Of a stretch of DNA of 64,000 bases, positions 1 to 64,000 are shown in pieces. Position numbers and translations under genes: made by a program. Under the pieces are notes generated by a model, which saw nothing but the letters and a program-made list of their open reading frames with translations, did not search any database and was not told where the DNA came from. Origin of the DNA: Acidobacteriaceae bacterium (GTDB taxonomy: Bacteria; Acidobacteriota; Terriglobia; Terriglobales; Acidobacteriaceae); assembly GCA_003134655.1 (NCBI GenBank), contig PLBY01000149.1, positions 1 through 64,000 on the forward strand, written 5' to 3'. The first letter of the stretch is position 1, and each line of letters begins with the position of its first letter.

Positions 1-300
1 TTCACCAACGGCCCAAAACGGAAACCTATAGAACTCATGTTTTGAATGAGTTGCCCTGAGGATTCTTCGTAAGACAGGAACAGACACCGTTCTCCACGTT
101 TACAGCCCTCTATTGCGAACGCAGCCGCGAGGCTCGTTTTTCCGGTGCCTGCGGTACCCGAAGCGAGAACCGTGCTACCTTCTTTACCCATGCCATTCCC
201 TCAGTATTCAATGCCAGCTGCTCGCTAGCGTCTTCGTGAATTGTCGTGCTGGTCTGACCGTAGGAGCAAAGAGCTCACTCCTTGTTCCAATCGCCTGGGC
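1..300. other. no gene recognised at left edge
   Basis: Open frames exist here on the plus strand, but none has a recognisable domain, a convincing ribosome binding site or a family-like composition. The stretch is downstream of the minus-strand DUF892 gene and holds nothing I can name, apart from the hairpin just to its right. Confidence 0.5.
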
Positions 301-330
301 TGGCGGCCCTACGAACATGTTGGGCCGCCA
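301..330 (-). terminator. strong hairpin after DUF892 gene
   Basis: A perfect 9-bp inverted repeat (TGGCGGCCC, 12-nt loop, GGGCCGCCA) lies about 48 bp beyond the stop of the DUF892 gene. There is no T-run after it in either direction, so it may be a Rho-assisted terminator or an mRNA-stabilising stem rather than a classical intrinsic terminator. Confidence 0.4.
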
Positions 331-377
331 ACTTCATCACCGCGACTGGGTGAGTCTCCGAGCAGAATCCGGTTTAC

Positions 378-929
378 TTACGCGACACGTTTGGACGTCT
401 TCACGCTCGGTTTCGATTCGCCCTGCTCTTTCCGAGGGCTTTCTTCATTGGCTTGTGTATTGATCTTTGCGGCGAGTTCGGTCAACTTTTGGTCGGTTTG
501 CTTTTCTTCTGCGAGAGTCTCTTCCAGCAAGGAAGCGTGCTTGGTTTCTCCGAGAACCTTGGCAAACTCAGAGACCGCCCCATACGCTGCCATCTCATAG
601 TGTTCCACTCGTCGGGCCGCGCCAATCAACCCTGCGTCCAACACCGCGCCTTCGAAGCCTTCTTCGCTGACCTCGGAGCCTTCCTTAACCAGACCCTCCA
701 TGCCTACACATTTCTTGCCCTTTGGACTCTCACCCAGGGCTTCAAAGATCTTGTCAAGGCGCTGAACGTGACCTTCGGTCTGTTTTAAGTGCTTTTCGAA
801 TCCCTGTCGTAGCTCCGTTGCGGAGGCAGCAGCGGCCATTTTCGGAAGCGCTTTGAGTAATTGGCTCTCCGCGCTATACAAGTCTTTCAATTCGTCGACA
901 TACAGTTTCTTGAAGCTATCGTTTGTCAT
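378..929 (-). CDS. YciE/DUF892 ferritin-like stress protein
   Basis: A 183-residue protein of the DUF892 (YciE) family, a helical ferritin-like fold linked to osmotic and oxidative stress; its biochemical role is unknown. The family core spans about residues 1-155, starting with the typical LYVDELKDLYSAE helix and including the GKKCVGMEGLVKE segment and the late EEKQTDQKL helix with acidic residues that could bind metal. A charged Lys/Ser tail follows. GGAGG lies 4 nt before the ATG and fixes the start. It heads a run of minus-strand stress genes and has a second, frameshifted copy at about 3.2-3.7 kb. Family assignment is firm; function is inferred from the family. Confidence 0.9.
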   Translation of the reverse strand: MTNDSFKKLYVDELKDLYSAESQLLKALPKMAAAASATELRQGFEKHLKQTEGHVQRLDKIFEALGESPKGKKCVGMEGLVKEGSEVSEEGFEGAVLDAGLIGAARRVEHYEMAAYGAVSEFAKVLGETKHASLLEETLAEEKQTDQKLTELAAKINTQANEESPRKEQGESKPSVKTSKRVA

Positions 930-1007
930 GTTTCCTCCAGTAGATGATTGAGTTCCATTGGTATGAAAGAAAAGCCCGAGCTAATGTGGCCTGGACCAAA
1001 TCAAAGT

Positions 1008-1631
1008 CTAGGAAGCGCGACGATGGCCGCCCTCCGAGGACTTCGGCTTTACTTCTGCCATTACTTCTTCAGCTTTCCCGACCGTCTCCAACAGCGTTTT
1101 CATGTCATCGGCGTGCTCTTCCTCCTTGGCGAGAATCTCTTCCATCATCCGTTTACTTGTGGGATCGTTGTCGCCCAGGTAGCGGATAATCTCAGAGTAG
1201 GATTCGACCGCAATGCGCTCGGCCACCAAGTCTTCGCGAATCATTTCGACAAGCGTTTCCCCTTCGACGTATTCTGAGTGGCTCCGCGTCAGCATGCCTT
1301 CGGGGTTGAAGTTGGGCTCCCCATCCAGTTGAGTGATTCTCTCCGCGATCTGATCGGCGTGACCCTGCTCTTCGGCCGCGTGTTCGAGAAACTCTTCCGC
1401 GACCGCCTGCGAGTGGATGCCCTTGGCCATGTAGTGATGACGCTTGTAGCGCAGCACGCAAACGATCTCCGTGGCGAGTGCCTCATTGAGGACGCGCAAG
1501 ACGACCGTCCGGTCGCCTTTGTAGCTGTCTGTAACCGCTCCGTCTTGAATGTGCTGACGGGCACGTCGGCGAATCTCTTTGATGTCAGTCAAGAACGAAA
1601 GTTTCTGTGGCTCAGAAGTCTTTGAAGTCAT
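1008..1631 (-). CDS. ferritin-like (bacterioferritin-type) protein
   Basis: A 207-residue ferritin-like protein. Two acidic helix pairs carry di-iron-type motifs: EEQGHAD in the first half and KEEEHADD in the second, each with an upstream Glu-containing helix (ATEIVCVLR; LVAERIAVE). This is the usual four-helix layout of bacterioferritin-like proteins, which store iron or protect DNA and cell from oxidants. The frame is open further upstream to 1787, but the ATG at 1631 is preceded by AAAGGAG at about 8 nt, and the upstream extension is Arg-rich with no family similarity, so 1631 is chosen. It sits between the DUF892 and YtxH genes in the same orientation. Confidence 0.85.
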   Translation of the reverse strand: MTSKTSEPQKLSFLTDIKEIRRRARQHIQDGAVTDSYKGDRTVVLRVLNEALATEIVCVLRYKRHHYMAKGIHSQAVAEEFLEHAAEEQGHADQIAERITQLDGEPNFNPEGMLTRSHSEYVEGETLVEMIREDLVAERIAVESYSEIIRYLGDNDPTSKRMMEEILAKEEEHADDMKTLLETVGKAEEVMAEVKPKSSEGGHRRAS

Positions 1632-1737
1632 CGGTCGTGCTCCTTTCTGCGGGATGTAGAGCTCTAGCAGTTGACGGCCCCTCTGGCGAGCCGCGCTCCC
1701 CATCAGTTCGGGAGTTTCCCTGGCTGGTTGGCGAAAC

Positions 1738-2007
1738 TCAAGCCTGCTTCGCTTGGCTGTATGCTTCTTGTCCCGCCTCCATCGCATCCTGTACTTGGTC
1801 TTGCGCTAGAGCTACGGTTTTCTGTGTTCTCCGCTTTAAATCTTTGCCAGTGCCGCGGACCTGATTGACTCCATCGCTGACCCCGGCGGCAATATCGCCC
1901 CGTAGTTCCTCTCCGGTTTTGGGCGCAAGGAGTAAAGCAGCCACGGCACCTGCGGCAGCCCCCATTGCAAAGGTTAGAATCGTTCCTGCCTTATGATCTC
2001 TTGTCAT
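1738..2007 (-). CDS. YtxH-domain small membrane protein
   Basis: An 89-residue protein of YtxH type: an N-terminal hydrophobic glycine/alanine helix (about residues 6-27, ending in LLLAPKTGEELR) followed by an amphipathic, coiled-coil-like tail rich in Gln, Ala and Asp. The LAPKTGEELR motif right after the membrane segment is the family hallmark. The start at 2007 is set by AGGAGG 6 nt upstream; an in-frame ATG at 2040 lacks such a site. Family members accompany general-stress regulons, which fits the neighbours. The molecular role is unknown. Confidence 0.85.
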   Translation of the reverse strand: MTRDHKAGTILTFAMGAAAGAVAALLLAPKTGEELRGDIAAGVSDGVNQVRGTGKDLKRRTQKTVALAQDQVQDAMEAGQEAYSQAKQA

Positions 2008-2102
2008 CGCGATCCTCCTATACCAATAGCTATCCTGCACAATCCTGAACTTGATTTTAGGGAGAAAAGGAGGAAGTTGTGATTAGACTTCCTCCGCTTG
2101 GG

Positions 2103-2684
2103 TTAATGGGTTCCGCGCGCCGGCTTACTGGTCACGTCACGATCTGTTGTCTTGGTATCAACGGAGGATTCTCCCGTGGAGGAAACATCCTCTGCGCCCG
2201 TAGACTTCAGGACTTCCTTGGCACGCTTGATCTCCTCACCCGTGTCGCAATGCACGGAGAGGAGAATTCCGCCCTTCTGCAGGCGGCCTTCATATCGCTT
2301 TGCTTCGAATTCAGGGATACCCGCGCCGATCAAGGCGCCGGTAGCTCCGCCCACTGCTCCCCCAACGCCCAGCCCCGCCAGCCCTGCCATGATCGGACCC
2401 GCGGCGATGAATGGGCCGAGGCCAGGAATCGCCAAAAGACCAACACCTGCCAGCAGGCCGAGCGTGCCACCAATTACGCCACCGGTGGTCACGCCTGCTG
2501 CCGCACCCTCGGGCGCTTTCGTAGCCTTTTCCGTGCCCATGTCTTTGGGGCCGCCGAGACTCTCCGGCAACAGTACGGAAATATCGGAAGCCGGGAAACC
2601 CGCTTTCATGAGTGAATCCGTGGCGTTTTCGGCCGCAATACGAGTCGAGTAGATTCCAAATACCCCTACTTTTTTACCTGACAT
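2103..2684 (-). CDS. general stress protein 17M-like glycine-zipper protein
   Basis: A 193-residue protein. Residues 1-50 (KVGVFGIY, then ADISVLLPES) resemble the general stress protein 17M/YflT fold. Residues about 60-125 are a Gly/Ala-rich, glycine-zipper-like hydrophobic region with two potential membrane hairpins (VTTGGVIGGTLGLLAGVGLL and the following AGLAGLGVGGAVGG). The next segment (YEGRLQKGGILLSVHC, EEIKRAKEVLKSTGAEDV) is a ferredoxin-like element seen in such proteins. The tail is hydrophilic. AAAGGAG lies 8 nt before the ATG. Likely a membrane-associated stress protein; the precise job is unknown. Confidence 0.8.
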   Translation of the reverse strand: MSGKKVGVFGIYSTRIAAENATDSLMKAGFPASDISVLLPESLGGPKDMGTEKATKAPEGAAAGVTTGGVIGGTLGLLAGVGLLAIPGLGPFIAAGPIMAGLAGLGVGGAVGGATGALIGAGIPEFEAKRYEGRLQKGGILLSVHCDTGEEIKRAKEVLKSTGAEDVSSTGESSVDTKTTDRDVTSKPARGTH

Positions 2685-2729
2685 TTGTAATTCTCCTTTG
2701 AGTGGAGGCTAATTTCGATTTGTTCCTGG

Positions 2730-3134
2730 CTACTTCGAAGGTGCGATTTCGAGTTTATTGGTTACGTTTGCCTCTCCAGCGACTGTCGCTGCCTTTGCCT
2801 GGAGGTTGTTTTTCTCATCTTCAGACCGCACCGGCCCTCGGAGTGTGACTTTGCCGTATTGAGTGATGATTTTGATGTTGTGTGCGTAGGTGGAGAGGCT
2901 CGTATCATCATGAACGGCTTTTCGGATTTTCTGTGTGATGGCGCGGTCCGAAGGATTGGTCTTCTGTTGGTCGGCGGTAGGGCTTGTCTGATCCTTGTTT
3001 TTCTTGGTGTTGTCGGGCGCCGTCTGCTGGTTTTCTTGATTCCGCGGGACTGGCATGGCCATCAGCGACGCGCCGAGAGCCAGCGAGCCTAAAGCCAGCA
3101 TCAATCGTTGTGATTTGATAAGACTTCCCTTCAT
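2730..3134 (-). CDS. secreted BON-domain (OsmY-like) protein
   Basis: A 134-residue protein with a signal peptide (about residues 1-26, hydrophobic ALGSLALGASLMA), a low-complexity Gln/Asn/Lys/Thr linker (about 30-62) and one BON domain (about 64-132: TQKIRKAVHDD, then GKVTLRGPVRSEDEKNN and VTNKLEI). BON domains bind membranes, and single- or double-BON proteins such as OsmY act in the periplasm under osmotic stress. A strong AGGAGG precedes the ATG. It lies between the Gsp17M-like gene and the frameshifted DUF892 copy, all on one strand. Confidence 0.85.
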   Translation of the reverse strand: MKGSLIKSQRLMLALGSLALGASLMAMPVPRNQENQQTAPDNTKKNKDQTSPTADQQKTNPSDRAITQKIRKAVHDDTSLSTYAHNIKIITQYGKVTLRGPVRSEDEKNNLQAKAATVAGEANVTNKLEIAPSK

Positions 3135-3173
3135 TTCTATTCCTCCTTTTGAATTGTTCGACGACGCGACTAG

Positions 3174-3723
3174 CTACGCTCGGGCCGCCTTGGTCTTCGC
3201 GGCTTTTCCCGACTTGCTGCCTGCATCCGATTCCTCGGAGCTGGCGGCCTCGATGTTGATCTGGCCCGCCAGTTGAGTCAGCTTCTTGTCTGTCTCCTTC
3301 TCTTCCTCGAGAGTCTGCCTCAGGAGCAACACGGCCTGGTCTTCTCCGAGAATCTTTGCGTAAGTGCTGACACAGCCGTAACCGGCGATTTCGTAGTGCT
3401 CCCCCCTGAGCGGCGGAGATAAGCCCGGCATCCAATTCCTCGGGCGCGGGATCTTCCGCGATCAGTTCGCCGCCTTCTTTGATGAGGCCCTCCATGCCCT
3501 TGCATTTCTTGCCATTCGGGCTTTCTCCGAGAGCTTTGAAAATCTTTTCGAGGCGTGCTACGTGTTCTTTCGTCTGCTCCAAGTGCCCTTCAAAACCCGC
3601 GCGCAAGTCCCCGGAAGTTGAGGCTCTGGCCATCTTAGGAAGGGCTTTCACCAGCTGGTTCTCCGCGCTGTAGAGATCCTTCAGTTCCTCGACGTAAAGA
3701 TGTGTCAAGCGATTCAATTTCAT
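3174..3723 (-). pseudogene. second DUF892/YciE gene, frameshifted
   Basis: The N-terminal part (from 3723: LYVEELKDLYSAE, later GKKCKGMEGLIKE and LDAGLISAAQ) reads in one frame. The C-terminal part (EHYEIAGYG, EEKETDKKL, ending at 3174) reads in another. Compared with the intact copy at 378-929, the shift falls at a run of six Gs (minus strand) around 3405-3415 and is explained by one missing base: the intact version would read roughly AAQ-R-V-EHYE. Past the shift, the upstream frame runs on without meaning to 2908. The ATG at 3723 has AAAGGAG upstream, so expression signals are intact. It may be a true recent pseudogene, a phase-variable tract or a sequencing error. Confidence 0.8.
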
Positions 3724-3943
3724 TTAAGTCTCCTTTTAAAGCCGTAATCGTAACGTTGTTCGAACCGTTCAACTTCTAAATCGACGGTGGCCCTCTTTCA
3801 CCGGGACATTGGCTCCCACCGGATCTGGCATTGGCAGCGTTCCACACGCTTCCTGGATTGCGCCACATCTCCGGGCTAGCGGCTCTCAAGCGGTACCCGC
3901 GCAATGATCAACCTATGATTCTGCCGTCACGTTGCGAGCGGGT

Positions 3944-4021
3944 TTAAAAGTGGCTGAAAAGTCCGATCAAAATAATGATGGGGATCGGAATCCCAAGCAG
4001 CAAGAGCAAAATTGAACGCAT
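3944..4021 (-). CDS. 25-residue hydrophobic membrane peptide
   Basis: A very short gene encoding 25 residues: Met-Arg-Ser, then an almost unbroken hydrophobic stretch (ILLLLLGIPIPIIILIGLF), then Ser-His-Phe. One membrane helix with a central G-I-P-I-P-I kink is evident. I know similar tiny single-span proteins with a GIPIPI core from other soil bacteria, where they are unannotated or hypothetical. A purine-rich AAAAAGGGG lies about 9 nt before the ATG. It sits just downstream (32 nt) of the 290-residue membrane protein on the same strand, so co-transcription is likely. Function unknown; the conserved-looking core argues against a chance ORF. Confidence 0.6.
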   Translation of the reverse strand: MRSILLLLLGIPIPIIILIGLFSHF

Positions 4022-4053
4022 CTGTGTGCCCCTTTTTGGAAATCAAAAGCGCG

Positions 4054-4926
4054 TCAAATCGTAACTACATGATCGCGTTGCTTTCCTCCGATGGTCGCGG
4101 CAAAGCTCGCGCAAAAAGCGCCGATCAAAAGAGCGAGGAATGTCCAGTACAAGGAATGTGCTACGGTCTTGCGGGCGGTATCGGCCGCTTGCCGGGCCTG
4201 GCTGAGAACGTCAGACACGCGTTGTTCGGCGTCGGTCTGACTGAGGCCCGTTCTTGCTGCTACCAATTGACCTAGATAAGTTTTGTCGGCTGCGGGAACA
4301 TCTTTCTGTCGAAGCGCGTTCGCAAAAATGCTTCCGGCCTCGGCACGTATCGAAGCGTCAGTCGTCTCCGACGCTGGACGGTCCGAACGAAACAATGTGT
4401 CTACGAAATACTTGTTGGGATCAGAGGCCTGGCCGTCCGACTGAGCACTTGTTGCCTTCCCGGAAGTGATGGCACCGAGCTGTGCCCCTCCTCCGACCAT
4501 GGACGTGGCTGCCGATGCTAAAAACGCAGCCGTGATTACCAGACCAACCGCCCACACCAGAAAGCCGTGCGCGGTATCCCGGAAATATACTTCGTTCGTG
4601 TGGATATTGACCCACTTCGTGCGCAATCGGCCCGCCAAATAGCCACCCATTGTCGCAGCGATGATTTGCGTGACGATCAGCCAGACGATAGCGCCGATAC
4701 CGATCGCGGAGGCCGATGCGCCCATGTTTGACCACGGCGAAACGGAGGACAAGCCGATGCCTGTGCCCAATGCGAGCAGGATCAGCGACAAAGCGGCAGC
4801 CGCAAATGCACCAGCAAGTACCGCCGGCCAAGACACACCGGAGGAGGGCGCTTCATTCTTGAGTGAAGTATCGGCAAAACCGGGCTTCCGGGAGACAGCC
4901 AAAGGTGGAACTGCGGAGTGCGCCAT
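4054..4926 (-). CDS. multi-span membrane protein of unknown function
   Basis: A 290-residue integral membrane protein. The N terminus is soluble (1-30). Segments at about 32-58 (WPAVLAGAFAAAALSLILLA), 70-98, 122-145 and 262-285 are hydrophobic, and between the last two lies a large soluble Ala/Gln/Asp-rich loop (about 150-255) with coiled-coil character. GGYLAGRLRTKW after the second helix is typical of a family of uncharacterised membrane proteins in acidobacteria and rhizobia. GGGAGG lies close before the ATG. It is the most upstream gene of the minus-strand stress cluster. No enzymatic motif is visible. Confidence 0.7.
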   Translation of the reverse strand: MAHSAVPPLAVSRKPGFADTSLKNEAPSSGVSWPAVLAGAFAAAALSLILLALGTGIGLSSVSPWSNMGASASAIGIGAIVWLIVTQIIAATMGGYLAGRLRTKWVNIHTNEVYFRDTAHGFLVWAVGLVITAAFLASAATSMVGGGAQLGAITSGKATSAQSDGQASDPNKYFVDTLFRSDRPASETTDASIRAEAGSIFANALRQKDVPAADKTYLGQLVAARTGLSQTDAEQRVSDVLSQARQAADTARKTVAHSLYWTFLALLIGAFCASFAATIGGKQRDHVVTI

Positions 4927-5178
4927 ATGCCTCCCTTCTTAGAGTCAACAGCGAGTGATCCCAAAGGGGGGAATCTAAGTCACTGGAACAAAGCTTGTCT
5001 GTCGTGTAAGCGACACATTTCAATTTGGGTCACAGAGTGCAACCGCAGATGTGGATGGTAGGGTCTGACACGCACAATTCGAAGACGCGGGAGGCACTTC
5101 GGGTGGCTGGGCCTAACAATATTGCCGAGGGTGTCGAAGGAGATTGGCACACTCGTTGTGGATCTACCCCGAGTTTCT

Positions 5179-5394
5179 TCACCCGGGGGACAGCGTCGAA
5201 CGATTGATGGCCATGCGGGCCGTGCGGTCCAATATCCTTTGCAAACTGATCAATCGGAACATCGGGGCGGCTGCGAGTCGTTCGGCGTCGTGGAGGTCCT
5301 CATAGCCCGCCAAGCGGCTATAGACCGACTGCCGCAGCAGATCGGCCAGGATGACACGGGAAAGACGGAAGGCTACGTCATTTATCTTGTCCAA
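5179..5394 (-). pseudogene. IS1380-type transposase fragment
   Basis: A 71-codon frame with a run matching the N-terminal part of IS1380-family transposases: DLLRQSVYSRLAGYEDL followed by DAERLAAAPMFRLI. The catalytic core (DMDST-type region and beyond) is absent, and downstream frames are degenerate. The first codons overlap the 3' end of the Crp/Fnr gene, so the end of that regulator reads into transposon-derived DNA. A remnant only; no terminal repeats were found by eye. Confidence 0.55.
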
Positions 5395-6103
5395 TCGGGT
5401 TGTACTGATCGATTGCTCCGTAACACTCGCAGGTGCGATCTTCGAGTCTTGCGCGACTCAAGATCTGAACTACGCCACGGGTGTATTCGATGGCGTGCTT
5501 CTCCCGCAGAATACCTGCTGCGCTGCTTAGGGTCGGTCGGTCCGTTCCTAGCATGGTCGCAAGGAAATCGTGGGTGATAGCGAAGGTCGGAGATTCCACT
5601 CTGTCCTGAGTAATGAGTAGCCAACGGGTGAGCCGCTGTTCAATATTGTGGAGCCGATTGCAGGCCGCCGTTTGTGCGATGCACATCCCCTGAAATACTG
5701 CGTAATGGCCCATAATCAGTCGAAGCTTGGGAGTTGATCGCAAGACGCCCTGCAATGCGCTAGTTCTCACTCTGAACCCGCCTCCGGAAATTTGTACAAT
5801 CATGCGCACCGGGCTCCTGGACACGCCGAAGAGGGCCGGGATCCCTGCAAACCCTTCCTTGCCTACCTCTCCCACTTCAACAGTCTTTCCATCTTTCATA
5901 GCAACGACAAGAGACACCATACCTGCATTCGGGAAATATACAAACTCGACTAGTTGGTTCGGTTCGTGGAGACTAAGATTGTGAGGCATGCTGAGAAATT
6001 GTAGGTGAGGACAAATGAGGCCGTGCTCGTCGTCGGGAATGGATAGAAGGATCTTGTTATATACCCGGTTTCCCGCAGGGGTTGTCCGGCCGTTCGACGG
6101 CAC
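5378..6103 (-). CDS. Crp/Fnr-family transcriptional regulator
   Basis: About 241 residues from a GTG at 6103 (GGAAG upstream); the open frame extends to 6253 but begins with TTG and a low-quality leader. The first half is a cyclic-nucleotide-binding-like jelly roll (VEFVYFPNAGMVSLVV, GKTVEVGEVGKEGFAG). The C-terminal part carries a Crp_2-type winged helix (ITHDFLATMLGTDRPTLS, then LREKHAIEYTRGVVQI). The conserved Arg/Glu cAMP signature is not obvious, so a different or no ligand is likely. It may regulate the neighbouring stress cluster. Its last residues overlap transposase-derived sequence, so the natural C terminus may have been altered. Confidence 0.8.
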   Translation of the reverse strand: MPSNGRTTPAGNRVYNKILLSIPDDEHGLICPHLQFLSMPHNLSLHEPNQLVEFVYFPNAGMVSLVVAMKDGKTVEVGEVGKEGFAGIPALFGVSRSPVRMIVQISGGGFRVRTSALQGVLRSTPKLRLIMGHYAVFQGMCIAQTAACNRLHNIEQRLTRWLLITQDRVESPTFAITHDFLATMLGTDRPTLSSAAGILREKHAIEYTRGVVQILSRARLEDRTCECYGAIDQYNPIGQDK

Positions 6104-6340
6104 GACTCGCTTCCGACGGCTGTTCTCTGTGGGTTCATGCTTCTGGTTTTCAAACGGATCTCCCGAAACGCTGCGCACGCTATGTGACAAGCCGGCCTCC
6201 TTATTTCTGGGTGCTTCTTGGGGGCAGCTGAGCCTTACGCCACACCTTTTCAAGCTTTGCAGGCATGAGCTCAGTAAGTCTATGCCACAACGAAGCGGAG
6301 GATCTACGCCTCTATCTGGGCATCGCTTGAAAGTCGGTGG

Positions 6341-6880
6341 TTACTCGTGCAGGACAACACTCAGCAGGGAAGTGTCGACATGCAGCCCGCCATTATACTT
6401 AATGAAGCCCAGTTTCCTGAATTTATTATATTCATGAATAAATTGACCCGGGAGCGCGTTGCGCCAATCATTTCCGCCAGCATCTCCTGCGTTATTTTGG
6501 GAAGCATCTTTTGCGGTTGGGCGGCCGTAGCGAGCGAGCAGCAAAAGAGTCCGGACCAGCCGTTTCTCGGTGGAGTTAAAGAGCTGATCGATCAAATCCT
6601 GCTCGATTCGGATATTCCGCGTAAGCATATAAGCCACGAAGCGGTCGGAGAACGCATGTTGGGGTTTAGGGCGATACGTTCCTTTCGCGAAACAGAACGT
6701 GGTTCCCGCAGGGTGGGTGTTAAGCGCTCTCTGAATGTTGGCATTGCTGGTTCCGCCGGCGATCTGAACACCCCTACAGCTCTGTGCGCATACGGGAAGG
6801 ACAGCACTCCACCATAAAGAGAGAGCCCCCAACGCCACAAGAGGAGCACCGCCATTGCACACGACGAGTTTCATACCCAC
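6341..6880 (-). pseudogene. chimeric remnant: beta-helix N terminus fused to Crp/Fnr C terminus
   Basis: A 179-codon frame made of two unrelated parts. Residues 1-73 look like the start of a secreted parallel-beta-helix protein: signal peptide, then CRGVQIAGG, NIQRALNTHPAGTTFC, AKGTY. From about residue 75 it becomes the C-terminal half of a Crp/Fnr regulator (SDRFVAYMLTRNIRIE, EKRLVRTLLLLARYG, and KFRKLGFIKYNGGLHV at the end). The DNA-binding helices between these are present only in another frame (QEMLAEMIG, TRSRVNLFMN), because an upstream shift is compensated by a 5-bp ATAAT insertion near 6430. The fused frame therefore has no working helix-turn-helix. Best read as a recombination scar. 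Confidence 0.75.
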
Positions 6881-7034
6881 AACCTTTCGAACTTGCGTTC
6901 AGCGAGTGAGCTATGGTTTTGCTTTGGGAAGAACATCCAGGCCGCGCAGCCGAACTGCGGGCCCACCTGTGGGGCCGGCGCCACCGCGACTTGCAAGAAA
7001 CCGACTAGAGATCGGAGCTGTGTGATGTCGATTC

Positions 7035-9368
7035 TCACAGCGACCTGGCTTTAGGGGGAAAGGTTACGGTCCGGCTGGCCCCAGCCCGAAGATCGATTCG
7101 CGGACAATCAACCAAGTAATTCTGCCCCAGAATCCGCTTTGCCTCCGTGGAGTCTTCACACATGACTTTCACGGAAGCATCAAAGGAAGTGGGATTGGTG
7201 AGCGTCAGGATGAGTTCTTTTCCCTTTTGCTCGCAAACCGAAACATCAATGTGGTCGATGGCACAGAAGAAACCGGTATCCGGTTGCACATACAGGCCGG
7301 GAATCTCGACGTAGGTCAACATGTTTGAGACCTCAGCCCATGTAGACTGGTAGAAAATCTCACCAATCGGCTCGAGCCAGTCGCTCAACTGCACGCGCTC
7401 ATTGATCCAACCCGCTGGCATCTTCCCGACAGGACGCTCTGAACGCGAAAGATACTGTGTCAGGTTGTGGGCCAATTCCTGGATCATTTCCAGGTAGAGT
7501 TTACGGCCGGTGTACCGATACAGCTTAAAAAGCGAGTTTCCGGAAAGAGTGCAAATCCCCGGAGCACCATGCTTATTCTGGGCGTTGGCAAAAACCGAAC
7601 CCGCGGAATGCATGTTTAACCTGCCAAAAAGGGTGTGCGGTGGAAACTGGAAATCATACGAAACCATCCACGTCGCACACTGATGCGCCATCTCGGTGGC
7701 ACGTCGCAGCCACTTCGGATCGCCCGAAACCTCATATAAGACGACGAACGATTCGAGCAAGCCGAAAGAAGATTCGCTGTCCGGACACTGGCAGGCTTCG
7801 CCAGGCCCACCTGTAGATAGCCCTCGGCTTACGTAATGCTCGTAGTAGGAATCAGCGGCATCAGCGGCTACGCGCAGATATTCTGGTTGCTTGAAGTACC
7901 CGCCAGCGAGCGCCAAACCAGCCGGAGCAATGCCAGCAGCGGTGGAACCACCGACGATTACATCCCCGGTATCGATGTCCACGAACTGACCGAACTGCCC
8001 GAACTTGGTCCATGTCCGCACAAACGCATCCGCGCACCGGCGAGTTCCTTCCCTCCACGCGGGCGAGGGCTTCGGGCCGTCGGATTGCGCATCCAGGAGC
8101 AGGAACTGCTTCACCATGAAATAAAGTGAATCGGCGCTCTTGCGCGTCATAACCCACTTCGTTGCGTGGGGCTTCTCAAATCCGTCACTGTACCACTTGC
8201 CTTCATGTTCGACACCACGAAGATAACCGGAGGTCCCCGTACCGGCCGAAAAAACGAAATCAAAACTCTTGAACACACGTTCGCGGGAGATGTCATCCCC
8301 CTCAATCAAGAGCGGGTAGGTAGCCATGAGTCCGCCAGTCCAGCCCGGCTGCCAGTCCTCATATCGGTCCGTCCGCATGCCCACGGCATAGTAGCCAAGG
8401 TCATCCACCCAGTTGTAGCGGTACTTCTCTTCTTGAATCTTCCATGCGGCAGAAAAAGGTAACTGATGATAAAGCTTGACACCGCCCGACAAATCCTTGC
8501 GGATCTCGACAAAGCGGTCAAACAGAGCTTGAACCGCCGCACAAGGAAACGAATAGATTCGACAATGGAGGTGGACTTCGTCCCCAGGCTGAAAATCGGC
8601 TCCCCGGTCATCCGAAGGCTGTTTTGTTGTGCACAGATGATACTTGTATTTCTCCCTGACATGGGGTGCGGTCAGGGTGATGGAAGCGCGATCGCGGCTG
8701 GAACTCTCTTCAATGCCCAGTCCGGTGTCGCCCAAGCGCGTACTCTGATCCGTGAGCAACCAGAAGCCCTGCTTGGTATCGGGAGCATAAAATCCGATTG
8801 CCGGTGTGGACATGTCCCCACTTAGGAGCTGCACTTTCGAAGGACCGGCAGCAAGGTTGAGCCGGGGCACATCGGAGATAATCGTCGGCACATTCGGGCC
8901 GATGTCCTTGGGATCGGTCAGCAGTGGGGGATAGTCCAGATGCCGCGATTCAAACCGATTGCCGTTATACAACGCGGCAGGAATCAAGACATAGTTGTCG
9001 GTTGACCAGCGATCCACGGTGAGGACAACGCCAACGCTCTGATTCTTTGGCGATCCCTGAGCTACTTTGAAATTCAGCACCAAATCAATGGCGTCCAGCC
9101 GGTCTGGCACCGGCGCCACGGTGTAATCGCAAACCCATTCGGCGCCTGCGAACTTGAGCGAGAGCGTACCAGACCCCGCCAGAGGCGATGTGGCTTGGTC
9201 GATGAGCTGGGTACCATCGTAGCGCGCCAGCCGAACATGAACCCCGTTCGCAGGAGTCTCTTGAGAGGCTGCGGCCATGGCCCCCGAAGGCTGTAGAGCC
9301 TCCGCCAGCAGTGTCATCCCGCCCAAGGACAACCCAAAGAAATCTCTTCGCGACACTTCTTGATTCAT
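7035..9368 (-). CDS. secreted six-hairpin glycosidase-like protein
   Basis: About 777 residues from the ATG at 9368, chosen because a twin-arginine motif (SRRDFFG, Arg at 7-8) then sits near the N terminus; an upstream in-frame ATG exists at 9416. After the Tat signal come about 300 residues of beta-sandwich character, then a long helical region (about 330-680: WVDDLGYYAVG, GWTGGLMATYPLL, ESSFGLLESFVVLYEVSG, AHQCATWM) typical of (alpha/alpha)6-barrel glycosidases, and a short beta-domain at the end. I cannot place it in a numbered CAZy family; a hydrolase or lyase acting on released oligosaccharides is inferred. It is the last gene of module A, 51 bp after the beta-helix gene. Confidence 0.65.
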   Translation of the reverse strand: MNQEVSRRDFFGLSLGGMTLLAEALQPSGAMAAASQETPANGVHVRLARYDGTQLIDQATSPLAGSGTLSLKFAGAEWVCDYTVAPVPDRLDAIDLVLNFKVAQGSPKNQSVGVVLTVDRWSTDNYVLIPAALYNGNRFESRHLDYPPLLTDPKDIGPNVPTIISDVPRLNLAAGPSKVQLLSGDMSTPAIGFYAPDTKQGFWLLTDQSTRLGDTGLGIEESSSRDRASITLTAPHVREKYKYHLCTTKQPSDDRGADFQPGDEVHLHCRIYSFPCAAVQALFDRFVEIRKDLSGGVKLYHQLPFSAAWKIQEEKYRYNWVDDLGYYAVGMRTDRYEDWQPGWTGGLMATYPLLIEGDDISRERVFKSFDFVFSAGTGTSGYLRGVEHEGKWYSDGFEKPHATKWVMTRKSADSLYFMVKQFLLLDAQSDGPKPSPAWREGTRRCADAFVRTWTKFGQFGQFVDIDTGDVIVGGSTAAGIAPAGLALAGGYFKQPEYLRVAADAADSYYEHYVSRGLSTGGPGEACQCPDSESSFGLLESFVVLYEVSGDPKWLRRATEMAHQCATWMVSYDFQFPPHTLFGRLNMHSAGSVFANAQNKHGAPGICTLSGNSLFKLYRYTGRKLYLEMIQELAHNLTQYLSRSERPVGKMPAGWINERVQLSDWLEPIGEIFYQSTWAEVSNMLTYVEIPGLYVQPDTGFFCAIDHIDVSVCEQKGKELILTLTNPTSFDASVKVMCEDSTEAKRILGQNYLVDCPRIDLRAGASRTVTFPPKARSL

Positions 9369-9419
9369 AGATACTCTAACGTTGCTAATAGAAGCGCGGA
9401 ACCACGACAATTTCATGCT

Positions 9420-10574
9420 TCACTTACAAGCTGGCCAGCCGGTCTGCGTCGAATACGAAGATCTAGCCACGCAGTTCCTGGGCGGGGAAATTAGGGGCGA
9501 CGGCATCTTTGTTTCAGGAGGGGTGAGCAGCTTTTGGGCGGCTGCGTCCCAAGTATTGCCGTGTCGCGTAAGCGGGTGGCATCCGCCGCCATACCAAAAT
9601 GAGTTATAAGTGCCGTCCTTGAGTATCTCGGTGGCGATGTTGTGGGTAACGGCCACTGGGCCGCATGCCTCTGAGTATTGGTTCCACACGTACATGGCCG
9701 TGTTTCCGCCTCCGCTTATTGGAACTGTTTCGAAAAGCTCATTGTGGTCCACCAACTGATTGGTGCCACTTGCAATGCCAATACCGCATTCGCCGGTGTC
9801 GAGCAGCTGGTTACCAAGGAACAGAACGCTGTTTGCGCCCTCGTCAGCGATCAGCCCGCATCCCGACAGGCTATGCCCGCCCGTGATGTAGTTGTTGCTG
9901 GCAAGAAAACCTGTGCCCATCCCGAAGTTGATGGAGTCCTCCTGGTCGTCCGCATACAGATACTTCGTTTTGTCCCGGCTGCTCAGCGTGTAGTTGTTCA
10001 GTACAACCACGTTGGTCGCATCCCACGCCTGAACGTTTTGGCCTCTGTAAGACGGATTCCCGCCGCGAGGATTGAGAAGGAAATTTCCGACGACCGTCAC
10101 ACCAGCCACGGTTCCAGTTGCTCCATTGGCTTCGATATTGGATTCGCCATAGGCGATCACATTGCCTCGGATTGTGACCTGAGACGTACCGTCCACGAAC
10201 ACGCCGTCATTGTTATCACAACAGTCGTTGGGATTGGGATCATGGGTCTCGGTATGGATGTAGTTGTCGAAGATATAGATACCGCTGGTCACGGGGGCAC
10301 TGCTGTTGTAAATGTGAATGCCGTTTCCGCCACACGGCCCGATCTGGGAATCCTCGATGGTGATGTTGGTAGAGTCTATGATCACAACGCAGTCTATCGG
10401 TACGCCGTTTTCCTTACCAGAAGTGGTGATGTTCAAACCCGAATGGACCTGGTTACTCTCATTTTTGATGACAAGCTGTCTGCTGGCTTGAGCAAGCGCC
10501 GCCGCCCCAAGGACAAGAATACAGGTAAAGGGGAACATCGCCAGAATACGCGCTGAAAAACGTTGCTTGGACAT
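9420..10574 (-). CDS. secreted right-handed beta-helix protein (module A)
   Basis: A 384-residue protein with a signal peptide (about 1-30) and about ten parallel-beta-helix turns (TNITIEDSQIGPCGGNGIHI, VTIRGNVIAYGES, VTVVGNFLLNPRGGN, VVVLNNYTL, FLASNNYITGGHS). The C terminus has a proline-rich linker (TKMPSPLISPP) and a short Cys-containing tail (YSTQTGWPACK). Two paralogues at 28.8-29.9 and 30.0-31.2 kb share the rungs and the tail. Beta-helix folds of this type are found in polysaccharide lyases, epimerases and GH28-like hydrolases, but no catalytic set is recognisable here. It lies 30 bp after the TonB-dependent transporter gene, so the two are probably co-transcribed; a glycan-binding or processing role on the surface is inferred. 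Confidence 0.75.
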   Translation of the reverse strand: MSKQRFSARILAMFPFTCILVLGAAALAQASRQLVIKNESNQVHSGLNITTSGKENGVPIDCVVIIDSTNITIEDSQIGPCGGNGIHIYNSSAPVTSGIYIFDNYIHTETHDPNPNDCCDNNDGVFVDGTSQVTIRGNVIAYGESNIEANGATGTVAGVTVVGNFLLNPRGGNPSYRGQNVQAWDATNVVVLNNYTLSSRDKTKYLYADDQEDSINFGMGTGFLASNNYITGGHSLSGCGLIADEGANSVLFLGNQLLDTGECGIGIASGTNQLVDHNELFETVPISGGGNTAMYVWNQYSEACGPVAVTHNIATEILKDGTYNSFWYGGGCHPLTRHGNTWDAAAQKLLTPPETKMPSPLISPPRNCVARSSYSTQTGWPACK

Positions 10575-10604
10575 CGCTGATGCCTCGCGTAAACAAGGTC
10601 GAGG

Positions 10605-13600
10605 TTAGAAGCTGAGCTTTGCTCCGAGCTGAAGGTTCCGGCTGCCGGGGTTTGAGAAGGACCCGGCGGTGGACGTGATGGTTCCGGTTGTGCCGTCGCC
10701 GATATTTGGATCGGGCATTCCGAAGTTGGGGTGATTGAAGGCATTGTAAGCATCCACTCTCATCTCCAGATCGCCACGTTCGCCAATCTTCTTGATCCCG
10801 AAATGTTTCGCCAGTGAAAGATTCACGGCTCTATAGTCTGGGCCCCGGAGAATGTGCCGTGTGGAGTCGCCGAATGTATTCAGGCCCGGCGAGATGAAGG
10901 CCGTCGGATCGAACCAAAGGGTGGGGGTTGGGTGCGCGAGAGTTCCGTTACCCACGCGATTCGGGTACTGAACGCCGGCGAGAGCGAAAGTGAGGTTGTC
11001 GGCCATGACTGGAGTGAAAGGAAGACCTGAATGAACCTGGAAGGTGCTGGAGAGTTGCCATCCCCCCAGGAACCCGTTCACGAGACCGCCGCGGTTGAGC
11101 ATCTTCCTCCCCTGACCAAAGGGCAACTCATACACGACATTGCCGTTCAGCAGACGCGGGACGTCGAAAGCCGCGAGACCGTAGTTGGCGCCCGGATCGT
11201 ACGCATTCTGGTAGGATTCGTCTTGGACATTCCCCGACCAGCCCTGCGTCGTGATTTCGTCTTGTGCTTTCGAAAACGTGTAATTGACACGGAACGACAA
11301 GCCGTGCGAGACAAGGGTTCTAGCGCTCAGTTGGAGAGAGTGATAGTTGGAGATTCCATCATACAAATTGGCCCCGATCCCGTTGAATTGCGGATAGGGC
11401 CGGGTGCCCGTTCCCAACAACGCCTCTGGCACCTGGTCGATGTCCCTCGGGAAGAGCAGGTGGACTCCTCGACTGCCGACGTAAGCAACATCAAGGCCTA
11501 TATGCCCCAGAATCTGATGCTGGATGTCTAAGTGCCACTGCTGAATGTAGGCTGGAGGAGTGTCATATGGGAGGTAAGTGATCCCCTGCCCGTTCAACCC
11601 GCCCGGCGTCCGCGCGGCAGCGCTTGGGTAGTAAACCGATCCCGAAGGCGGCCCTTGGGCTAAAGGAAAAACGGGAGTTACGAAATCAGGTGAGGTAAGT
11701 GATCCCCCGATGCCCCAGCCCGGAGCCCAGCCGCTGGTATAGTTGTTCGCGCCCGTCATCATCTGGAAAATTCCGTATGCGCTGCGCACAGACCAGGTAT
11801 CCTTCGGCGACCATGCGAACCCAATCCGTGGCTGATAGAGGCTAGTAGTCTGTTGCTGCGCTCGCGGGCAGGAGTGTCCGCCAAAAGTCTGGCCGGCAAA
11901 ACACACCGCTCCAAGCGTCCCGGTGCCCGGATTTAGCAAAGTCGGATCGAAATTCGCAATGCGATTCTGAACTTCCGTCCATCCCGACTGGCGTGCGTAC
12001 CGCAATCCGAGATTCAAGGTCAGGTGCGGTTTCATCTTGTAATCGTCCTGCACGAAGGCATGCACGTTCCAATCCCTCAGCCCGGTCTCCGGCGCGATAC
12101 CTACTCCCCAGTTATCGGGCAACCCCAGTAGGAAATCTGCATAACCAGTTATAGGAGGAGGGTTAGATCCAGCTTGCTCAGCCGGGTTCATAGTGAAGAC
12201 CCCGCTGAAGTCGTAGTCGCCGGAATCCATGTTCGCCCAAGCCTGATTGTCCTGGTACCTGTTGAACTCACCACCAAACTTGAAAACGTGCTTCCCTTTG
12301 AGCCAAGTCACCGTATCGGAGTACATGAAGGCGTTTGAAACGAGCGACGCGTGAAGGCCGCCACCGATACCGGTTGTAACTGCCCCGCCAATTCCGATGT
12401 TGGGAAAGGTATCTGACAGCGGATTTGGAAGGCCGATCTTTGCCGGGAATCCTTGCCCCTGGTCAGGCGTCGACCAGATCCCAAATTGCCGGAGGAAGGA
12501 GACCCTGGCTTCATTCACAAGTCCCGGACCGGCCGACCAGGTTTCAGTGATCTGCATCTGACTTTCCTTGCCCACGGAACTTTGGCACCCGCTACCACCG
12601 CCGGTCCCCATAGGACAGGTTGGGGAGGGATTGAAGCTATTGCCCGGGTTGAACATGAACGAACCCGACAAACGATTCTTCGCGGACACGTCGTAGTCGA
12701 TCTTGCCGTTGTAGGAAATGCTGAGGTTAGTGTTGCGCGCATTGTAGTAGTAGTTGTTGCCCACTCCCGCTGGCAGTCCAGGGACGTTAGGGAGAGGAAG
12801 ATAGGCTTGGATTGCCTTCGCTACCGGATCGATTCGATTCGCCGGGATGATGTTGCCCGGGAACACAGTGCGTGTCTGGGTTGCGGGATTGTAAGTGTTG
12901 GGGTCATAAATAGTTGGCAGACTAGGGTCGGAAAAATCGGCGTCCCCCTGGGGGTTGGTTAGCCCCTTCATGGCTGCAGTCGGGAAAGTGTAGTAAGTGG
13001 GTGTATCGGCGATGCTAGGATTCCTCTGATAGCTAAAGAAGAAAAAGGCCTTATTGCGGAGAATTGGGCCACCGATCGTGCCCCCAAACATATGCCAGCG
13101 TAGCGGCGTCGTAGATTGTGCGAAGTAGTTGCGCGCCTCGAATATGTCGTTCTGCAGAAACTCGTAGAGGGAGCCATGGAACTGGTTGCCTCCACTCTTG
13201 GTGATCACATTGAAGACGGCCACGCCACTTCCATACTCGGCGCTGAAATTGCTCGTGTTCAGATCGACCTCCGCGATGTCATCGAGCGGCACCATCTGCC
13301 CAGGATTCTGGCTTATCGGCAAGGTGTTCACCCCGCCGTCAACCAGCCAGTTCTCCTGCCAGGCTGCCGCCCCATTTACACCGACACTCTGGCCGGACGC
13401 GTCTTGCTCAGAGCCGCCGGGATTCACCCCTGGCAACTGGCCAAGGATGTCGAACCAACTGCGTCCGAAGTTGGGCAGGTCGTTGACAGTTTTCTCGACA
13501 AACACGGTACTCCGGTCTGAGGTCTCGGTTTGAACCAGCGGAACGTCCGCCGTCACAACGACGCTTTCCATGGCGGAGCCAACGTTCAGCACCGCATCGA

Positions 13601-13943
13601 CCGTGATCACCTCGACGTGCAAGGCAATGCCCCGTCGAACGAATTTCTTAAACCCTCCCTTGGAAAACTCGATCGAGTATTGGCCAGTCTCCAGCAGAGG
13701 CGCGTCGTAAAAACCGGCCTCACCAGTAACCACTGTGGTGGTGATTCCAGTGTCCGTATCTGTGACGACAACTTTAGTACCGCTTACTCGGGCTCCACTG
13801 GAATCGGTAACTGTGCCCCGGATCTCGCCCGTGTTGCGGTTCTGGGCGAAAAGTAAAGAAGTAAACGGCAGTATGAATAGAAGGGCCAGAAGTATGCTGC
13901 GTCGTAGTTTGCCTGGCTGCTTGCCTCTGGGACTCCGCGACAT
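10605..13943 (-). CDS. CarbReg-type TonB-dependent transporter (module A)
   Basis: A 1112-residue outer-membrane transporter. In order: signal peptide (about 1-34), a carboxypeptidase-regulatory-like Ig domain (about 36-120: NTGEIRGTVTDSSGARV, GFYDAPLLETGQYSIEF), a plug domain (about 130-250: TVNDLPNFGRSWFDIL, LVDGGVNT, IAEVDLNTSNFSAEYG), and a 22-strand-type barrel ending in the outer-membrane signature LQLGAKLSF with terminal Phe. This is the acidobacterial Oar-like type. AAGGAG lies 8-9 nt before the ATG. Downstream neighbours (beta-helix, glycosidase-like) point to a glycan substrate. A partner SusD gene is absent. A LacI-type dyad lies about 92 bp upstream. Confidence 0.9.
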   Translation of the reverse strand: MSRSPRGKQPGKLRRSILLALLFILPFTSLLFAQNRNTGEIRGTVTDSSGARVSGTKVVVTDTDTGITTTVVTGEAGFYDAPLLETGQYSIEFSKGGFKKFVRRGIALHVEVITVDAVLNVGSAMESVVVTADVPLVQTETSDRSTVFVEKTVNDLPNFGRSWFDILGQLPGVNPGGSEQDASGQSVGVNGAAAWQENWLVDGGVNTLPISQNPGQMVPLDDIAEVDLNTSNFSAEYGSGVAVFNVITKSGGNQFHGSLYEFLQNDIFEARNYFAQSTTPLRWHMFGGTIGGPILRNKAFFFFSYQRNPSIADTPTYYTFPTAAMKGLTNPQGDADFSDPSLPTIYDPNTYNPATQTRTVFPGNIIPANRIDPVAKAIQAYLPLPNVPGLPAGVGNNYYYNARNTNLSISYNGKIDYDVSAKNRLSGSFMFNPGNSFNPSPTCPMGTGGGSGCQSSVGKESQMQITETWSAGPGLVNEARVSFLRQFGIWSTPDQGQGFPAKIGLPNPLSDTFPNIGIGGAVTTGIGGGLHASLVSNAFMYSDTVTWLKGKHVFKFGGEFNRYQDNQAWANMDSGDYDFSGVFTMNPAEQAGSNPPPITGYADFLLGLPDNWGVGIAPETGLRDWNVHAFVQDDYKMKPHLTLNLGLRYARQSGWTEVQNRIANFDPTLLNPGTGTLGAVCFAGQTFGGHSCPRAQQQTTSLYQPRIGFAWSPKDTWSVRSAYGIFQMMTGANNYTSGWAPGWGIGGSLTSPDFVTPVFPLAQGPPSGSVYYPSAAARTPGGLNGQGITYLPYDTPPAYIQQWHLDIQHQILGHIGLDVAYVGSRGVHLLFPRDIDQVPEALLGTGTRPYPQFNGIGANLYDGISNYHSLQLSARTLVSHGLSFRVNYTFSKAQDEITTQGWSGNVQDESYQNAYDPGANYGLAAFDVPRLLNGNVVYELPFGQGRKMLNRGGLVNGFLGGWQLSSTFQVHSGLPFTPVMADNLTFALAGVQYPNRVGNGTLAHPTPTLWFDPTAFISPGLNTFGDSTRHILRGPDYRAVNLSLAKHFGIKKIGERGDLEMRVDAYNAFNHPNFGMPDPNIGDGTTGTITSTAGSFSNPGSRNLQLGAKLSF

Positions 13944-14316
13944 GTACTCTCTCCTTACGCCAAAGAAGCCTCGATCCGTTCGAGCCTCGCCCTCTTAGCA
14001 ACCGATAGCGGCTTGGCCCACTACGTAATCGCTTACCTTAGCGTTAACGTAGGACAACTATCACGCCCAGAGGAGCACTGTCAAGCACAAAAGCGGACAT
14101 CCCCCAGGTGACACTACCCGGGCGGCCGGTCAAGGAGGGCAATGAAAGGCGCAACTGAAAAAAGAGAAGACAAAATAAGCATGGGAGACTCGAATCCACG
14201 ATCAGTACCGCATCGCACTTTCCTACGTAAGTTCCATGAGAAGTAGCCGCGCGGATAGTTTGACGAATCTCGATTAGTGACTTCGATCCAGTCACGAATC
14301 TCACTTGCTGTTTGCA
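13944..14316. other. intergenic promoter region of module A transporter
   Basis: This stretch separates the CRTAC1-like gene stop from the transporter start. Short open frames are present but none is convincing. It holds the putative LacI-type dyad at 14035-14050 and probably the transporter promoter, since the gap is long compared with the other gaps in the module (30-93 bp). Confidence 0.5.
14035..14050. promoter_or_regulatory. putative LacI-family operator
   Basis: ACCTTAGC-GTTAACGT: two 8-bp half sites around a central CG, matching at 6 of 8 positions, the geometry used by LacI/GalR-type regulators. It lies about 92 bp upstream of the transporter start. A related dyad with the same AGCGTTAAC core lies before the epimerase gene at 21.3 kb, and a LacI gene lies between them. 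Direct evidence is the shared core only. Confidence 0.35.
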
Positions 14317-16023
14317 TCACTTAGGCTCAACGACCCGCAGAACTTGATCCGCCGCCACGTGCTTAAGTACCTGGGTTGTCCCCGACGGCCAGCGAATTGT
14401 GATCTCGTCCGCCATCTTTTCAGGACCCAGTCCAAAGTGAACGGGGCCTGCGCTCGACGAGGCATAACCGGAGGCCGTGGTCATGTGGTTGAATTGAGCG
14501 TGTCCACCGGCCACCAGCCGAATTCGTGCCCCGATTCCATCGCGGTTGCTCTTGGTGCCTTGCAGAGCAAGCTCGAGCCAGTGATTGCCGTTGGAGCTGT
14601 CATTGATCCAGATTTCAGCGGGTGCGCCGATTGCGGTCACCACCAGATCAAGTTTGCCGTCGTGATTGAAATCGCCAAAGGCAGAGCCACGATGACGCTG
14701 CGGCAGCTGGGAGGCAAAGCCGGCCTCCGCGGTGAGCGCGGACCACCTTTGGCCCTGAACGTTCCGGAAGACCGTGTTCGGCTGATCCACCGGAACACGG
14801 TCCGCCATGTTCGGCGATGCCACATCCCCCCGGGCGACGAAGATGTCCTTCCAGCCGTCATTGTCAAAGTCAGCGATGTTCGGACTGTACCCCGACATTG
14901 GAATGCTCAGTAACGTCATCCCACTCTTCCCCGTGATTTCCGTGAACTCACCTTTGCCGTTGTTTTCGTACACAGGAAAGGTCTCGTTCTGCAATGCAAC
15001 AATCGAGATGTCCGGGTAGCCATCGTTGTTAAGATCCCGAAAATCTACGCCCATGCCGGAGATGACGTTCCCGCTCTCGGGTAGCGCCACTCCGGCCTCA
15101 GCCGCAACCTCTTCGAAGCGCCCGTTTCCCTTGTTATGGAACAAGGAATTGGGTAGCTTATCGTTAGCAACGAAGATATCGGGCAGCCCATCGCCGTCGT
15201 AATCGGCGACACCGGCGCCCATGCCCTTCCCCGGATACGCCCGGATGCCCGCCTGTGCAGAGATATCCGCAAAAGTGCCGTCTCCTTTGTTGAGGAAGAG
15301 TTGGTTGGGTAGCGGTTTGTAAAACCTCGGGTGACAGTAGTCCGGTTTGCCGTCGATCTTGCAGTGAGGCTCTTTTGTGGCATCCCAACTCACGTAATTC
15401 ACCACGACCAAGTCCAGCAACCCGTCATTGTTGACATCCACCCAAGCACCGCCGACCGACCAGAGCGGCCCGTAGTCTTTATCGGGATGGTTCAGTCCCG
15501 CTTTTTCGGTAACGTCCGTGAAGGTTCCATCGCCGTTGTTGTGGTACAGCGTGTTGCGGTACACGCCCCCGACAAATATGTCTTCGTATCCGTCGTTATC
15601 ATAGTCGGCGATTGCGACCCCTATGTCATATCCACTCCCGGCGAGCCCAGCTTTTTCCGTTACATCCGTAAACGTACCGTCGCCGTTGTTATGGAAAAGC
15701 CGGTTCCAGTATTGCGGCGAAGTCTTCTTAAGGCTAGAGATATCGGCGCCGTTCGTAAAAAAGATGTCCAGCTTGCCGTCGTTGTCATAGTCAAATACGG
15801 CAACGCCACCTGCCATGGTTTCTGGCGCGTGTTTCTCGGCGGTCTCGGTGCTGTCCACCGAGAATGGAATTGCGCGAAAAGAGAAGTGAATGGGAGCAGT
15901 GCTCTGTTCTGTCCCGAGGGGCAGTTGCCATGGAATGGCGGGCGCCACGGGGCGATCCGCGGCTAGTATCAAACCTAAGAGCACCGCGCATTGCAAAGCT
16001 GTTCGAGCTAACCTGGTAAGCAT
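14317..16023 (-). CDS. CRTAC1-like FG-GAP/ASPIC-UnbV protein (module A)
   Basis: A 568-residue secreted protein from the ATG at 16023 (the same position as in its near-identical paralogue at 37.6-39.3 kb; an upstream ATG at 16053 has no counterpart). Signal peptide about 1-28. Residues about 70-460 contain repeated VCBS/FG-GAP blades with calcium-loop motifs of the DxDxDG type (FDYDNDGKLDIFF, ADYDNDGYEDIFV, ADYDGDGLPDIFV, FNHDGKLDLVV). The C terminus (about 470-568) is an ASPIC/UnbV domain (GIGARIRLVAGG, SGYASSSAGPVHFGLG, ITIRWPSG). The family makes Ca-stabilised beta-propellers of unknown function. It follows the TPR gene by 93 bp. Confidence 0.9.
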   Translation of the reverse strand: MLTRLARTALQCAVLLGLILAADRPVAPAIPWQLPLGTEQSTAPIHFSFRAIPFSVDSTETAEKHAPETMAGGVAVFDYDNDGKLDIFFTNGADISSLKKTSPQYWNRLFHNNGDGTFTDVTEKAGLAGSGYDIGVAIADYDNDGYEDIFVGGVYRNTLYHNNGDGTFTDVTEKAGLNHPDKDYGPLWSVGGAWVDVNNDGLLDLVVVNYVSWDATKEPHCKIDGKPDYCHPRFYKPLPNQLFLNKGDGTFADISAQAGIRAYPGKGMGAGVADYDGDGLPDIFVANDKLPNSLFHNKGNGRFEEVAAEAGVALPESGNVISGMGVDFRDLNNDGYPDISIVALQNETFPVYENNGKGEFTEITGKSGMTLLSIPMSGYSPNIADFDNDGWKDIFVARGDVASPNMADRVPVDQPNTVFRNVQGQRWSALTAEAGFASQLPQRHRGSAFGDFNHDGKLDLVVTAIGAPAEIWINDSSNGNHWLELALQGTKSNRDGIGARIRLVAGGHAQFNHMTTASGYASSSAGPVHFGLGPEKMADEITIRWPSGTTQVLKHVAADQVLRVVEPK

Positions 16024-16115
16024 TGTTATTGAGGCTCCCCTAGTCAACGTCACCCACGAAGATCAAGCGGTCGCCACCTACACTGATATAACTCTTCTCG
16101 AAACCATGCTAGCTT

Positions 16116-17282
16116 CTATTTCGAAGGAGGCACTTGCTGCAAGGCCTTTTGCAGTTGGCTCTGGACTTTCTCCAATTCCTGAAAGGCCGACAACTCCCGG
16201 TCCGCCTCTTCGTTCTGTCCCAGACTGCGATAGAGGACACCAAGCCTGTGTCGGACCTCCGCGTTAGAAGGCTCTGAATAAGCGGCGGATTGCAGATAAC
16301 CCAAGGCCTCTTGTCCCTTCCCTTCGTCTATGAGCAGCCCGGCTAACCCGAGTTTCGCGCACACAATCTCGGGATTCAGCACAAGCGCTCGCGCATAGTG
16401 GTCGAACGCTGTCTTCGAACTTGACCGCCAAAGCTCAATCTTGCCCAGCTTACAGTCGGACCTTGCATCACTGGGGTTCAGGGCCAGGGCCCTCTCAAAC
16501 TCCTTCTGTGCCTCAGCAAGGCTGGCTTCCAGATGCGAATCTGCGAGAAGGGCCTCACCTAGTTCGTAGTGCACTTCCGCCAGGCCCGAACTGTTTTCCA
16601 GAGCCTTCCGGTATTCGGCGATCGCCTCCTGCACATGCCCCTCATTCACCATATGCTCAGCCAAAGCCCTGTGGAGCTGCAACGAATCCGGTGCGGCCAA
16701 AGCCAGCGAATCGATGGCTTGGAAAGCCAAGTCGGAGTGCAGGCGATAGGCGGCATATAGCACAGGGGCATTGGCAGGATAGAGTTGCTGCAGTTTGCTG
16801 AGAACCGTGCTTGCCTTTTCTAGTTCGCCGCCTTGGTACCAGATCTCCACCAATTGCAGCCCCGCCTCCAGTCGCAGCTTCGGATCTTTCAAACGTGGGA
16901 AGGAACTGGAGAGCAGTTTGGTTGCTTCCGGGAGACGCCCTAAGTGCAGGTCGCAGATCCCCAGCAGCGCTTGGACCTTCCAATGAGAGGGTTGCAATTT
17001 GAGCGCTTTCTGCAACTCTGCGGCGGCTTCTGCCCAGTCACCCCGAACCATTGCAACAACTCCCAGGTTGGCGCGGGCTTCGACGTTGGCCGGATCGATC
17101 TTCAGGATGGCGCGGTACGCTTGCGCCGCCGCGTCGGGTCGCTTCTCCTTTAGCGCTTGTTGCGCCTGTTCCAAATACATCTTCACCTCAGCGGCATGGG
17201 GAACTGTCGCTTGGTCAAAGGCGAGCGAAGTCATGAGTAACAGTATGCCCACGTAGCCAACTGAAACGGATAATCTGCTCAT
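16116..17282 (-). CDS. secreted TPR-repeat protein (module A)
   Basis: A 388-residue protein from the ATG at 17282, the position matching its equally long paralogue at 39.4-40.6 kb; the frame is open to 17372 but that leader is not conserved. A signal peptide (about 1-22) is followed by about nine tetratricopeptide-like repeats (PDAAAQAYRAILKIDPANVEA, GDWAEAAAELQKALKLQPS, QEAIAEYRKALENSSGLAE, GQEALGYLQSAAYSEPSNAE) and a short coiled coil at the end. TPR proteins are assembly scaffolds; here the partner is probably the CRTAC1-like protein encoded next, because the pair is duplicated as a unit. Periplasmic location is inferred. Confidence 0.85.
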   Translation of the reverse strand: MSRLSVSVGYVGILLLMTSLAFDQATVPHAAEVKMYLEQAQQALKEKRPDAAAQAYRAILKIDPANVEARANLGVVAMVRGDWAEAAAELQKALKLQPSHWKVQALLGICDLHLGRLPEATKLLSSSFPRLKDPKLRLEAGLQLVEIWYQGGELEKASTVLSKLQQLYPANAPVLYAAYRLHSDLAFQAIDSLALAAPDSLQLHRALAEHMVNEGHVQEAIAEYRKALENSSGLAEVHYELGEALLADSHLEASLAEAQKEFERALALNPSDARSDCKLGKIELWRSSSKTAFDHYARALVLNPEIVCAKLGLAGLLIDEGKGQEALGYLQSAAYSEPSNAEVRHRLGVLYRSLGQNEEADRELSAFQELEKVQSQLQKALQQVPPSK

Positions 17283-17597
17283 ATCGTGTACTCGGTTCTC
17301 CGCAATTAGAATAAAGTAGTGCGAGTTCCTCAGCTCTTTCGATCGCCTGTTGGGGTCTGGGATCACGATCATAGTGGCAGACCCTCCACGCGATCAATGC
17401 CATGCGCGTCGCGACTGCCATCGATGACCATGGCTTGATGACAGAAATCGTAGGTGTTCTCGTTCAGAATGATGAGTGACACTCGAATCGAGCGTCGAAA
17501 TGGAAAGAGGGACTTTCTCGTATCCTCTTTACGGAGTTGCCGGCTCTCAAAGGCGGACGGAATTCTGCGGACCACGGCAATATGTGATAATTGCCTT
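17283..17597. other. divergent intergenic region TPR / LacI
   Basis: Lies between the minus-strand TPR gene and the plus-strand LacI gene. The first 30 bp next to the TPR start closely resemble the sequence before the module B TPR gene, so the duplicated segment extends slightly upstream of that gene. No operator dyad was seen by eye. Confidence 0.4.
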
Positions 17598-18608
17598 ATG
17601 CCAACGACGTTGAAAGATATCGCGCGTGATGTGGGCGTGTCGGTTGTAACGGTTTCTAAAGTTCTGCGGAATCACTCGGACATTAGCGCGCAAACTCGGA
17701 AGCGGGTTTTGCAGCGCATGAAGGAGCTTAACTACCACCCGAATCTGGCCGCGCGGACATTGGTTACAGGACGTACGAATCTGATCGGCTTGATTGTGCC
17801 CGATCTTGTCCATCCTTTTTTTGCCGAGGTGGCAAAAGGGATTTCCAGCAGACTGAGGTCGCTGGAGTATAGTTTGATCATTGCTTCCTCGGAAGACGAC
17901 GCGAACCTGGAGCGTAGCGAGATTGAGCAGATGCTGGCACGGCGGGTTGACGCGGTCATACTCGCTTCAACGCAGTCCAACCCCGACAGTGTTCGCCGAA
18001 TACCGGACCAGAAGGTCCCCTATCTTCTGCTCGACCGGAGAATAGCTGGAGTGTCGGCAAACTTTGTGGGAATTGACGACGTGATGGCGGGTGTGCTGGC
18101 TACGACTCACCTGCTTGAGATCGGCTGTAAGACCATCGCGTATATCGGTGGCTCGGATGTCAGTACAACTGTTGATCGTCAAGCGGGTTATTCCGTTACA
18201 CTCGCCCGACACGGGGCTAGCCTTCCGCCCGAGTACATTGTGAACTATGGCCGCGGCGATGATTCTGGGGATGCAGCTGGCTACGACGGAATGAAGAAAT
18301 TGCTTGCACTGAATCCCAGACCTGACGGTGTTTTTTGCCTGAACGATCCCGTGGCGATGGGAGCCATGCGGGCGATCTTGGAAGCTGGTCTCCGAATACC
18401 GGCCGACGTTGCCATTGTCGGCTGCGGCAACCTGCACTACGATGACCTTCTCGTTGTGCCTCTAACGAGTGTAGATCAAGATAGCTACAACCTCGGCGTT
18501 AGCGCGGCGAAGCTGGCAGTGAGCATCATCAAGCGCAAATCCCAAGCTCCTCCCAAGAGTCTGATTATGCCAGCAAAGCTGGTTGTGCGTGCTTCGAGCA
18601 GAAGGTGA
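17598..18608 (+). CDS. LacI-family transcriptional regulator
   Basis: 336 residues from the ATG at 17598; the frame opens at 17454 but only from 17598 does the protein begin like the family (MPTTLKDIARDVGVS). The LacI helix-turn-helix is at about 4-24 (IARDVGVSVVTVSKVLRNH) with the hinge helix near 48-58 (NLAARTLVTGRT). A periplasmic-binding-like sugar-sensing core follows (GLIVPDLVHPFFAEVAKGI, VDAVILAS, GVFCLNDPVAMGAM, PLTSVDQD). It stands at the head of the plus-strand fucose gene group and divergent from module A, so control of one or both is likely. The ligand is unknown; a deoxyhexose or derivative is inferred from context. Confidence 0.9.
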   Translation: MPTTLKDIARDVGVSVVTVSKVLRNHSDISAQTRKRVLQRMKELNYHPNLAARTLVTGRTNLIGLIVPDLVHPFFAEVAKGISSRLRSLEYSLIIASSEDDANLERSEIEQMLARRVDAVILASTQSNPDSVRRIPDQKVPYLLLDRRIAGVSANFVGIDDVMAGVLATTHLLEIGCKTIAYIGGSDVSTTVDRQAGYSVTLARHGASLPPEYIVNYGRGDDSGDAAGYDGMKKLLALNPRPDGVFCLNDPVAMGAMRAILEAGLRIPADVAIVGCGNLHYDDLLVVPLTSVDQDSYNLGVSAAKLAVSIIKRKSQAPPKSLIMPAKLVVRASSRR

Positions 18609-19113
18609 TCGGAGCTATGCGTTGGCCCGGGCGGAGTATTCTTCCGCACTAGACCGAGTCCCTGGCAACTTGACTCGCAACCGCGTCTGTCCCGGCAGCG
18701 CGTCGAGTTGCGGCGAATTCAAAGTAGTACGTTTTCCCCTGGCTCACTCGTCACCACGACTGCCCGCCGTTGTTTGTACGCTCGATCCGTTCCCCATTGC
18801 TTCTACCGGACCGGTTTTTCCGCGCACTATCCTTTGAGTGGAGTAGGAAAACAGTGCCACACGCGCACCAGGCGCGAACCATATCGAACCCGAAGCCTGG
18901 AGCCCATGCATTGGGAAGAGTGGTGGTGCGCATGGTCGAACGCAAGTGCGGACGAACGCGGCGGGGTGGGTGTTCGGTCGCGGCATCGTCGGCGAGGGAA
19001 CCCACGGATGCTGCTCTAGCGGCCGGACGTCCACTTCGATGCTTTTCTTGCCGGGACCGAAGCGCGCGTGTTGGTAGACGAATCCGCGATGGCGATGGCA
19101 GTGGTTTAGAATC
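18609..19113. other. no gene recognised
   Basis: About 500 bp after the LacI gene with several overlapping open frames on both strands, all of shadow-like Arg/Pro/Ser-rich composition. I see no domain, ribosome binding site or clear repeat. It leads into a frameshifted ORF of mobile-element flavour, so it may be decayed transferred DNA. Confidence 0.4.
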
Positions 19114-19564
19114 GTGAGCAATTCCATGGTACGGACGATTTTCAAGGCGAAGACTGCCAGAGTAAACCGCGCTGCTACCTCGGCGCCGTCCTCCGATGCT
19201 TCCGCCTACTGCCGTGACCAGGACAACTGGCCGCGCTCCTGGATGGGGCTGGAAAAAGACCTGCCGCCAGGGGAAGAACTGGTGGCTTGCCTCCGCCCCT
19301 TCATCGAGCATCTGGCCTCCTCGAGTCTTTCCCCGAAGACCATTCGCCGGCACGTGGACAACCTCTGGATGCTGGGTGGAGAAATCATCCGCGACCTGAA
19401 CTACGACCCTTCTCTAAGTAAAGATGGCTGCTGACCGACTTCTCCGCAACGTGATCCACGAGGACGGCGGCCCGCTGATCCACAACGGCTCGGAAGAGGA
19501 GCAACGCTCCCTCGATTCAACCTGCCGCAAACTCCACCGCTTTCTCAGCCAACCTCAGCGCTGA
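19114..19564 (+). pseudogene. frameshifted hypothetical ORF, integrase-like N-terminal style
   Basis: The first frame (19114-19434) contains DLPPGEELVACLRPFIEHLASSSLSPKTIRRHVDNLWMLG and stops at TGA. Shifting frame at about 19424 gives a natural continuation (MAADRLLRNVIHEDGG, then EEEQRSLDSTCRKLHRFL) to a stop at 19564. The combined product is about 150 residues of one composition, so I read it as one gene broken by an indel. The SLSPKTIRRHVDNLW stretch is like the N-terminal DNA-binding part of tyrosine recombinases, but no catalytic domain is present. Similar small ORFs occur in soil bacteria beside mobile DNA; function unknown. Confidence 0.5.
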
Positions 19565-19661
19565 GGCCGCCAGTTACCCACAAATTCCCCGGACGAGGCA
19601 ATGTTATAAATGTTATATGCGATTACTGTATCGTATGAAATCATCAGCGGCTGTCGGATGC

Positions 19662-19682
19662 TGCAGGCCTTAAGAGCCTGCA
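19662..19682. promoter_or_regulatory. inverted repeat upstream of fucose symporter
   Basis: TGCAGGC, 7-nt spacer (itself containing CTTAAG), GCCTGCA: a perfect 7-bp dyad about 110 bp before the symporter start. It may be an operator or a small stem in the leader. No second copy was found by eye. Confidence 0.3.
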
Positions 19683-19790
19683 ACGCCTGCTTTGCACGTT
19701 CCACAACGTTCACCGCTGGTTTGGATTTTGATGGCCGCCACGGCTTCGGTCATCTGGAGTCGACTCCGTAAGGTTGGGAGAATGCACAGG

Positions 19791-21107
19791 ATGCCTGGCT
19801 CGACGTTCGGGAAACTTGAAGTATCCAAGGAAGCGGGGCACGGCCACTCGCTGTTTCCGGCGGGCCAGTTCGTCCCTTTCATTCTTGTGACTACGCTGTT
19901 CTTCCTTTGGGGGATCCCCAACAATTTAAATGACGTGTTAATCCGCCAGTTCATGAAGTCGTTTGCCATCTCACGATTTCGAGCAGGACTGGTGCAGTCG
20001 GCGTTCTACATCGGCTACTTCCTCATGGCAATCCCGGCCGCTGTTCTCATGCGGAAAGTAGGCTACAAGACTGGATTCGTGACTGGGTTGTTCCTGTTCG
20101 GAACCGGCTGTTTTCTCTTCTGGCCCGCCGCCTTGGCGGGAAGCTATGCATCCTTCCTGTTCGCGCTGTTCGTCATTGCCAGCGGCCTGTCCTTTCTGGA
20201 AACGGCGGCCAATCCCTTCATTGCTCAGCTTGGCGATCCCGATTCCTCCGAAAGGCGGCTGAATTTTTCACAAGCGTTCAACCCGTTGGGCGCCATCACA
20301 GGAGCCCTGATCGGGACGGTCTTCATATTTTCCGGAGTGGAATTGACCGCGCAGGAAACTGCGGCGCAGAAGGCCCAGGGGCTGTACGCGGCATATCTGC
20401 AAGCGGAAACGCTGAGAGTCATCAAACCTTACCTGGCCATCGGAGTAGTAGCGATACTCTGGGCCGTGCTGATCATGCGCACGAAGTTTCCAACTATTCA
20501 GATTGAACACGAACGCAGCACCGGCGGCCACGGCCACTTCAGAGAACTGTTTCGCTATCCTCATTTCTTGCGAGCCGTCGGGGCACAGTTCCTCTACGTC
20601 GGCGCCCAGGTCGGGACCTGGAGCTATTTCATCCAGTACGTTCAGGAATCGACCAGGCAACCGGAGAAGATCGCGGGCTATTTCCTGACCGGCACACTGG
20701 CCGCGTTCGGAGTGGGAAGGTTTGCTTCCGCGTACCTTATGCGCACGATTGCGCCCAATAAACTCATGGGCGCATATAGCGTTGCTAACGTCGTGCTCGT
20801 CTCGCTCGGCGTACTGTTTCCGGGTTGGTTCGGCTTGTGGTGTATGTTTCTCACCAGCTTCTTCATGTCGCTGATGTTTCCGACCATCTTCGCGCTGGGA
20901 TTGAAAGGGCTGGGCCCGAATACCAAGATCGGCGGCTCACTTCTCGTCATGGCCATCGTTGGCGGCGCGGTCCTAACGCCGCTGATGGGATTTATTTCAG
21001 AGAAGTTTCATACCATCGCGATGGCATATTTGGTTCCGCTCTTCTCCTACATAGTTATTGCGTTGTATTCCTTCTTCGGAGCCCGGCAGACGGAGGCAGT
21101 GAATTGA
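19791..21107 (+). CDS. fucP: FucP-type L-fucose:H+ symporter
   Basis: 438 residues from the ATG at 19791 (GGGAG about 10 nt upstream), the same length as E. coli FucP; the frame opens earlier at 19692. It is a 12-helix MFS protein with close FucP signatures: FFLWGIPNNLNDVL containing Asp48, LETAANPF containing Glu137 (the positions of the two proton/substrate acids Asp46 and Glu135 of E. coli FucP), AQFLYVGAQVGTWSYFI, YPTIFALGLKGLG and the closing VTPLMGF-like helix. It imports L-fucose, and some relatives take L-galactose or D-arabinose. It is followed by the epimerase, guanylyltransferase-like, mutarotase, kinase and fucosidase genes, all in the same orientation. Confidence 0.88.
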   Translation: MPGSTFGKLEVSKEAGHGHSLFPAGQFVPFILVTTLFFLWGIPNNLNDVLIRQFMKSFAISRFRAGLVQSAFYIGYFLMAIPAAVLMRKVGYKTGFVTGLFLFGTGCFLFWPAALAGSYASFLFALFVIASGLSFLETAANPFIAQLGDPDSSERRLNFSQAFNPLGAITGALIGTVFIFSGVELTAQETAAQKAQGLYAAYLQAETLRVIKPYLAIGVVAILWAVLIMRTKFPTIQIEHERSTGGHGHFRELFRYPHFLRAVGAQFLYVGAQVGTWSYFIQYVQESTRQPEKIAGYFLTGTLAAFGVGRFASAYLMRTIAPNKLMGAYSVANVVLVSLGVLFPGWFGLWCMFLTSFFMSLMFPTIFALGLKGLGPNTKIGGSLLVMAIVGGAVLTPLMGFISEKFHTIAMAYLVPLFSYIVIALYSFFGARQTEAVN

Positions 21108-21306
21108 ACCGCCGGGATTGCAGGAATGGCGGAATTCCACGTCATACAAGCTGCGAAAGTACGCGTATGCGTTTCGTGTCATGCTCAACTGAAGTTGGAG
21201 TGGGGGCGGAAGGACGGGCCGAGGAGGATGCCAGCGACAGACGCTTTTCTCGCTGCTTATGATGGGACGAGAATGATGGTCTTGACCGCCTGAGTAGAAC
21301 AGGTTA

Positions 21307-21322
21307 AAGTAAGCGTTAACTT
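21307..21322. promoter_or_regulatory. putative LacI-family operator
   Basis: AAGTAAGC-GTTAACTT: 8-bp arms around a central CG, matching at 6 of 8 positions, sharing AAGCGTTAAC/TAGCGTTAAC with the dyad before the module A transporter. It lies 26 bp before the epimerase start in a 241-bp gap after fucP, so it could govern the downstream group. Confidence 0.35.
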
Positions 21323-21348
21323 CATTCGGTCTTGGGAGACTTTGAACT

Positions 21349-22374
21349 ATGTCTCATAACGATCAAGTGGTTGTGACCGGCGCCGGCGGCTTCATCGCTG
21401 GATCTCTCGTGGCAGCGCTTCGGAACCATGGCTATAGACGCATCCGCGCTGTGGACATCAAGCCGTTGGCGTACTGGTACCAGCGATTTGATGATGTTGA
21501 AAATCTCTCTCTGGATCTGAATGAGAAGGAAAACTGCGAGATCGCGGCCCGGGGAGCGCGTGAGATTTACAATCTGGCCGCGAACATGGGTGGCATGGGG
21601 TTCATCGAGAAAAACAAAGCTGTTTGTATGCTCTCGGTACTCATCAACACGCAGATGCTTCAATCGGCTGTGAAATATGGCGCGACTCGCTACTTCTATT
21701 CATCGTCGGCTTGCGTTTACAACGGGGACAAGCAAAAGAGCTTTGAAGCACCCCTCCTGAAGGAAGAAGACGCCTATCCCGCGCTCGCCGAGGATGGCTA
21801 CGGCTGGGAAAAGCTGTTTTCCGAGCGCATGTGCCGTCATTTCCGCGAAGACTTCGGTCTATACACCCGAGTGGCGCGCTTCCACAACGTGTACGGCCCC
21901 TGGGGCACGTGGTTCGGTGGGCGCGAGAAAGCCCCGGCCGCAATCTGCCGGAAGGTGATTGAGGCAAAGCTGACGGCTAAGCACGAAATCGAAATCTGGG
22001 GCACCGGACATCAGACCCGCAGTTTCATGTACATCGATGATTGCCTTGAAGGTGTTCAGAAAATCATGAATTCGGAAATCCTGGAGCCGATCAACCTGGG
22101 CTCGAGCGAGGCTGTCAGCATCAATCAGTTGGTCGATCTTGTCGAAGGAATTGCTGGCATCCGTCTGGAGCGTAAGTACGATCTTGACGCACCACGGGGA
22201 GTCAATGGACGCAACAGCGACAACACTTTGATCAAGAGATATCTCAACTGGGAGCCCAGCATCCCGTTGCAGATGGGTTTGGAGAAGACCTACGCCTGGA
22301 TCTACGATCAGTGTCTTGCGCGGGAGAAGGGTGCGGCCGGAGTTGTGAGGGAATTCGCCACCATATCATCTTAG
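21349..22374 (+). CDS. GDP-mannose 3,5-epimerase-like SDR
   Basis: A 341-residue extended SDR. The Rossmann motif GAGGFIAG is at 11-18, the SSSACVY segment places a Cys at 122, and the YGWEK motif gives Tyr151/Lys155. GGREKAPAAICRK (190-202), WGTGHQTRSFMYIDDCLEG and RGRNSDNTLIKR follow plant GDP-mannose 3,5-epimerase almost block for block; the plant enzyme uses the equivalent Cys, Tyr and Lys, and a Lys in the REKAPAA block (Lys194 here). That enzyme turns GDP-D-mannose into GDP-L-galactose and GDP-L-gulose. Next comes a guanylyltransferase-like gene, so a GDP-sugar substrate is plausible. A related epimerase with another substrate remains possible. Confidence 0.75.
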   Translation: MSHNDQVVVTGAGGFIAGSLVAALRNHGYRRIRAVDIKPLAYWYQRFDDVENLSLDLNEKENCEIAARGAREIYNLAANMGGMGFIEKNKAVCMLSVLINTQMLQSAVKYGATRYFYSSSACVYNGDKQKSFEAPLLKEEDAYPALAEDGYGWEKLFSERMCRHFREDFGLYTRVARFHNVYGPWGTWFGGREKAPAAICRKVIEAKLTAKHEIEIWGTGHQTRSFMYIDDCLEGVQKIMNSEILEPINLGSSEAVSINQLVDLVEGIAGIRLERKYDLDAPRGVNGRNSDNTLIKRYLNWEPSIPLQMGLEKTYAWIYDQCLAREKGAAGVVREFATISS

Positions 22375-22395
22375 ACTTGAGGATTTGCGGTCAGA

Positions 22396-24090
22396 GTGAC
22401 TTGCATGCAGAAGTTGACGAAACCATGGGACTATCTGATCATCACTGCGGCGAATGATCAGCAAGCCAGGGCTTACGGTATTCAGATTCGGCAGCGTCAG
22501 GAAGCCGACGAAATCCCGCAGGTTCGCAATTGTCTGGTAATTCCCGATACGGACGGCAGGCGGATTGGCAGCGGCGGAAGCACTCTCCAATGTCTATATA
22601 GCGTCTTGCGGCGTGAGCGGCCAAGCGCTGGTCCTGGCAGTTTCGAGGAAGCCGAAGCGATTCTGAGCAATCTCCGTATTCTGATTGTCCACGCCGGTGG
22701 TGACTCGCGCCGTCTTCCGGCGTATTCTCATTGCGGCAAGATGTTTGTCCCTATCCCGGGGAGACGTCCTCCCCATGCTGCAACGACTCTGTTCGACCGG
22801 TTGATTCCGGCACTTCTCAGCCTTCCAGAAGGGCGTGCGGGGCAAGTAGTAATTGCTGCGGGCGATGCCCTGATCCTTTTCGATCCCTCTACCGTGGATT
22901 TTAGCCAACCCGGCATCACAGCACTTGGTTTGTGGGCTTCAACGCGGGAAGCGGCACATCACGGTGTGTTTTGCACTCGCGACGATGGCTCGGTGACGCG
23001 CTATCTGCAAAAACCATCGCAGGAAGAACAATTACGCGCCGGTGCCGTCAATCCCGCCAAGCAGTCGGTGCTCGACCTCGGGTTGATGAGTTGTGACGCG
23101 GCCGCAGCGGTCCAGTTGCTGCGTACTTTCTTCACCCGAGGTACCCGGCCAGATGGCGAGCCTGGACTCGTTTGGAAAGAGAAATCGCTCGAGGTGCTTC
23201 TCTCTCACGGCATCGACTTGTACCGCGAGATTTGTTGTGCGATGGGAACGGGGGCACAGTTTGGTGCAAGGTTCGTCCAGTATGTACGCAATCTGCGATC
23301 CGGAGGTTCGTGCCTTGAGGCGACTCTGACTTCGGACTGGTTCCGATCTCTGCACGAGATCCCATTGCACGTTTGTATTCTCTCTGACGCGATGTTTCTT
23401 CACTTCGGTACTACACGCCAGTTGGTTGCGAGTGGAATTGTTTTGCTCAAAGAAGACTCTGGCAGACCCGCAAGAACGACTCTGGTCCTGAACAGTAACA
23501 TCCAAGGAGCGGTCAAGGGGCAGCACGCATGGATTGAGGGCTGTTCCGTCGATGCCACGTTGAGGCTCGAGGGACTTAATGTCGTGGTGGGTGCCGATAT
23601 ATCAGACCCGCTCACCCTTCCTAAGGGAGCCTGCTTCGACATATCAATGGGGATCAGCCGCGAAGGCGTATCAGTTTGGTTCCTGCAGTTTTACCACATT
23701 GATGATTCGTTCAAACACTCAGCCGACGCCGGAGGGACATTCTGCGGAATCCCGCTTGGCCAGTGGCTCGAGTACATGGGCGGGGCCGTGTCCGATATCT
23801 GGTCATCCGATGTTCCCTTGCGTGAACGGACGCTTTGGAACGCTCGCGTCTTTCCCGCGCTGAAGGAGCACCAGGAGTTCCGTGAATGGTTGTGGCTGCT
23901 GCATGCCGACTCGGCAACGACCGAGCAAAAGACCCGCTTCTGGACCGCGGAGCGCTACAGTTCATCTGAGATAGCGGTGAGAGTTGACCAGTCACAATTT
24001 CTTGCGCGGCGCAGCGCGATACGCTCGGCCGGGATACGGCATCGCAACGGGCGGGCATCCCTGCAGGTACAAACTGCAGGATGGGGTTAA
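22396..24090 (+). CDS. fucose-1-phosphate guanylyltransferase-like protein
   Basis: 564 residues (GTG at 22396, or ATG at 22405). It resembles the L-fucokinase/GDP-fucose pyrophosphorylase family (PF07959 type): PDTDGRRIGSGGSTLQCL near residues 50-75 and HAGGDSRRLPAYSHCGKMF near 95-115 form the nucleotide-binding signature, with RAGQVVIAAGD further on. A C-terminal part (VLNSNIQGAVKG, WIEGCSVD, LEGLNVVVGADI) looks like a left-handed beta-helix. In Bacteroides FKP this domain is fused to a GHMP kinase; here a separate GHMP kinase lies about 550 bp downstream. Likely role: making or breaking GDP-L-fucose or a related GDP-sugar. Confidence 0.7.
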   Translation: MTCMQKLTKPWDYLIITAANDQQARAYGIQIRQRQEADEIPQVRNCLVIPDTDGRRIGSGGSTLQCLYSVLRRERPSAGPGSFEEAEAILSNLRILIVHAGGDSRRLPAYSHCGKMFVPIPGRRPPHAATTLFDRLIPALLSLPEGRAGQVVIAAGDALILFDPSTVDFSQPGITALGLWASTREAAHHGVFCTRDDGSVTRYLQKPSQEEQLRAGAVNPAKQSVLDLGLMSCDAAAAVQLLRTFFTRGTRPDGEPGLVWKEKSLEVLLSHGIDLYREICCAMGTGAQFGARFVQYVRNLRSGGSCLEATLTSDWFRSLHEIPLHVCILSDAMFLHFGTTRQLVASGIVLLKEDSGRPARTTLVLNSNIQGAVKGQHAWIEGCSVDATLRLEGLNVVVGADISDPLTLPKGACFDISMGISREGVSVWFLQFYHIDDSFKHSADAGGTFCGIPLGQWLEYMGGAVSDIWSSDVPLRERTLWNARVFPALKEHQEFREWLWLLHADSATTEQKTRFWTAERYSSSEIAVRVDQSQFLARRSAIRSAGIRHRNGRASLQVQTAGWG

Positions 24091-24166
24091 CATGTCGCTC
24101 ACATGCGAGGTTATGTTCTCTCGATCCCGCAGTAGTTGCTGAACAGGAGACAGAATTTGATCGGGA

Positions 24167-24565
24167 ATGGTGATCGTGCTCAAGACCGGAATCCTTAACC
24201 CCGCAATCAATGCGTTGTTAAGCCGCGTCCGTCACACGAACACGCTGGTGATAGCGGATCGCGGATTCCCGTACTGGCCACAGATCGAAACCATCGACAT
24301 TTCTCTCCTAGACGATGTGCCGCGCGTCTTGGATGTATTCAAAGCAATCCAATCTAACTTCGTGATCGGCAAGATCGTGATGGCGGAAGAGTTCCGACGC
24401 GTCAACAGTGTGGACACGGTGAGGAGCTGTGAGCAGTGCTTCGGAAATATTCCAGCGATTTTTGAGCCGCATCTGCACCTCAAGCAACTTGTTCCTCTGG
24501 CTGTGGGCTTGATCCGGACCGGCGATACGACGCAATACGCGAACATGATTTTGGAGTCGGCATAG
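24167..24565 (+). CDS. RbsD/FucU-family sugar mutarotase
   Basis: 132 residues from the ATG at 24167; the family-like start LKTGILNP also allows the GTG at 24176. RbsD/FucU signatures are clear: GILNPAINALLSRVRHTNTLVIADRGFPYWP at the N terminus, with the catalytic-type His and Asp in RHTNTLVIADRG, and a central IDISLLDDVPRVLDV. Members speed interconversion of anomers or pyranose/furanose forms of ribose or L-fucose. Lying between the guanylyltransferase-like and kinase genes, it probably supplies the anomer the kinase needs. Confidence 0.85.
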   Translation: MVIVLKTGILNPAINALLSRVRHTNTLVIADRGFPYWPQIETIDISLLDDVPRVLDVFKAIQSNFVIGKIVMAEEFRRVNSVDTVRSCEQCFGNIPAIFEPHLHLKQLVPLAVGLIRTGDTTQYANMILESA

Positions 24566-24641
24566 TTCTGGCGGTTGTGGCGATGGATAGAAGGGAAAGT
24601 ATGTTCAGCTTGCAACGTCTGAGTTTAACAAAAAGGCGAGG

Positions 24642-25499
24642 ATGATGGTTTCGGAAAGGATGCCAGAGGTGACCGCAATCGGAAGGATTCCATATCGAAT
24701 GGCATTGGCTGGCGGCTGGATTGATCAGCCTTTCGTGTCCAAGTTGAACCCTGCGCCGCCGGGTTCCATGGTGGTCGTCGGGCTGGAACCCACCTGCCGC
24801 TTTATGGACCGGGCTGGGATGGCAACCAGCACCCGAAGAATTGCGGAAAAGATCTGGAACGGGGACCTGCCAGACAAAGATCCAATGGAATTGGTGCGAG
24901 AATTGTATGCGGCCGAGAACAATGGAGCGGCAAAGCCGTCGGGCTCCCAAGACATGGCCGGTCTGATACTGCCCGGTGTCAATCGGCTTGACTACGACTA
25001 TCGGTTTGAAGAGGGTTTGTTTCCTGCTCACGTCGAATCCTGCAACGATCCTGATGTCGGACGCTGGCTGGAGAAAGTCCTTCACGTCGTACCCGTCGCA
25101 CAGCGTCCGGATGGCTACAATCCCCTCCAAGAACAACATTTGAACGCCGAGTGGGTACGTCGGCTGAGCGAATCTGGCAAGGCATGCTATGAGGCAATCA
25201 AGGCGAAGAATATTGAAACCCTCGGCGCCTCTCTGAACGAAAGCATCAGGTGCTGGAAGGCGCTTCTGCCTCACACGGTCACAGATCCCTTGATCACGGT
25301 TGACCTCCTGGGCTTGTTGGCTCATTACCAGGATCGGTATGCGGGTGCCATGTATTCAGGTTGCGGCGGCGGGTACCTCTATGTGGTTTCCGAAGAACCA
25401 GTGTCAGGGGCAATCAAGGTGAAGATCAGACTCGCGGAGAAGCATGGGCAACCTAAAATCGGCGTCGGGACACCTGTAGAGTCCGCGACTACGCCCTGA
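24642..25499 (+). CDS. GHMP-family sugar kinase
   Basis: 285 residues, short for the family (usually 320-350). Motif 1 is RIPYRMALAGGWIDQP, motif 2 a degenerate GMATSTRRIA, and motif 3 YSGCGGGYLYV, with a substrate-acid segment SGSQDMAG near 105-112. GCGAGG directly precedes the ATG. The arrangement fits the kinase half of FKP-type fucokinases or related L-sugar kinases, with the pyrophosphorylase half encoded just upstream. Substrate is inferred (L-fucose, L-galactose or another hexose) and cannot be read from sequence. Motif 2 departs from the usual GLGSSS, so reduced or altered activity is possible. Confidence 0.65.
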   Translation: MMVSERMPEVTAIGRIPYRMALAGGWIDQPFVSKLNPAPPGSMVVVGLEPTCRFMDRAGMATSTRRIAEKIWNGDLPDKDPMELVRELYAAENNGAAKPSGSQDMAGLILPGVNRLDYDYRFEEGLFPAHVESCNDPDVGRWLEKVLHVVPVAQRPDGYNPLQEQHLNAEWVRRLSESGKACYEAIKAKNIETLGASLNESIRCWKALLPHTVTDPLITVDLLGLLAHYQDRYAGAMYSGCGGGYLYVVSEEPVSGAIKVKIRLAEKHGQPKIGVGTPVESATTP

Positions 25500-25662
25500 C
25501 TCCATCAGGCGCAATCTGGATGTGGCGTCTGCACCTAAAAGATTATCGCCATGCATTCTCAGAGCCTGAAGGCCACGAAGTTTGTCGTTTAAGTCATGCT
25601 GGTGCGGTATCTCACCTTCGGCGCGGTTGCAGTTCAAGTGACAGGATGGACACCAAGCAATC

Positions 25663-27129
25663 ATGAAGATGAAACTATTACTGTTCCTTCTTCTCGTATT
25701 AAGCGGCCTCAGTGCCCAAACCTACCAACCTACGTGGGATTCGATTGACAAGCGGCCCACTCCGACCTGGTTTACGGACGCCAAGTTCGGCATCTTCGTG
25801 CACTGGGGCGTCTACTCGGTGCCGGCCTATGCGCCCGTCATCCCTGGGAAGCTGGCCTACGCCGAGTGGTACTGGAACGCGATGACGAGCGGAAAGGATG
25901 ATCCCCAAGCGAATCCCATCGAGACCGGTACCTGGGCCTTCCACGAGAAGTGGTACGGCGTAGACGTCCCGTATCAGAACTTCGCGCCGCGGTTTCGCGC
26001 GGAGTTGTTCGACCCCGACCACTGGGCCGACGTCTTTGCCCGCTCGGGCGCCCGGTATGTTGTGCTGACCTCGAAGCATCACGATGGATTTGCCTTGTGG
26101 CCCAGCAAAGAGGCCTCGGCCACCTGGTCACGACCCTGGAACGCCGTCGAAATTGGCCCCCAGCGCGATCTTCTGGGCGACTTGACGGAAGCGGTTCGAC
26201 GCAAGGGCCTGCGCATGGGACTCTACTATTCTCTTTACGAGTGGTACAACCCTCTCTGGTTGTCGAACAAGCAACGCTACATCAAGGAACATATGTTCCC
26301 TCAGTTCAAGGACGTGGTGACGAGCTACAAGCCGTCCATTATCTTTAGCGATGGCGAGTGGGATCTGACCTCGGCCGAATGGCAGAGTCCGGAACTGCTG
26401 GCGTGGCTATTGAACGAGTCGCCAGTAAAGGACGACGTGGTCATCAACGACCGGTGGGGCAAGGAGACCCGTCATAACCATGGAGGCTATTGGACCACGG
26501 AATACACGCCCGGCATGAGCGGCATAGACCATCCTTGGGAGGAGAACCGCGGCATGGGCTTTAGCTACGGCTACAACCGCGCGGAGCGCTTGGAAGACTA
26601 CCACACCGGTCGCGAACTCGTCATCATGCTCGTGGATGTCGTCAGTCGCGGCGGCAACCTGCTGCTCGACATTGGTCCCGATGCCGACGGCACAATCCCC
26701 GTGGTAATGGAAGAGCGTCTCATTCAGATCGGCGACTGGCTGAAGGTCAATGGCGAAGCAATCTATGGCACGAAACTCTGGAAAGCCACACGGCAATGGA
26801 GCGCGGGCGAAGTCCCCAAGATCGCGTATAACACCGAATTTGAGACGCCCTACGACGTGACGAAACTGACAGCCAGGCCGAAGCCGGGCAAGGCGGGTAT
26901 CGAAGCATTCTTCACATCGAAGGGCGGCAACGTGTTCGCGATTCTGCCGCATTGGCCGGGCCGCAGCTTCCACGTCAAGGATGTGACTGGTGTCAGGTCA
27001 GTGACTCTGCTGGGATCCAAGACGCCGCTAAGGTTCAAGGCGGCGCAAGGCGGCGTGTCGATCGAGTTGCCCGATCTCCCCGAAGAGTTGCTCTGCCAGC
27101 CGGCTTGGGTATTGAAACTGAGCCAATGA
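25663..27129 (+). CDS. GH29 alpha-L-fucosidase, secreted
   Basis: 488 residues with a signal peptide (1-18, ending LSAQ). GH29 features: FGIFVHWGVYSVPAYAP (42-58), TSKHHDGFALWPSKEA (137-151), GLRMGLYYSLYEW, and IIFSDGEWD, whose Asp230 is at the place of the catalytic nucleophile. The C-terminal 90 residues form the usual beta-sandwich. It releases terminal L-fucose from glycans, which matches FucP and the downstream sugar-acid genes. It ends inside the remains of a convergent SDR gene, suggesting the plus-strand block was joined to the minus-strand block by recombination here. Confidence 0.92.
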   Translation: MKMKLLLFLLLVLSGLSAQTYQPTWDSIDKRPTPTWFTDAKFGIFVHWGVYSVPAYAPVIPGKLAYAEWYWNAMTSGKDDPQANPIETGTWAFHEKWYGVDVPYQNFAPRFRAELFDPDHWADVFARSGARYVVLTSKHHDGFALWPSKEASATWSRPWNAVEIGPQRDLLGDLTEAVRRKGLRMGLYYSLYEWYNPLWLSNKQRYIKEHMFPQFKDVVTSYKPSIIFSDGEWDLTSAEWQSPELLAWLLNESPVKDDVVINDRWGKETRHNHGGYWTTEYTPGMSGIDHPWEENRGMGFSYGYNRAERLEDYHTGRELVIMLVDVVSRGGNLLLDIGPDADGTIPVVMEERLIQIGDWLKVNGEAIYGTKLWKATRQWSAGEVPKIAYNTEFETPYDVTKLTARPKPGKAGIEAFFTSKGGNVFAILPHWPGRSFHVKDVTGVRSVTLLGSKTPLRFKAAQGGVSIELPDLPEELLCQPAWVLKLSQ

Positions 27130-27453
27130 ACCGCTTTGGATTTGCTCTCCTCTCTTTGCAACGAAGTATCGGCAATAGATTCGTCCGTCCTCCTGTATCC
27201 GTTGGAAGATGTCCTTTATCCGCTCGTGATCGGAAACATCGCATTCATGCACGTGCGCAGCGCCCCCGCGCCCGATAATTTCTTGAGCTGTCGACTGAGC
27301 CTGCCCCTTATCAGCGTCGACCAGGTGAATGCAAGCCCCGCTCATGGCAAACTTCAGAGCAATCGCTCGTCCGATCCCGCTCGCTCCACCAGTAATAAGT
27401 GCTGTCTTGCCATGCAGCGGACGCCCGCCCTTGCTTAGCGTTCGGTCGCTCAC
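27028..27453 (-). pseudogene. truncated short-chain dehydrogenase
   Basis: From a GTG at 27453 (GGGAG 8 nt upstream; frame open to 27495) the first ~90 residues are a normal SDR Rossmann half: GKTALITGGASGIGRAIALKF, then VDADKGQAQ and HECDVSDHERIKDIFQRIQEDGRI. After about 27178 the frame no longer resembles an SDR: the NNAG and YxxxK parts are missing, and it runs antisense into the end of the fucosidase gene. The gene has lost its C-terminal two-thirds. Confidence 0.75.
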
Positions 27454-27511
27454 AGCGAAATCTCCCTTCCAGAAAATGAATGCATGCAGTTCCATCCGCG
27501 CTGCGCGAAAG

Positions 27512-28660
27512 TCATCCGATCACCAATTTTCGGATATGCTCCAAAACCTCGCGGAAGTAGCGGCTATCACGGTCGTTGCCATCGGGGTTGAATATTCGGA
27601 ACGGATAAACCTGGGCTTGCACCCACGGCATATAGCCCCAGCTTCCACCGGACTGAAATACAGCGTCGCAGCCTGCCAGTTCCCTTGCCAAGTTCTCCGG
27701 CGTCGTCTCGCGACCGTTATCATCTTCATCCATGTAGATCGGGCCGGGCACTTTCGGGTTCGCCACCAGTTCGCCCACTCCCTTCCGTTTCTCCTCCGGG
27801 GTACGGAAATTGCCGTGGATCGTAGAGAGATCGCCATGTTGCAAAATGGCCGGATACACTAGTACGTTCTTGTCGCCCAGGGACGATGCCGAGATCGGCA
27901 GACGGAAAGCTGCCTTCTTCACTTTGAACCGCTCCCGTGCCACTCTGATTAGATGACCCATTTCTGTGACGATATAGGGATCTTGATCGAAGGTGTCGTA
28001 TTCGTTGGCAATCTCGATCATGACGTTGCGGCAGTCGTGGTCGATCAGCCAGTCGGTTATGTTGCGCACGGCCTGGTCGATCGCGTGCGGACCCTCCAAC
28101 ACGTCCACTTGGTATACATAAAAGTAAATGAGATTGAGTACCATCCCCCGCTGGTCAAGGGCCTGTTGCAGCGCGCGCAGGCGTTCCATCCATTCTGCTT
28201 TCAGCGAGCCATCGGGCCGGAACGCACTAACGAGCGCACCTTTGCCCGGACCAAGTTTGGCCGCAAGGTCTCGCCTGATACTTCCCTCGCGCTCGTAGTG
28301 CATGTTGCCTCCTTGCAGGGAAACGTTGAGCGCAAGGATGCCGTTGCGGCGGTACGTGTCCAACGCCTCAATCACGCGCCTTGTGTGGGCCTTGGCATCA
28401 AAGTGGGCTTCTGTCAGATATTCATCCTGAAACAGCGCTTGTGCGATCCGCAGATTCATCAGCTTGCCGGCGGCTTCGGGCCGATAACCTTTTCCTGTGT
28501 ACGTCTTGTGCCACGGTCCGTTACCCTCGCGCATGTAGAACGAGCGTGGGTCGTATCCTGGCCCGAGCATCTTGCCAGTTGCGATCTCGACAGCATGGGC
28601 GCAGCCTGCGCCCAGCAAAAGCCAAGCCATTAGCAGTCGCACATAAGAGTTCTTCTTCAC
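27512..28660 (-). CDS. secreted clan-A (TIM-barrel) glycosidase-like protein
   Basis: About 382 residues from a GTG at 28660 (a TTG at 28672 is the outermost start). Signal peptide about 1-23. The rest looks like a (beta/alpha)8 barrel: GILALNVSLQGGN, VLNLIYFYVYQVD, then VMIEIANEYD with the Asn-Glu pair typical of the clan-A acid/base (Glu about 220), and PIYMDEDDNG (Glu about 312) as a candidate nucleophile. No CAZy family can be assigned with confidence. It follows the beta-helix gene by 94 bp and is the last intact gene of the long minus-strand group. Confidence 0.6.
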   Translation of the reverse strand: MKKNSYVRLLMAWLLLGAGCAHAVEIATGKMLGPGYDPRSFYMREGNGPWHKTYTGKGYRPEAAGKLMNLRIAQALFQDEYLTEAHFDAKAHTRRVIEALDTYRRNGILALNVSLQGGNMHYEREGSIRRDLAAKLGPGKGALVSAFRPDGSLKAEWMERLRALQQALDQRGMVLNLIYFYVYQVDVLEGPHAIDQAVRNITDWLIDHDCRNVMIEIANEYDTFDQDPYIVTEMGHLIRVARERFKVKKAAFRLPISASSLGDKNVLVYPAILQHGDLSTIHGNFRTPEEKRKGVGELVANPKVPGPIYMDEDDNGRETTPENLARELAGCDAVFQSGGSWGYMPWVQAQVYPFRIFNPDGNDRDSRYFREVLEHIRKLVIG

Positions 28661-28754
28661 TTCTTCACACAATCCTCATTTAGTTCGCATGCGATGTAGA
28701 GCTGTCGAGCTTCGTTCTGCCTTGGCCCATGCCAGAATCGGCAACTCGAACCGT

Positions 28755-29870
28755 TCACTTGCAAGGTGGCCAGTTGGTCCGCGTTGAATACGGGGACTTG
28801 GCTACGCAATTCCTAGGCTGGGGAGGAATCAGGGGCGGCGGCATCTTGGTCTCAGGCGGGCTAAGCATTTCCTGCGCCGCTGCGTCCCACGTATTGCCAT
28901 TCTGGGTGACGGGACCGCACCCGCCGAGATCCTGAAATCCCGTTTGACTGCCATCCTTCCGTATCTCCGTGGCGATGTTGTGGGTAACGGTCACGGGGCC
29001 GCATGGCTCCCGGCGGTATTGGTTCCACACCACCATGGCCACGTTTCCGGAATCCGGCGAATCCACTGGGGTTCGGTCTAGAACTTCATTGTGGTCCATC
29101 AACTGACTGGTGCCTGTAGCAATACTAACGCCGCACTCGCCGGTGTCTACTAGACGGTTACGGATGAACTGGACGCTATTTGCGTCGTCGTCGGCGATCA
29201 GCCCGCACCCCGAAGGGCTATGCCCACCCGTAATGTAGTTGTTGCCCGCAAGAAAACTGGAGCCGATCCCGAAGTTGATGGAGTCCTCCTGGTTTTCTGG
29301 ATACAGATACTTCGTTGTATCCAGGCTGCTAAGCGCGTAATTGTTCAGCACAACCACGTTGCTCGATTTCCACGCCTGCACGTTCTGCCCTCGGGAAGAC
29401 GGATTCCCGCCGCGAGGATTGAGAAGAAAATTTCCGATGACGGTCAGGCCGATCACTTTTTCAAACGCTTCGACATTGGATTCGCTGTAGGCGATCACAT
29501 TCCCCTGAACTATGATCTGAGACGTACGATGCGCCACAACGCCATCATTGTAGTCGCAACATTTTGCGGTGTGGGTCTCCGGATGGATGTAGTTGTCGTA
29601 GATCTGGATATTGCTACCGCCACTGATTCTCACGCCGTTTCCGCCACACGGCCCGATCTCCGAATTCTCAATGGTGATGTCGTAAGAGTCTACGATCCGA
29701 ATACAGTCTTGGTTCTTGCCGGAAGTGATTCTTAGACCCACGTAGACCCTATGACTCTGATGTTGAATGACGAGTGGACCGCTGGCTTGGGCCGAAACCG
29801 AGTCACGACCCAGAAACAAGACAAAACAGAACAGCGCCAAAATGCGCGTTGGCGAACCTTGCTTGGTCAT
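28755..29870 (-). CDS. secreted right-handed beta-helix protein (paralogue 2)
   Basis: A 371-residue paralogue of the module A beta-helix protein. Signal peptide about 1-28 (FCFVLFLGRDSVSAQA). Shared turns: YDITIENSEIGPCGGNGVRI, VQGNVIAYSES, LTVIGNFLLNPRGGN, AGNNYITGGHSPSGCGLIAD, LVDTGECGVSIATG. The C terminus is the same proline linker plus Cys tail (YSTRTNWPPCK). Catalytic residues not recognised. Located 173 bp after paralogue 3, same strand. Confidence 0.75.
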   Translation of the reverse strand: MTKQGSPTRILALFCFVLFLGRDSVSAQASGPLVIQHQSHRVYVGLRITSGKNQDCIRIVDSYDITIENSEIGPCGGNGVRISGGSNIQIYDNYIHPETHTAKCCDYNDGVVAHRTSQIIVQGNVIAYSESNVEAFEKVIGLTVIGNFLLNPRGGNPSSRGQNVQAWKSSNVVVLNNYALSSLDTTKYLYPENQEDSINFGIGSSFLAGNNYITGGHSPSGCGLIADDDANSVQFIRNRLVDTGECGVSIATGTSQLMDHNEVLDRTPVDSPDSGNVAMVVWNQYRREPCGPVTVTHNIATEIRKDGSQTGFQDLGGCGPVTQNGNTWDAAAQEMLSPPETKMPPPLIPPQPRNCVAKSPYSTRTNWPPCK

Positions 29871-30043
29871 CGTGAGGCCTGCGGTGAAAACAACAGCTAA
29901 GTTAGAGGCTCAGCATTCCGACTTGCGTCGCCGACATCGGTGCCAGGCATTTCGAGGTAGTAAGAGCTAAGTTGCTTCCCTTCCATTTTCGAAGCCACAG
30001 ATCGAAAGCTGAGTTTTGGTTGAGCCGAACCGGACTTCGCCGT

Positions 30044-31192
30044 TCAGTGGCAAGCTGGCCATCCGGTCTGTGTCGAATACGGAGACTTGGCTACGCAATT
30101 CTTGGGCTGAGGCGGAATCAAAGGTGGCGGCATCTTCGTGGAAGGCGGATTGAGAAGGGTCCATGCCGCTGCATCCCACGTATTGCCGCTTTTTGTTTCC
30201 GGGGAGCATCCGCCGCCATCGTAAAACGAGTTGTAAGTGCCATTGGTCAATTTGAAGACTGCGGTATTGTTCGTCAGAGTCACAGGCCCGCATGCCTCGC
30301 CGTACTGATTCCAGATATAAATGGCTGTGTTGCCCCCTCCACTTATCTGGTCGTTTTCGAAGACCTTATTGTGGTCCACCAGTTGGTTAGTTCCGCTGGC
30401 GAGGCCAATGCCGCACTGGCCTGTGTTCACCAATTGATTGTAGGTGAACTGAGCACTGTTGGCGGCCTCGTCGGCGATGATTCCGCATCCCGATGCACTG
30501 TGCCCGCCCGTGACGTAGTTGTTAGTGGCGACACCGCCTGATCCAAACATGAAGTTGATCGAATCCTCCTGGACGTCCGCGTACTTGTACCCTGTTTTGC
30601 TAGAGAGCGTGTAGTTGTTCTGCACAACTACGTTGGTCGCATACCACGCCGCCACATTTTGGCCTCTTGAATAGTTACCGCCGCGGGGATTGAGAAAGAA
30701 ATTCCCCGTGACCGTCACACTGTCAATGGTTGGGTTGTTGTCGACTCCGTCATTGCCGTTGATCGCGATATTGGATTCGCCATAGGCGATCACGTTCCCC
30801 TGAATGAGGACGTGCGACACTCCCGGCGTGATGAATATCCCATTGTTGTAGTCGCAGCATGCGTTCTTGTGGGTCTCGGGATGAATATAGTTGTCGTAGA
30901 TGTAAATCTGGCTGACGCTGCCGGTATTCGTAAAAATGTCAATGCCGTGGCCACCACAGGGCCCGATCTGAGAACTCTCGATCGTGATGTTGGTGGAATC
31001 TATGATCTGGATGCAGTCTTGTCCGGCCTTGGTGGTGGTGATGTTCAGACCCGTATATACTTTGTTGCTCTGATTCTTGATGACCAAGGTTTGACCTTGA
31101 GTCGGACTGCAGTTAATCAAGGCAACAACAACTATGGATATGACACAGATCATTAAGAACAACCGACGTAGCAACGCGGTTGATGTGGACAT
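30044..31192 (-). CDS. secreted right-handed beta-helix protein (paralogue 3)
   Basis: A 382-residue paralogue with signal peptide (about 1-34), the same beta-helix rungs (TNITIESSQIGPCGGHGIDI, VLIQGNVIAYGES, VTVTGNFFLNPRGGN, ATNNYVTGGHSASGCGIIAD, LVNTGQCGIGLASG) and the shared C-terminal tail (YSTQTGWPACH). AAGGAGG precedes the ATG. It follows the module B transporter by 63 bp, the same order as in module A, which ties this protein type to the transporter. Confidence 0.77.
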   Translation of the reverse strand: MSTSTALLRRLFLMICVISIVVVALINCSPTQGQTLVIKNQSNKVYTGLNITTTKAGQDCIQIIDSTNITIESSQIGPCGGHGIDIFTNTGSVSQIYIYDNYIHPETHKNACCDYNNGIFITPGVSHVLIQGNVIAYGESNIAINGNDGVDNNPTIDSVTVTGNFFLNPRGGNYSRGQNVAAWYATNVVVQNNYTLSSKTGYKYADVQEDSINFMFGSGGVATNNYVTGGHSASGCGIIADEAANSAQFTYNQLVNTGQCGIGLASGTNQLVDHNKVFENDQISGGGNTAIYIWNQYGEACGPVTLTNNTAVFKLTNGTYNSFYDGGGCSPETKSGNTWDAAAWTLLNPPSTKMPPPLIPPQPKNCVAKSPYSTQTGWPACH

Positions 31193-31255
31193 TGCAGTCC
31201 TCCTTTTGACCAGAAATGATTCCGTTGCAATACGTATCTACGAGACTGGAAGAAC

Positions 31256-34200
31256 CTAGAAGCTGAGCTTGGCTCCTACCTGTAGGTTCCGGTTCGTGTT
31301 GGCGGACGTGATGGTCCCTTCTGAGCCGCTGCCGATATGTGCGTTCGGCTGCCCGAAGTTGGGATGATTCGCGATGTCGTAGACATCCACTCTCATCTCT
31401 AACCGGCCACCTTCGCCCAGCTTTTTGAGAGCGAAGTGCTTGGCCAGCGACATGTTCACGGTTCTCCACTTTGGGCCTCGGAGAATGTCCCGTCTCGAGT
31501 CGCCGTAAGCGTAATCCGTCGTCACCCCGCCAATGACGGCAGTCGGCTGGACGAAGCACGAGTCCTCGAACCACCCCATATCAGGAATTGGATTCCCGGA
31601 TGAGTCGGTTGGAGCACTGGAGATGGCATGGGGATGGGAGAGTGTGCCGTTGCACACGCGGTTCGGCCACTGCGCGCCACCGTTGATAGCTCCACTAGCG
31701 TTAGAGTTCATAAGCGGAGTGAACGGCAGACCCGAGTGAACCTGGAAGACGCCGGACAGCGTCCATCCGCCCACCAAGCTGTTCAGGGTACCGCCTCGGT
31801 TCAGCAGTTGCTTCCCTTTTCCTAAGGGCAGTTCGTACACTGCCGATCCGCTCCACAACTGCGGAACGTCATAGCTGGCCACGGCATACATGGAGCGCGG
31901 ATTGTACGAGTTTTGCCAGCTACCACTGTCAGACGTACAGCACGAACCCGGCGAGGTGAACTCATCCATCGCCTTGGAGAACGTATAATTGACCCGGAAA
32001 GTCAGGCCATGCGAGACCATGGTTCGGGCGCTGAGCTGAAGAGAGTTGTAGTGGGATATTCCGTCGTACAGATTGGCGGGGATCCCCCCGTTCGGGTATT
32101 GGGGATATGGCAGACAGGCCAATTCCGCTGTCGGGTCCGTTTGTGCCAGCGCCAGACATGACTCAGGAGTTTGGTCGATTTGCCGGGCGAACAACAGATG
32201 CTTTCCGCTGCTGCCCACATAGGCCGCGTCCAGGCCTACGCGTCCAATCTGATGCTGGATGTCGAGAGAGTACTGCTCCACATAAGCAGCCTTCGCGTGA
32301 TACTGCATCCAATACGTTCCTTGCCCATTCAATGACTCAGGCTGGCGCGCAGCAGGTCCTGGGTAGAGAATCGCCCCCTGCGGGATGCTTGGAGTTGACA
32401 ACGTGAAGACGGGGCCAACATTTTCCGGAAATGTAGGAAGGTACAGGATGTTGTTAGGCGTGCCAATCGAGCCACTAGTCTGGAAACCTGCAGGAAACGT
32501 ATTGAAATAGTTGTTTCCTCCCCACATCTCGGTAAACGTTCCGTATCCGCCGCGAACTGACCACTTCTCCTTCGGCGACCAGGCAAAGCCGATTCTTGGC
32601 TGAAAGATGTCTTTCACCGTCGCAATCTGCGCGGTAGGACAATGGTATGTGCCGACGCTTGTGCTGAACGTCACGCCGGCATAGCAGTTGGCGCCATACC
32701 CGGGGGCAAAGTTGCTCTGACCACTGGGATCGGTGGGATTGATTCCTGAATTCCACAAATCCGGAGTGAAATTCGCCCACATCTTCTTGGCTTCCGACCA
32801 TCCCGACTGCATCAGGTAACGCACGCCCAGATTCAAAGTCAGGTGCGGTGTAATCTTGTAGTCGTCGTTGGCAAAGGCCTGCACGTTCCACGCCCTGCCC
32901 CCAACTTCAGGCGTAATAGATACGCCCCAACCGTCGGTTAAACCCAACAGGAAGTCGGCGTAGCCGAGTGCCTGCTTATTCGGGTCCATGGGGTTTGACG
33001 TATAGTACCCGGCAAAGTCGTAGTCGCCGGAATCCAGGTTGGCCCATGCCTGGTTGTCTTGCCAACGGTCGAACTCGCCGCCGAACTTGAGGATGTGCTT
33101 TCCCTTCGACCAGGTGAGCGTGTCAGAGTACATGTAGCTGTTAAATCCGAGTTTGGCCGAGAGACTGGTATTGAGACTGGTCCCGGCCGCTCCCCCGATA
33201 TTGATGTTGGGAAAGACATCCGATTGTCCTGCAAAGAGCTGGATTCCAACCTTCGCCGGGAACCCTGCCCCCACATCCGGCGATTTCCAGAGTCCGTATT
33301 GTCGAAGGAAAGAAATCCTGGCCTCATTCACCAGTTTGGAACTGACCGTCCAGGCATCGGTAATCTGCGCCTGACTACCCTGGCCACTCTGGTATGAACA
33401 GGCACCGCCACCCGCTGAAATCGGACAAGCCGGGCCCGGACTCTTGCTGTTCCCCGGGTTGAACATGGCTGAGCCCGACATGCGGTGTGAGGATGACACG
33501 TCGTAGTCAACCTTGAAATTGTAGGAAATCGAGTGGTTGGTGTTCACCGTATTCGAATAATAGTTGTTGGAAGGTATTCCGGGCCCGTTTGGGACAGCAG
33601 GAAAATAAGCTTGGAGTTTAGCCGCTACCGGGTCGAAGCTGGTCGTCGGCGGCATCACGTTCAACTGGCCGTTGTACTGGAATGGCATGCGGCAGGTCAC
33701 TCCGTTGACGACTTGAGTCGTGGACGGATCGTAGATTTGACCTAACAACATCGGTTGGTTATTGCAGGGGTTGACAGCCTGCAGGCCAGTTGTGGGATCG
33801 ATGTCAGGCCCTCCCAGAAAGGCCGAAAAGTCACCCTGCTTCATGGCTGGCGTCGGGAAAGTATAAAAAGAGGGCGAATAAGTGATGTTGGGATTGTCCT
33901 GAAGGCTGAAGAAGAAGAAAGCTTTGTTGTGCACAATCGGACCGCCGAGAGTGCCGCCGAACATGTGCCAACGAAGAGGTGTGACCGAAGTCGCGAAGTA
34001 GTTGCGCGCCTCGCCCAAGGCGTCGTTCTGCTCGAAGTCGTATAGCGATCCGTGGAACGTATTGCCGCCGCTCTTGGTGATCACGTTAAGAGCCGCCACG
34101 CCACCTCCGTACTCGGCGCCGAAGTTGCTTGTGCTCATGTCCACTTCAGCGATGTCGTCCAGGGGCACCGTGTTTCCTGGATTCTGGCTTACCGGCAGCG

Positions 34201-34828
34201 TCGTTACGCCGCCATCGGTCAGGAAGTTCTCCATGTAGCCGGGGTTTCCGTTGACCCCAAACCCCGCGCCAGAAGCATCCTGCCCGGCACCGGTCGAGTT
34301 GCCGCCGGGATTCACGCCCGGGAGTTGGAGGGTAATGTCAAACCACGAGCGACCCACATTCGGCAACTCGTTGATCGTGTCGCTGCTAAGCACGACGGTC
34401 CGACCTGATGTCTCGGTCTGGACCAAAGGAACATCCGCAGTTACCGAGACCGTCTCGCTAATCGCACCCACGACTAGCACGGCGTCGACCGGGACGGGTT
34501 CGACGTGCAGCGTGATGCCGCGGCGAACGAACTTCTTGTACCCTTCCTTGGAGAACTGGATCGTGTACGTTCCGATCTCCAGCAGAGGTACGTCGTACGT
34601 GCCGGTCGCATCGGCCACGGCTTTGGTGACGATGCCGGTGTCTGGATTCGTAACCACAATACTGACTCCGGCGACCCGGGCTCCGCTGGAGTCGGTGATC
34701 GTTCCCCGGATTTCGCCTGTGTTCCGGTTCTGGGCAAAAAGCGAAGAAGTAAGTGACACTGCGAACAGAAGGGCCACTAGCACGATGCAGGATTGTTCGC
34801 CTAGCTTGCCTCTGGGACTCTGCGACAT
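31256..34828 (-). CDS. CarbReg-type TonB-dependent transporter (module B)
   Basis: 1190 residues, paralogous to the module A transporter and about 80 residues longer, mainly by inserts in the barrel loops. Signal peptide about 1-33; carboxypeptidase-regulatory-like domain (RNTGEIRGTITDSSGARV, GTYDVPLLEIGTYTIQF); plug (NELPNVGRSWFDITLQLPG, DDIAEVDMSTSNFGAEYG); barrel closing with NLQVGAKLSF. AAGGAGG lies a few bases before the ATG. The GH3 gene upstream is only 28 bp away and the beta-helix gene downstream 63 bp, so they are likely one transcript. Probable cargo: a deoxyhexose-bearing or beta-linked oligosaccharide. Confidence 0.9.
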   Translation of the reverse strand: MSQSPRGKLGEQSCIVLVALLFAVSLTSSLFAQNRNTGEIRGTITDSSGARVAGVSIVVTNPDTGIVTKAVADATGTYDVPLLEIGTYTIQFSKEGYKKFVRRGITLHVEPVPVDAVLVVGAISETVSVTADVPLVQTETSGRTVVLSSDTINELPNVGRSWFDITLQLPGVNPGGNSTGAGQDASGAGFGVNGNPGYMENFLTDGGVTTLPVSQNPGNTVPLDDIAEVDMSTSNFGAEYGGGVAALNVITKSGGNTFHGSLYDFEQNDALGEARNYFATSVTPLRWHMFGGTLGGPIVHNKAFFFFSLQDNPNITYSPSFYTFPTPAMKQGDFSAFLGGPDIDPTTGLQAVNPCNNQPMLLGQIYDPSTTQVVNGVTCRMPFQYNGQLNVMPPTTSFDPVAAKLQAYFPAVPNGPGIPSNNYYSNTVNTNHSISYNFKVDYDVSSSHRMSGSAMFNPGNSKSPGPACPISAGGGACSYQSGQGSQAQITDAWTVSSKLVNEARISFLRQYGLWKSPDVGAGFPAKVGIQLFAGQSDVFPNINIGGAAGTSLNTSLSAKLGFNSYMYSDTLTWSKGKHILKFGGEFDRWQDNQAWANLDSGDYDFAGYYTSNPMDPNKQALGYADFLLGLTDGWGVSITPEVGGRAWNVQAFANDDYKITPHLTLNLGVRYLMQSGWSEAKKMWANFTPDLWNSGINPTDPSGQSNFAPGYGANCYAGVTFSTSVGTYHCPTAQIATVKDIFQPRIGFAWSPKEKWSVRGGYGTFTEMWGGNNYFNTFPAGFQTSGSIGTPNNILYLPTFPENVGPVFTLSTPSIPQGAILYPGPAARQPESLNGQGTYWMQYHAKAAYVEQYSLDIQHQIGRVGLDAAYVGSSGKHLLFARQIDQTPESCLALAQTDPTAELACLPYPQYPNGGIPANLYDGISHYNSLQLSARTMVSHGLTFRVNYTFSKAMDEFTSPGSCCTSDSGSWQNSYNPRSMYAVASYDVPQLWSGSAVYELPLGKGKQLLNRGGTLNSLVGGWTLSGVFQVHSGLPFTPLMNSNASGAINGGAQWPNRVCNGTLSHPHAISSAPTDSSGNPIPDMGWFEDSCFVQPTAVIGGVTTDYAYGDSRRDILRGPKWRTVNMSLAKHFALKKLGEGGRLEMRVDVYDIANHPNFGQPNAHIGSGSEGTITSANTNRNLQVGAKLSF

Positions 34829-34856
34829 ATACCCTCCTTATGCCAAACAATAGCCG

Positions 34857-37436
34857 TTAGTCAGTTCTCGTGACTCCTACCATAAGCGGCGTATCCTCGG
34901 AGGAGTCGCCAACGAAGATAGTGAAGTTCCCCGGATCAATCTGCCAATCATTAGCCGCTGTACTCCAGTATGCGAATCGACGCCAGTCGAGCGAGACTGC
35001 GATATGCTGTTTTTTGCCAGGAGCGAGCCGAACTTTCGTAAAGGCTCCCAGCTCTTTGTCGGGCCGCTTGACTTTGGCGGATGGATCTCCGACATACACC
35101 TGCGCAACGTCGGCACCGCTCCGCTCCCCGGTGTTGGTCACATCGAAAGAGACTTCGACATTCTCATGCTTCGCAGGAGATGCCGGTGTCACACGTAAAT
35201 TGCTGAATGCGAAAGTTGTATAGGAAAGACCGTAACCAAACGGGAACAGTGGCTTCTTACCGTAAGTCGTGTAATAGCGATAGCCGACAAAGACCCCTTC
35301 GGCATATTTGATGCGGGGCACTTCCCCTTTACTCACCGGAGGAGCGTAGTAATTGTCATGGACTGGACTATCCTCCCAAGATTGCTCAAAGCTCACAGGC
35401 AGGTGACCCTCTGGCGAGCGCTCACCAAACAGAATCTCGCTCACCGCCCGGGCGCCCTCTTGACCGGGATACCAGTCGTGAAGCAGCGCTGGCACATTTG
35501 CCAGCCAACGGCGCATGACGACATTGCCTCCTCCCGTAAGGATGACAATGGTATTTCTATTCGAATGCGCCATGGACTCTATCAGCAGATCCTGACCCCA
35601 AGGCAAAGCAAAACTCCGGTCCAGGCCTTCTTGCTCTGTTGCGGGGTCGAAGCCGACCGAAACCACTACTGCGTTTGCCGTGGCCGCGATACGCTTCGCC
35701 TCGGGGGAGATAAGCTCATCAACTGCACGGATGCCCAGACTCATGCGGTTACGGGCAGAGCTCGGCAAGTAGTCGAGCTGAATGTGGACAGGCTTGCCAG
35801 CGGTTAGCGGCAGATCTACAGAGACTGGGAATTGCAGTTCGTGCTGAGGTTGCCAATGGAATTTCTGCTCGCCATCGACCAGCAAAGTATAGGCGTCTTG
35901 ATCCTTCCCCTCCATTAGAAACATGTAGTTTCCGGTCTTTTCTGGCGTGTAAACCGCGGAGTAGCGGATGCTTCTTGTGTCCAGAGCAATTGGCGGTTGG
36001 TCTTCCGAAACACTGTCGATTCGCCGGGTGCTCCATATGCCTGGGGTGCCACTAAAATCCGGCGTACTGAAAGCCTCTATCTTGACAGTCCGTGGCCCCG
36101 TCCAAATGTCGTTGTGTGCCGCTTTTTCAATCGCTGTTCCAAACTTAGTTTGTTTAAAAACTTCTCCAGCTGTGGGCAGACCTCGCGCATAAAGAACCTT
36201 TGTGTGCTCACCCAAATAGTCGCCAAGGCCAGCCATTAGGCTGACCGCGGTATACGGAGTAACACTGGAACTACCGCCGCCTCCCGTCACTGCCGGCCAA
36301 GCATCGGGGCCTATCACGGCAAGAGTGTGCATGTTGCTTGCATCAAGCGGCAGAACATTGTGCTCATTTTTTAGAAGTACAACGCTTTCGCGTGCGGTAT
36401 CGAGTGCGACTTTACGGCTTGCCGGGTTGTTTAGGGGAATTTCGATGTCTGTCTGATCGCGGTCCAAAAATCCGAAACGGATTGCCGTCCGGAAAATTCG
36501 TCGAACCTTGTCGTCGATCACCGATTCAGACACTTTTCCACTCCGAACGGCCGGCAAGAGCCTAACCAGATTCATGCATTTGCCAGAGGGCATCTCCAAA
36601 TCTAGCCCGCCATTGGCTGCCGCGACCCCGTCATATGTTGATCCCCAGTCCGACATCAAAATACCGTCAAACCCCCACTCCTTCTTCAGGATATCCACGT
36701 TCAAGTGCGCATTCTGCGTGGCATGTTCACCATTCACCAGATTCAAGGCATCCATGACCGACCCGACGTGTGCCTCTTTAACAGCCGCTTCAAATGCCGG
36801 CAGATAAAGTTCGCGGAGCGCGCGTTCGTCGACATCAGAGCTCACTTCGTACCGGTTGTACTCTTGATTATTTGCCGCAAAGTGTTTAACAACGGAAATC
36901 ACACCCTGAATTTGCACCCCTTCGATATATGGAACTGCTATCCGCGCAGCCAAAAAAGGGTCCTCGCCGAAATATTCGAAGTTTCGGCTATCCATAGGAG
37001 CCCGGGCGATGTTCACGCCTGGAGCCAGGAGGAAGTGGACTCCACGTGCGCGCGCGTCTTGTCCGAGTGCCACGCCCATACGCCCGGCCAGCGTTGGATC
37101 CCAAGAAGCCGCCAACGCAATACCTCCGGCATAGGCTGTTGATGGCCCCCACGTCTGCAGGCCTTCGGGCCCGTCCGACATCTTCAATTGTGGGAAAGCA
37201 AGCGCAGGCTCAGCGCGAATGTACGAGTCGTTGTAGCCGCCAATTAATTCAATCTTCTGCTCTAGAGTCAGCTTGGACACCATCATATCCACTCGATGCT
37301 CTATGGCAGGGCTATTCGGAACGGGTGTCTGCGCAAAGCAGGACGCGCCACAAACCAATAAAATCGCAGCATTCACGATGAGCACGAACTGAGCAACCAA
37401 TGAAGAAAACTGGCGGGGCAGCAGTGGTTTTACCAA
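34857..37436 (-). CDS. secreted GH3 beta-glycosidase with PA14 insert
   Basis: 859 residues; the outermost start is a TTG at 37436, with a GTG at 37385 as an alternative leaving a shorter signal peptide (cleavage after about residue 36, CFAQ). N-terminal GH3 barrel (GPEGLQTWG, GVNIARAPMDSRNFEYFGEDP, SVVKHFAANNQE) with the nucleophile Asp263 in GILMSDWGSTYDG. A PA14-like carbohydrate-binding insert (about 450-560: YTPEKTGNYMFLMEG, AYTLLVDG) interrupts the second domain, TEQEGLDRSFALP carries the acid/base region, and a fibronectin-like domain ends the protein. A copy of the GntR-type palindrome core lies about 24 bp upstream. It sits between CRTAC1 and transporter, a gene with no counterpart in module A. 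Confidence 0.9.
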   Translation of the reverse strand: MVKPLLPRQFSSLVAQFVLIVNAAILLVCGASCFAQTPVPNSPAIEHRVDMMVSKLTLEQKIELIGGYNDSYIRAEPALAFPQLKMSDGPEGLQTWGPSTAYAGGIALAASWDPTLAGRMGVALGQDARARGVHFLLAPGVNIARAPMDSRNFEYFGEDPFLAARIAVPYIEGVQIQGVISVVKHFAANNQEYNRYEVSSDVDERALRELYLPAFEAAVKEAHVGSVMDALNLVNGEHATQNAHLNVDILKKEWGFDGILMSDWGSTYDGVAAANGGLDLEMPSGKCMNLVRLLPAVRSGKVSESVIDDKVRRIFRTAIRFGFLDRDQTDIEIPLNNPASRKVALDTARESVVLLKNEHNVLPLDASNMHTLAVIGPDAWPAVTGGGGSSSVTPYTAVSLMAGLGDYLGEHTKVLYARGLPTAGEVFKQTKFGTAIEKAAHNDIWTGPRTVKIEAFSTPDFSGTPGIWSTRRIDSVSEDQPPIALDTRSIRYSAVYTPEKTGNYMFLMEGKDQDAYTLLVDGEQKFHWQPQHELQFPVSVDLPLTAGKPVHIQLDYLPSSARNRMSLGIRAVDELISPEAKRIAATANAVVVSVGFDPATEQEGLDRSFALPWGQDLLIESMAHSNRNTIVILTGGGNVVMRRWLANVPALLHDWYPGQEGARAVSEILFGERSPEGHLPVSFEQSWEDSPVHDNYYAPPVSKGEVPRIKYAEGVFVGYRYYTTYGKKPLFPFGYGLSYTTFAFSNLRVTPASPAKHENVEVSFDVTNTGERSGADVAQVYVGDPSAKVKRPDKELGAFTKVRLAPGKKQHIAVSLDWRRFAYWSTAANDWQIDPGNFTIFVGDSSEDTPLMVGVTRTD

Positions 37437-37456
37437 AAGGCACCTTTAATTGCAAT

Positions 37457-37475
37457 CATCTGTTAATAACAGCGT
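37457..37475. promoter_or_regulatory. second copy of GntR-type palindrome, before GH3
   Basis: CATCTGTTA-A-TAACAGCGT: the left arm is identical to the palindrome before the GntR gene at 46644, and the 13-bp core CTGTTAATAACAG (37460-37472) is perfect; only the last three bases of the right arm differ. It lies 20 bp before the GH3 start codon. The match, about 9 kb from the regulator, suggests that GntR controls the GH3-transporter transcript. Confidence 0.65.
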
Positions 37476-37632
37476 ATCTGTAGCACTGACCTCTCCCGAT
37501 TGTCAAGACGAAAGTTCTGTCGCATGGCAAGACAAGAAGGCGCTGACTTCTGCCTAGCCAAAGTCGCTGAAGTAGCGGGAGGGACTCAAACACTCTTCAC
37601 CCCATGCTCCCACCGTAAGCCGCGCTTTTGCA

Positions 37633-39339
37633 TCACTTGGGCTCAACGACGCGCAGAACATGATCCGCGGCCACATGGGTAAGTACCTGGACTTTTCCTG
37701 ACGGCCAGCGAATCGTAATCTCGTCCGCCATTTTTTCAGCACCCAGCCCAAAGTGAACCGGGCCTGCGCTCGACGAGCCATAACCCGAGGCCGTCGTCAC
37801 ATGGTTGAATTGAGCATGTCCGCCCGCCACCAGCCGAATCTGCGCCCCGATTCCATCGCGATTGCTCTTGGTGCCTTGCAGCGCCAGTTCGAGCCAGTGG
37901 TTGCTGTTGGATCTGTCATTGATCCAGATTTCAGCGGGCGCGCCGATTGCGGTCACCACCAGATCAAGTTTGCCATCGTGATTGAAATCGCCAAAGGCAG
38001 ATCCACGATGACGCTTCGGCGGTTGGGAGGCAAAGCCCGCTTCCGCTGTAAGTGCGGACCACTTATTTCCCTGGATGTTACGGAAAACCGTGTTCGGCTG
38101 ATTCACCGCGACACGACCTGCGACGTTCGGTGATGCAACGTCCCCGCGACTAACGAAGATGTCCTTCCAACCGTCATTGTCAAAGTCGGCGATGTTCGGA
38201 CTGTACCCGGACATTGGAGTGCTCAGCAGTGTCATGCCACTCTTGCCCGTGATTTCCGTAAAGCCGCCTTTGCCCGTGTTTTCGTAAACTGGGAAGGTTT
38301 CGTTCTGCAAGGCGACAATCGAGATGTCCGGGTATCCATCGTTGTTAAGGTCGCGAAAATCGACTCCCATACTGGAGATGACATTGCCGTTGTCAGGTAG
38401 CGCCACTCCGGCCTCAGCCGCGACCTCTTCGAAGCGGCCGCTTCCCTTGTTATGGAATAGGAAATTGGGTAGCTTATCGTTAGCAATAAAGATATCGGGG
38501 AGTCCATCGCCGTCGTAGTCGGCGACACCGACGCCCATGCCCTTCCCCGGATACGCCCGGATGCCCGCCTGTGCCGATATATCCGCAAAAGTGCCGTCTC
38601 CGTTGTTGAGGAAGAGTTGGTTAGGTAGCGGTTTGTAAAACCTCGGGTGACAGTAGTCCGGTTTGCCGTCGATCTCGCAGTGAGGTTCTTTTGCGGCCTC
38701 CCAACTCACGTAATTCACCACAACAAGGTCCAGCAGCCCGTCATTGTTGATATCCACCCAGGCGCCACCGACCGACCAGAGCGACCCAAACTCTTTGTCG
38801 GGATGGTTCAGTCCCGCTTTTTCGGTGACGTCCGTGAAGGTACCATCGCGGTTGTTGTGGTACAACGTGTTGCGATACACACCCGCGACAAATATGTCTT
38901 CATATCCGTCATTGTCATAGTCGCCGATCGCAACACCCGTGTCATACCCGGTTCCGGCAAGCCCTGCTTTTTCGGTTACATCCGTAAACGTACCGTCGCC
39001 ATTGTTATGGAAAAGCCGGTTCCAATATCTCTGCGACGTTTTCTTGAGGCCAGAGATATCGGCGCCGTTGGTAAAAAAGATGTCCGGATTGCCGTCGTTG
39101 TCGTAGTCAAATACGGCAACGCCACCCGCCATAGTTTCCGGCGCGTGCTTCTCAGCGGTTTCGCCGCTGTCTAGCGAGAATGGAATCGAGCGAAAAAAGA
39201 AATGAATGGGAGCTGTGCTCTCTTCTGTCCCGCTGGGCAGCTGCCATGGAATGGCGGGCGCCACAGGGCGATCCGCGGCTAGGATCAAACCTAAGAGAAC
39301 CGCACATCGCAAAGCTGTTCGAGCTAACTTGCTAGGCAT
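37633..39339 (-). CDS. CRTAC1-like FG-GAP/ASPIC-UnbV protein (module B)
   Basis: 568 residues, exactly the length of the module A copy and identical to it at roughly nine residues in ten by eye, with long near-identical DNA stretches. Same architecture: signal peptide, calcium-loop FG-GAP blades (FDYDNDGNPDIFF, GDYDNDGYEDIFV, ADYDGDGLPDIFI), ASPIC/UnbV end domain (GIGAQIRLVAGG, ITIRWPSGK). The function is unknown; surface or periplasmic partner of the TPR protein and transporter is inferred. It follows the TPR gene by 71 bp. Confidence 0.9.
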   Translation of the reverse strand: MPSKLARTALRCAVLLGLILAADRPVAPAIPWQLPSGTEESTAPIHFFFRSIPFSLDSGETAEKHAPETMAGGVAVFDYDNDGNPDIFFTNGADISGLKKTSQRYWNRLFHNNGDGTFTDVTEKAGLAGTGYDTGVAIGDYDNDGYEDIFVAGVYRNTLYHNNRDGTFTDVTEKAGLNHPDKEFGSLWSVGGAWVDINNDGLLDLVVVNYVSWEAAKEPHCEIDGKPDYCHPRFYKPLPNQLFLNNGDGTFADISAQAGIRAYPGKGMGVGVADYDGDGLPDIFIANDKLPNFLFHNKGSGRFEEVAAEAGVALPDNGNVISSMGVDFRDLNNDGYPDISIVALQNETFPVYENTGKGGFTEITGKSGMTLLSTPMSGYSPNIADFDNDGWKDIFVSRGDVASPNVAGRVAVNQPNTVFRNIQGNKWSALTAEAGFASQPPKRHRGSAFGDFNHDGKLDLVVTAIGAPAEIWINDRSNSNHWLELALQGTKSNRDGIGAQIRLVAGGHAQFNHVTTASGYGSSSAGPVHFGLGAEKMADEITIRWPSGKVQVLTHVAADHVLRVVEPK

Positions 39340-39410
39340 TGTTATTGTCGGCTAACTACTCCACGTCTCACACGAAGAGCGAGTGGTTGCTATCTCATTG
39401 CTATCACTCG

Positions 39411-40577
39411 CTAGTTCGAGGGTGGCGCCTGCTGTAGCGCCTTTTGCAGCTGATTCTGGACCTTCTGCAACTCCTGGAAAGCCGCCAGCTCCCGGTCTGC
39501 CTCTTGGATCTGTCCCAAGCTGCGATAAAGGACGGCAAGCCTGTGTCGCACCTCAGCGTTATATGGCTCTGAACGGGCGGCCGATTGCAGATAGCCCAAG
39601 GCCTCTTGTGTCTTGCCTTCGTCTATGAGCAGCCCGGCTAATCCGAGTTTCGCACACACGATCTCGGGGTTCAGCTTAAGCGCCCTCGAATAGTGATTGG
39701 ACGCTGCCGTCGGACTTGACCGCCAGATCTCAATCTTGCCCAGCTTGCACTCGGACTTTGCATCACTTGGGTTCAGGGCGAGGGCGCTCTCAAACTGCTC
39801 TTGTGCCTTCGCAAGGCTCGGTTCTAGATGGGAATCCGCGAGCAGGGCCTCGCCTAGTTCGTAGTGCACACCCGCCACGCCAGGAGCGTTTTCGAGAGCC
39901 TTCTGGTATTCGTCGATCGCCTCCTGCGCGTGCCCGTCATTCACCATATGCTCCGCCAAAGCCCGGTGGAGCTGGACCGAATCCGGTGCGGCCAACGCCA
40001 GTGAATCGATAGCTTGGAAAGCCAAGTCAGAGTGGAGGCGATAGGCAGCATATAGCACAGCAGCATTGGCCGGATAGAATTTCTGCAGTTGGCTGAGAAC
40101 CATGCTGGCCTTCTCGAGCTCGCCGCTTTGATACCAGGCCTCGACTAACTGCAACCCGGCCTCCAGTCGCAGCTTCGGATCTTCTATATGCGGGAAGGAA
40201 CCAGAGAGCAGTTTGGTGGCCTCCGGCAGATGCTCCAAGTGCAGGTCGCAGAGCCCCAGAAGCGCCTGCACCTTCCAACGAGAGGGTTGCAGTTTGAGCG
40301 CTTTCTCCAATTCAACCGCAGCTCCTGCCCAGTCACCCCGAACCATTGCAACCACTCCCAGGTTGGCGCGGGCTTCCACGTTGGCTGGATCGACCTTCAG
40401 GATAGCGCGGTACGCTTGCGCCGCTGCGTCGGGTCGATTCTCCTTGAGTGCTTGTTGCGCCTGCTCCATTTGATTCTTGACCTCAGTTGCATGGCGAACG
40501 GTCGCTTGGCCAAAGCCCAGAGAAGTCATGAGTAACAGCAAGCTCAGGTAACCCATCGAAACGAGTAATCTAGTCAT
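39411..40577 (-). CDS. secreted TPR-repeat protein (module B)
   Basis: 388 residues, the same length as the module A paralogue. Signal peptide (MTRLLVSMGYLSLLLLMTSLG) and about nine TPR-like repeats (PDAAAQAYRAILKVDPANVEA, GDWAGAAVELEKALKLQPS, QEAIDEYQKALENAPGVAG). Its ATG overlaps the stop of the lactate dehydrogenase-like gene by 4 bp (ATGA), so translation is probably coupled and the surface module is joined to the catabolic genes in one operon. In module A the gene starts its own transcript. Confidence 0.87.
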   Translation of the reverse strand: MTRLLVSMGYLSLLLLMTSLGFGQATVRHATEVKNQMEQAQQALKENRPDAAAQAYRAILKVDPANVEARANLGVVAMVRGDWAGAAVELEKALKLQPSRWKVQALLGLCDLHLEHLPEATKLLSGSFPHIEDPKLRLEAGLQLVEAWYQSGELEKASMVLSQLQKFYPANAAVLYAAYRLHSDLAFQAIDSLALAAPDSVQLHRALAEHMVNDGHAQEAIDEYQKALENAPGVAGVHYELGEALLADSHLEPSLAKAQEQFESALALNPSDAKSECKLGKIEIWRSSPTAASNHYSRALKLNPEIVCAKLGLAGLLIDEGKTQEALGYLQSAARSEPYNAEVRHRLAVLYRSLGQIQEADRELAAFQELQKVQNQLQKALQQAPPSN

Positions 40578-41800
40578 GTCGTATCACTCGGTTCTTCGCA
40601 AGTGGTGTCTTTCGAACTTCGCCAGCCGTTCCGTGAACTGATGTACGATCTGTCCAGGTCCCTGATCGAAGGGCAACCAAGCAGTCGAAGCGTTCGCTCA
40701 ACGTCACATCGCAATATCTCGATCGCCCGGGTCACGCCCGATTGTCCCGCGGCAGCAAGCCCATAAGCATAGGCTCGTCCGATGAGAACAGCACGAGCAC
40801 CCAGACAGATAGCTTTCACGATGTCGCTGCCACGGCGGACGCCACCATCCATCAATACTTCGACTTGACCATTCACCGCAGTGATGACTTCCGGAAGCGC
40901 CCGTAACGAAGGAGAGACCGAGTCAAGTTGCCGGCCACCGTGGTTCGATACAACGACCGCCGCCGCACCTTCATCAGCGGCGCGCCTGGCATCATCGCCG
41001 GTTAGAAGGCCCTTGACCACGATAGGCCCAGACCACACTCCGCGGATCCATCGCAGGTCTTCCCACGTCACGACAGCCTGCGACAATGCGGTCGCAACAT
41101 CGATGAGTTCCATCGAGCCTTTGCCGGGGCGAACAATATTTTCCAGTTTGGGCACGCCACCGTCGAGCAGAAACGATGCCAGCCAGCCGGGATGAGCCAG
41201 AATGTTGGGGACGTAGGGGATTTTCGCCAGCAGTGAAGGGCCCAAGAGTTCCTTCATACCGTTGCGCGGGTCGCGTTCGCGCATACCTGCCACGGGTGTA
41301 TCTACCGTGATAACCAGCGCGGAGAAACCGGCGCGACGAGCCCGATCGAGGGCGCCTTCGGCCGCTTCGCGCCCACCGAGCAAGTACAGCTGATACCAGA
41401 CGGGTCCTCGGGAGGCGGCCTTCACGTCCTCGAGCTTGTGCCCAGAAATGGTGGAGAGGATATAACCCGTTCCGGCCAGCCCAGCGGCGCGAGCCGCGGC
41501 CACTTCGCCGCCGGGATGCATCAGGCGGCTGTATCCCACAGGAGCCAGCATCGCGGGAAAGGAGAGTTCGTGCCCGAGCACGCGCGTCTTGAGATCGCAA
41601 TCGACAATGCCAACCGCACCGCGAGGACGGAAAAACACGTCGCGAAAGGCACGACAATTCTCGGTTAATGTGAACTCTGCCTCGGCGCCGCCATCCAGAT
41701 AGTCGAACACCGGCTTGGGAAGCCGCCGTTGCGCCAGCACACGCAAGTCCTCAATATTAACGACGCGAGGTGAACTCACGGCGTGATTGACAGGAGTCAT
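40574..41800 (-). CDS. lldD: FMN-dependent L-lactate dehydrogenase-like enzyme
   Basis: 408 residues from the ATG at 41800 (AGGAG just upstream; frame open to 41893). It belongs to the FMN alpha-hydroxyacid dehydrogenase family: FDYLDGGAEAEFTL near the N terminus, AMLAPVGYSRLMHPGGE, GPVWYQLYL, PIVVKGLLTGDDARRA, and VVVSNHGGRQLDS with the catalytic His and Arg, then MDGGVRRGSDIVKAICLGA for FMN phosphate. Such enzymes oxidise L-lactate or close analogues. L-lactate is an end product of the FAH-type branch of L-fucose and L-rhamnose breakdown, so the enzyme would return it to pyruvate. The C terminus overlaps the TPR start. Confidence 0.85.
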   Translation of the reverse strand: MTPVNHAVSSPRVVNIEDLRVLAQRRLPKPVFDYLDGGAEAEFTLTENCRAFRDVFFRPRGAVGIVDCDLKTRVLGHELSFPAMLAPVGYSRLMHPGGEVAAARAAGLAGTGYILSTISGHKLEDVKAASRGPVWYQLYLLGGREAAEGALDRARRAGFSALVITVDTPVAGMRERDPRNGMKELLGPSLLAKIPYVPNILAHPGWLASFLLDGGVPKLENIVRPGKGSMELIDVATALSQAVVTWEDLRWIRGVWSGPIVVKGLLTGDDARRAADEGAAAVVVSNHGGRQLDSVSPSLRALPEVITAVNGQVEVLMDGGVRRGSDIVKAICLGARAVLIGRAYAYGLAAAGQSGVTRAIEILRCDVERTLRLLGCPSIRDLDRSYISSRNGWRSSKDTTCEEPSDTT

Positions 41801-41894
41801 TGATTGATCCAGAGCACAGCATGACTTAGCGCGAGGTTGCGATGTTCTTTTGGCGACGATGCCATTGCGCCGGTGGTCCCCGCAGTCATGCACT

Positions 41895-42671
41895 TCACTT
41901 CTTGGCCATAAGGCCTACATCTACCACCAGGTTTGCGCCGGTGATGCAACGTGCGTCCTGGGAGAGCAGGAACGCGATAGATTGGGCAACGTCCTCGGGC
42001 TGGCAGAGTCCTCGCAAACACTGTTTTTCAGGCCACGTTCTCTCGAATTCTTCGTAGGTCGACCCACTTCTTTTGATCGCGGCGCGCAAACCGGGAGTAA
42101 CTGTCACCCCAGGCGACACTGCATTTACCCGGATATTGTGCAGCCCCAAATCTACCGCCGCGCACTGGGTAAAGAGCAAAAGAGCTGCCTTACTGCTATT
42201 GTAAGTGGCGTAATTAGCTTCCCCAGCTAATCCACTCGTTGAGGCTACGTTCACAATCGCTCCCGCTCCTGATTCGCGCATGAATGGGTAGGCAAATCGG
42301 GTAAATAGCGCCGCACCCAGTAAATTGGTTTTCCAAGGCTTGCACCATTCTTCAACTGTCGCGTCAACACCTTTCTGGACAAATGAAGCGGCATTATTTA
42401 CCAGCAAGTGAACGCTGCCCCACTCAGAGACGGCTTGCGCCACCGCCCGCTGAACCTGCTCCTCTATGCTCACATCCGAAACAGCGACACTTGCAGTGCC
42501 GCCTTCTTCACGAATCTCGGAAGCGACAACCTCAACATCCGCCTGGTTAATGTCCACCAGAAGAACCCTGGCGCCATCTCGGGCAAGGAGTTTGGCAGTC
42601 GATCCTCCGATGCCCGAGCCGGCGCCGGTTACGATCGCGACTTGATCCTGAAATCGGGAATTGTTTTGCAC
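41895..42671 (-). CDS. short-chain dehydrogenase/reductase
   Basis: 258 residues, a classical SDR: TGAGSGIG at 15-22, LVNNAAS near 91, an Ser active-site strand (NVASTSG), YNSSKAAL with catalytic Tyr and Lys, and ENPG-like INAVSPGV. It lies in the minus-strand catabolic group, so likely jobs are L-fucose/L-rhamnose 1-dehydrogenase or 2-keto-3-deoxy-L-fuconate (rhamnonate) 4-dehydrogenase. The sequence does not decide between them; another SDR at 48848 probably takes the other step. Confidence 0.85.
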   Translation of the reverse strand: MQNNSRFQDQVAIVTGAGSGIGGSTAKLLARDGARVLLVDINQADVEVVASEIREEGGTASVAVSDVSIEEQVQRAVAQAVSEWGSVHLLVNNAASFVQKGVDATVEEWCKPWKTNLLGAALFTRFAYPFMRESGAGAIVNVASTSGLAGEANYATYNSSKAALLLFTQCAAVDLGLHNIRVNAVSPGVTVTPGLRAAIKRSGSTYEEFERTWPEKQCLRGLCQPEDVAQSIAFLLSQDARCITGANLVVDVGLMAKK

Positions 42672-42681
42672 AGGTTTGTCC

Positions 42682-43716
42682 TTATGTGATTGTTTCGATC
42701 TGATGAAAGTACTCCGCGAGGCTTAGAGCGACGATAGCGATCATCAATACTCCGATTCCCAAAGCCATAATCTTAAGCGGTTGACCTTTCCATTCCCCAA
42801 CGTAAACATCCCATATTCCGGAGATCAGGATCATAGCCGCCATTGATAAGCCCCAAGCGATCACCGCTCCAAACGAGCCCATTAGCCCTACTGCGCCAGC
42901 ATAGGCACTCACACCGAAGAGAAATACAACTGCCATGAAAACCGACCACAGCGCGCAGCGTAGCGCACCTGGGGCGACAAAACGTGAAAAGCTAGAATTC
43001 TTCCGCAAAAGGTATGCTGAATAAAGAATGTTGCTAAAGAATCCGCCGATGAGATAGGGAGCCAGAAACGCATTCGCAGCTCCGAAATCGGAACTGCCAT
43101 ACTTATGAGCGACGTCGAAAATCGGATTTGGGAAGGCCAGCGCGACGTTCATGCCTGAGCTAATTGCGCCAGCGATGCAGCAGGCAACGACGCTCTTCAG
43201 GAACGTTAGCTTGCCAGCTTTCTGTTGCGGTTGTTCTTGGCTCTGTCCTTCGGCCTCTTTTTCCCGCAGTCCGCCGCCCTTACCGCAATATGAAATTCCC
43301 ACGACAGCCAATCCAACACCCAACAACGTGAGCACGCCGCTAGTGTGCAAAACTGTATTGCGATGAAGTATGAACAGGGGCAACAATGCCATCACCATGC
43401 TGCTGCCGCCATTCAGCGCAGTGGCCAGGCCCAATCCGATCACTGGAACAGTCATGCTATACAGAAACCCAGACATCCCGGATACAGCGCCGACCAAGAC
43501 TGTCAGGGCAAGAATGCCAACACCTACGTCGCGGTTGACCAGCCAATAGTGCGGCACCGTAAAGATAGCCACGAGGAGAGGGCCAATGAGCAAGCCGACA
43601 ACCGACCAGAGTGCCCAGATGTTTTCCCATTTCCATGCCTTCACCAGGCGCATTGGGGCGAGATAGAGTCCCCAGCTTGCTCCACAGCTTATCGCCAACA
43701 TCAGCCCCAAGATCAT
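42682..43716 (-). CDS. RhaT-type L-rhamnose:H+ symporter-like protein
   Basis: 344 residues, ten predicted membrane helices of the RhaT (DMT-like) family: ASWGLYLAPMRLVKAWKWENIW at the N terminus, SGFLYSMTVPVIGLGLATALNGG, AISSGMNVALAFPNPI and ISGIWDVYVGEWKG are characteristic. The E. coli member imports L-rhamnose. Together with fucP it gives the island two importers for 6-deoxyhexoses or similar sugars. It is 10 bp from the SDR gene, and 72 bp after the KDPG aldolase gene. Confidence 0.8.
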   Translation of the reverse strand: MILGLMLAISCGASWGLYLAPMRLVKAWKWENIWALWSVVGLLIGPLLVAIFTVPHYWLVNRDVGVGILALTVLVGAVSGMSGFLYSMTVPVIGLGLATALNGGSSMVMALLPLFILHRNTVLHTSGVLTLLGVGLAVVGISYCGKGGGLREKEAEGQSQEQPQQKAGKLTFLKSVVACCIAGAISSGMNVALAFPNPIFDVAHKYGSSDFGAANAFLAPYLIGGFFSNILYSAYLLRKNSSFSRFVAPGALRCALWSVFMAVVFLFGVSAYAGAVGLMGSFGAVIAWGLSMAAMILISGIWDVYVGEWKGQPLKIMALGIGVLMIAIVALSLAEYFHQIETIT

Positions 43717-43788
43717 GAACGTCCTTTTCCACGGCGGATTTGATTCGATCGGATCCGAATCCCATGCAGTGTTAGAAATCCGGACACA

Positions 43789-44454
43789 CTAACTTGCCAT
43801 TGCACTTCCACGACTCGTACGCACTGCCTCCACAAAGCGGCGCGCTTTGTCGGTGATCACATCCAGTTTTCCCTGACGTAGCGCTTGGGTATCGACCAGT
43901 TCGGACCCGGCGGCTACTGCGGAGGCCCCGGCTCGAATGAGCTCGACTGTAGTCTCAGGACTTACGCTCCCGGTAGGCACCATATCAACCTGCGGGAACG
44001 GTCCCTTGAGGGCCTTGATGTACTTAGCACCACCCACCAGGCCGCAGGGGAAAACCTTGACCATGTCGGCGCCTGCTTGCCACGCGCTGATTACTTCAGT
44101 TGGTGAAAGAGCACCGGGCAGGCAAGGCTTGCTGTAACGACGCGAGATTTCGATGACGCGTACATCCAGCGCTGGTGTAACAATGAACTCCGCTCCCGCC
44201 AACATGGCGGAGCGACAGCTTTCGGCGTCGAGAATTGTGCCGGCGCCCAGCAGTACTTTATCGCCGTAGTGATCCGCCAGTTGCTCCATTACATAGAGCG
44301 CGCGGGGAACGGTCATGGTTATTTCCGCCACGGAGATGCCACCTTCAATGATCGCTTCTGCGGCGCGAATTGCATCTTCAGGCGACGACGTGCGGATGAT
44401 TGCTACTATTCCTATTTCACGGATCAGTCCCAACGCCTTCTCTTTTGTCCACAT
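43789..44454 (-). CDS. eda: KDPG/KDPGal aldolase
   Basis: 221 residues from the ATG at 44454 (AGGAG 10 nt upstream; frame opens at 44481). Class I 2-keto-3-deoxy-6-phosphogluconate aldolase family: IVAIIRTSSPEDA, GISVAEITMTVP with the active-site Glu, LLGAGTI, and DMVKVFPC with the Schiff-base Lys, then PTGSVSPE. It splits KDPG (or the galacto form) into pyruvate and glyceraldehyde-3-phosphate. Its neighbour encodes a KDG-type kinase that would make the substrate, 28 bp upstream. Confidence 0.9.
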   Translation of the reverse strand: MWTKEKALGLIREIGIVAIIRTSSPEDAIRAAEAIIEGGISVAEITMTVPRALYVMEQLADHYGDKVLLGAGTILDAESCRSAMLAGAEFIVTPALDVRVIEISRRYSKPCLPGALSPTEVISAWQAGADMVKVFPCGLVGGAKYIKALKGPFPQVDMVPTGSVSPETTVELIRAGASAVAAGSELVDTQALRQGKLDVITDKARRFVEAVRTSRGSAMAS

Positions 44455-44482
44455 TGCGGAGTTTCTCCTCATTGTTAGCACG

Positions 44483-45508
44483 TCATCGAGCCACTCGCAG
44501 ACTAGACCCTTTGAGCAATTTCTCTACTTCCTCAAGCGTCGCCCAATTGAAATCTCCGGGATTGCTGTGCTTGAGCGCACTGAACGCGTTTCCATAACGG
44601 AGAGCTTCACCAAAATCTTGTTTTGCGAGATATCCGTAAATGAAACCCGCGCTGAAGGAGTCTCCGCCACCGACGCGGTCGACAATTTCCAGATCATATT
44701 TTGCATCATCGTAGAAAGTACCGCCGGAATAAGCGATGGCCGTCCAAGTGTTGCGCCAAACCAACGGGTTTTCACGCAGGGTGATCGCCACCGCTTTGAA
44801 ACCGAACTTTTCTTGTAGCTTCGCGGCTACGAGCTTGTAAGGCTCCGCGCTGATTTTTGTGAATGCCTGGTCGTTGCCGCTTGCAGCCTTAATGTTGAAG
44901 ACGACATCGGTATCTTCCTCAGTTGTAATAAGGACATCGACGAACTGCATGAGCGGCTCTTGGATAGCTCGCGCTTGCTGCGGGGACCAAAGCTTACTGC
45001 GATAATTGAGATCGTAGCTAGTGGTCACGCCAGCTTGGCGGGCGGCTTGCAAGGCATCCCGAGTCACGGCAGCAACAGAATCCCCTAGTGCCGGCGTAAT
45101 GCCGCTGGTGTGAAACCATTTTGCCCCGCGGAAGAGTTCCGGCCAGTTCACGTCTCCCGGTTGAATAAGACTGATGGCCGAAGCGGCGCGGTCGTAGAGT
45201 ACAGAACTGGAACGCGGCGCCGCGCCGAATTCCACGAAGTAAAGTCCCATGCGCCCACCGTCCGACCAGACAAGCTGGGAGGTGTCCACGCCCGCCTGTC
45301 GCGCTCGATTCTCCACCACACGCCCAAGCGGGCTCTTCGGCAGTCGCGAGATCCAAGTGCTTCTCAGCCCCAATCGGCTTACACCGACTGCGACATTCAA
45401 CTCTCCACCACCAACCTGCACGTCAAGCGAACTGGTCTGTTCTAGCCTCTGAAAATGAGGCGGCGAGAGTCGAATCATCGCTTCACCAAACGTCACGACA
45501 TCAAACAT
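44483..45508 (-). CDS. kdgK: 2-keto-3-deoxygluconate kinase-like PfkB sugar kinase
   Basis: 341 residues, PfkB/ribokinase family: TFGEAMIRLSPP at the start, GGGELNVAVGVSRLG, and the second signature DRVGGGDSFSAGF with the catalytic Asp near the C terminus. The layout and the aldolase next to it fit 2-keto-3-deoxy-gluconate (or galactonate) kinase. This pair would process keto-deoxy acids from uronic or aldonic acids via the Entner-Doudoroff end. It begins 125 bp after the lactonase gene. Confidence 0.82.
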   Translation of the reverse strand: MFDVVTFGEAMIRLSPPHFQRLEQTSSLDVQVGGGELNVAVGVSRLGLRSTWISRLPKSPLGRVVENRARQAGVDTSQLVWSDGGRMGLYFVEFGAAPRSSSVLYDRAASAISLIQPGDVNWPELFRGAKWFHTSGITPALGDSVAAVTRDALQAARQAGVTTSYDLNYRSKLWSPQQARAIQEPLMQFVDVLITTEEDTDVVFNIKAASGNDQAFTKISAEPYKLVAAKLQEKFGFKAVAITLRENPLVWRNTWTAIAYSGGTFYDDAKYDLEIVDRVGGGDSFSAGFIYGYLAKQDFGEALRYGNAFSALKHSNPGDFNWATLEEVEKLLKGSSLRVAR

Positions 45509-45633
45509 GAAGCTCTCCGCTTATTCGCTGCACGTATCGTCTTTTTTCCTTCTCACCGCTGTCTCATTGAATGCCCGGGATGCGGTTGACCCCGGCACAT
45601 ACTGCTTCTTCGCTGCCAGAGGGCCACTGGAAC

Positions 45634-46461
45634 TCAAACACCGTAGAACTCCTTCGCGTTATTGCCCCAGACGTCAGCTTGTTCATGGTGTGAGAGCCGC
45701 TGAATGTAATTGCCGATAAGCCTAATCACGTCCACGTAGTCGGCGACGAGTGTGCAAACGGGCCAGTCGGAACCGATCAAGATGCGCTTTGTCCCAAAAC
45801 TTTCAAGAACGACGTCGTGGTAGGGAGTGAAGTCGAAAGTCTGCCAATCCTGCCGACTCACTTCGGTAACAAACCCAGATAACTTACAGAAAACGTTATC
45901 GCAGCTGGCAATTTGCTTCATGCCTCGCGCCCACTCCTCAAACCTGTTATCCATAAACGACGGCGACGCGATGTGATCGATTACGAAGCGCTGTTCGGGG
46001 AATCGTTTTGCCAGTTTGTAAGCTAGGCATAGATGACTCGGGAAAATGAGGAGATCGTAAGTGAGCGCAAATTGAGTCAACAGTCGGATGCCACGAACAA
46101 AATCATTTCGCATCATGAATCGGTTATCGGATTCCGCTTGTAGAATGTGGCGGACCCCACAGAACTTTGGCTTGGTCGCGAATGCTTCCAATTGTTCCAG
46201 TAGTCGCGGACTGCACAGTGGAACCCATCCGACTACCCCTCGAATAAACGGAAACTCCTCTGCCCATTCCAGCAGCCACTCCGTCTCGGTCACGCACTCT
46301 CGTGCCTGTACACAAATTGTTCCTTCAACTCCCGCCGCTTCCAACAAGGGCTGCAGATCAGCTGGGTAGTAATCCCGCTTCAACACCTCCATATCGGCAC
46401 TGATCCAGTCAAACTCGCCAGGCGTGTAATGCCAAAAATGCTGATGGGAGTCGATTCTCAT
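45634..46461 (-). CDS. COG3618 amidohydrolase-type sugar lactonase
   Basis: 275 residues. DSHQHFWHYTPGEFDWI at the N terminus (His-x-His metal site), GTICVQARE, FCGVRHILQAE, LIFPSHL, FVIDHIASPSF, VFCKLSGFVTE and ILIGSDWPVC with the closing Asp are hallmarks of the family that holds L-fuconolactonase and L-rhamnono-gamma-lactonase. It opens the lactone from the sugar dehydrogenase step. It is the first gene of the long minus-strand group, divergent from the GntR gene across a 231-bp region that contains the perfect palindrome, so it is probably GntR-controlled. Confidence 0.85.
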   Translation of the reverse strand: MRIDSHQHFWHYTPGEFDWISADMEVLKRDYYPADLQPLLEAAGVEGTICVQARECVTETEWLLEWAEEFPFIRGVVGWVPLCSPRLLEQLEAFATKPKFCGVRHILQAESDNRFMMRNDFVRGIRLLTQFALTYDLLIFPSHLCLAYKLAKRFPEQRFVIDHIASPSFMDNRFEEWARGMKQIASCDNVFCKLSGFVTEVSRQDWQTFDFTPYHDVVLESFGTKRILIGSDWPVCTLVADYVDVIRLIGNYIQRLSHHEQADVWGNNAKEFYGV

Positions 46462-46643
46462 CGTGGCGCTATCTGGACCGGCACTGGCTTTCTTCCATCC
46501 TTAGCGATCGAAGTCAGCTTGTCTTCTACTCGTGCCTGATAGATTTTCTAACCTCATAAGAGTGCCTTAGATAATTGCGCATTCGGGATCCGTTTACCGG
46601 AGGCACCGCTTGACATGGGCACGAGGCGTATGCTACTACAGTT

Positions 46644-46662
46644 CATCTGTTAATAACAGATG
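46644..46662. promoter_or_regulatory. perfect 19-bp GntR-type operator
   Basis: CATCTGTTA-A-TAACAGATG, 9-bp arms with a single central base, no mismatch. It lies 31 bp before the GntR/FadR start and in the shared region with the divergent lactonase gene, as expected for an autoregulated local repressor. The length and A/T centre fit FadR-subfamily dimers. A second copy of the core precedes the GH3 gene. Confidence 0.75.
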
Positions 46663-46692
46663 GTAGCAATAAAAAATTGTTGAGGTGCATTT

Positions 46693-47454
46693 GTGCCAAG
46701 CCCGCTTCTGCGTCTGACCCATCTGAAATCCTCGAAGCTGAGCGATCAAGCCATGGAGAGCATTCTCGACCAGATCAAGCGCGGGATCCTGCGCCCTGGT
46801 GACAGACTACCGTCGTTGCGGGAACTGGTTTCACAGTTGGGTGTTAGTCAGACAGCCGTTCGTGAAGCCTTGCGAGGTCTGGTTGGACTCGGCGTCATTG
46901 ACCTCCAGGCCGGGCGGGGAGCGTTCGTGCAAAGTGTTTCTTCGGAGATTTTGTTAAAACCGGAGTCTCTGTATTTTCTTCTCCAACGCGAAACTCTGCT
47001 GCACGCCATCGAAGTCCGAAAAGCCCTTGAAGTGGAAACCATCGCTTTGGCCGCCGAACGCGCGACCTCTGAGGACCTTACCGAATTGGAACGAATCCTT
47101 CGCCGAATGGAGCGCGACGCGAAGTCGAATGAGACCGCGTTCCGGCACAGTCCGTACTTTCATCTCGCCATTGCAAAGGCTACTCACAATCCGCTGTTCA
47201 TCAGTATGGTCAATTCGTTCGTTTCTCTCCTTAAGCAGGGTGCAGTGCTGGGAGAGTTTGTCCCCGAGGCCAGGGAGCGTGAACATCGGCTTCATGCGGA
47301 ACTGTATGAATCGATCGTCAAGCGGGATGCGAGCGAGGCTCGGCGCCGGATGCGCGAACATCTCCAGGTCGGCAAGGAGCATGTCCTCAAAGGGTTTGCG
47401 GCGCTCTCCTGTGTGGGTTATGTGGATTCCCAGGAACCGTCCGTTAAGTCTTGA
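46693..47454 (+). CDS. GntR/FadR-subfamily transcriptional regulator
   Basis: 253 residues. Winged helix at about 20-80 (GDRLPSLRELVSQLGVSQTAVREALRGL split by the usual turn, then GRGAFVQ), followed by an all-helical FCD domain (about 95-235) with metal/ligand-type residues (EVRKALEVETIALAAERA, HLAIAKATHNPLF, HAELYESIVKRD). FCD members sense sugar acids or keto acids. The frame starts with GTG at 46693. A perfect palindrome lies just upstream. It divides the two catabolic groups, both of which it could repress until a sugar acid accumulates. Confidence 0.9.
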   Translation: MPSPLLRLTHLKSSKLSDQAMESILDQIKRGILRPGDRLPSLRELVSQLGVSQTAVREALRGLVGLGVIDLQAGRGAFVQSVSSEILLKPESLYFLLQRETLLHAIEVRKALEVETIALAAERATSEDLTELERILRRMERDAKSNETAFRHSPYFHLAIAKATHNPLFISMVNSFVSLLKQGAVLGEFVPEAREREHRLHAELYESIVKRDASEARRRMREHLQVGKEHVLKGFAALSCVGYVDSQEPSVKS

Positions 47455-47652
47455 GGTGTGCAAGAAAGCTTCCGCCAGTACATTGGACGGAGATGGTCGA
47501 GAGAAGCCACTCTCTTTTTTCAACTTGTTCGGTTGGCATCCATTCAGCTTTCCGGAACAATCCTGGCACACGAAACTTCGGAATAGTGGAAAGTTCGCAA
47601 GGTTAAGCTACACAAAGATTCATAAGGTCACTCGGAGGGATTCCATTTCGTC

Positions 47653-48819
47653 ATGAGAATTGTCGACTTTCGCACGACGGTTGTTTCCATTCCTTTTACA
47701 GAACCCGAGACTTGGGCATTCGGTTACGTGCACGGCATATCAAACGTCATTATCGAACTCGAGACCGACACTGGCTTAGTGGGCCTGGGCGAATGCCCTC
47801 ACTTCCCGACCAGTCGTGTCGTGCTGGAAGTGCTCAATGCCATGCGTCCCTTCGTCCTGGATCGTGATCCCTTTGATCATGCGGTGTTGCTGCACGAACT
47901 GAATCAACTGCACGGGTGGCACCACTTTCGACGCACCGGCAATATGGCGACCGCCGGCATTGATATGGCGCTCTGGGATCTGGTGGGGCAAGAGACACGA
48001 CAACCCCTGTACAAGCTTTTTGGCGGAGCATTTCGAAAACAGATTCCCTATTACTTCTACATTGCCGATAAGGACGCATATGACATGGCGGAAGATGCCA
48101 AACGCGGCGTATCCGAAGGCTTTGAGACATTCTATCTAAAGCTCCGGAACGATCTGACTCACAATCTACAAGTCGTGGGTGCGGTTCGTGATGCGATCGG
48201 CCCCCACAAGAAGCTGCGGGTAGACGCCAACGAGTCGTGGTCGGAATCGGGAACCGCCAGCGAGATGATGCGCAAGCTGGGCGAATTCGATATCGAATTT
48301 TTTGAGCAACCGCTATTTTATTATGACCACGAAGGTGCAGCCCGCCTGCGCCGAACTACAGGTTTCTCGGTAGCGGCGAACCAAAGTGCATGGACGGAGG
48401 CTGAAACTCTGGCCGTGATCAAAGCAGAGGCTGCCGACCTGGTTCTGACGGACCAGCATCAACTGGGAAGCTTGGGCGCCTTTCACCGTGTCGCCTGGAC
48501 CCTGGCAGCTTTGGGTATTCCGGTCATGAAGCACGTTTTCGGAGATCTGGGCATCACCACCTACGCCAGTATGCATGTGTTGGCGGCCGCTCCGAACTGC
48601 ACCAAGGCGAGTCAGACCCACTATAGCGTCCTTGCCGACGACGTCATCGAGGGTGGCGTACCGATGTTCCACAAGGGATGTCTCACTTTGCCCGAGACTC
48701 CAGGAATCGGCGTTAAACTTGACCGCAAGCGTGTAGAAAGATGGTCCAACTACACGAAGGAGCACGGAGAATTTTCGGCCTTTGACGTTAACAAAGATAA
48801 GAAGACAGTCAGCGTCTGA
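47653..48819 (+). CDS. enolase-superfamily dehydratase, glucarate-dehydratase-like subgroup
   Basis: 388 residues. N-terminal capping domain (1-125) and barrel. Active-site positions: LKLRND gives Lys163-x-Arg165, Asp191 (RVDANESW), Glu218 (FFEQPL), Asn243 in AANQSAW as third metal ligand, and a likely Asp267/His294 dyad (LTDQHQ; MKHVFGD). Asn as third ligand and the TDQH/KHVFGD arrangement recall D-glucarate dehydratase, but that enzyme has Lys-x-Lys. It would dehydrate a sugar acid to a 2-keto-3-deoxy acid; the substrate (L-fuconate, L-rhamnonate or a hexonate) is not fixed by sequence. Confidence 0.75.
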   Translation: MRIVDFRTTVVSIPFTEPETWAFGYVHGISNVIIELETDTGLVGLGECPHFPTSRVVLEVLNAMRPFVLDRDPFDHAVLLHELNQLHGWHHFRRTGNMATAGIDMALWDLVGQETRQPLYKLFGGAFRKQIPYYFYIADKDAYDMAEDAKRGVSEGFETFYLKLRNDLTHNLQVVGAVRDAIGPHKKLRVDANESWSESGTASEMMRKLGEFDIEFFEQPLFYYDHEGAARLRRTTGFSVAANQSAWTEAETLAVIKAEAADLVLTDQHQLGSLGAFHRVAWTLAALGIPVMKHVFGDLGITTYASMHVLAAAPNCTKASQTHYSVLADDVIEGGVPMFHKGCLTLPETPGIGVKLDRKRVERWSNYTKEHGEFSAFDVNKDKKTVSV

Positions 48820-48847
48820 GACCGGGAATGAGGCTTAAGGAGCGCGA

Positions 48848-49651
48848 ATGAAGCTCAAGGAGCGTGTTGCCCTCATCACGGGGGCTGCCTCTGGCATCGG
48901 CAGGGCCGGAGCGCAGCAGTTCGCCGCAGCGGGAGCGCAAGTAGTCGTCGCAGACGTGAACGAGTTGCGCGGTAACGAAACGGCGAATCTTGTTCGTGAG
49001 AGTGGCGGCGTCGCCATTTGTGTCAGAACAGACGTTTCCCAGTCCGCTCAGGTTCAGTCGCTGGTAAGTACCGTCATAGAACAATTCGGGAAGATCGATA
49101 TCCTCTGGAACAATGCGGCTGCAACCACGCTCTGCAACGAGCAAGACCGTCCAGTTCATGAATTACCCGAGGCAGTCTGGGATCAAATGCTGAATATCAC
49201 TCTAAAAGGAGTGTATTTGTGCTCGAAGTATGTGCTTCCGCACATGATGAAAGTGAAGAAGGGTGTCGTGATCAACACATCTTCGACCGATGGGCTGATA
49301 GGACAGGGTGGCTACGATTCTTATACTGCGGCGAAGGGAGGAATTATCTCCATGACCCGCTCTATGGCTGTCTACTATTCCCAATTCAACATCCGCGTAA
49401 ACACTATATGTCCCGGATTCATTCACACCGAGGTCATCGACCCCTGGATGAAAGACCCTGCAGCACGGTCTGCGATTGAGAGCCTGCACTTGACTCGGGT
49501 TGGAAAACCGGAAGACATTGCAAAGTTTGCTGTCTACCTCGCTTCGGATGACGCCGAGTTCATTACGGGAGGTATTTTCCCGATCGATGGTGGTTTTACC
49601 GCCTTCAAGACCAAGGTCACCGACTATTCCGGTCTACGAAAAAGCCAATGA
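48848..49651 (+). CDS. short-chain dehydrogenase/reductase
   Basis: 267 residues, classical SDR: TGAASGIG at 11-18, LWNNAA (variant of NNAG), NTSSTDG with the active-site Ser, YTAAKGG with Tyr and Lys, INTICPGFI-like substrate loop, and GGIFPIDGG near the end. Placed between two dehydratase-like genes, it likely oxidises a sugar to its lactone or a 2-keto-3-deoxy acid to the diketo acid that the FAH-family protein cleaves. Its stop overlaps the next start by 4 bp, so the two are translationally coupled. Confidence 0.85.
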   Translation: MKLKERVALITGAASGIGRAGAQQFAAAGAQVVVADVNELRGNETANLVRESGGVAICVRTDVSQSAQVQSLVSTVIEQFGKIDILWNNAAATTLCNEQDRPVHELPEAVWDQMLNITLKGVYLCSKYVLPHMMKVKKGVVINTSSTDGLIGQGGYDSYTAAKGGIISMTRSMAVYYSQFNIRVNTICPGFIHTEVIDPWMKDPAARSAIESLHLTRVGKPEDIAKFAVYLASDDAEFITGGIFPIDGGFTAFKTKVTDYSGLRKSQ

Positions 49652-51795
49652 AAACATTCGCAATCTTCCGGTCAATGAGAGTCCCTGGCATGCACATGAG
49701 AGCGAAGAAGACGCCGCGGCCAGCTGCGCTGATTGCATTCGTCTTGTGTTTTTTTCTTTTCTGTGCAGGCGCGACCACCGGGAAGGCATCCGCTGACGTA
49801 CCCGAACCAAGCATAGTGTTCTATGTTTCTACACTCGGAAATGATGCGTGGTCGGGGAAACTCTCCCAGCCTGACGCCGGCCACAAAGACGGCCCCTTCG
49901 CCACTCTTGCAGCGGCTCGCGATGCTATTCGAAAACTCAAAGCGCAGGGCCTGCTTACGCAGCCTGTGACCGTCTACGTGCGTGGAGGAACCTACGCACT
50001 GGATAAGACCCTGCTATTCACCGTCGCCGATTCTGGAACCGAGAAAACGCCGATCTCCTATGCCGCCTATCGCGACGAGACCCCACTATTGAGTGGTGGA
50101 ATCCAGATTACAGGATGGGCAAAAGCCGCCAAGGGAGAGCTGTGGGAGGCTGAAGTACCCGGTGTCCGAGAGGGACAATGTTATCCACATCAGCTCTTCG
50201 TGAACGGAGAACGGCGCCAGCGTGCGCGCACGCCCAATACTGGTTTCTTTCGTATCGATGGAAAAATCACTAAGCAAAAGCCGGAATTCAAGTTTCATGA
50301 AGGTGACATCAAGCCGGAATGGGCCGGGCAGAAAGATCTGGATCTCGTCCTGCTCCAGGCATGGACGGTTCTGCGCGCGCACATCGTCAAAGTGAACGCC
50401 AGCGCGCGAACGGCGCGCCTTTCGGTAGAATTTGCCCCGGACGTTCAGGAGGAAGGCGCTCACTACTGGGTAGAAAACACTTTCGACGCACTTGATTCGC
50501 CGGGGGAATGGTACCTGAATCGTGAGTCGGGAAAGCTCTATTACTGGCCGATGCCGGGGGAAGACATGGAACGCTCCGAGGTCATCGCGCCGGCCTTGAC
50601 CGAGCTCCTGCGTTTCCAGGGAGGCACCCAGGGCGACAGCCGCCCCGGCGGTAGTGCGTTCGGCTTCGATCCTGTTCATGACATTCACTTCCAGGGATTC
50701 ACGCTGAGCTATACCGACTGGTCGATGGCGGCCAGCGGTTCCGTGGACATTCAAGGAGCATTTACACTTGCCGCGGCGGTGGAAGTTTCAGACGCGCATT
50801 CCATCATTATTGAGAATTCAGTTTTGAAGCACCTTGGTCAGTTCGCCATTGAGCTGGGAAAAGCTTGTAAGGGCAATCGCATTGTGGGAAACGAAATGGC
50901 GGATCTGGGTGCGGGCGCGGTGAAGATCGGGGAGCCCAAGGATCCGAACGATACCGAGGAAGCGACCAGCGGAAATATCGTTTCCGACAATCGTATCCAC
51001 GATGTCGGTGTGGTCGACGCCGGGGCGGATGCAATATGGATCGGCCTCAGCAGCGGCAATACCATTGCCCATAACGAAGTTTCCAACGTTTACCACAGCG
51101 GAATCGCTGTGGGCTGGACTTGGGGCTATCTCCCCACAGCCGCATATTCGAACCTCATCGAATACAACCATATCCACCATGTCGGGCGCGGAGTCATGGG
51201 TGATTTAGGGTGTGTGTACTTGTTGGGCGTGCAGCCGGGAACCGTGGTACGCCACAATTTCTGCCACGACGTTACCCGCTCGGATAGTTCCTATGGCGGT
51301 TGGGGCATTTATACCGACGAGGGCAGCAGTCAGATTCTGATTGAAAACAATGTGGTCTTTCATACTCAGGATGCGGGTTTTCACCAGCACTACGGCCAAA
51401 ACAACATCATACGTAACAACATCTTTGCCCTTGGGCAAACTTCACAGCTTCGGCGTACCGACGAGGAACCGGGCCACAGTTTTAGCTTTGAGCACAATAT
51501 TGTCCTCTGGGATAGCGGAGTGTTGCTTGATCAGGAATGGAAGGATAACAACTTCGGCTTTGACAACAACCTCTACTTCTACGCCGGGAGCGGAGGAAGT
51601 TCTGCGATCCGATTCGACGGCCTAACTTTCCAGGAATGGCAGAAACGCGGCCAGGATGTGCACTCGATTGTTGCCGATCCGCTTTTCACAGATTTCCACA
51701 AGGGCGATTTCTCGCTGCAGCTCGAGTCACCCGCGCGGAGGATTGGCTTTGAGCCCATTGATGTCAGCCAAGCTGGTCCACGTGTGAAACGTTAG
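49648..51795 (+). CDS. secreted GH141-like beta-helix glycosidase
   Basis: 715 residues. Hydrophobic signal near 20-50 after a Lys/Arg-rich leader. Then VFYVSTLGNDAWSGKLSQP and FATLAAARDAIRKLK, VYVRGGTYALDKTL, LFVNGERRQRARTPN, a beta-sandwich-like insert and a long right-handed beta-helix (IIIENSVLKHLGQFAIELG, NRIVGNEMADLGAGAVKIG, VYHSGIAVGW, NIIRNNIFALG). This matches the large beta-helix family that includes GH141, whose described members are an alpha-L-fucosidase from rhamnogalacturonan-II breakdown and a xylanase. A fucosidase role fits the locus but is inference. Confidence 0.7.
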   Translation: MKTFAIFRSMRVPGMHMRAKKTPRPAALIAFVLCFFLFCAGATTGKASADVPEPSIVFYVSTLGNDAWSGKLSQPDAGHKDGPFATLAAARDAIRKLKAQGLLTQPVTVYVRGGTYALDKTLLFTVADSGTEKTPISYAAYRDETPLLSGGIQITGWAKAAKGELWEAEVPGVREGQCYPHQLFVNGERRQRARTPNTGFFRIDGKITKQKPEFKFHEGDIKPEWAGQKDLDLVLLQAWTVLRAHIVKVNASARTARLSVEFAPDVQEEGAHYWVENTFDALDSPGEWYLNRESGKLYYWPMPGEDMERSEVIAPALTELLRFQGGTQGDSRPGGSAFGFDPVHDIHFQGFTLSYTDWSMAASGSVDIQGAFTLAAAVEVSDAHSIIIENSVLKHLGQFAIELGKACKGNRIVGNEMADLGAGAVKIGEPKDPNDTEEATSGNIVSDNRIHDVGVVDAGADAIWIGLSSGNTIAHNEVSNVYHSGIAVGWTWGYLPTAAYSNLIEYNHIHHVGRGVMGDLGCVYLLGVQPGTVVRHNFCHDVTRSDSSYGGWGIYTDEGSSQILIENNVVFHTQDAGFHQHYGQNNIIRNNIFALGQTSQLRRTDEEPGHSFSFEHNIVLWDSGVLLDQEWKDNNFGFDNNLYFYAGSGGSSAIRFDGLTFQEWQKRGQDVHSIVADPLFTDFHKGDFSLQLESPARRIGFEPIDVSQAGPRVKR

Positions 51796-51802
51796 CGAAA
51801 CC

Positions 51803-52951
51803 ATGAAGATTGAATCGGCACTGATTCATTCGGTTTTCCCGCCTCCGTTCAAGGATCCTGTGTCGGATTCCACTCTGGGACCTTTTGCAGATTTCCCCGT
51901 CTCGATCCTGGAACTGAACTGCGCAGGGATCGTCGGCTACGGCGTTTTGCCGGTAAGCGAAATGGCCCACAACCTGGCCAAGGACCTCTTCTTGCCGCTC
52001 CTGTGGCAGTACGAAATTGAAGATGTCCCTTCAATCGAACGTTTTTGGGACTTGGCGTGGAAACGAATCCGGAACATGGGCACGGGCATAACCCTCCATG
52101 TGCTAAACGCGATAGACCTGGCCTTGTGGGATATCGTCGCCAAGAAAGCGAACCAGCCCCTTTTCCAGTTACTCGGAGCGAAGAGGGAACGCATCGCTGG
52201 TTATGCCACCAACGGCTGGGTGAACTTCGATCTGCCCAAACTGATTGCAACGCTCGAGGACACGGTCGCACGCGGCTTCCGAATCATCAAGATGAAGGTG
52301 GGAGTTGACCAGGGGACCAGAATGGACGAGGACGTTCGCCGGGTCAAGGCGGTACGAAAAGCGCTTGGCGAAACAATCGGATTGGCAGTGGATTCGAATC
52401 AATGCTGGTCGGCAGAAGATGCATTGCGGTTCGCCCGCCAGATAGCGGATCAGAACATCTTGTGGTTCGAAGAGCCCATACCGGCCCGCGACTTCTTTGG
52501 ATATCAGCAATTGGTGGAAAAAAGCCCTATCCCGATTGCCGCTGGGGAGACGCTTTGCGAACCGGATGAATACGCCACCCTTTTGAAGCTGAACGGTGTT
52601 TCCATAGTGCAGCCGTTTGCTTGTATCCTCGGTGGGGTGACTCCCTTTCGACGCGTGGCCCAAATTGCGGCGGATGCCGGAATCCGTTTAACGACTGGCG
52701 GATTCTCTCCCTTGACCTGCAACTTGGTTGCGGCTGCGCCAACAGGCTATCTGACGGAATATCCAATACCGATGGCAGATACATTCAGTTCACTACTGCA
52801 GCGGGCCCCCAAAATTGTGAATGGAGAATTTCATCTGCTCCAGGTACCAGGTCACGGGGTATTACCCGATCCTGAGGTTGTGAAAAGATACTCCAGAGGC
52901 AGTCCGGTAAGGATCGAGCCAGGGAGTCTCGCGACCATTCAAGTTTTCTAA
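51803..52951 (+). CDS. enolase-superfamily protein with incomplete active site
   Basis: 382 residues of mandelate-racemase/muconate-lactonising type. IIKMKVGVD gives Lys163-x-Lys165; metal ligands Asp197 (AVDSNQCW), Glu223 (WFEEPI) and Glu249 (AAGETLCEP) are in place. The later His-Asp dyad is not: where most MR-type members have QxD and a PH motif, this has VQPFACILGG and TTGGFSP. It starts 7 bp after the GH141-like gene. A racemase, cycloisomerase or dehydratase acting through the Lys pair is possible; the substrate is unknown. Confidence 0.7.
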   Translation: MKIESALIHSVFPPPFKDPVSDSTLGPFADFPVSILELNCAGIVGYGVLPVSEMAHNLAKDLFLPLLWQYEIEDVPSIERFWDLAWKRIRNMGTGITLHVLNAIDLALWDIVAKKANQPLFQLLGAKRERIAGYATNGWVNFDLPKLIATLEDTVARGFRIIKMKVGVDQGTRMDEDVRRVKAVRKALGETIGLAVDSNQCWSAEDALRFARQIADQNILWFEEPIPARDFFGYQQLVEKSPIPIAAGETLCEPDEYATLLKLNGVSIVQPFACILGGVTPFRRVAQIAADAGIRLTTGGFSPLTCNLVAAAPTGYLTEYPIPMADTFSSLLQRAPKIVNGEFHLLQVPGHGVLPDPEVVKRYSRGSPVRIEPGSLATIQVF

Positions 52952-52979
52952 TGACGATGTTGAACTGCGTTAATCCTAA

Positions 52980-53936
52980 ATGTCGAATCTCACGGTGATT
53001 GCGGACCATGGTGATGTGTGCGGCGAAGCCCCAGTTTGGGATGTCGCGAAGCAGAAGCTTTATTGGGCTGATTGTGCCGGTTTGAAATTCTTTTGCTACG
53101 ACTGGCGCACCAAGAAAACGAAACTGCTCAAGGAAGATGTGGAAGTCAACGGCTGCGCCCTCAATGATGCGGGTGGTTTCGTAGTTACCAATAACTCTGG
53201 CATATGGCTCTGGGATGGAACGGGAGCGCCCACCTTAGTCGTAGCTCAAGCGGAGGGCGCAACGTGCCGGCTCAACGATTGTATCGCTGATCCCAAAGGC
53301 CGAGTGCTTACGGGCTCCTGGTTTTACGACCCCACCAAAGATTATGAACTTGGCAGGCTGTTTTGCCTGGATACGAACGGCAGTATCCGCGTTCTAGATG
53401 AGGGTTTTCACCTGGCCAATGGGCTCGGTTTTTCTCCTGATGGAAGAACACTCTACTTTACCGATTCCTTTAAGCGCACAATCCATGCCTACGACTATGA
53501 CATTGACTCGGGTCACGTGCGCAACGTCCGTGTCATCATTAAAGTCGCCGACACTGCAGGGCTGCCCGATGGACTCACCGTAGACGCGGAGGGGTTTATC
53601 TGGTCTGCGGAATGGTACGGCAGTTGTGTCGCTCGATATGACCCGGATGGCAAGTTGGAGCGACGGATCAACACACCTGCGAAGCAAACTTCCTCCCTCA
53701 CTTTTGGTGGACCGAACCTAACGGACATCTTTGTTACCTCAGCGGCGAAATCGGAGCCTATGCCCGTGATGCCACCCGGCTACGATCCCCAGTCAGGGTA
53801 TTTCGGTGGTGCGTTGTTTCATGTGAATGTAGGCATTCAAGGCAAACCGGAATACAAAGCGAACATTCGGGTCGAACCATCCGAGCAATACCCGCGGTCT
53901 TGGGATGAGCCAAAAACGGACGACGAAATTATATAG
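52980..53936 (+). CDS. SMP-30/gluconolactonase-family lactonase
   Basis: 318 residues, six-bladed propeller of the SMP-30/LRE family: GEAPVWD with the metal-binding Glu16, RLNDCIADPKGRVL with an Asn, HLANGLGFSPDG with the second Asn, and GLPDGLTVDAEGFIW with the catalytic Asp. Members hydrolyse aldonolactones. With the COG3618 enzyme this locus has two unrelated lactonases, suggesting two sugars or two lactone ring forms. It is 28 bp after the enolase-superfamily gene and precedes the FAH-family gene by about 220 bp. Confidence 0.85.
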   Translation: MSNLTVIADHGDVCGEAPVWDVAKQKLYWADCAGLKFFCYDWRTKKTKLLKEDVEVNGCALNDAGGFVVTNNSGIWLWDGTGAPTLVVAQAEGATCRLNDCIADPKGRVLTGSWFYDPTKDYELGRLFCLDTNGSIRVLDEGFHLANGLGFSPDGRTLYFTDSFKRTIHAYDYDIDSGHVRNVRVIIKVADTAGLPDGLTVDAEGFIWSAEWYGSCVARYDPDGKLERRINTPAKQTSSLTFGGPNLTDIFVTSAAKSEPMPVMPPGYDPQSGYFGGALFHVNVGIQGKPEYKANIRVEPSEQYPRSWDEPKTDDEII

Positions 53937-54156
53937 AGGTCTGCTGATCTATCATTGTTCTCTAGCATGCGGAAGCGCTGACGATTTTTCTGCAGGTCGA
54001 TTGTGACTTCGCGACCCAGCCGTCGTCTCAAGGCGCTTCCTACAAGTATCACAAAGCTGCAGTTGGACAAGCGCGCTACTGCGACTGGTCGGGGCAGGAA
54101 TCTGCTGCCGGTAGTCGCAAGCGTCACATCGCTGTCATGAATTGAGAGAATACAGC

Positions 54157-55008
54157 ATGAAAATCGTACGTTATGGACTGCCTCACCAAGAAAAGCCAGG
54201 CATCCTCGACTCCGACGGCAACATTCGGGACCTTACGGCCATAGTGCCGGAGCTTGCGGGTGGGACTCTGTCGCCTTCGACCCTAGCGTCGTTGAAAAAC
54301 ATTGACGTTGCAAAGCTGCCGACGGCAACGGGCGGCGCCCCGAGGTTCGGCCCCTGCGTCGGCGGCGTCGGCAAGTTTATCTGTATTGGGTTAAATTACT
54401 CCGACCATGCGGCGGAAGCCGACATGAAAGTCCCGAGCGAACCCGTCATCTTCATGAAAGCCACGTCCGCCATCTGTGGGCCGAACGACGACATTGTGAT
54501 TCCGAGGGGTGCCACGAAGACGGACTGGGAGGTAGAGTTAGGTGTGGTCATTGGAACTCCTGCCAGATACGTTAGTGAGGCCGAAGCGATGTCACACGTG
54601 GCCGGCTACTGCGTCATCAACGACCTCTCGGAGCGCGCGTTCCAACTCGAAGGCACCGGGCAGTGGGTCAAGGGCAAGAGCTCGGATACATTCGGCCCGA
54701 TCGGGCCATGGCTGGTGACGGCCGATGAAGTTCCTGACCCCCAAAACCTGAAGATGTGGCTCGAGGTGGACGGACATCGCTACCAGAACGGATCGACGCG
54801 AACGATGATCTTTGGCGTCCGGCAACTAATCAGCTACGTGAGCCGATTCATGAGTTTGCAACCCGGAGACATTATCTCGACCGGTACTCCGCCAGGAGTG
54901 GGCATGGGACAACGGCCCCCGGTTTATCTGAGAGCGGGAAATTGTGTGCGGCTGGGCATCGAAGGGCTAGGCGAGCAAAACCAGCGCGTTATCGCGGAGC
55001 GCGCCTAG
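54157..55008 (+). CDS. FAH-family 2,4-diketo-3-deoxy-sugar-acid hydrolase-like protein
   Basis: 283 residues from the ATG at 54157 (TTG at 54142 is an upstream alternative). Fumarylacetoacetate-hydrolase fold: FICIGLNYSDHAAE, then DWEVELGVVIG with Glu125 and Glu127, and VINDLSERAFQ with Asp156 as the metal triad, and PGDIISTGTPPGVGMG. WVKGKSSDTFGPIGPWLV is strongly reminiscent of the group containing 2,4-diketo-3-deoxy-L-fuconate/L-rhamnonate hydrolases, also often labelled ureidoglycolate lyase. The reaction gives pyruvate and L-lactate, which the lactate dehydrogenase-like enzyme of the divergent group could use. Confidence 0.82.
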   Translation: MKIVRYGLPHQEKPGILDSDGNIRDLTAIVPELAGGTLSPSTLASLKNIDVAKLPTATGGAPRFGPCVGGVGKFICIGLNYSDHAAEADMKVPSEPVIFMKATSAICGPNDDIVIPRGATKTDWEVELGVVIGTPARYVSEAEAMSHVAGYCVINDLSERAFQLEGTGQWVKGKSSDTFGPIGPWLVTADEVPDPQNLKMWLEVDGHRYQNGSTRTMIFGVRQLISYVSRFMSLQPGDIISTGTPPGVGMGQRPPVYLRAGNCVRLGIEGLGEQNQRVIAERA

Positions 55009-55117
55009 CCGGGCGGGCACTTTCCAGATTTCCAAAGAGCTTCTCTGTGCCGCTGTTGGATAGTGAGCTAGTGAACTCCCAGAATGGTTGTGACCTAATG
55101 GAATGGACCCCTCCGGG

Positions 55118-56190
55118 ATGATTGTAAGCTCAGTCCCGGAGGTGGTTCCCAATATAGTGACAGTTGGACTGGATATTGCGAAGCAAACGTTTCAAGTCCA
55201 CGGAGTGGACTGCAAGGGCAAGGTGGTATTGCGGAAGCGGCTGAGACGAGCTGAGGTGGCTTCGTTTTTTGCCGGACTCGAACCTTGTCTGATTGGACTG
55301 GAAGGTCTAGCGGTGGAGCGCACTACTGGTTTCGAGTATTGAGCCGACTGGGGCACATGCGCCTGATCGCGCCGCAGTTTGTGAAGCCCTACGTAAAGTC
55401 ACAGAAGAATGATGCCAACGATGCGGAGGCGATCTGTGAAGCGGTGAGAGGACCGAGCATGCGCTTCGTTCCTGCCAAGAAGATTGAACAGCAGGATCTG
55501 CAATGTCTGCATCGGGTACGCTCCCGGCTGATTGGTTGTCGGACACAGTTACTCAACCAAATTCGCGGGCTGCTGGCGGAGTATGGATTGTTCTTCCGCA
55601 GCATGTTGCTCAGTTGCGCCGCAATCTCCCCGCGCTGCTGGAAGACGACGGGAACGAACTCACGATTCCCACCCGGCATTTATTCCACTCCCTCTACGAA
55701 GAACTGGTCAAACTGGAAGCCAAGATCGGTTCCGCGGATCAGCGGATCGAGCGGGCATTCCAAAAGAACGAAGAATGCCAGCGTATTGGCGCCGTGGAAG
55801 GGATCGGACCCGTGACGGCCACTGCGATTGTGGCCGCCATCAGCGATGGCCACGCTTTTCGGAATGGAAGGCAGTTTGCTGCTGGGGGTGGTGGGGGTCT
55901 GGTGCCGCGACAGCATTCCAGCGGAGGCAAAACAAAACTGCTGGGTATCAGCAAACGCGGTGATCCCTATCTGCGCACATTGTTGGTGCATCGAGCGCGA
56001 TCGGTGGTTTATCGGGCCAAGGCTAAGACCGACTGACCGACTGTCGCAGTCGTTGGATCAACGACAAACAACAGAGACTGGGAACAGCAAGAGCTTGCAT
56101 TGCGCTCGCCAAGTCGCCAACAAAAATGCACGCATCCTCTGGTCCCTGATTGCGAAGCAACAAGTGTATCGGCCGGCTGTCTGTAGCTGA
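55118..56190 (+). pseudogene. broken IS110-family transposase
   Basis: Starts as a normal IS110 transposase (VGLDIAKQTFQVHGVD), shifts frame near 55305 to continue with GGAHYWFRVLSRLGH, LIAPQFVKPYVKSQKNDANDAEAICEAV, shifts again near 55610 to RRNLPALLE, AVEGIGPVTATAIVAAI and KRGDPYLRTLLVHRARSV, and finally to VANKNARILWSL before the stop at 56190. The DEDD and C-terminal Tnp_20 regions are all present, split over at least three frames with an in-frame stop at 56036. A dead copy at the right border of the sugar-acid genes. Confidence 0.88.
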
Positions 56191-56552
56191 AGCTGAGTTG
56201 AGGTGTCCTAGTCGAGATGCTTGAGCCAAACATGATGGCGAAAGGGTGAGACCAGCTTCTTCAAAACATGCGGGGGGCAGGGCCTTCCAAGGCCGTTGAC
56301 CTGATTAGGAGAAGAAGAGCAGATTCCATCAGGGAGGATGGATACATCTTCCCATTAAGAGCCCGGATATATGCACGCGTCTCTTTCACACATCGCTCTC
56401 ATCGAGGCCCTTGCAAACCGGATGGGTCCATATATGCCCCTCCAGTTCAACATCGCGGAGACTAACGACCGCACATGGCTGAGAGTGGCTCGTCATCGTC
56501 TTTGTGACGCTTAAAACCGCTTAACCAAAAGAACACCCAGTTAGTTGCGTGA
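56191..56552. other. no gene recognised between IS110 remnant and beta-helix gene
   Basis: About 360 bp with only short open frames. A small GGCCTT/AAGGCC dyad occurs near 56285 but its 2-nt loop makes a hairpin unlikely. Probably decayed IS flank and the 3' region of the minus-strand beta-helix gene. Confidence 0.4.
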
Positions 56553-57983
56553 TTAGTGCGGACAGGAGGGAGCCGTGCCGCTCTGAGGAATCGTATAACC
56601 TGGAGGTCCCCATCCGCCTGAAATGTGCGGAAAACTAACAGGCGAGCTAAAGACTCGACTGCCGGAAACTATGGTGTACGTCCAGCCCGAGCATTGCGGA
56701 TTTTCATTTATCGGATTGCTATCTGTGAAATCTCCTGTGTAATTTATGGAACCGCCGGAATAATTGAAGTACACGTTGTTGTGGACTGTTGGAACCGCGT
56801 TGTCACTGACCGTGTCAGCACGGAAGGCTTTGGACACCGACGAACCCGTGCTGATGATTATGTTCGAGGTGAAGTCATTTCCCGTCATGGTCGTTAACCC
56901 GCCGGGTGTGCCGGCTCCTGGGCAGGTACTACTAAAGTCGCCGGGGCTACACTGATAGAAGAAGACCCGCTGATTTCCCGACCCGCCAATGTCAAACAAG
57001 TTGCCCGTAATTGTGACATTTGAGCCCCCGTGCACTTGCACCGCCCACTGTCCGGTCCCGGCAACAATGTTTTGCGTTACTGTGGCGTTCGATAAACCGT
57101 CGTCTATATAGATGCCCTTATTAAACCCGGAGACGCTCCCGTAGTCGCGAACGAAGTTGTTCTTGATGGTGATGTTTGTGGAGGCGGGAGGATAATAGTC
57201 ATCCTGGACGTAAATGGCACCGTCATCGCTTTCGCTCAGGCAGGTGTTCAAGACCACATTGTTTTCGATGTCCGTGCCACTGATATCGTCTCCCACGCTG
57301 CCAACACGAGGACTGTCAGCCGTGGCGTTGATTCCTCTCGAGTTCGAATTGTACACCGCGTTGTTTAAGATTTTCGTGTTGATCGCCGTACCCAATACGT
57401 GAATTCCTCCTCCATATCGGTTGTAGAAGTCATGCACAATATTGTTTTTCACCACATTGCTGTCGGCGGTTGGACCGAAGCAATGGTGCGTTCCTCCACA
57501 CACCTCAATACCCGAATCATTGAAATGTTGTACCACCAGGCCATTGATGGTGATCTTGGAGCCTCCGAATATGGCGAATACGACGGCCAGACCGTTGGCC
57601 CTACTGGTCGATCCACCATCAAGGATGGCGCTGTTCGGCGGGTCGCTCGGGTAGGCCGCCCAGGTCTCTCCATTGTCAGACGAAGTAAGGGTGAACGTCG
57701 AGCTCAGGTTATAGGTACCCGCCATCAGGTACGTGGCTTTGATGGGACTTCGCTGCATGGCGATCTGCGCCTTTCCCAAAGTCTGGAAGGGCAACGAGGG
57801 CGACGTGCCGGAGTTGGCATCGCTGCCCTTGGGAGAGACGTAATAAGCGTTGGTCACTGAGGCCTGATTGGAGTTGCCGTTCGTGCCTCTCGAGTTCACT
57901 GCTCGCATGGTGATGCAGTACGTCAAGATTGCAGTGACCAGCACCGAGATAATTACTAAGGCAGGTTTTTTTATATCGTGCAT
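56553..57983 (-). CDS. membrane-anchored or secreted parallel-beta-helix protein
   Basis: 476 residues. N-terminal hydrophobic segment (about 8-27) as signal or anchor, then YYVSPKGSDANSGTSPSLPFQTLGKAQ, the usual opening of right-handed beta-helix enzymes, and rungs such as ITINGLVVQHFNDSGIEV, NVVKNNIVHDFYNRYGGGIHV, ITIKNNFVRDYG and ATVTQNIVAGTG. Cys pairs occur late in the protein. It differs from the three transporter-linked beta-helix proteins and lacks their C-terminal tail. Family suggests polysaccharide lyase or hydrolase; no catalytic set identified. It follows the GH3 gene by about 200 bp. Confidence 0.7.
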   Translation of the reverse strand: MHDIKKPALVIISVLVTAILTYCITMRAVNSRGTNGNSNQASVTNAYYVSPKGSDANSGTSPSLPFQTLGKAQIAMQRSPIKATYLMAGTYNLSSTFTLTSSDNGETWAAYPSDPPNSAILDGGSTSRANGLAVVFAIFGGSKITINGLVVQHFNDSGIEVCGGTHHCFGPTADSNVVKNNIVHDFYNRYGGGIHVLGTAINTKILNNAVYNSNSRGINATADSPRVGSVGDDISGTDIENNVVLNTCLSESDDGAIYVQDDYYPPASTNITIKNNFVRDYGSVSGFNKGIYIDDGLSNATVTQNIVAGTGQWAVQVHGGSNVTITGNLFDIGGSGNQRVFFYQCSPGDFSSTCPGAGTPGGLTTMTGNDFTSNIIISTGSSVSKAFRADTVSDNAVPTVHNNVYFNYSGGSINYTGDFTDSNPINENPQCSGWTYTIVSGSRVFSSPVSFPHISGGWGPPGYTIPQSGTAPSCPH

Positions 57984-58183
57984 TTGAGGCCGTTTCGATG
58001 CGCCATCAGCGCGCTGAGTTTAAGGCCATAGGTGGGGCACCACAAGCTGTAGGAATCGCGCAAAATGTGTCCGCATCACATAAGAGATTGAGAGTGTTCC
58101 TTCGGGTCTATTTCTCTCCCGACCCCTCCTTACGGGCGCTTCGAAGTTCAAGTTGAAGCAGTACTGACGTTTCAGCGTTAAAT

Positions 58184-60769
58184 TCAGTCACCTACCACTA
58201 CCTGTCCCTTTAGCCGAATATCGGAAGAAGATGCTCCCACCCAGATGTCAAACGTACCGGGGGAGACTACTGAGGACTTTTGCTTAGTATCCCAGTGTGC
58301 CCAGTCCGCTACCGGCAGTGCCAGTTTGATAGTGCGGAGTTCCCCAGCTTTTAAATGAATCCGCTGAAATGTCTTAAGTTGCAAGCGTGGCTGCTTGTAC
58401 GCGCGTTCTTCTTGATGGACGTAAGCCTGCACAACTTCGTCGCCATCACGCTGGCCTACATTTTGGATATCCACTGAGGCAGTTATCACTCCCCGAGTTT
58501 TAGACTCACTTGGAGAAACCCGCAACTTGGTGTACCGAAAATCTGTGTAGCTCAGCCCATAACCGAAAGGATAAAGCGGGGGGTGATCCAAATACATATA
58601 TGTTCGCCCTTTGGTGATGTCATAGTCAGTTATGGAAGGAATCTGAGAGTCAGACAAATAGAAAGTCAGGGGTAAGCGACCACTTGGGTTGTGGTCCCCG
58701 AAGAGCACGTCAGCTATGGCGTTGCCTCCTTGCTCGCCCGGGTACCACGCTTCCACGATCGCCGGGACGTGCTCCTGAATCCAGTTGATGGCGACGGGGC
58801 TGCCATTCTCGAGAAGCACGATCGTTCGAGGATTGGCCTGAAAAACATGCTCGATAAACTCCTGCTGTTCAGGTGGCAGTGACAATGTCGTTCGATCTTT
58901 GGTCTCATCCTCGAGATCAGTGGTGAGTCCAATCACGGCAATCACCGCGTCATAATGGCGTAGTTGTGTAAGGTCCTGAGCCGGAGGCTTCCAGATCAGG
59001 CGAATGCCATCATCACTATACTTGTGGTGCGAGTATTCAAGCCTCAAGGCATACGTATGGCCCGCTTGCAAGAATACGGGCTTAGCCAGTGTGCCAGTCG
59101 GCCCCTCAACCAATTTCTCCCCGTCTAGAAATAAACGACCCTCGCCCACGACATTCACTCCAAGTTGGTAGTCTCCGCTCACGGGAGGAGTCAGTTTCCC
59201 AGTCCATCGAACCGAGTAGTGAGGTTCAGACATACTGTTGAGGGGGATGTTCCAGCCCCAGAGCACGAATTGGATTTCCGGATCAACGCGTTCGGAATGG
59301 GGTTTGCCCGACAGTGTCTCATTGTCGAAGTACTCGCCCAAAAGTCCTTGCTGTCCATCGGGCGCCGTCAGGTACTCCGAAGGGATCGAAGACAAGCCTT
59401 CGCTCCACGGGATCAGGTTTACGGAGATCTTCGAACCGGCTCGTGCCCGAATTCCGGTCACCGGAGTTACAGCGGGATTGGTTGGGTTGCCGCTGTAATT
59501 GCCGAAAAGGGATACCGCGGCATTTGGTCCTACCACTGCAATTGAATGAACACGTGCTGTATCGAGCGGCAAGAGCTGACGATTTTCTACCTTCTCATTT
59601 TTGAGCAGGACAATGGACTCCCGAGCGAGTTGCCTTGCCAATGTCACATGCTGAGGCGAACCAACAACCGATCCCGGAATCCGCGAGAACGGTATCTGGT
59701 CCGCTGGATCGAATAGGCCAAGACGAAAGCGCGCCCGCAGGGCATTCGCAACAGCGCGATTCAGCGTAGCTTCGCTAACAGCACCTTGCCGAACCGTTGC
59801 GAGCAGGTGGGTCGTGAAGAACTCACAGCACTCGGGGGTTAGGCTGCCGAGGTCGACATCGAGACCCGCATTGAATGCCGCGGCCAGAGCGCCATCGAAG
59901 GTACTGCTATAGTGGTGCTCGGAAAAGACATTGGTCACAGCCCCTTCGTCGCTTGTCACATACCCCTTGAAGCCCCACTCTCCCCGGAGCTCATCTGTCA
60001 GCAGCCATCGGTTGGCGGTGCTTGGCGTTCCGTTGATGGCGGTGTATGACGTCATAATGCTCCCAGCATGGCCTTGCACAACACACTGTCGGAACGGCTC
60101 CAGGTAGTAATCGCGCAACTGGTCTTCGGGTGCTACCGCGTTCGTTGAAAAGCGCTCAGACTCCTGACTGTAGACTGCGAAATGCTTTAGAGTGGCAATA
60201 ACTTTCAGGTATCTAGGATCGTCACCTTGTAAGCCTTTGACAAACTCCACACCCAACCGTCCCGAGAGATAAGGGTCCTCGCCATATGTCTCCTGAGTTC
60301 GGCCCCAGCGTGGGTCGCGAGCAAGGTTGACGACGGGCCCATAGAGGACGAGAAAGTCGCTGTGAGGAAGTGTGAGGCGCTCACCGAATTGGTTCTGCAT
60401 CGCGCGAGCCTCGTCGGAAATGGCATTCGCCATAGTCCTGACGATATCAGGATCCCAAGTGGCCGCTAGACCAATAGCCTGCGGAAAGACGGTTGCGGTA
60501 CCCCCCATGATGACTCCGTGCAGCGCCTCGTTGCAGCAGTTATAGGCGGAAATACCAAGGCGGGGAATCGCGGGCGTCATGTCCTGCACAAGCGATATCT
60601 TCTCTTCAACCGTCAGGCGCGACACAAGGTCGTTGATCCGCTGCTCGAGCGGAAGTCTGGTATCGCGGAAAGGAAGTTCTCCGGAGGCCAGGACAGACGG
60701 TGCGTCAAAGCGTCCTAGGAGCGCACCGCCGATGATTGTAACTGCTGCTAGTTTTGAGCTTAATCGCAT
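58184..60769 (-). CDS. secreted GH3 beta-xylosidase/glucosidase-like enzyme with PA14
   Basis: 861 residues with a signal region (about 1-28). GH3 barrel: LGISAYNCCNEALHGV (67-86; the xEALHGV form is seen in bacterial/plant xylosidase-type GH3), GPVVNLARDPRWGRTQETYGEDPYL, KVIATLKHFAVYSQE, and the nucleophile Asp274 in GYVTSDEGAVTNV. A PA14 insert (about 480-600: VRWTGKLTPPVSGDYQLGV, RLFLDGEKL) follows the second-domain start (ESIVLLKNE), and a fibronectin-like domain ends the protein. It is not a close copy of the other GH3, which has another substrate-loop pattern. Confidence 0.9.
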   Translation of the reverse strand: MRLSSKLAAVTIIGGALLGRFDAPSVLASGELPFRDTRLPLEQRINDLVSRLTVEEKISLVQDMTPAIPRLGISAYNCCNEALHGVIMGGTATVFPQAIGLAATWDPDIVRTMANAISDEARAMQNQFGERLTLPHSDFLVLYGPVVNLARDPRWGRTQETYGEDPYLSGRLGVEFVKGLQGDDPRYLKVIATLKHFAVYSQESERFSTNAVAPEDQLRDYYLEPFRQCVVQGHAGSIMTSYTAINGTPSTANRWLLTDELRGEWGFKGYVTSDEGAVTNVFSEHHYSSTFDGALAAAFNAGLDVDLGSLTPECCEFFTTHLLATVRQGAVSEATLNRAVANALRARFRLGLFDPADQIPFSRIPGSVVGSPQHVTLARQLARESIVLLKNEKVENRQLLPLDTARVHSIAVVGPNAAVSLFGNYSGNPTNPAVTPVTGIRARAGSKISVNLIPWSEGLSSIPSEYLTAPDGQQGLLGEYFDNETLSGKPHSERVDPEIQFVLWGWNIPLNSMSEPHYSVRWTGKLTPPVSGDYQLGVNVVGEGRLFLDGEKLVEGPTGTLAKPVFLQAGHTYALRLEYSHHKYSDDGIRLIWKPPAQDLTQLRHYDAVIAVIGLTTDLEDETKDRTTLSLPPEQQEFIEHVFQANPRTIVLLENGSPVAINWIQEHVPAIVEAWYPGEQGGNAIADVLFGDHNPSGRLPLTFYLSDSQIPSITDYDITKGRTYMYLDHPPLYPFGYGLSYTDFRYTKLRVSPSESKTRGVITASVDIQNVGQRDGDEVVQAYVHQEERAYKQPRLQLKTFQRIHLKAGELRTIKLALPVADWAHWDTKQKSSVVSPGTFDIWVGASSSDIRLKGQVVVGD

Positions 60770-60922
60770 TGTTACCTTCGCCGTGAATTTCCTTAGATGA
60801 CTTTGAAGACTGGCTCCAGCCCGAACCTCATTTCCCGCGGTCCAGTTAGTACGACGAGATCGAAAACTACTCTAGCCCGACACGGATCCGATCCCCGTTT
60901 AGCGTCCCCCTGAGATCGAGTC

Positions 60923-62179
60923 TCACTTCTCCGCTGCGCGGATGGTAAAGCGATCTACCACGCTGCCCGACGTGCAACTGATGTCGTTCTTGCCTCCGCC
61001 CCCTGGGCCACAAATGTAGGTGCCCTCGATTACTGTCGGCGTGAAGCGCAGCTGAAGGATGCCGAAGTGCATGGCCCGGAATGCCGACCATGAAGGTTTC
61101 GGGCACAAACGGAAGAGGCAGGCCGTGTTGAGTTCCTCCAGTTCGGACCCGCCGATTCCCGCCGTTACGCTCACTACGCCATTTACTGGATAGCTGCGCT
61201 CGTAATCGTGACTGTGGCCATTCACGTTCAGTGCATACTTTTTGTGTTTTGCCGCGAGTCTGGCGATGTAATGCCGCAGATCCAAATCGCTGTGGTGATA
61301 GCCGGAGGTAAAAGGCGCGCGGTGGCCGAAGGTCACTATGAAAGTAATATTCGGATCGCGCTGGGCCTCATCCATTAGCCTATTCGTCTTCATATACCAG
61401 TCGGCCCACGTTTGCACCGTGTACGGCTCCGGGTATGCGATGAAGCGCGCATTGCCGTAATCGAACCACGACCAATCCTGGCCGCAGCATCCTGGATTCG
61501 GAACTCCCGGGGATGTCTGCGGGTTGGGCAAACCAAAGCGCCCCTTGTAATTCCTCAAATCGTCATTGCGCGCCACATCCCATTCGTGATTGCCCCATGC
61601 CGGCATATAAGGGACATCCTGAGACCAAACCATCATGTCATTGAAGTGCTGATCGACGGATGCCTGGCCATTTGGATTCGCTAAGGAGAGATCCCCAAGA
61701 ACCAACACGGCGGCAGGCACGTGCGCCGCAATTAATTCCTGAACCGGTAGCACATCTTTGTAATCGCGGGAGGATCCGATGTCGCCTTCGGCGTCGATGA
61801 TGAAATTTGCGCTACCCGGCGGAAACGGCGTTCTGAATGTGTGATCTGGACAGGTTCCAATCGAGTAGTGGTATAGAGCGTTGGGCGTCAGCGCCGTCAA
61901 AGGAGCCTGGCGAAACGGGCCAGCAGAGGAAAACGGCAGCGGCTTCGGAATATTCCCGGTTCCCGTCTGCCCATAGCCGATAGTCGCTCCATACCGAATC
62001 TTATCCTCGTCGCCTCGCCAGTCGAAGGTAACGGATGTCAGCCCTGTAATAGTCCAGTGAATTTCATCGGCATTGCACTTTTGCTCTGGGTGCCCGTTCT
62101 GCGCGGCACCGGCGTTCGCCGCTGGCATTAGCAGAGCAATGGAGATGAAGGAAACCGTTCGGGCGAAGTGTCCCAGCAT
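60923..62179 (-). CDS. secreted purple-acid-phosphatase-like metallophosphatase
   Basis: 418 residues from the ATG at 62179 (GGAG 11 nt upstream; 30 bp after the preceding gene stop; the frame opens further up to 62260 inside that gene). Signal peptide about 1-26, an N-terminal fibronectin-like domain, then the dinuclear-metal phosphoesterase motifs: DAEGDIG, VLGDLS, GNHEWD, TFGHRAPF and NGHSHDYERS. It probably cleaves phosphomonoesters outside the cytoplasm. Placement at the edge of the carbohydrate island may be incidental. Confidence 0.82.
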   Translation of the reverse strand: MLGHFARTVSFISIALLMPAANAGAAQNGHPEQKCNADEIHWTITGLTSVTFDWRGDEDKIRYGATIGYGQTGTGNIPKPLPFSSAGPFRQAPLTALTPNALYHYSIGTCPDHTFRTPFPPGSANFIIDAEGDIGSSRDYKDVLPVQELIAAHVPAAVLVLGDLSLANPNGQASVDQHFNDMMVWSQDVPYMPAWGNHEWDVARNDDLRNYKGRFGLPNPQTSPGVPNPGCCGQDWSWFDYGNARFIAYPEPYTVQTWADWYMKTNRLMDEAQRDPNITFIVTFGHRAPFTSGYHHSDLDLRHYIARLAAKHKKYALNVNGHSHDYERSYPVNGVVSVTAGIGGSELEELNTACLFRLCPKPSWSAFRAMHFGILQLRFTPTVIEGTYICGPGGGGKNDISCTSGSVVDRFTIRAAEK

Positions 62180-62208
62180 AAATTTGTCGCTCCGGCGCGT
62201 ACCCGCGT

Positions 62209-63381
62209 TCAAATCTTCACGAAAATTTTCCGCTTCATCATCCAAAACAGAATCAGCCATTCCAAGGCAAGCGCGGCGAGCGCCTCAAACAGAAGCCCCG
62301 CGCTGCCCAGATGCACTGCAATGGGGTGCGTGAAGATGTCCGTTCCTGCCTTGATCGATATAAGGCTGACCGTCACATAGATGAAGAGGGCGTTCACTCC
62401 AAATGGGACAAACAGGATCGCCCACTTCCGGTAGCGAACGATATCGACCAGCCAGAAGAAGAATAGAAATTCAAGACAAGCGACGCCGGCGCTTGCGAGG
62501 CCGTACGAGGTTGTCCACATTTTCATTTCTATCGGGATCACCGGACTGAGAGCGAATCCGGCGGCAAGAAGCCCCACTCCCATGGCAGCGATGATTTTCG
62601 CCTTGGCGCCCAATGAACGCGCGGTCATCAGCAACTCTCCAATGAGCAGCCCGATCAATGTGGTCGCAATCGCGGGGATCACCACCAGAACCGTTCCCCA
62701 TCCTTCATCTCGAAATGGCCAAACGTTCCAGTGTTTCTGGCCCAGGACCGCGATATCAACGGAATGCACCAGGTTGTGGTTGACGACATAAGAACCCGCC
62801 GGGATTCCAGGCGCGGGCACGAAGGCCAACACAAGAGCGTATGCGATCAGGATGATTCCAGCCAGCAAAGCCTGAAATCGCCACGATTTTCTTGCGACCA
62901 AAAAAGCTACGAGATACGCAACTGCAATCGGCTGAAGCGCGCTGCTGAGTTCCACCCAATACGGCGAACCGAGTGAAACGGATTCGCGGACCGAGCCTAA
63001 GAGAAACAGGATTACGGCACGCTTTATGGCATGTGCCAACTGCCGGCCATAGCTTTCAGTCCGGGACCGCTTGGCGAGTGAAAGCGGAATGGAAACGCCC
63101 ACCATCAACATGAAGCAAGGCCAGATGCAATCGTAAAATCGCAATCCAAACCATGGACTGTGATCCAGTTGCCGGACGATGGCATGGATGAGGAAATTAT
63201 GCCCGCACGCGTCAACACCAACCATCAGCATTCCACCGCCAACGATCCAGAACATGGTGAAGCCGCGGAAGACATCGAGCGAGACCAGGCGGTCCGTGCC
63301 AGATGATGCTGCCGTGCTTGGACCGAGCTTCTCCCGGTCGCTGGACGTTTCCATCTTCAAAGGTGAAGTGTTGGTCGCCAT
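62209..63381 (-). CDS. HgSNAT-like membrane acyltransferase (DUF5009/DUF1624 type)
   Basis: 390 residues with about ten membrane helices. SLDVFRGFTMFWIVGGG near the N terminus is the hallmark of the family related to heparan-alpha-glucosaminide N-acetyltransferase; FYDCIWPCFMLMVGVSIPLSL, SALQPIAVAYLVAFLVA and PFGVNALFIYV follow the expected pattern. Such proteins are thought to move acyl groups across the membrane to sugars. It lies between the partial gene and the phosphatase gene, same strand and spaced by about 13 and 30 bp, so an operon is likely. Confidence 0.78.
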   Translation of the reverse strand: MATNTSPLKMETSSDREKLGPSTAASSGTDRLVSLDVFRGFTMFWIVGGGMLMVGVDACGHNFLIHAIVRQLDHSPWFGLRFYDCIWPCFMLMVGVSIPLSLAKRSRTESYGRQLAHAIKRAVILFLLGSVRESVSLGSPYWVELSSALQPIAVAYLVAFLVARKSWRFQALLAGIILIAYALVLAFVPAPGIPAGSYVVNHNLVHSVDIAVLGQKHWNVWPFRDEGWGTVLVVIPAIATTLIGLLIGELLMTARSLGAKAKIIAAMGVGLLAAGFALSPVIPIEMKMWTTSYGLASAGVACLEFLFFFWLVDIVRYRKWAILFVPFGVNALFIYVTVSLISIKAGTDIFTHPIAVHLGSAGLLFEALAALALEWLILFWMMKRKIFVKI

Positions 63382-63394
63382 GACAAACCTTCCT

Positions 63395-64000
63395 TCATGG
63401 GTTATTGCCGTGTGTTGCCGGAATCAATCCCCAGGTGTGGCTGCCCACTCCGGGAGGTAGATCAATAATCATCATTTCGGGCTGGGACTCCGACGCATTC
63501 ATCTTACGGGCCGGTTTGTTATCAACCGAGACTTCCGTATGGGAGACCATCAACTGCTGCCGCAAAGGCTCAGATAGCCAGAGCTGCCACGAAGAGGGAT
63601 GGGTTGCGAAATACGTGCAGTAATGGCTGTCTTGGTCAAAGGTTAATTGCAGATTGTTATTGCCCGCAGAGGAGCTAACTTGCGTATGGAGCATTCCTAT
63701 ATATTCATTCGTTCCCAAGGTTTTGTAGTTGGACGGCAAAGCAGCGAATAACTTTTGCATGAAGTCATGATCCAGAGCGATATCCCTGTCATGAAATCCG
63801 ACGATGACAGGACCGTCCGGATGAGCGGGCCATCTCTCGGAATGGAGACGATCGAGGATGTCATAGCCGGTAGTGAAATCGGGTATGACACCCGCCATAT
63901 CTAAAACCCTTTCAGGAGTGAGATAGTAGGTCGCATCGTCGCCATGAAAAAGACCAAAGCCGACGCGCGCGGCCAGTTCGGCCGTGTTATTGAATTGGGT
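63395..64000 (-). CDS. partial gene, C-terminal 201 residues, carbohydrate-related barrel protein
   Basis: The frame is open to the window edge (64000), so the N-terminal part lies outside. The visible start-like ATG at 63898 is internal. Recognisable stretches are GFGLFHGDDATYYLTPERVL, IVGFHDRDIALDHDFMQKLF and YKTLGTNEYIGML, which look like the end of a polysaccharide-deacetylase or glycosidase-like (beta/alpha) barrel, followed by a short beta-domain ending PPGVGSHTWGLIP. I do not assign a family. Confidence 0.55.
   Translation of the reverse strand, partial: TQFNNTAELAARVGFGLFHGDDATYYLTPERVLDMAGVIPDFTTGYDILDRLHSERWPAHPDGPVIVGFHDRDIALDHDFMQKLFAALPSNYKTLGTNEYIGMLHTQVSSSAGNNNLQLTFDQDSHYCTYFATHPSSWQLWLSEPLRQQLMVSHTEVSVDNKPARKMNASESQPEMMIIDLPPGVGSHTWGLIPATHGNNP

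Follow-up and report, generated by a model that had tools for sequence, protein, structure and literature searches.

In Bacteroidota and gut bacteria, glycans are imported by SusC/SusD pairs. Acidobacteriota are abundant in soil, and the open-licence papers listed by our searches do not describe how they import glycans without SusD. The stretch analysed here (the window) is 64,000 nucleotides from contig PLBY01000149.1 of an Acidobacteriaceae bacterium (GCA_003134655.1; contamination value on record, 5.23%). It contains two sets of genes for a TonB-dependent transporter (TBDT), a TPR protein, a CRTAC1 protein and a beta-helix protein, and raises the question of whether glycans could be taken up by such a set without SusD, and which protein would then act beside the transporter.

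Two related gene sets in the window

Domains in the window were assigned with Pfam profiles, and further families with NCBIfam. All ten ORFs named in a previous sequence-only reading were present on the minus strand, as follows.

Copy A
16116-17372, minus: TPR protein, 418 aa (TPR_19, 1.5e-26); hydrophobic N-terminus, no lipobox
14317-16053, minus: CRTAC1 (FG-GAP_3 and UnbV_ASPIC; ASPIC 1.4e-20)
10605-13943, minus: TBDT (CarboxypepD_reg, Plug and OMP_b-brl_4; OMP_b-brl_4 1.3e-225)
9420-10574, minus: beta-helix protein (Pfam Beta_helix), lineage-specific
7035-9416, minus: end gene; Tat-like start (by eye); possible, unproven (alpha/alpha)-barrel carbohydrate enzyme
17454-18608, plus: LacI-type regulator, divergent from copy A (LacI 1.2e-19)

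Copy B
39411-40577, minus: TPR protein (Pfam TPR; structure predicted)
37633-39339, minus: CRTAC1 (FG-GAP_3 and UnbV_ASPIC, Pfam; structure predicted)
34857-37436, minus: GH3 glycosidase (GH3_C 1.5e-50)
31256-34828, minus: TBDT (CarboxypepD_reg and OMP_b-brl_4; OMP_b-brl_4 1.1e-198)
30044-31192, minus: beta-helix protein B1 (Pfam Beta_helix)
28755-29870, minus: beta-helix protein B2 (Pfam)
27512-28672, minus: end gene, no assigned family

The ORFs and Pfam domains bear out the proposal of two same-strand TPR/CRTAC1/TBDT/beta-helix sets. The four gene types are shared as claimed, but copy B does not simply repeat copy A: the GH3 gene, overlooked earlier together with the second beta-helix gene, separates CRTAC1 from the TBDT there. 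The CRTAC1 domain layout, FG-GAP repeats followed by a C-terminal UnbV_ASPIC, is present in both copies, and both TBDTs carry the outer-membrane barrel OMP_b-brl_4, while the Plug domain was scored in copy A only. The start of the copy B TPR gene shares 4 bases with the end of an FMN dehydrogenase gene.

A glycosidase-like gene had been proposed at the end of each copy, and neither was confirmed. The 7035-9416 gene gave sub-threshold matches only (GlcNAc 2-epimerase, GH127 and GH47; E 0.001-0.002), and the profile search with 27512-28672 gave no family match up to E 1. The two genes are unlike each other: forcing them into an alignment, 345 columns long, gave 25% identity. PDB sequence searches with these two and with the window transporter returned nothing useful. 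The glycosidases of the window cluster are the GH3 (34857-37436) and a GH29 (25663-27129). The beta-helix protein, also placed in the module earlier, was found in 1 of 247 genomes of the phylum, which was the host itself, and in 2 of 45 genomes of the genus, and it is thereby ruled out as a general part.

The TPR and CRTAC1 genes lie in one sharp duplicated tract (14307-17305 versus 37624-40601; 86% DNA identity), and their copies differ by a dS of 0.44-0.48, versus about 1.3 for the TBDT and beta-helix copies. These divergences indicate that the duplication has two ages, one for the TPR and CRTAC1 tract and one for the TBDT and beta-helix genes.

Absence of SusD and SusC families

The lack of a SusD-like gene held for the whole host genome, in which neither PF07980 nor PF14322 had a match. 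Among 247 Acidobacteriota genomes, PF14322 was found in none and PF07980 in three, so that the absence from the phylum is near-general, not total; of these three, the two that were examined (L215 and L216) both had SusC-like tblastn matches nearby. When Hymenobacter SusD was used as a tblastn query, matches among the loci sampled were obtained only in two SusC/SusD plasmid stretches (L206 and L208). The window TBDTs matched no NCBIfam family, SusC/RagA (TIGR04056/TIGR04057) included; the Hymenobacter control scored 728.7 bits to TIGR04056. No lipobox was seen by eye in the N-termini of the window TPR and CRTAC1 proteins of either copy, and a simple motif scan over the loci detected one in 17/187 CRTAC1 and 17/157 TPR ORFs, with some genes counted twice.

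CRTAC1 genes and their neighbourhoods

ASPIC was present in 118 of the 247 Acidobacteriota genomes. In the host genome, which has 61 merged TBDT genes, 13 of 27 ASPIC genes had a TBDT gene no more than 6 kb away. Uniform placement would give 3.0 (P 1.7e-6), and this proximity is therefore not due to chance. In a tree of CRTAC1 proteins (at least 430 aa with a 380-residue match), the window clade comprised 33 rows (SH-aLRT 100). Among rows flanked by 5 kb or more on each side, a TBDT was found within 5 kb for 12 of 16 in this clade versus 14 of 43 elsewhere in the tree (Fisher p 0.007). The rows share ancestry, and the two from the window are counted among them. TPR-CRTAC1 pairs lying mostly away from transporters had been named as a finding that would refute the module; in the wider family most CRTAC1 genes did lie away from transporters, and in the window clade most lay beside one.

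Linked loci carried recurrent, substrate-coherent sets of glycan-breakdown enzymes among the first 25 neighbour families (50 proteins chosen, minus one of 1889 aa), and at the loci of the window clade with a TBDT these enzymes differed from locus to locus. Cultured hosts of such loci are Granulicella tundricola and Acidisarcina polymorpha. Around unlinked transporters, no glycosidase appeared among the first 25 of 87 neighbour families, beyond which rare or weak matches may lie (88 of 129 neighbours scanned, by a length criterion).

On Acidobacteriota plasmid stretches, a TBDT-type gene was located near CRTAC1 in three of four and was not listed in the fourth. Bacteroidota and Gemmatimonadota neighbourhoods were sampled from plasmid records only; CRTAC1 was beside SusC/SusD in two (Hymenobacter and Gemmatirosa), and a Spirosoma stretch (L207) had neither SusC nor SusD. 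Because CRTAC1 also adjoins SusC/SusD, it is not simply a replacement of SusD. TPR-CRTAC1 pairs with no TBDT in the stretch were found in Poribacteria and others, and fusions of the two proteins in 8 of 127 tree rows.

The predicted structure of copy B CRTAC1 is a propeller plus cap, and its best Foldseek match was CRTAC1 itself. The next matches were GlcNAc/FG-GAP-type fungal lectins, over the propeller portion only; lectins were absent among the matches listed by VIA-align. From the fold similarity, we infer that CRTAC1 may bind glycans as an accessory lectin.

The TPR protein as a candidate transporter partner

The host genome has 11 transporter loci with both TPR and CRTAC1 within 6 kb and 9 more with TPR and no CRTAC1, and thus most of its 61 TBDT genes lack the set. 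At the paralogous loci of the host, the TPR distances followed the TBDT distances, whereas the CRTAC1 distances did not when one window copy was counted; when both were counted, CRTAC1 correlated with TBDT (r 0.40, p 0.02) and with TPR (r 0.47, p 0.01). Across 40 loci from many genomes, all three pairs correlated (r 0.47-0.52). These tests required lengths of 250 aa for TPR, 900 aa for the transporter and 450 aa for CRTAC1 (250 aa in the host test with one window copy counted), within 6 kb. A relative (G001) has a LacI-TPR-TBDT-beta-helix locus without CRTAC1, with CRTAC1 genes elsewhere in its genome.

Where TPR lay within 1.5 kb in linked cases (13 in all), it was co-directional downstream in 6, divergent in 5 and co-directional upstream in 2, which rules out the kind of set arrangement found in SusCD; SusC/SusD are not known to vary in order and strand in this way. 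The 13/28 contrast pools genomes, and the host genome alone gave 3/10 versus 5/41 (p 0.18); 3 kb of flank was required for the linked-transporter counts. The predicted structure of the copy B TPR protein is a bare superhelix with no extra sugar domain, matching plain TPR superhelices best, and SusD was absent among the 50 structural matches listed.

These results make TPR a better candidate for the SusD role than CRTAC1, because at the host loci TPR diverges in step with the TBDT, because CRTAC1 fails to do so under the one-copy count, and because the G001 locus lacks CRTAC1. A capture role had been offered for TPR and CRTAC1, or else for the beta-helix protein; the distances speak for TPR, and coexistence with SusD against CRTAC1.

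A somewhat unlikely alternative is that TPR-CRTAC1 is a general envelope pair for assembly, adhesion or redox, loosely linked to TBDTs that act alone or with other partners. The pairs or fusions without a nearby TBDT in several phyla are as it predicts, and it also agrees with the mixed TPR orientation, with an AhpC/TSA domain in one CRTAC1-TPR fusion and with another CRTAC1 clade whose neighbouring TPR proteins carry five haem motifs. However, it leaves unexplained the proximity to TBDTs above chance and its concentration in one clade, the glycan-breakdown enzymes around the loci, and the diversification of TPR with the TBDT. That CRTAC1 is itself the SusD-like capture protein, with TPR as its chaperone or anchor, appears improbable: the lectin-like propeller, the frequent TBDT neighbour in the clade (12/16) and the fusions (8/127) would suit this role, but in Hymenobacter and Gemmatirosa a SusC gene has both CRTAC1 and SusD next to it, the CRTAC1 distances do not track the TBDT under the one-copy count, and CRTAC1 is missing from the G001 TPR-TBDT locus.

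L-fucose genes and regulators

Both copies lie next to L-fucose genes. The genes and sites in this part of the window are as follows.

21349-24090, plus: epimerase and fucose pyrophosphorylase (best NCBIfam match of the epimerase GDP-fucose synthase, under cut-off)
25663-27129, plus: GH29 alpha-L-fucosidase (Pfam 6e-119)
37459-37473, no strand: palindromic operator-like site upstream of copy B GH3-TBDT-beta-helix
40574-46461, minus: sugar catabolism run (FMN dehydrogenase, SDR, RhaT-like permease, KDPG-type aldolase, PfkB kinase, fuconolactonase-like amidohydrolase)
46643-46661, no strand: perfect palindrome with 9-base arms, between the fuconolactonase-like and FCD-GntR genes
46693-47454, plus: GntR/FCD regulator (FCD 1.7e-24), proposed palindrome reader
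49648-51795, plus: protein with GH141 insertion domain and beta helix (Pfam)

The fuconolactonase-like amidohydrolase scored 266.8 bits to NF052480, under the cut-off of 400. Through the common palindrome, copy B may be linked to the breakdown of L-fucose, although the palindrome count of 2 is hardly higher than the 1 in the reversed control and 4 of 5 relatives are without the site. For copy A, no convincing palindrome was found as a LacI operator. TTGACA-17-CTAC boxes, read by eye before both palindromes, were not listed by the promoter scan, which found 3 versus 6.3 expected in shuffles.

It is very unlikely that the transporters carry siderophores, peptides or vitamin-like compounds with the sugar genes as chance neighbours, as the number of OMP_b-brl_4 transporters (61), the lack of glycosidases among the top 25 neighbour families (87 in total) of unlinked ones and the non-SusC assignment could suggest, because substrate-coherent enzyme sets recur at linked loci and copy B shares its palindrome with the fucose genes.

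Proposed function of the loci

We tentatively prefer, as possible rather than probable, a SusD-free polysaccharide-utilisation locus linked to fucose, with TPR as the TBDT partner and CRTAC1 as an accessory lectin. This reading combines computed features (gene content, recurrence, SusD absence in the host genome, folds, TPR-TBDT co-diversification and the common palindrome) with a predicted substrate, location, regulation, sugar binding and physical TPR-TBDT contact. Each copy would be one such locus. Exported glycosidases (GH3, with GH29 and GH141-type nearby) would trim L-fucose-containing plant or microbial glycans, and the TBDT would import the resulting oligosaccharides. TPR would be the regular partner in the SusD slot, as a lid, docking or hand-off scaffold, and CRTAC1, with its FG-GAP propeller and ASPIC cap, would concentrate glycan and be swappable between loci. 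LacI in copy A and FCD-GntR in copy B would turn the genes on together with L-fucose breakdown.

The distinct acidobacterial glycan-uptake module proposed earlier stands as a recurring SusD-free TBDT/TPR/CRTAC1 locus, without the beta-helix protein. It is more doubtful that in Acidobacteriota a TPR superhelix replaces SusD, pairing and co-evolving with a non-SusC TBDT, with an interchangeable CRTAC1 lectin adding sugar capture. If true, this would be a SusD-free uptake design of TPR and propeller in fucose, xylan, xyloglucan and pectin type loci. The candidate set of TBDT, TPR and CRTAC1 has cultured hosts, which makes the question testable; the set would give a role to the widespread orphan family ASPIC and would help to mark glycan loci in genomes that yield none to a SusC/SusD search.

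Comparison with known systems

Vertebrate CRTAC1 (cartilage acidic protein 1) is an extracellular-matrix protein. The window members belong to the same family as the murine structure (9etn), but are bacterial and located in glycan loci. In the open-licence papers listed by our searches, no link between CRTAC1 and TonB transporters was seen. ASPIC/UnbV and TonB-receptor are both among the tabulated paralogue groups of Candidatus Solibacter usitatus, with no link drawn between them in the passages concerned (PMC3174227), and TonB receptors are named among upregulated proteins in another report (PMC7074687).

The fungal FG-GAP-type lectins (PVL, 2bwr/4up4; AAL, 4tqm; PAL, 5mb4) have the propeller in common with the CRTAC1 model; the match covers the propeller only, and the likeness is one of predicted fold. 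Compared with the TPR superhelices of OGT (TPR domain, 1w3b) and MamA (3vty), the window TPR protein differs in its signal-like N-terminus and TBDT neighbour, and is free of a catalytic or magnetosome context. The Sus-type polysaccharide-utilisation loci of Bacteroidota share with the window a TBDT that has an N-terminal CarboxypepD_reg domain and is accompanied by genes for glycosidases, sugar regulators and catabolism. In the window loci, by contrast, the TBDT has no NCBIfam match to SusC, SusD is missing, and TPR and CRTAC1 genes lie alongside; order and strand vary among the linked loci.

Two modules in the window

The sequence-only reading described two modules on the same strand, and ORF and Pfam analyses located both of them there. 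They contain a TPR (helical-repeat) protein, CRTAC1 (an FG-GAP/ASPIC protein) and a TonB-dependent transporter (TBDT), in the following gene orders:

7035-17372, minus strand, copy A: TPR, CRTAC1, TBDT, beta-helix, 793-aa protein
27512-40577, minus strand, copy B: TPR, CRTAC1, GH3, TBDT, beta-helix, beta-helix, 386-aa protein

The GH3 gene and the second beta-helix gene of copy B were absent from the earlier list, and the domain search did not confirm the end genes of either copy as glycosidases. At 56553-60769 lie another beta-helix gene and another gene of the GH3 family; the latter also encodes PA14 and Fn3-like domains.

Linkage of CRTAC1, TPR and TBDT genes

The host genome has 27 ASPIC genes and 61 merged OMP_b-brl_4 transporter genes, and 13 of the 27 lie within 6 kb of a transporter, versus 3.0 expected. 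This assembly is listed with 5.23% contamination, and genome-wide counts may include foreign contigs. TPR linkage was counted with locally built profiles, for CRTAC1 genes flanked by 5 kb of sequence; the 80 relatives, taken from GTDB contigs, were the nearest ones among the matches listed. A TPR was fused to CRTAC1 or located within 1 kb for 17 of 23 own-genome genes, and for 23 of 36 elsewhere among the matches listed. In a tree of 127 CRTAC1 proteins, again among the matches listed, the window pair falls inside a 33-member clade (SH-aLRT 100, quick method). A TBDT lies within 5 kb in 21 of these 33, and 7 of the remaining 12 have short flanks. Under strict flanks, a TBDT was nearby in 12/16 of this clade versus 14/43 of the rest (Fisher p 0.007, only a guide because the rows are related). 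The genus was sampled by 20 stretches around the best matches, one of them (L158) of 3.4 kb; where at least 4.8 kb was available on both sides of CRTAC1, a TBDT was found within 5 kb in 11 of 13.

Neighbouring genes and likely substrates

Among 41 loci chosen for the window's CRTAC1 clade, the biggest neighbour group was GH3 (10 loci), followed by LacI-like regulators (7 loci); the Pfam names were verified on members of each group. The loci carry coherent enzyme sets, for example:

L003, a comparison locus: GH31, GH3, GH44
L014, likewise: GH67, FGGY kinase, LacI-like, GH3
L017, likewise: melibiase
Granulicella tundricola (cultured): LacI, alginate-lyase-type gene, GH88, TPR, multihaem cytochrome, TBDT, CRTAC1, carboxylesterase, GH30, two GH28-type genes
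Acidisarcina: GH172, CarboxypepD_reg-domain protein, CRTAC1, TPR, LacI, fucP

The Acidisarcina CarboxypepD_reg-domain protein is of transporter length, and its annotation does not contain the word TonB. From the enzyme families, we infer that loci may be of xylan, xyloglucan or pectin type; a report of pectin hydrolysis by G. tundricola is contained in PMC4148992. Glycosidase families were present among the neighbours of linked transporters (those with a neighbouring CRTAC1 gene), and none was among the best 25 of 87 families (88 proteins) around unlinked ones.

Duplication history

TPR and CRTAC1 of the two copies form a single tract with sharp ends, 86% DNA identity and dS of 0.44-0.48, and the TBDT and beta-helix genes show dS of about 1.3. 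For TBDT, dS was 0.75 between the same-genus genome G001 and copy B versus 1.33 between copies A and B; for TPR, it was 1.1 and 1.3 between G001 and the window copies versus 0.48 between the copies, all values being rough and close to saturation. Because of this pattern, the TBDT copies are probably older than the divergence from G001, and copying or homogenisation of the TPR-CRTAC1 tract probably followed that divergence. The protein at 7035-9416 is 94% identical to its G001 copy with dS of 0.19 (TPR, TBDT and beta-helix, 0.75-1.3), and its gene was perhaps transferred recently.

The candidate for the SusD-like role

The TPR and CRTAC1 proteins, or the beta-helix protein, had been proposed to capture substrate as SusD does. 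The matching locus of G001 consists of LacI, TPR, TBDT, beta-helix and GH29; CRTAC1 was not found in the 57.5 kb read of its 71-kb contig, and close CRTAC1 genes are present elsewhere in that genome. The TPR of this locus shares 70-72% identity with the window TPRs, and the next closest among the loci compared was that of L005 (36%), whose TBDT is also the nearest to the window TBDTs in a 94-row transporter tree (FastTree local support 100). Linked TBDTs cluster in this tree, yet do not form a single clade.

Across ten loci of one genome, with one window copy counted, TBDT and TPR distances correlated (r 0.76, p 0.0004; without the window or without L005, r 0.47-0.50, p about 0.025), whereas TBDT-CRTAC1 and TPR-CRTAC1 distances did not (r -0.02 to 0.14, p at least 0.15). 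CRTAC1 correlated too, with TBDT (r 0.40, p 0.02) and with TPR (r 0.47, p 0.01), when both window copies were counted. Over 40 loci of many genomes, all three pairs correlated (r 0.47-0.52). Common ancestry and the recent copying of the tract would produce such correlations. CRTAC1 also adjoins SusC and SusD in a Hymenobacter record, and has SusC/SusD on both sides in a Gemmatirosa record (tblastn); a Spirosoma record has CRTAC1 with neither SusC nor SusD in the stretch. From the distance correlations, the G001 locus and the CRTAC1 genes beside SusC/SusD, the TPR protein behaves as a fixed partner more than CRTAC1 does. Against this, TPR orientation relative to the TBDT varies. A TPR was near 13/28 linked versus 5/41 unlinked transporters over all genomes (p 0.002); within the host genome the difference was not significant (3/10 versus 5/41, p 0.18).

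Regulation

Two intergenic sites were found:

46643-46661: perfect palindrome of 19 bases, facing FCD-GntR and plus-strand sugar-acid genes
37459-37473: near copy, facing GH3-TBDT-beta-helix of copy B

With up to one mismatch, the palindrome occurs only at these two places in 8.05 Mb (reversed control, one place); it was absent from four of five same-genus genomes and present at one place, with one mismatch, in the fifth. TTGACA, 17 bases and CTAC precede both sites as read by eye, and these boxes were absent from the promoter-scan listing. The start of the copy B TPR gene overlaps the FMN dehydrogenase gene by 4 bases at the latter's end, an arrangement resembling an operon that includes the catabolic run 40574-46461.

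Haem and redox neighbours of CRTAC1

TPR proteins with five CxxCH motifs directly adjoin CRTAC1 in L010 (8358-11261), L041, L042, L046, L047, L060, L070, L088, L090 and L099, assigned by motif count, with Pfam on L010 only; these CRTAC1 genes belong mostly to another clade than the window's. They point to a possible redox side of the CRTAC1 family. Multihaem cytochrome c genes adjoin TPR in TBDT/CRTAC1 loci (L021:3447-4502, L181:3738-4970, L197:2154-3377, L202:6954-8147). FG-GAP, ASPIC, AhpC/TSA and TPR domains are in a single protein at L016:6916-10848, and on an Alteromonas plasmid (L209:4212-13898) an FG-GAP-like protein adjoins a PQQ dehydrogenase, a Rieske protein and a TonB receptor.

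Comparison with SusC/SusD systems

The claimed absence of SusD was borne out in the host genome with PF07980 and PF14322, and the Bacteroides positive control matched in every search. PF14322 was found in 0/247 phylum genomes and PF07980 in 0/31 relatives; PF07980 matched 3/247 phylum genomes, all outside the window's class, and ASPIC matched 118/247. Of the three genomes with PF07980, two were inspected (L215 and L216), and SusC-like matches lie close by in both. The recurrent, SusD-free type of glycan locus is real. Judged from sequence, the TPR protein is the strongest candidate to take the place of SusD, and CRTAC1 would be an accessory protein, possibly lectin-like.
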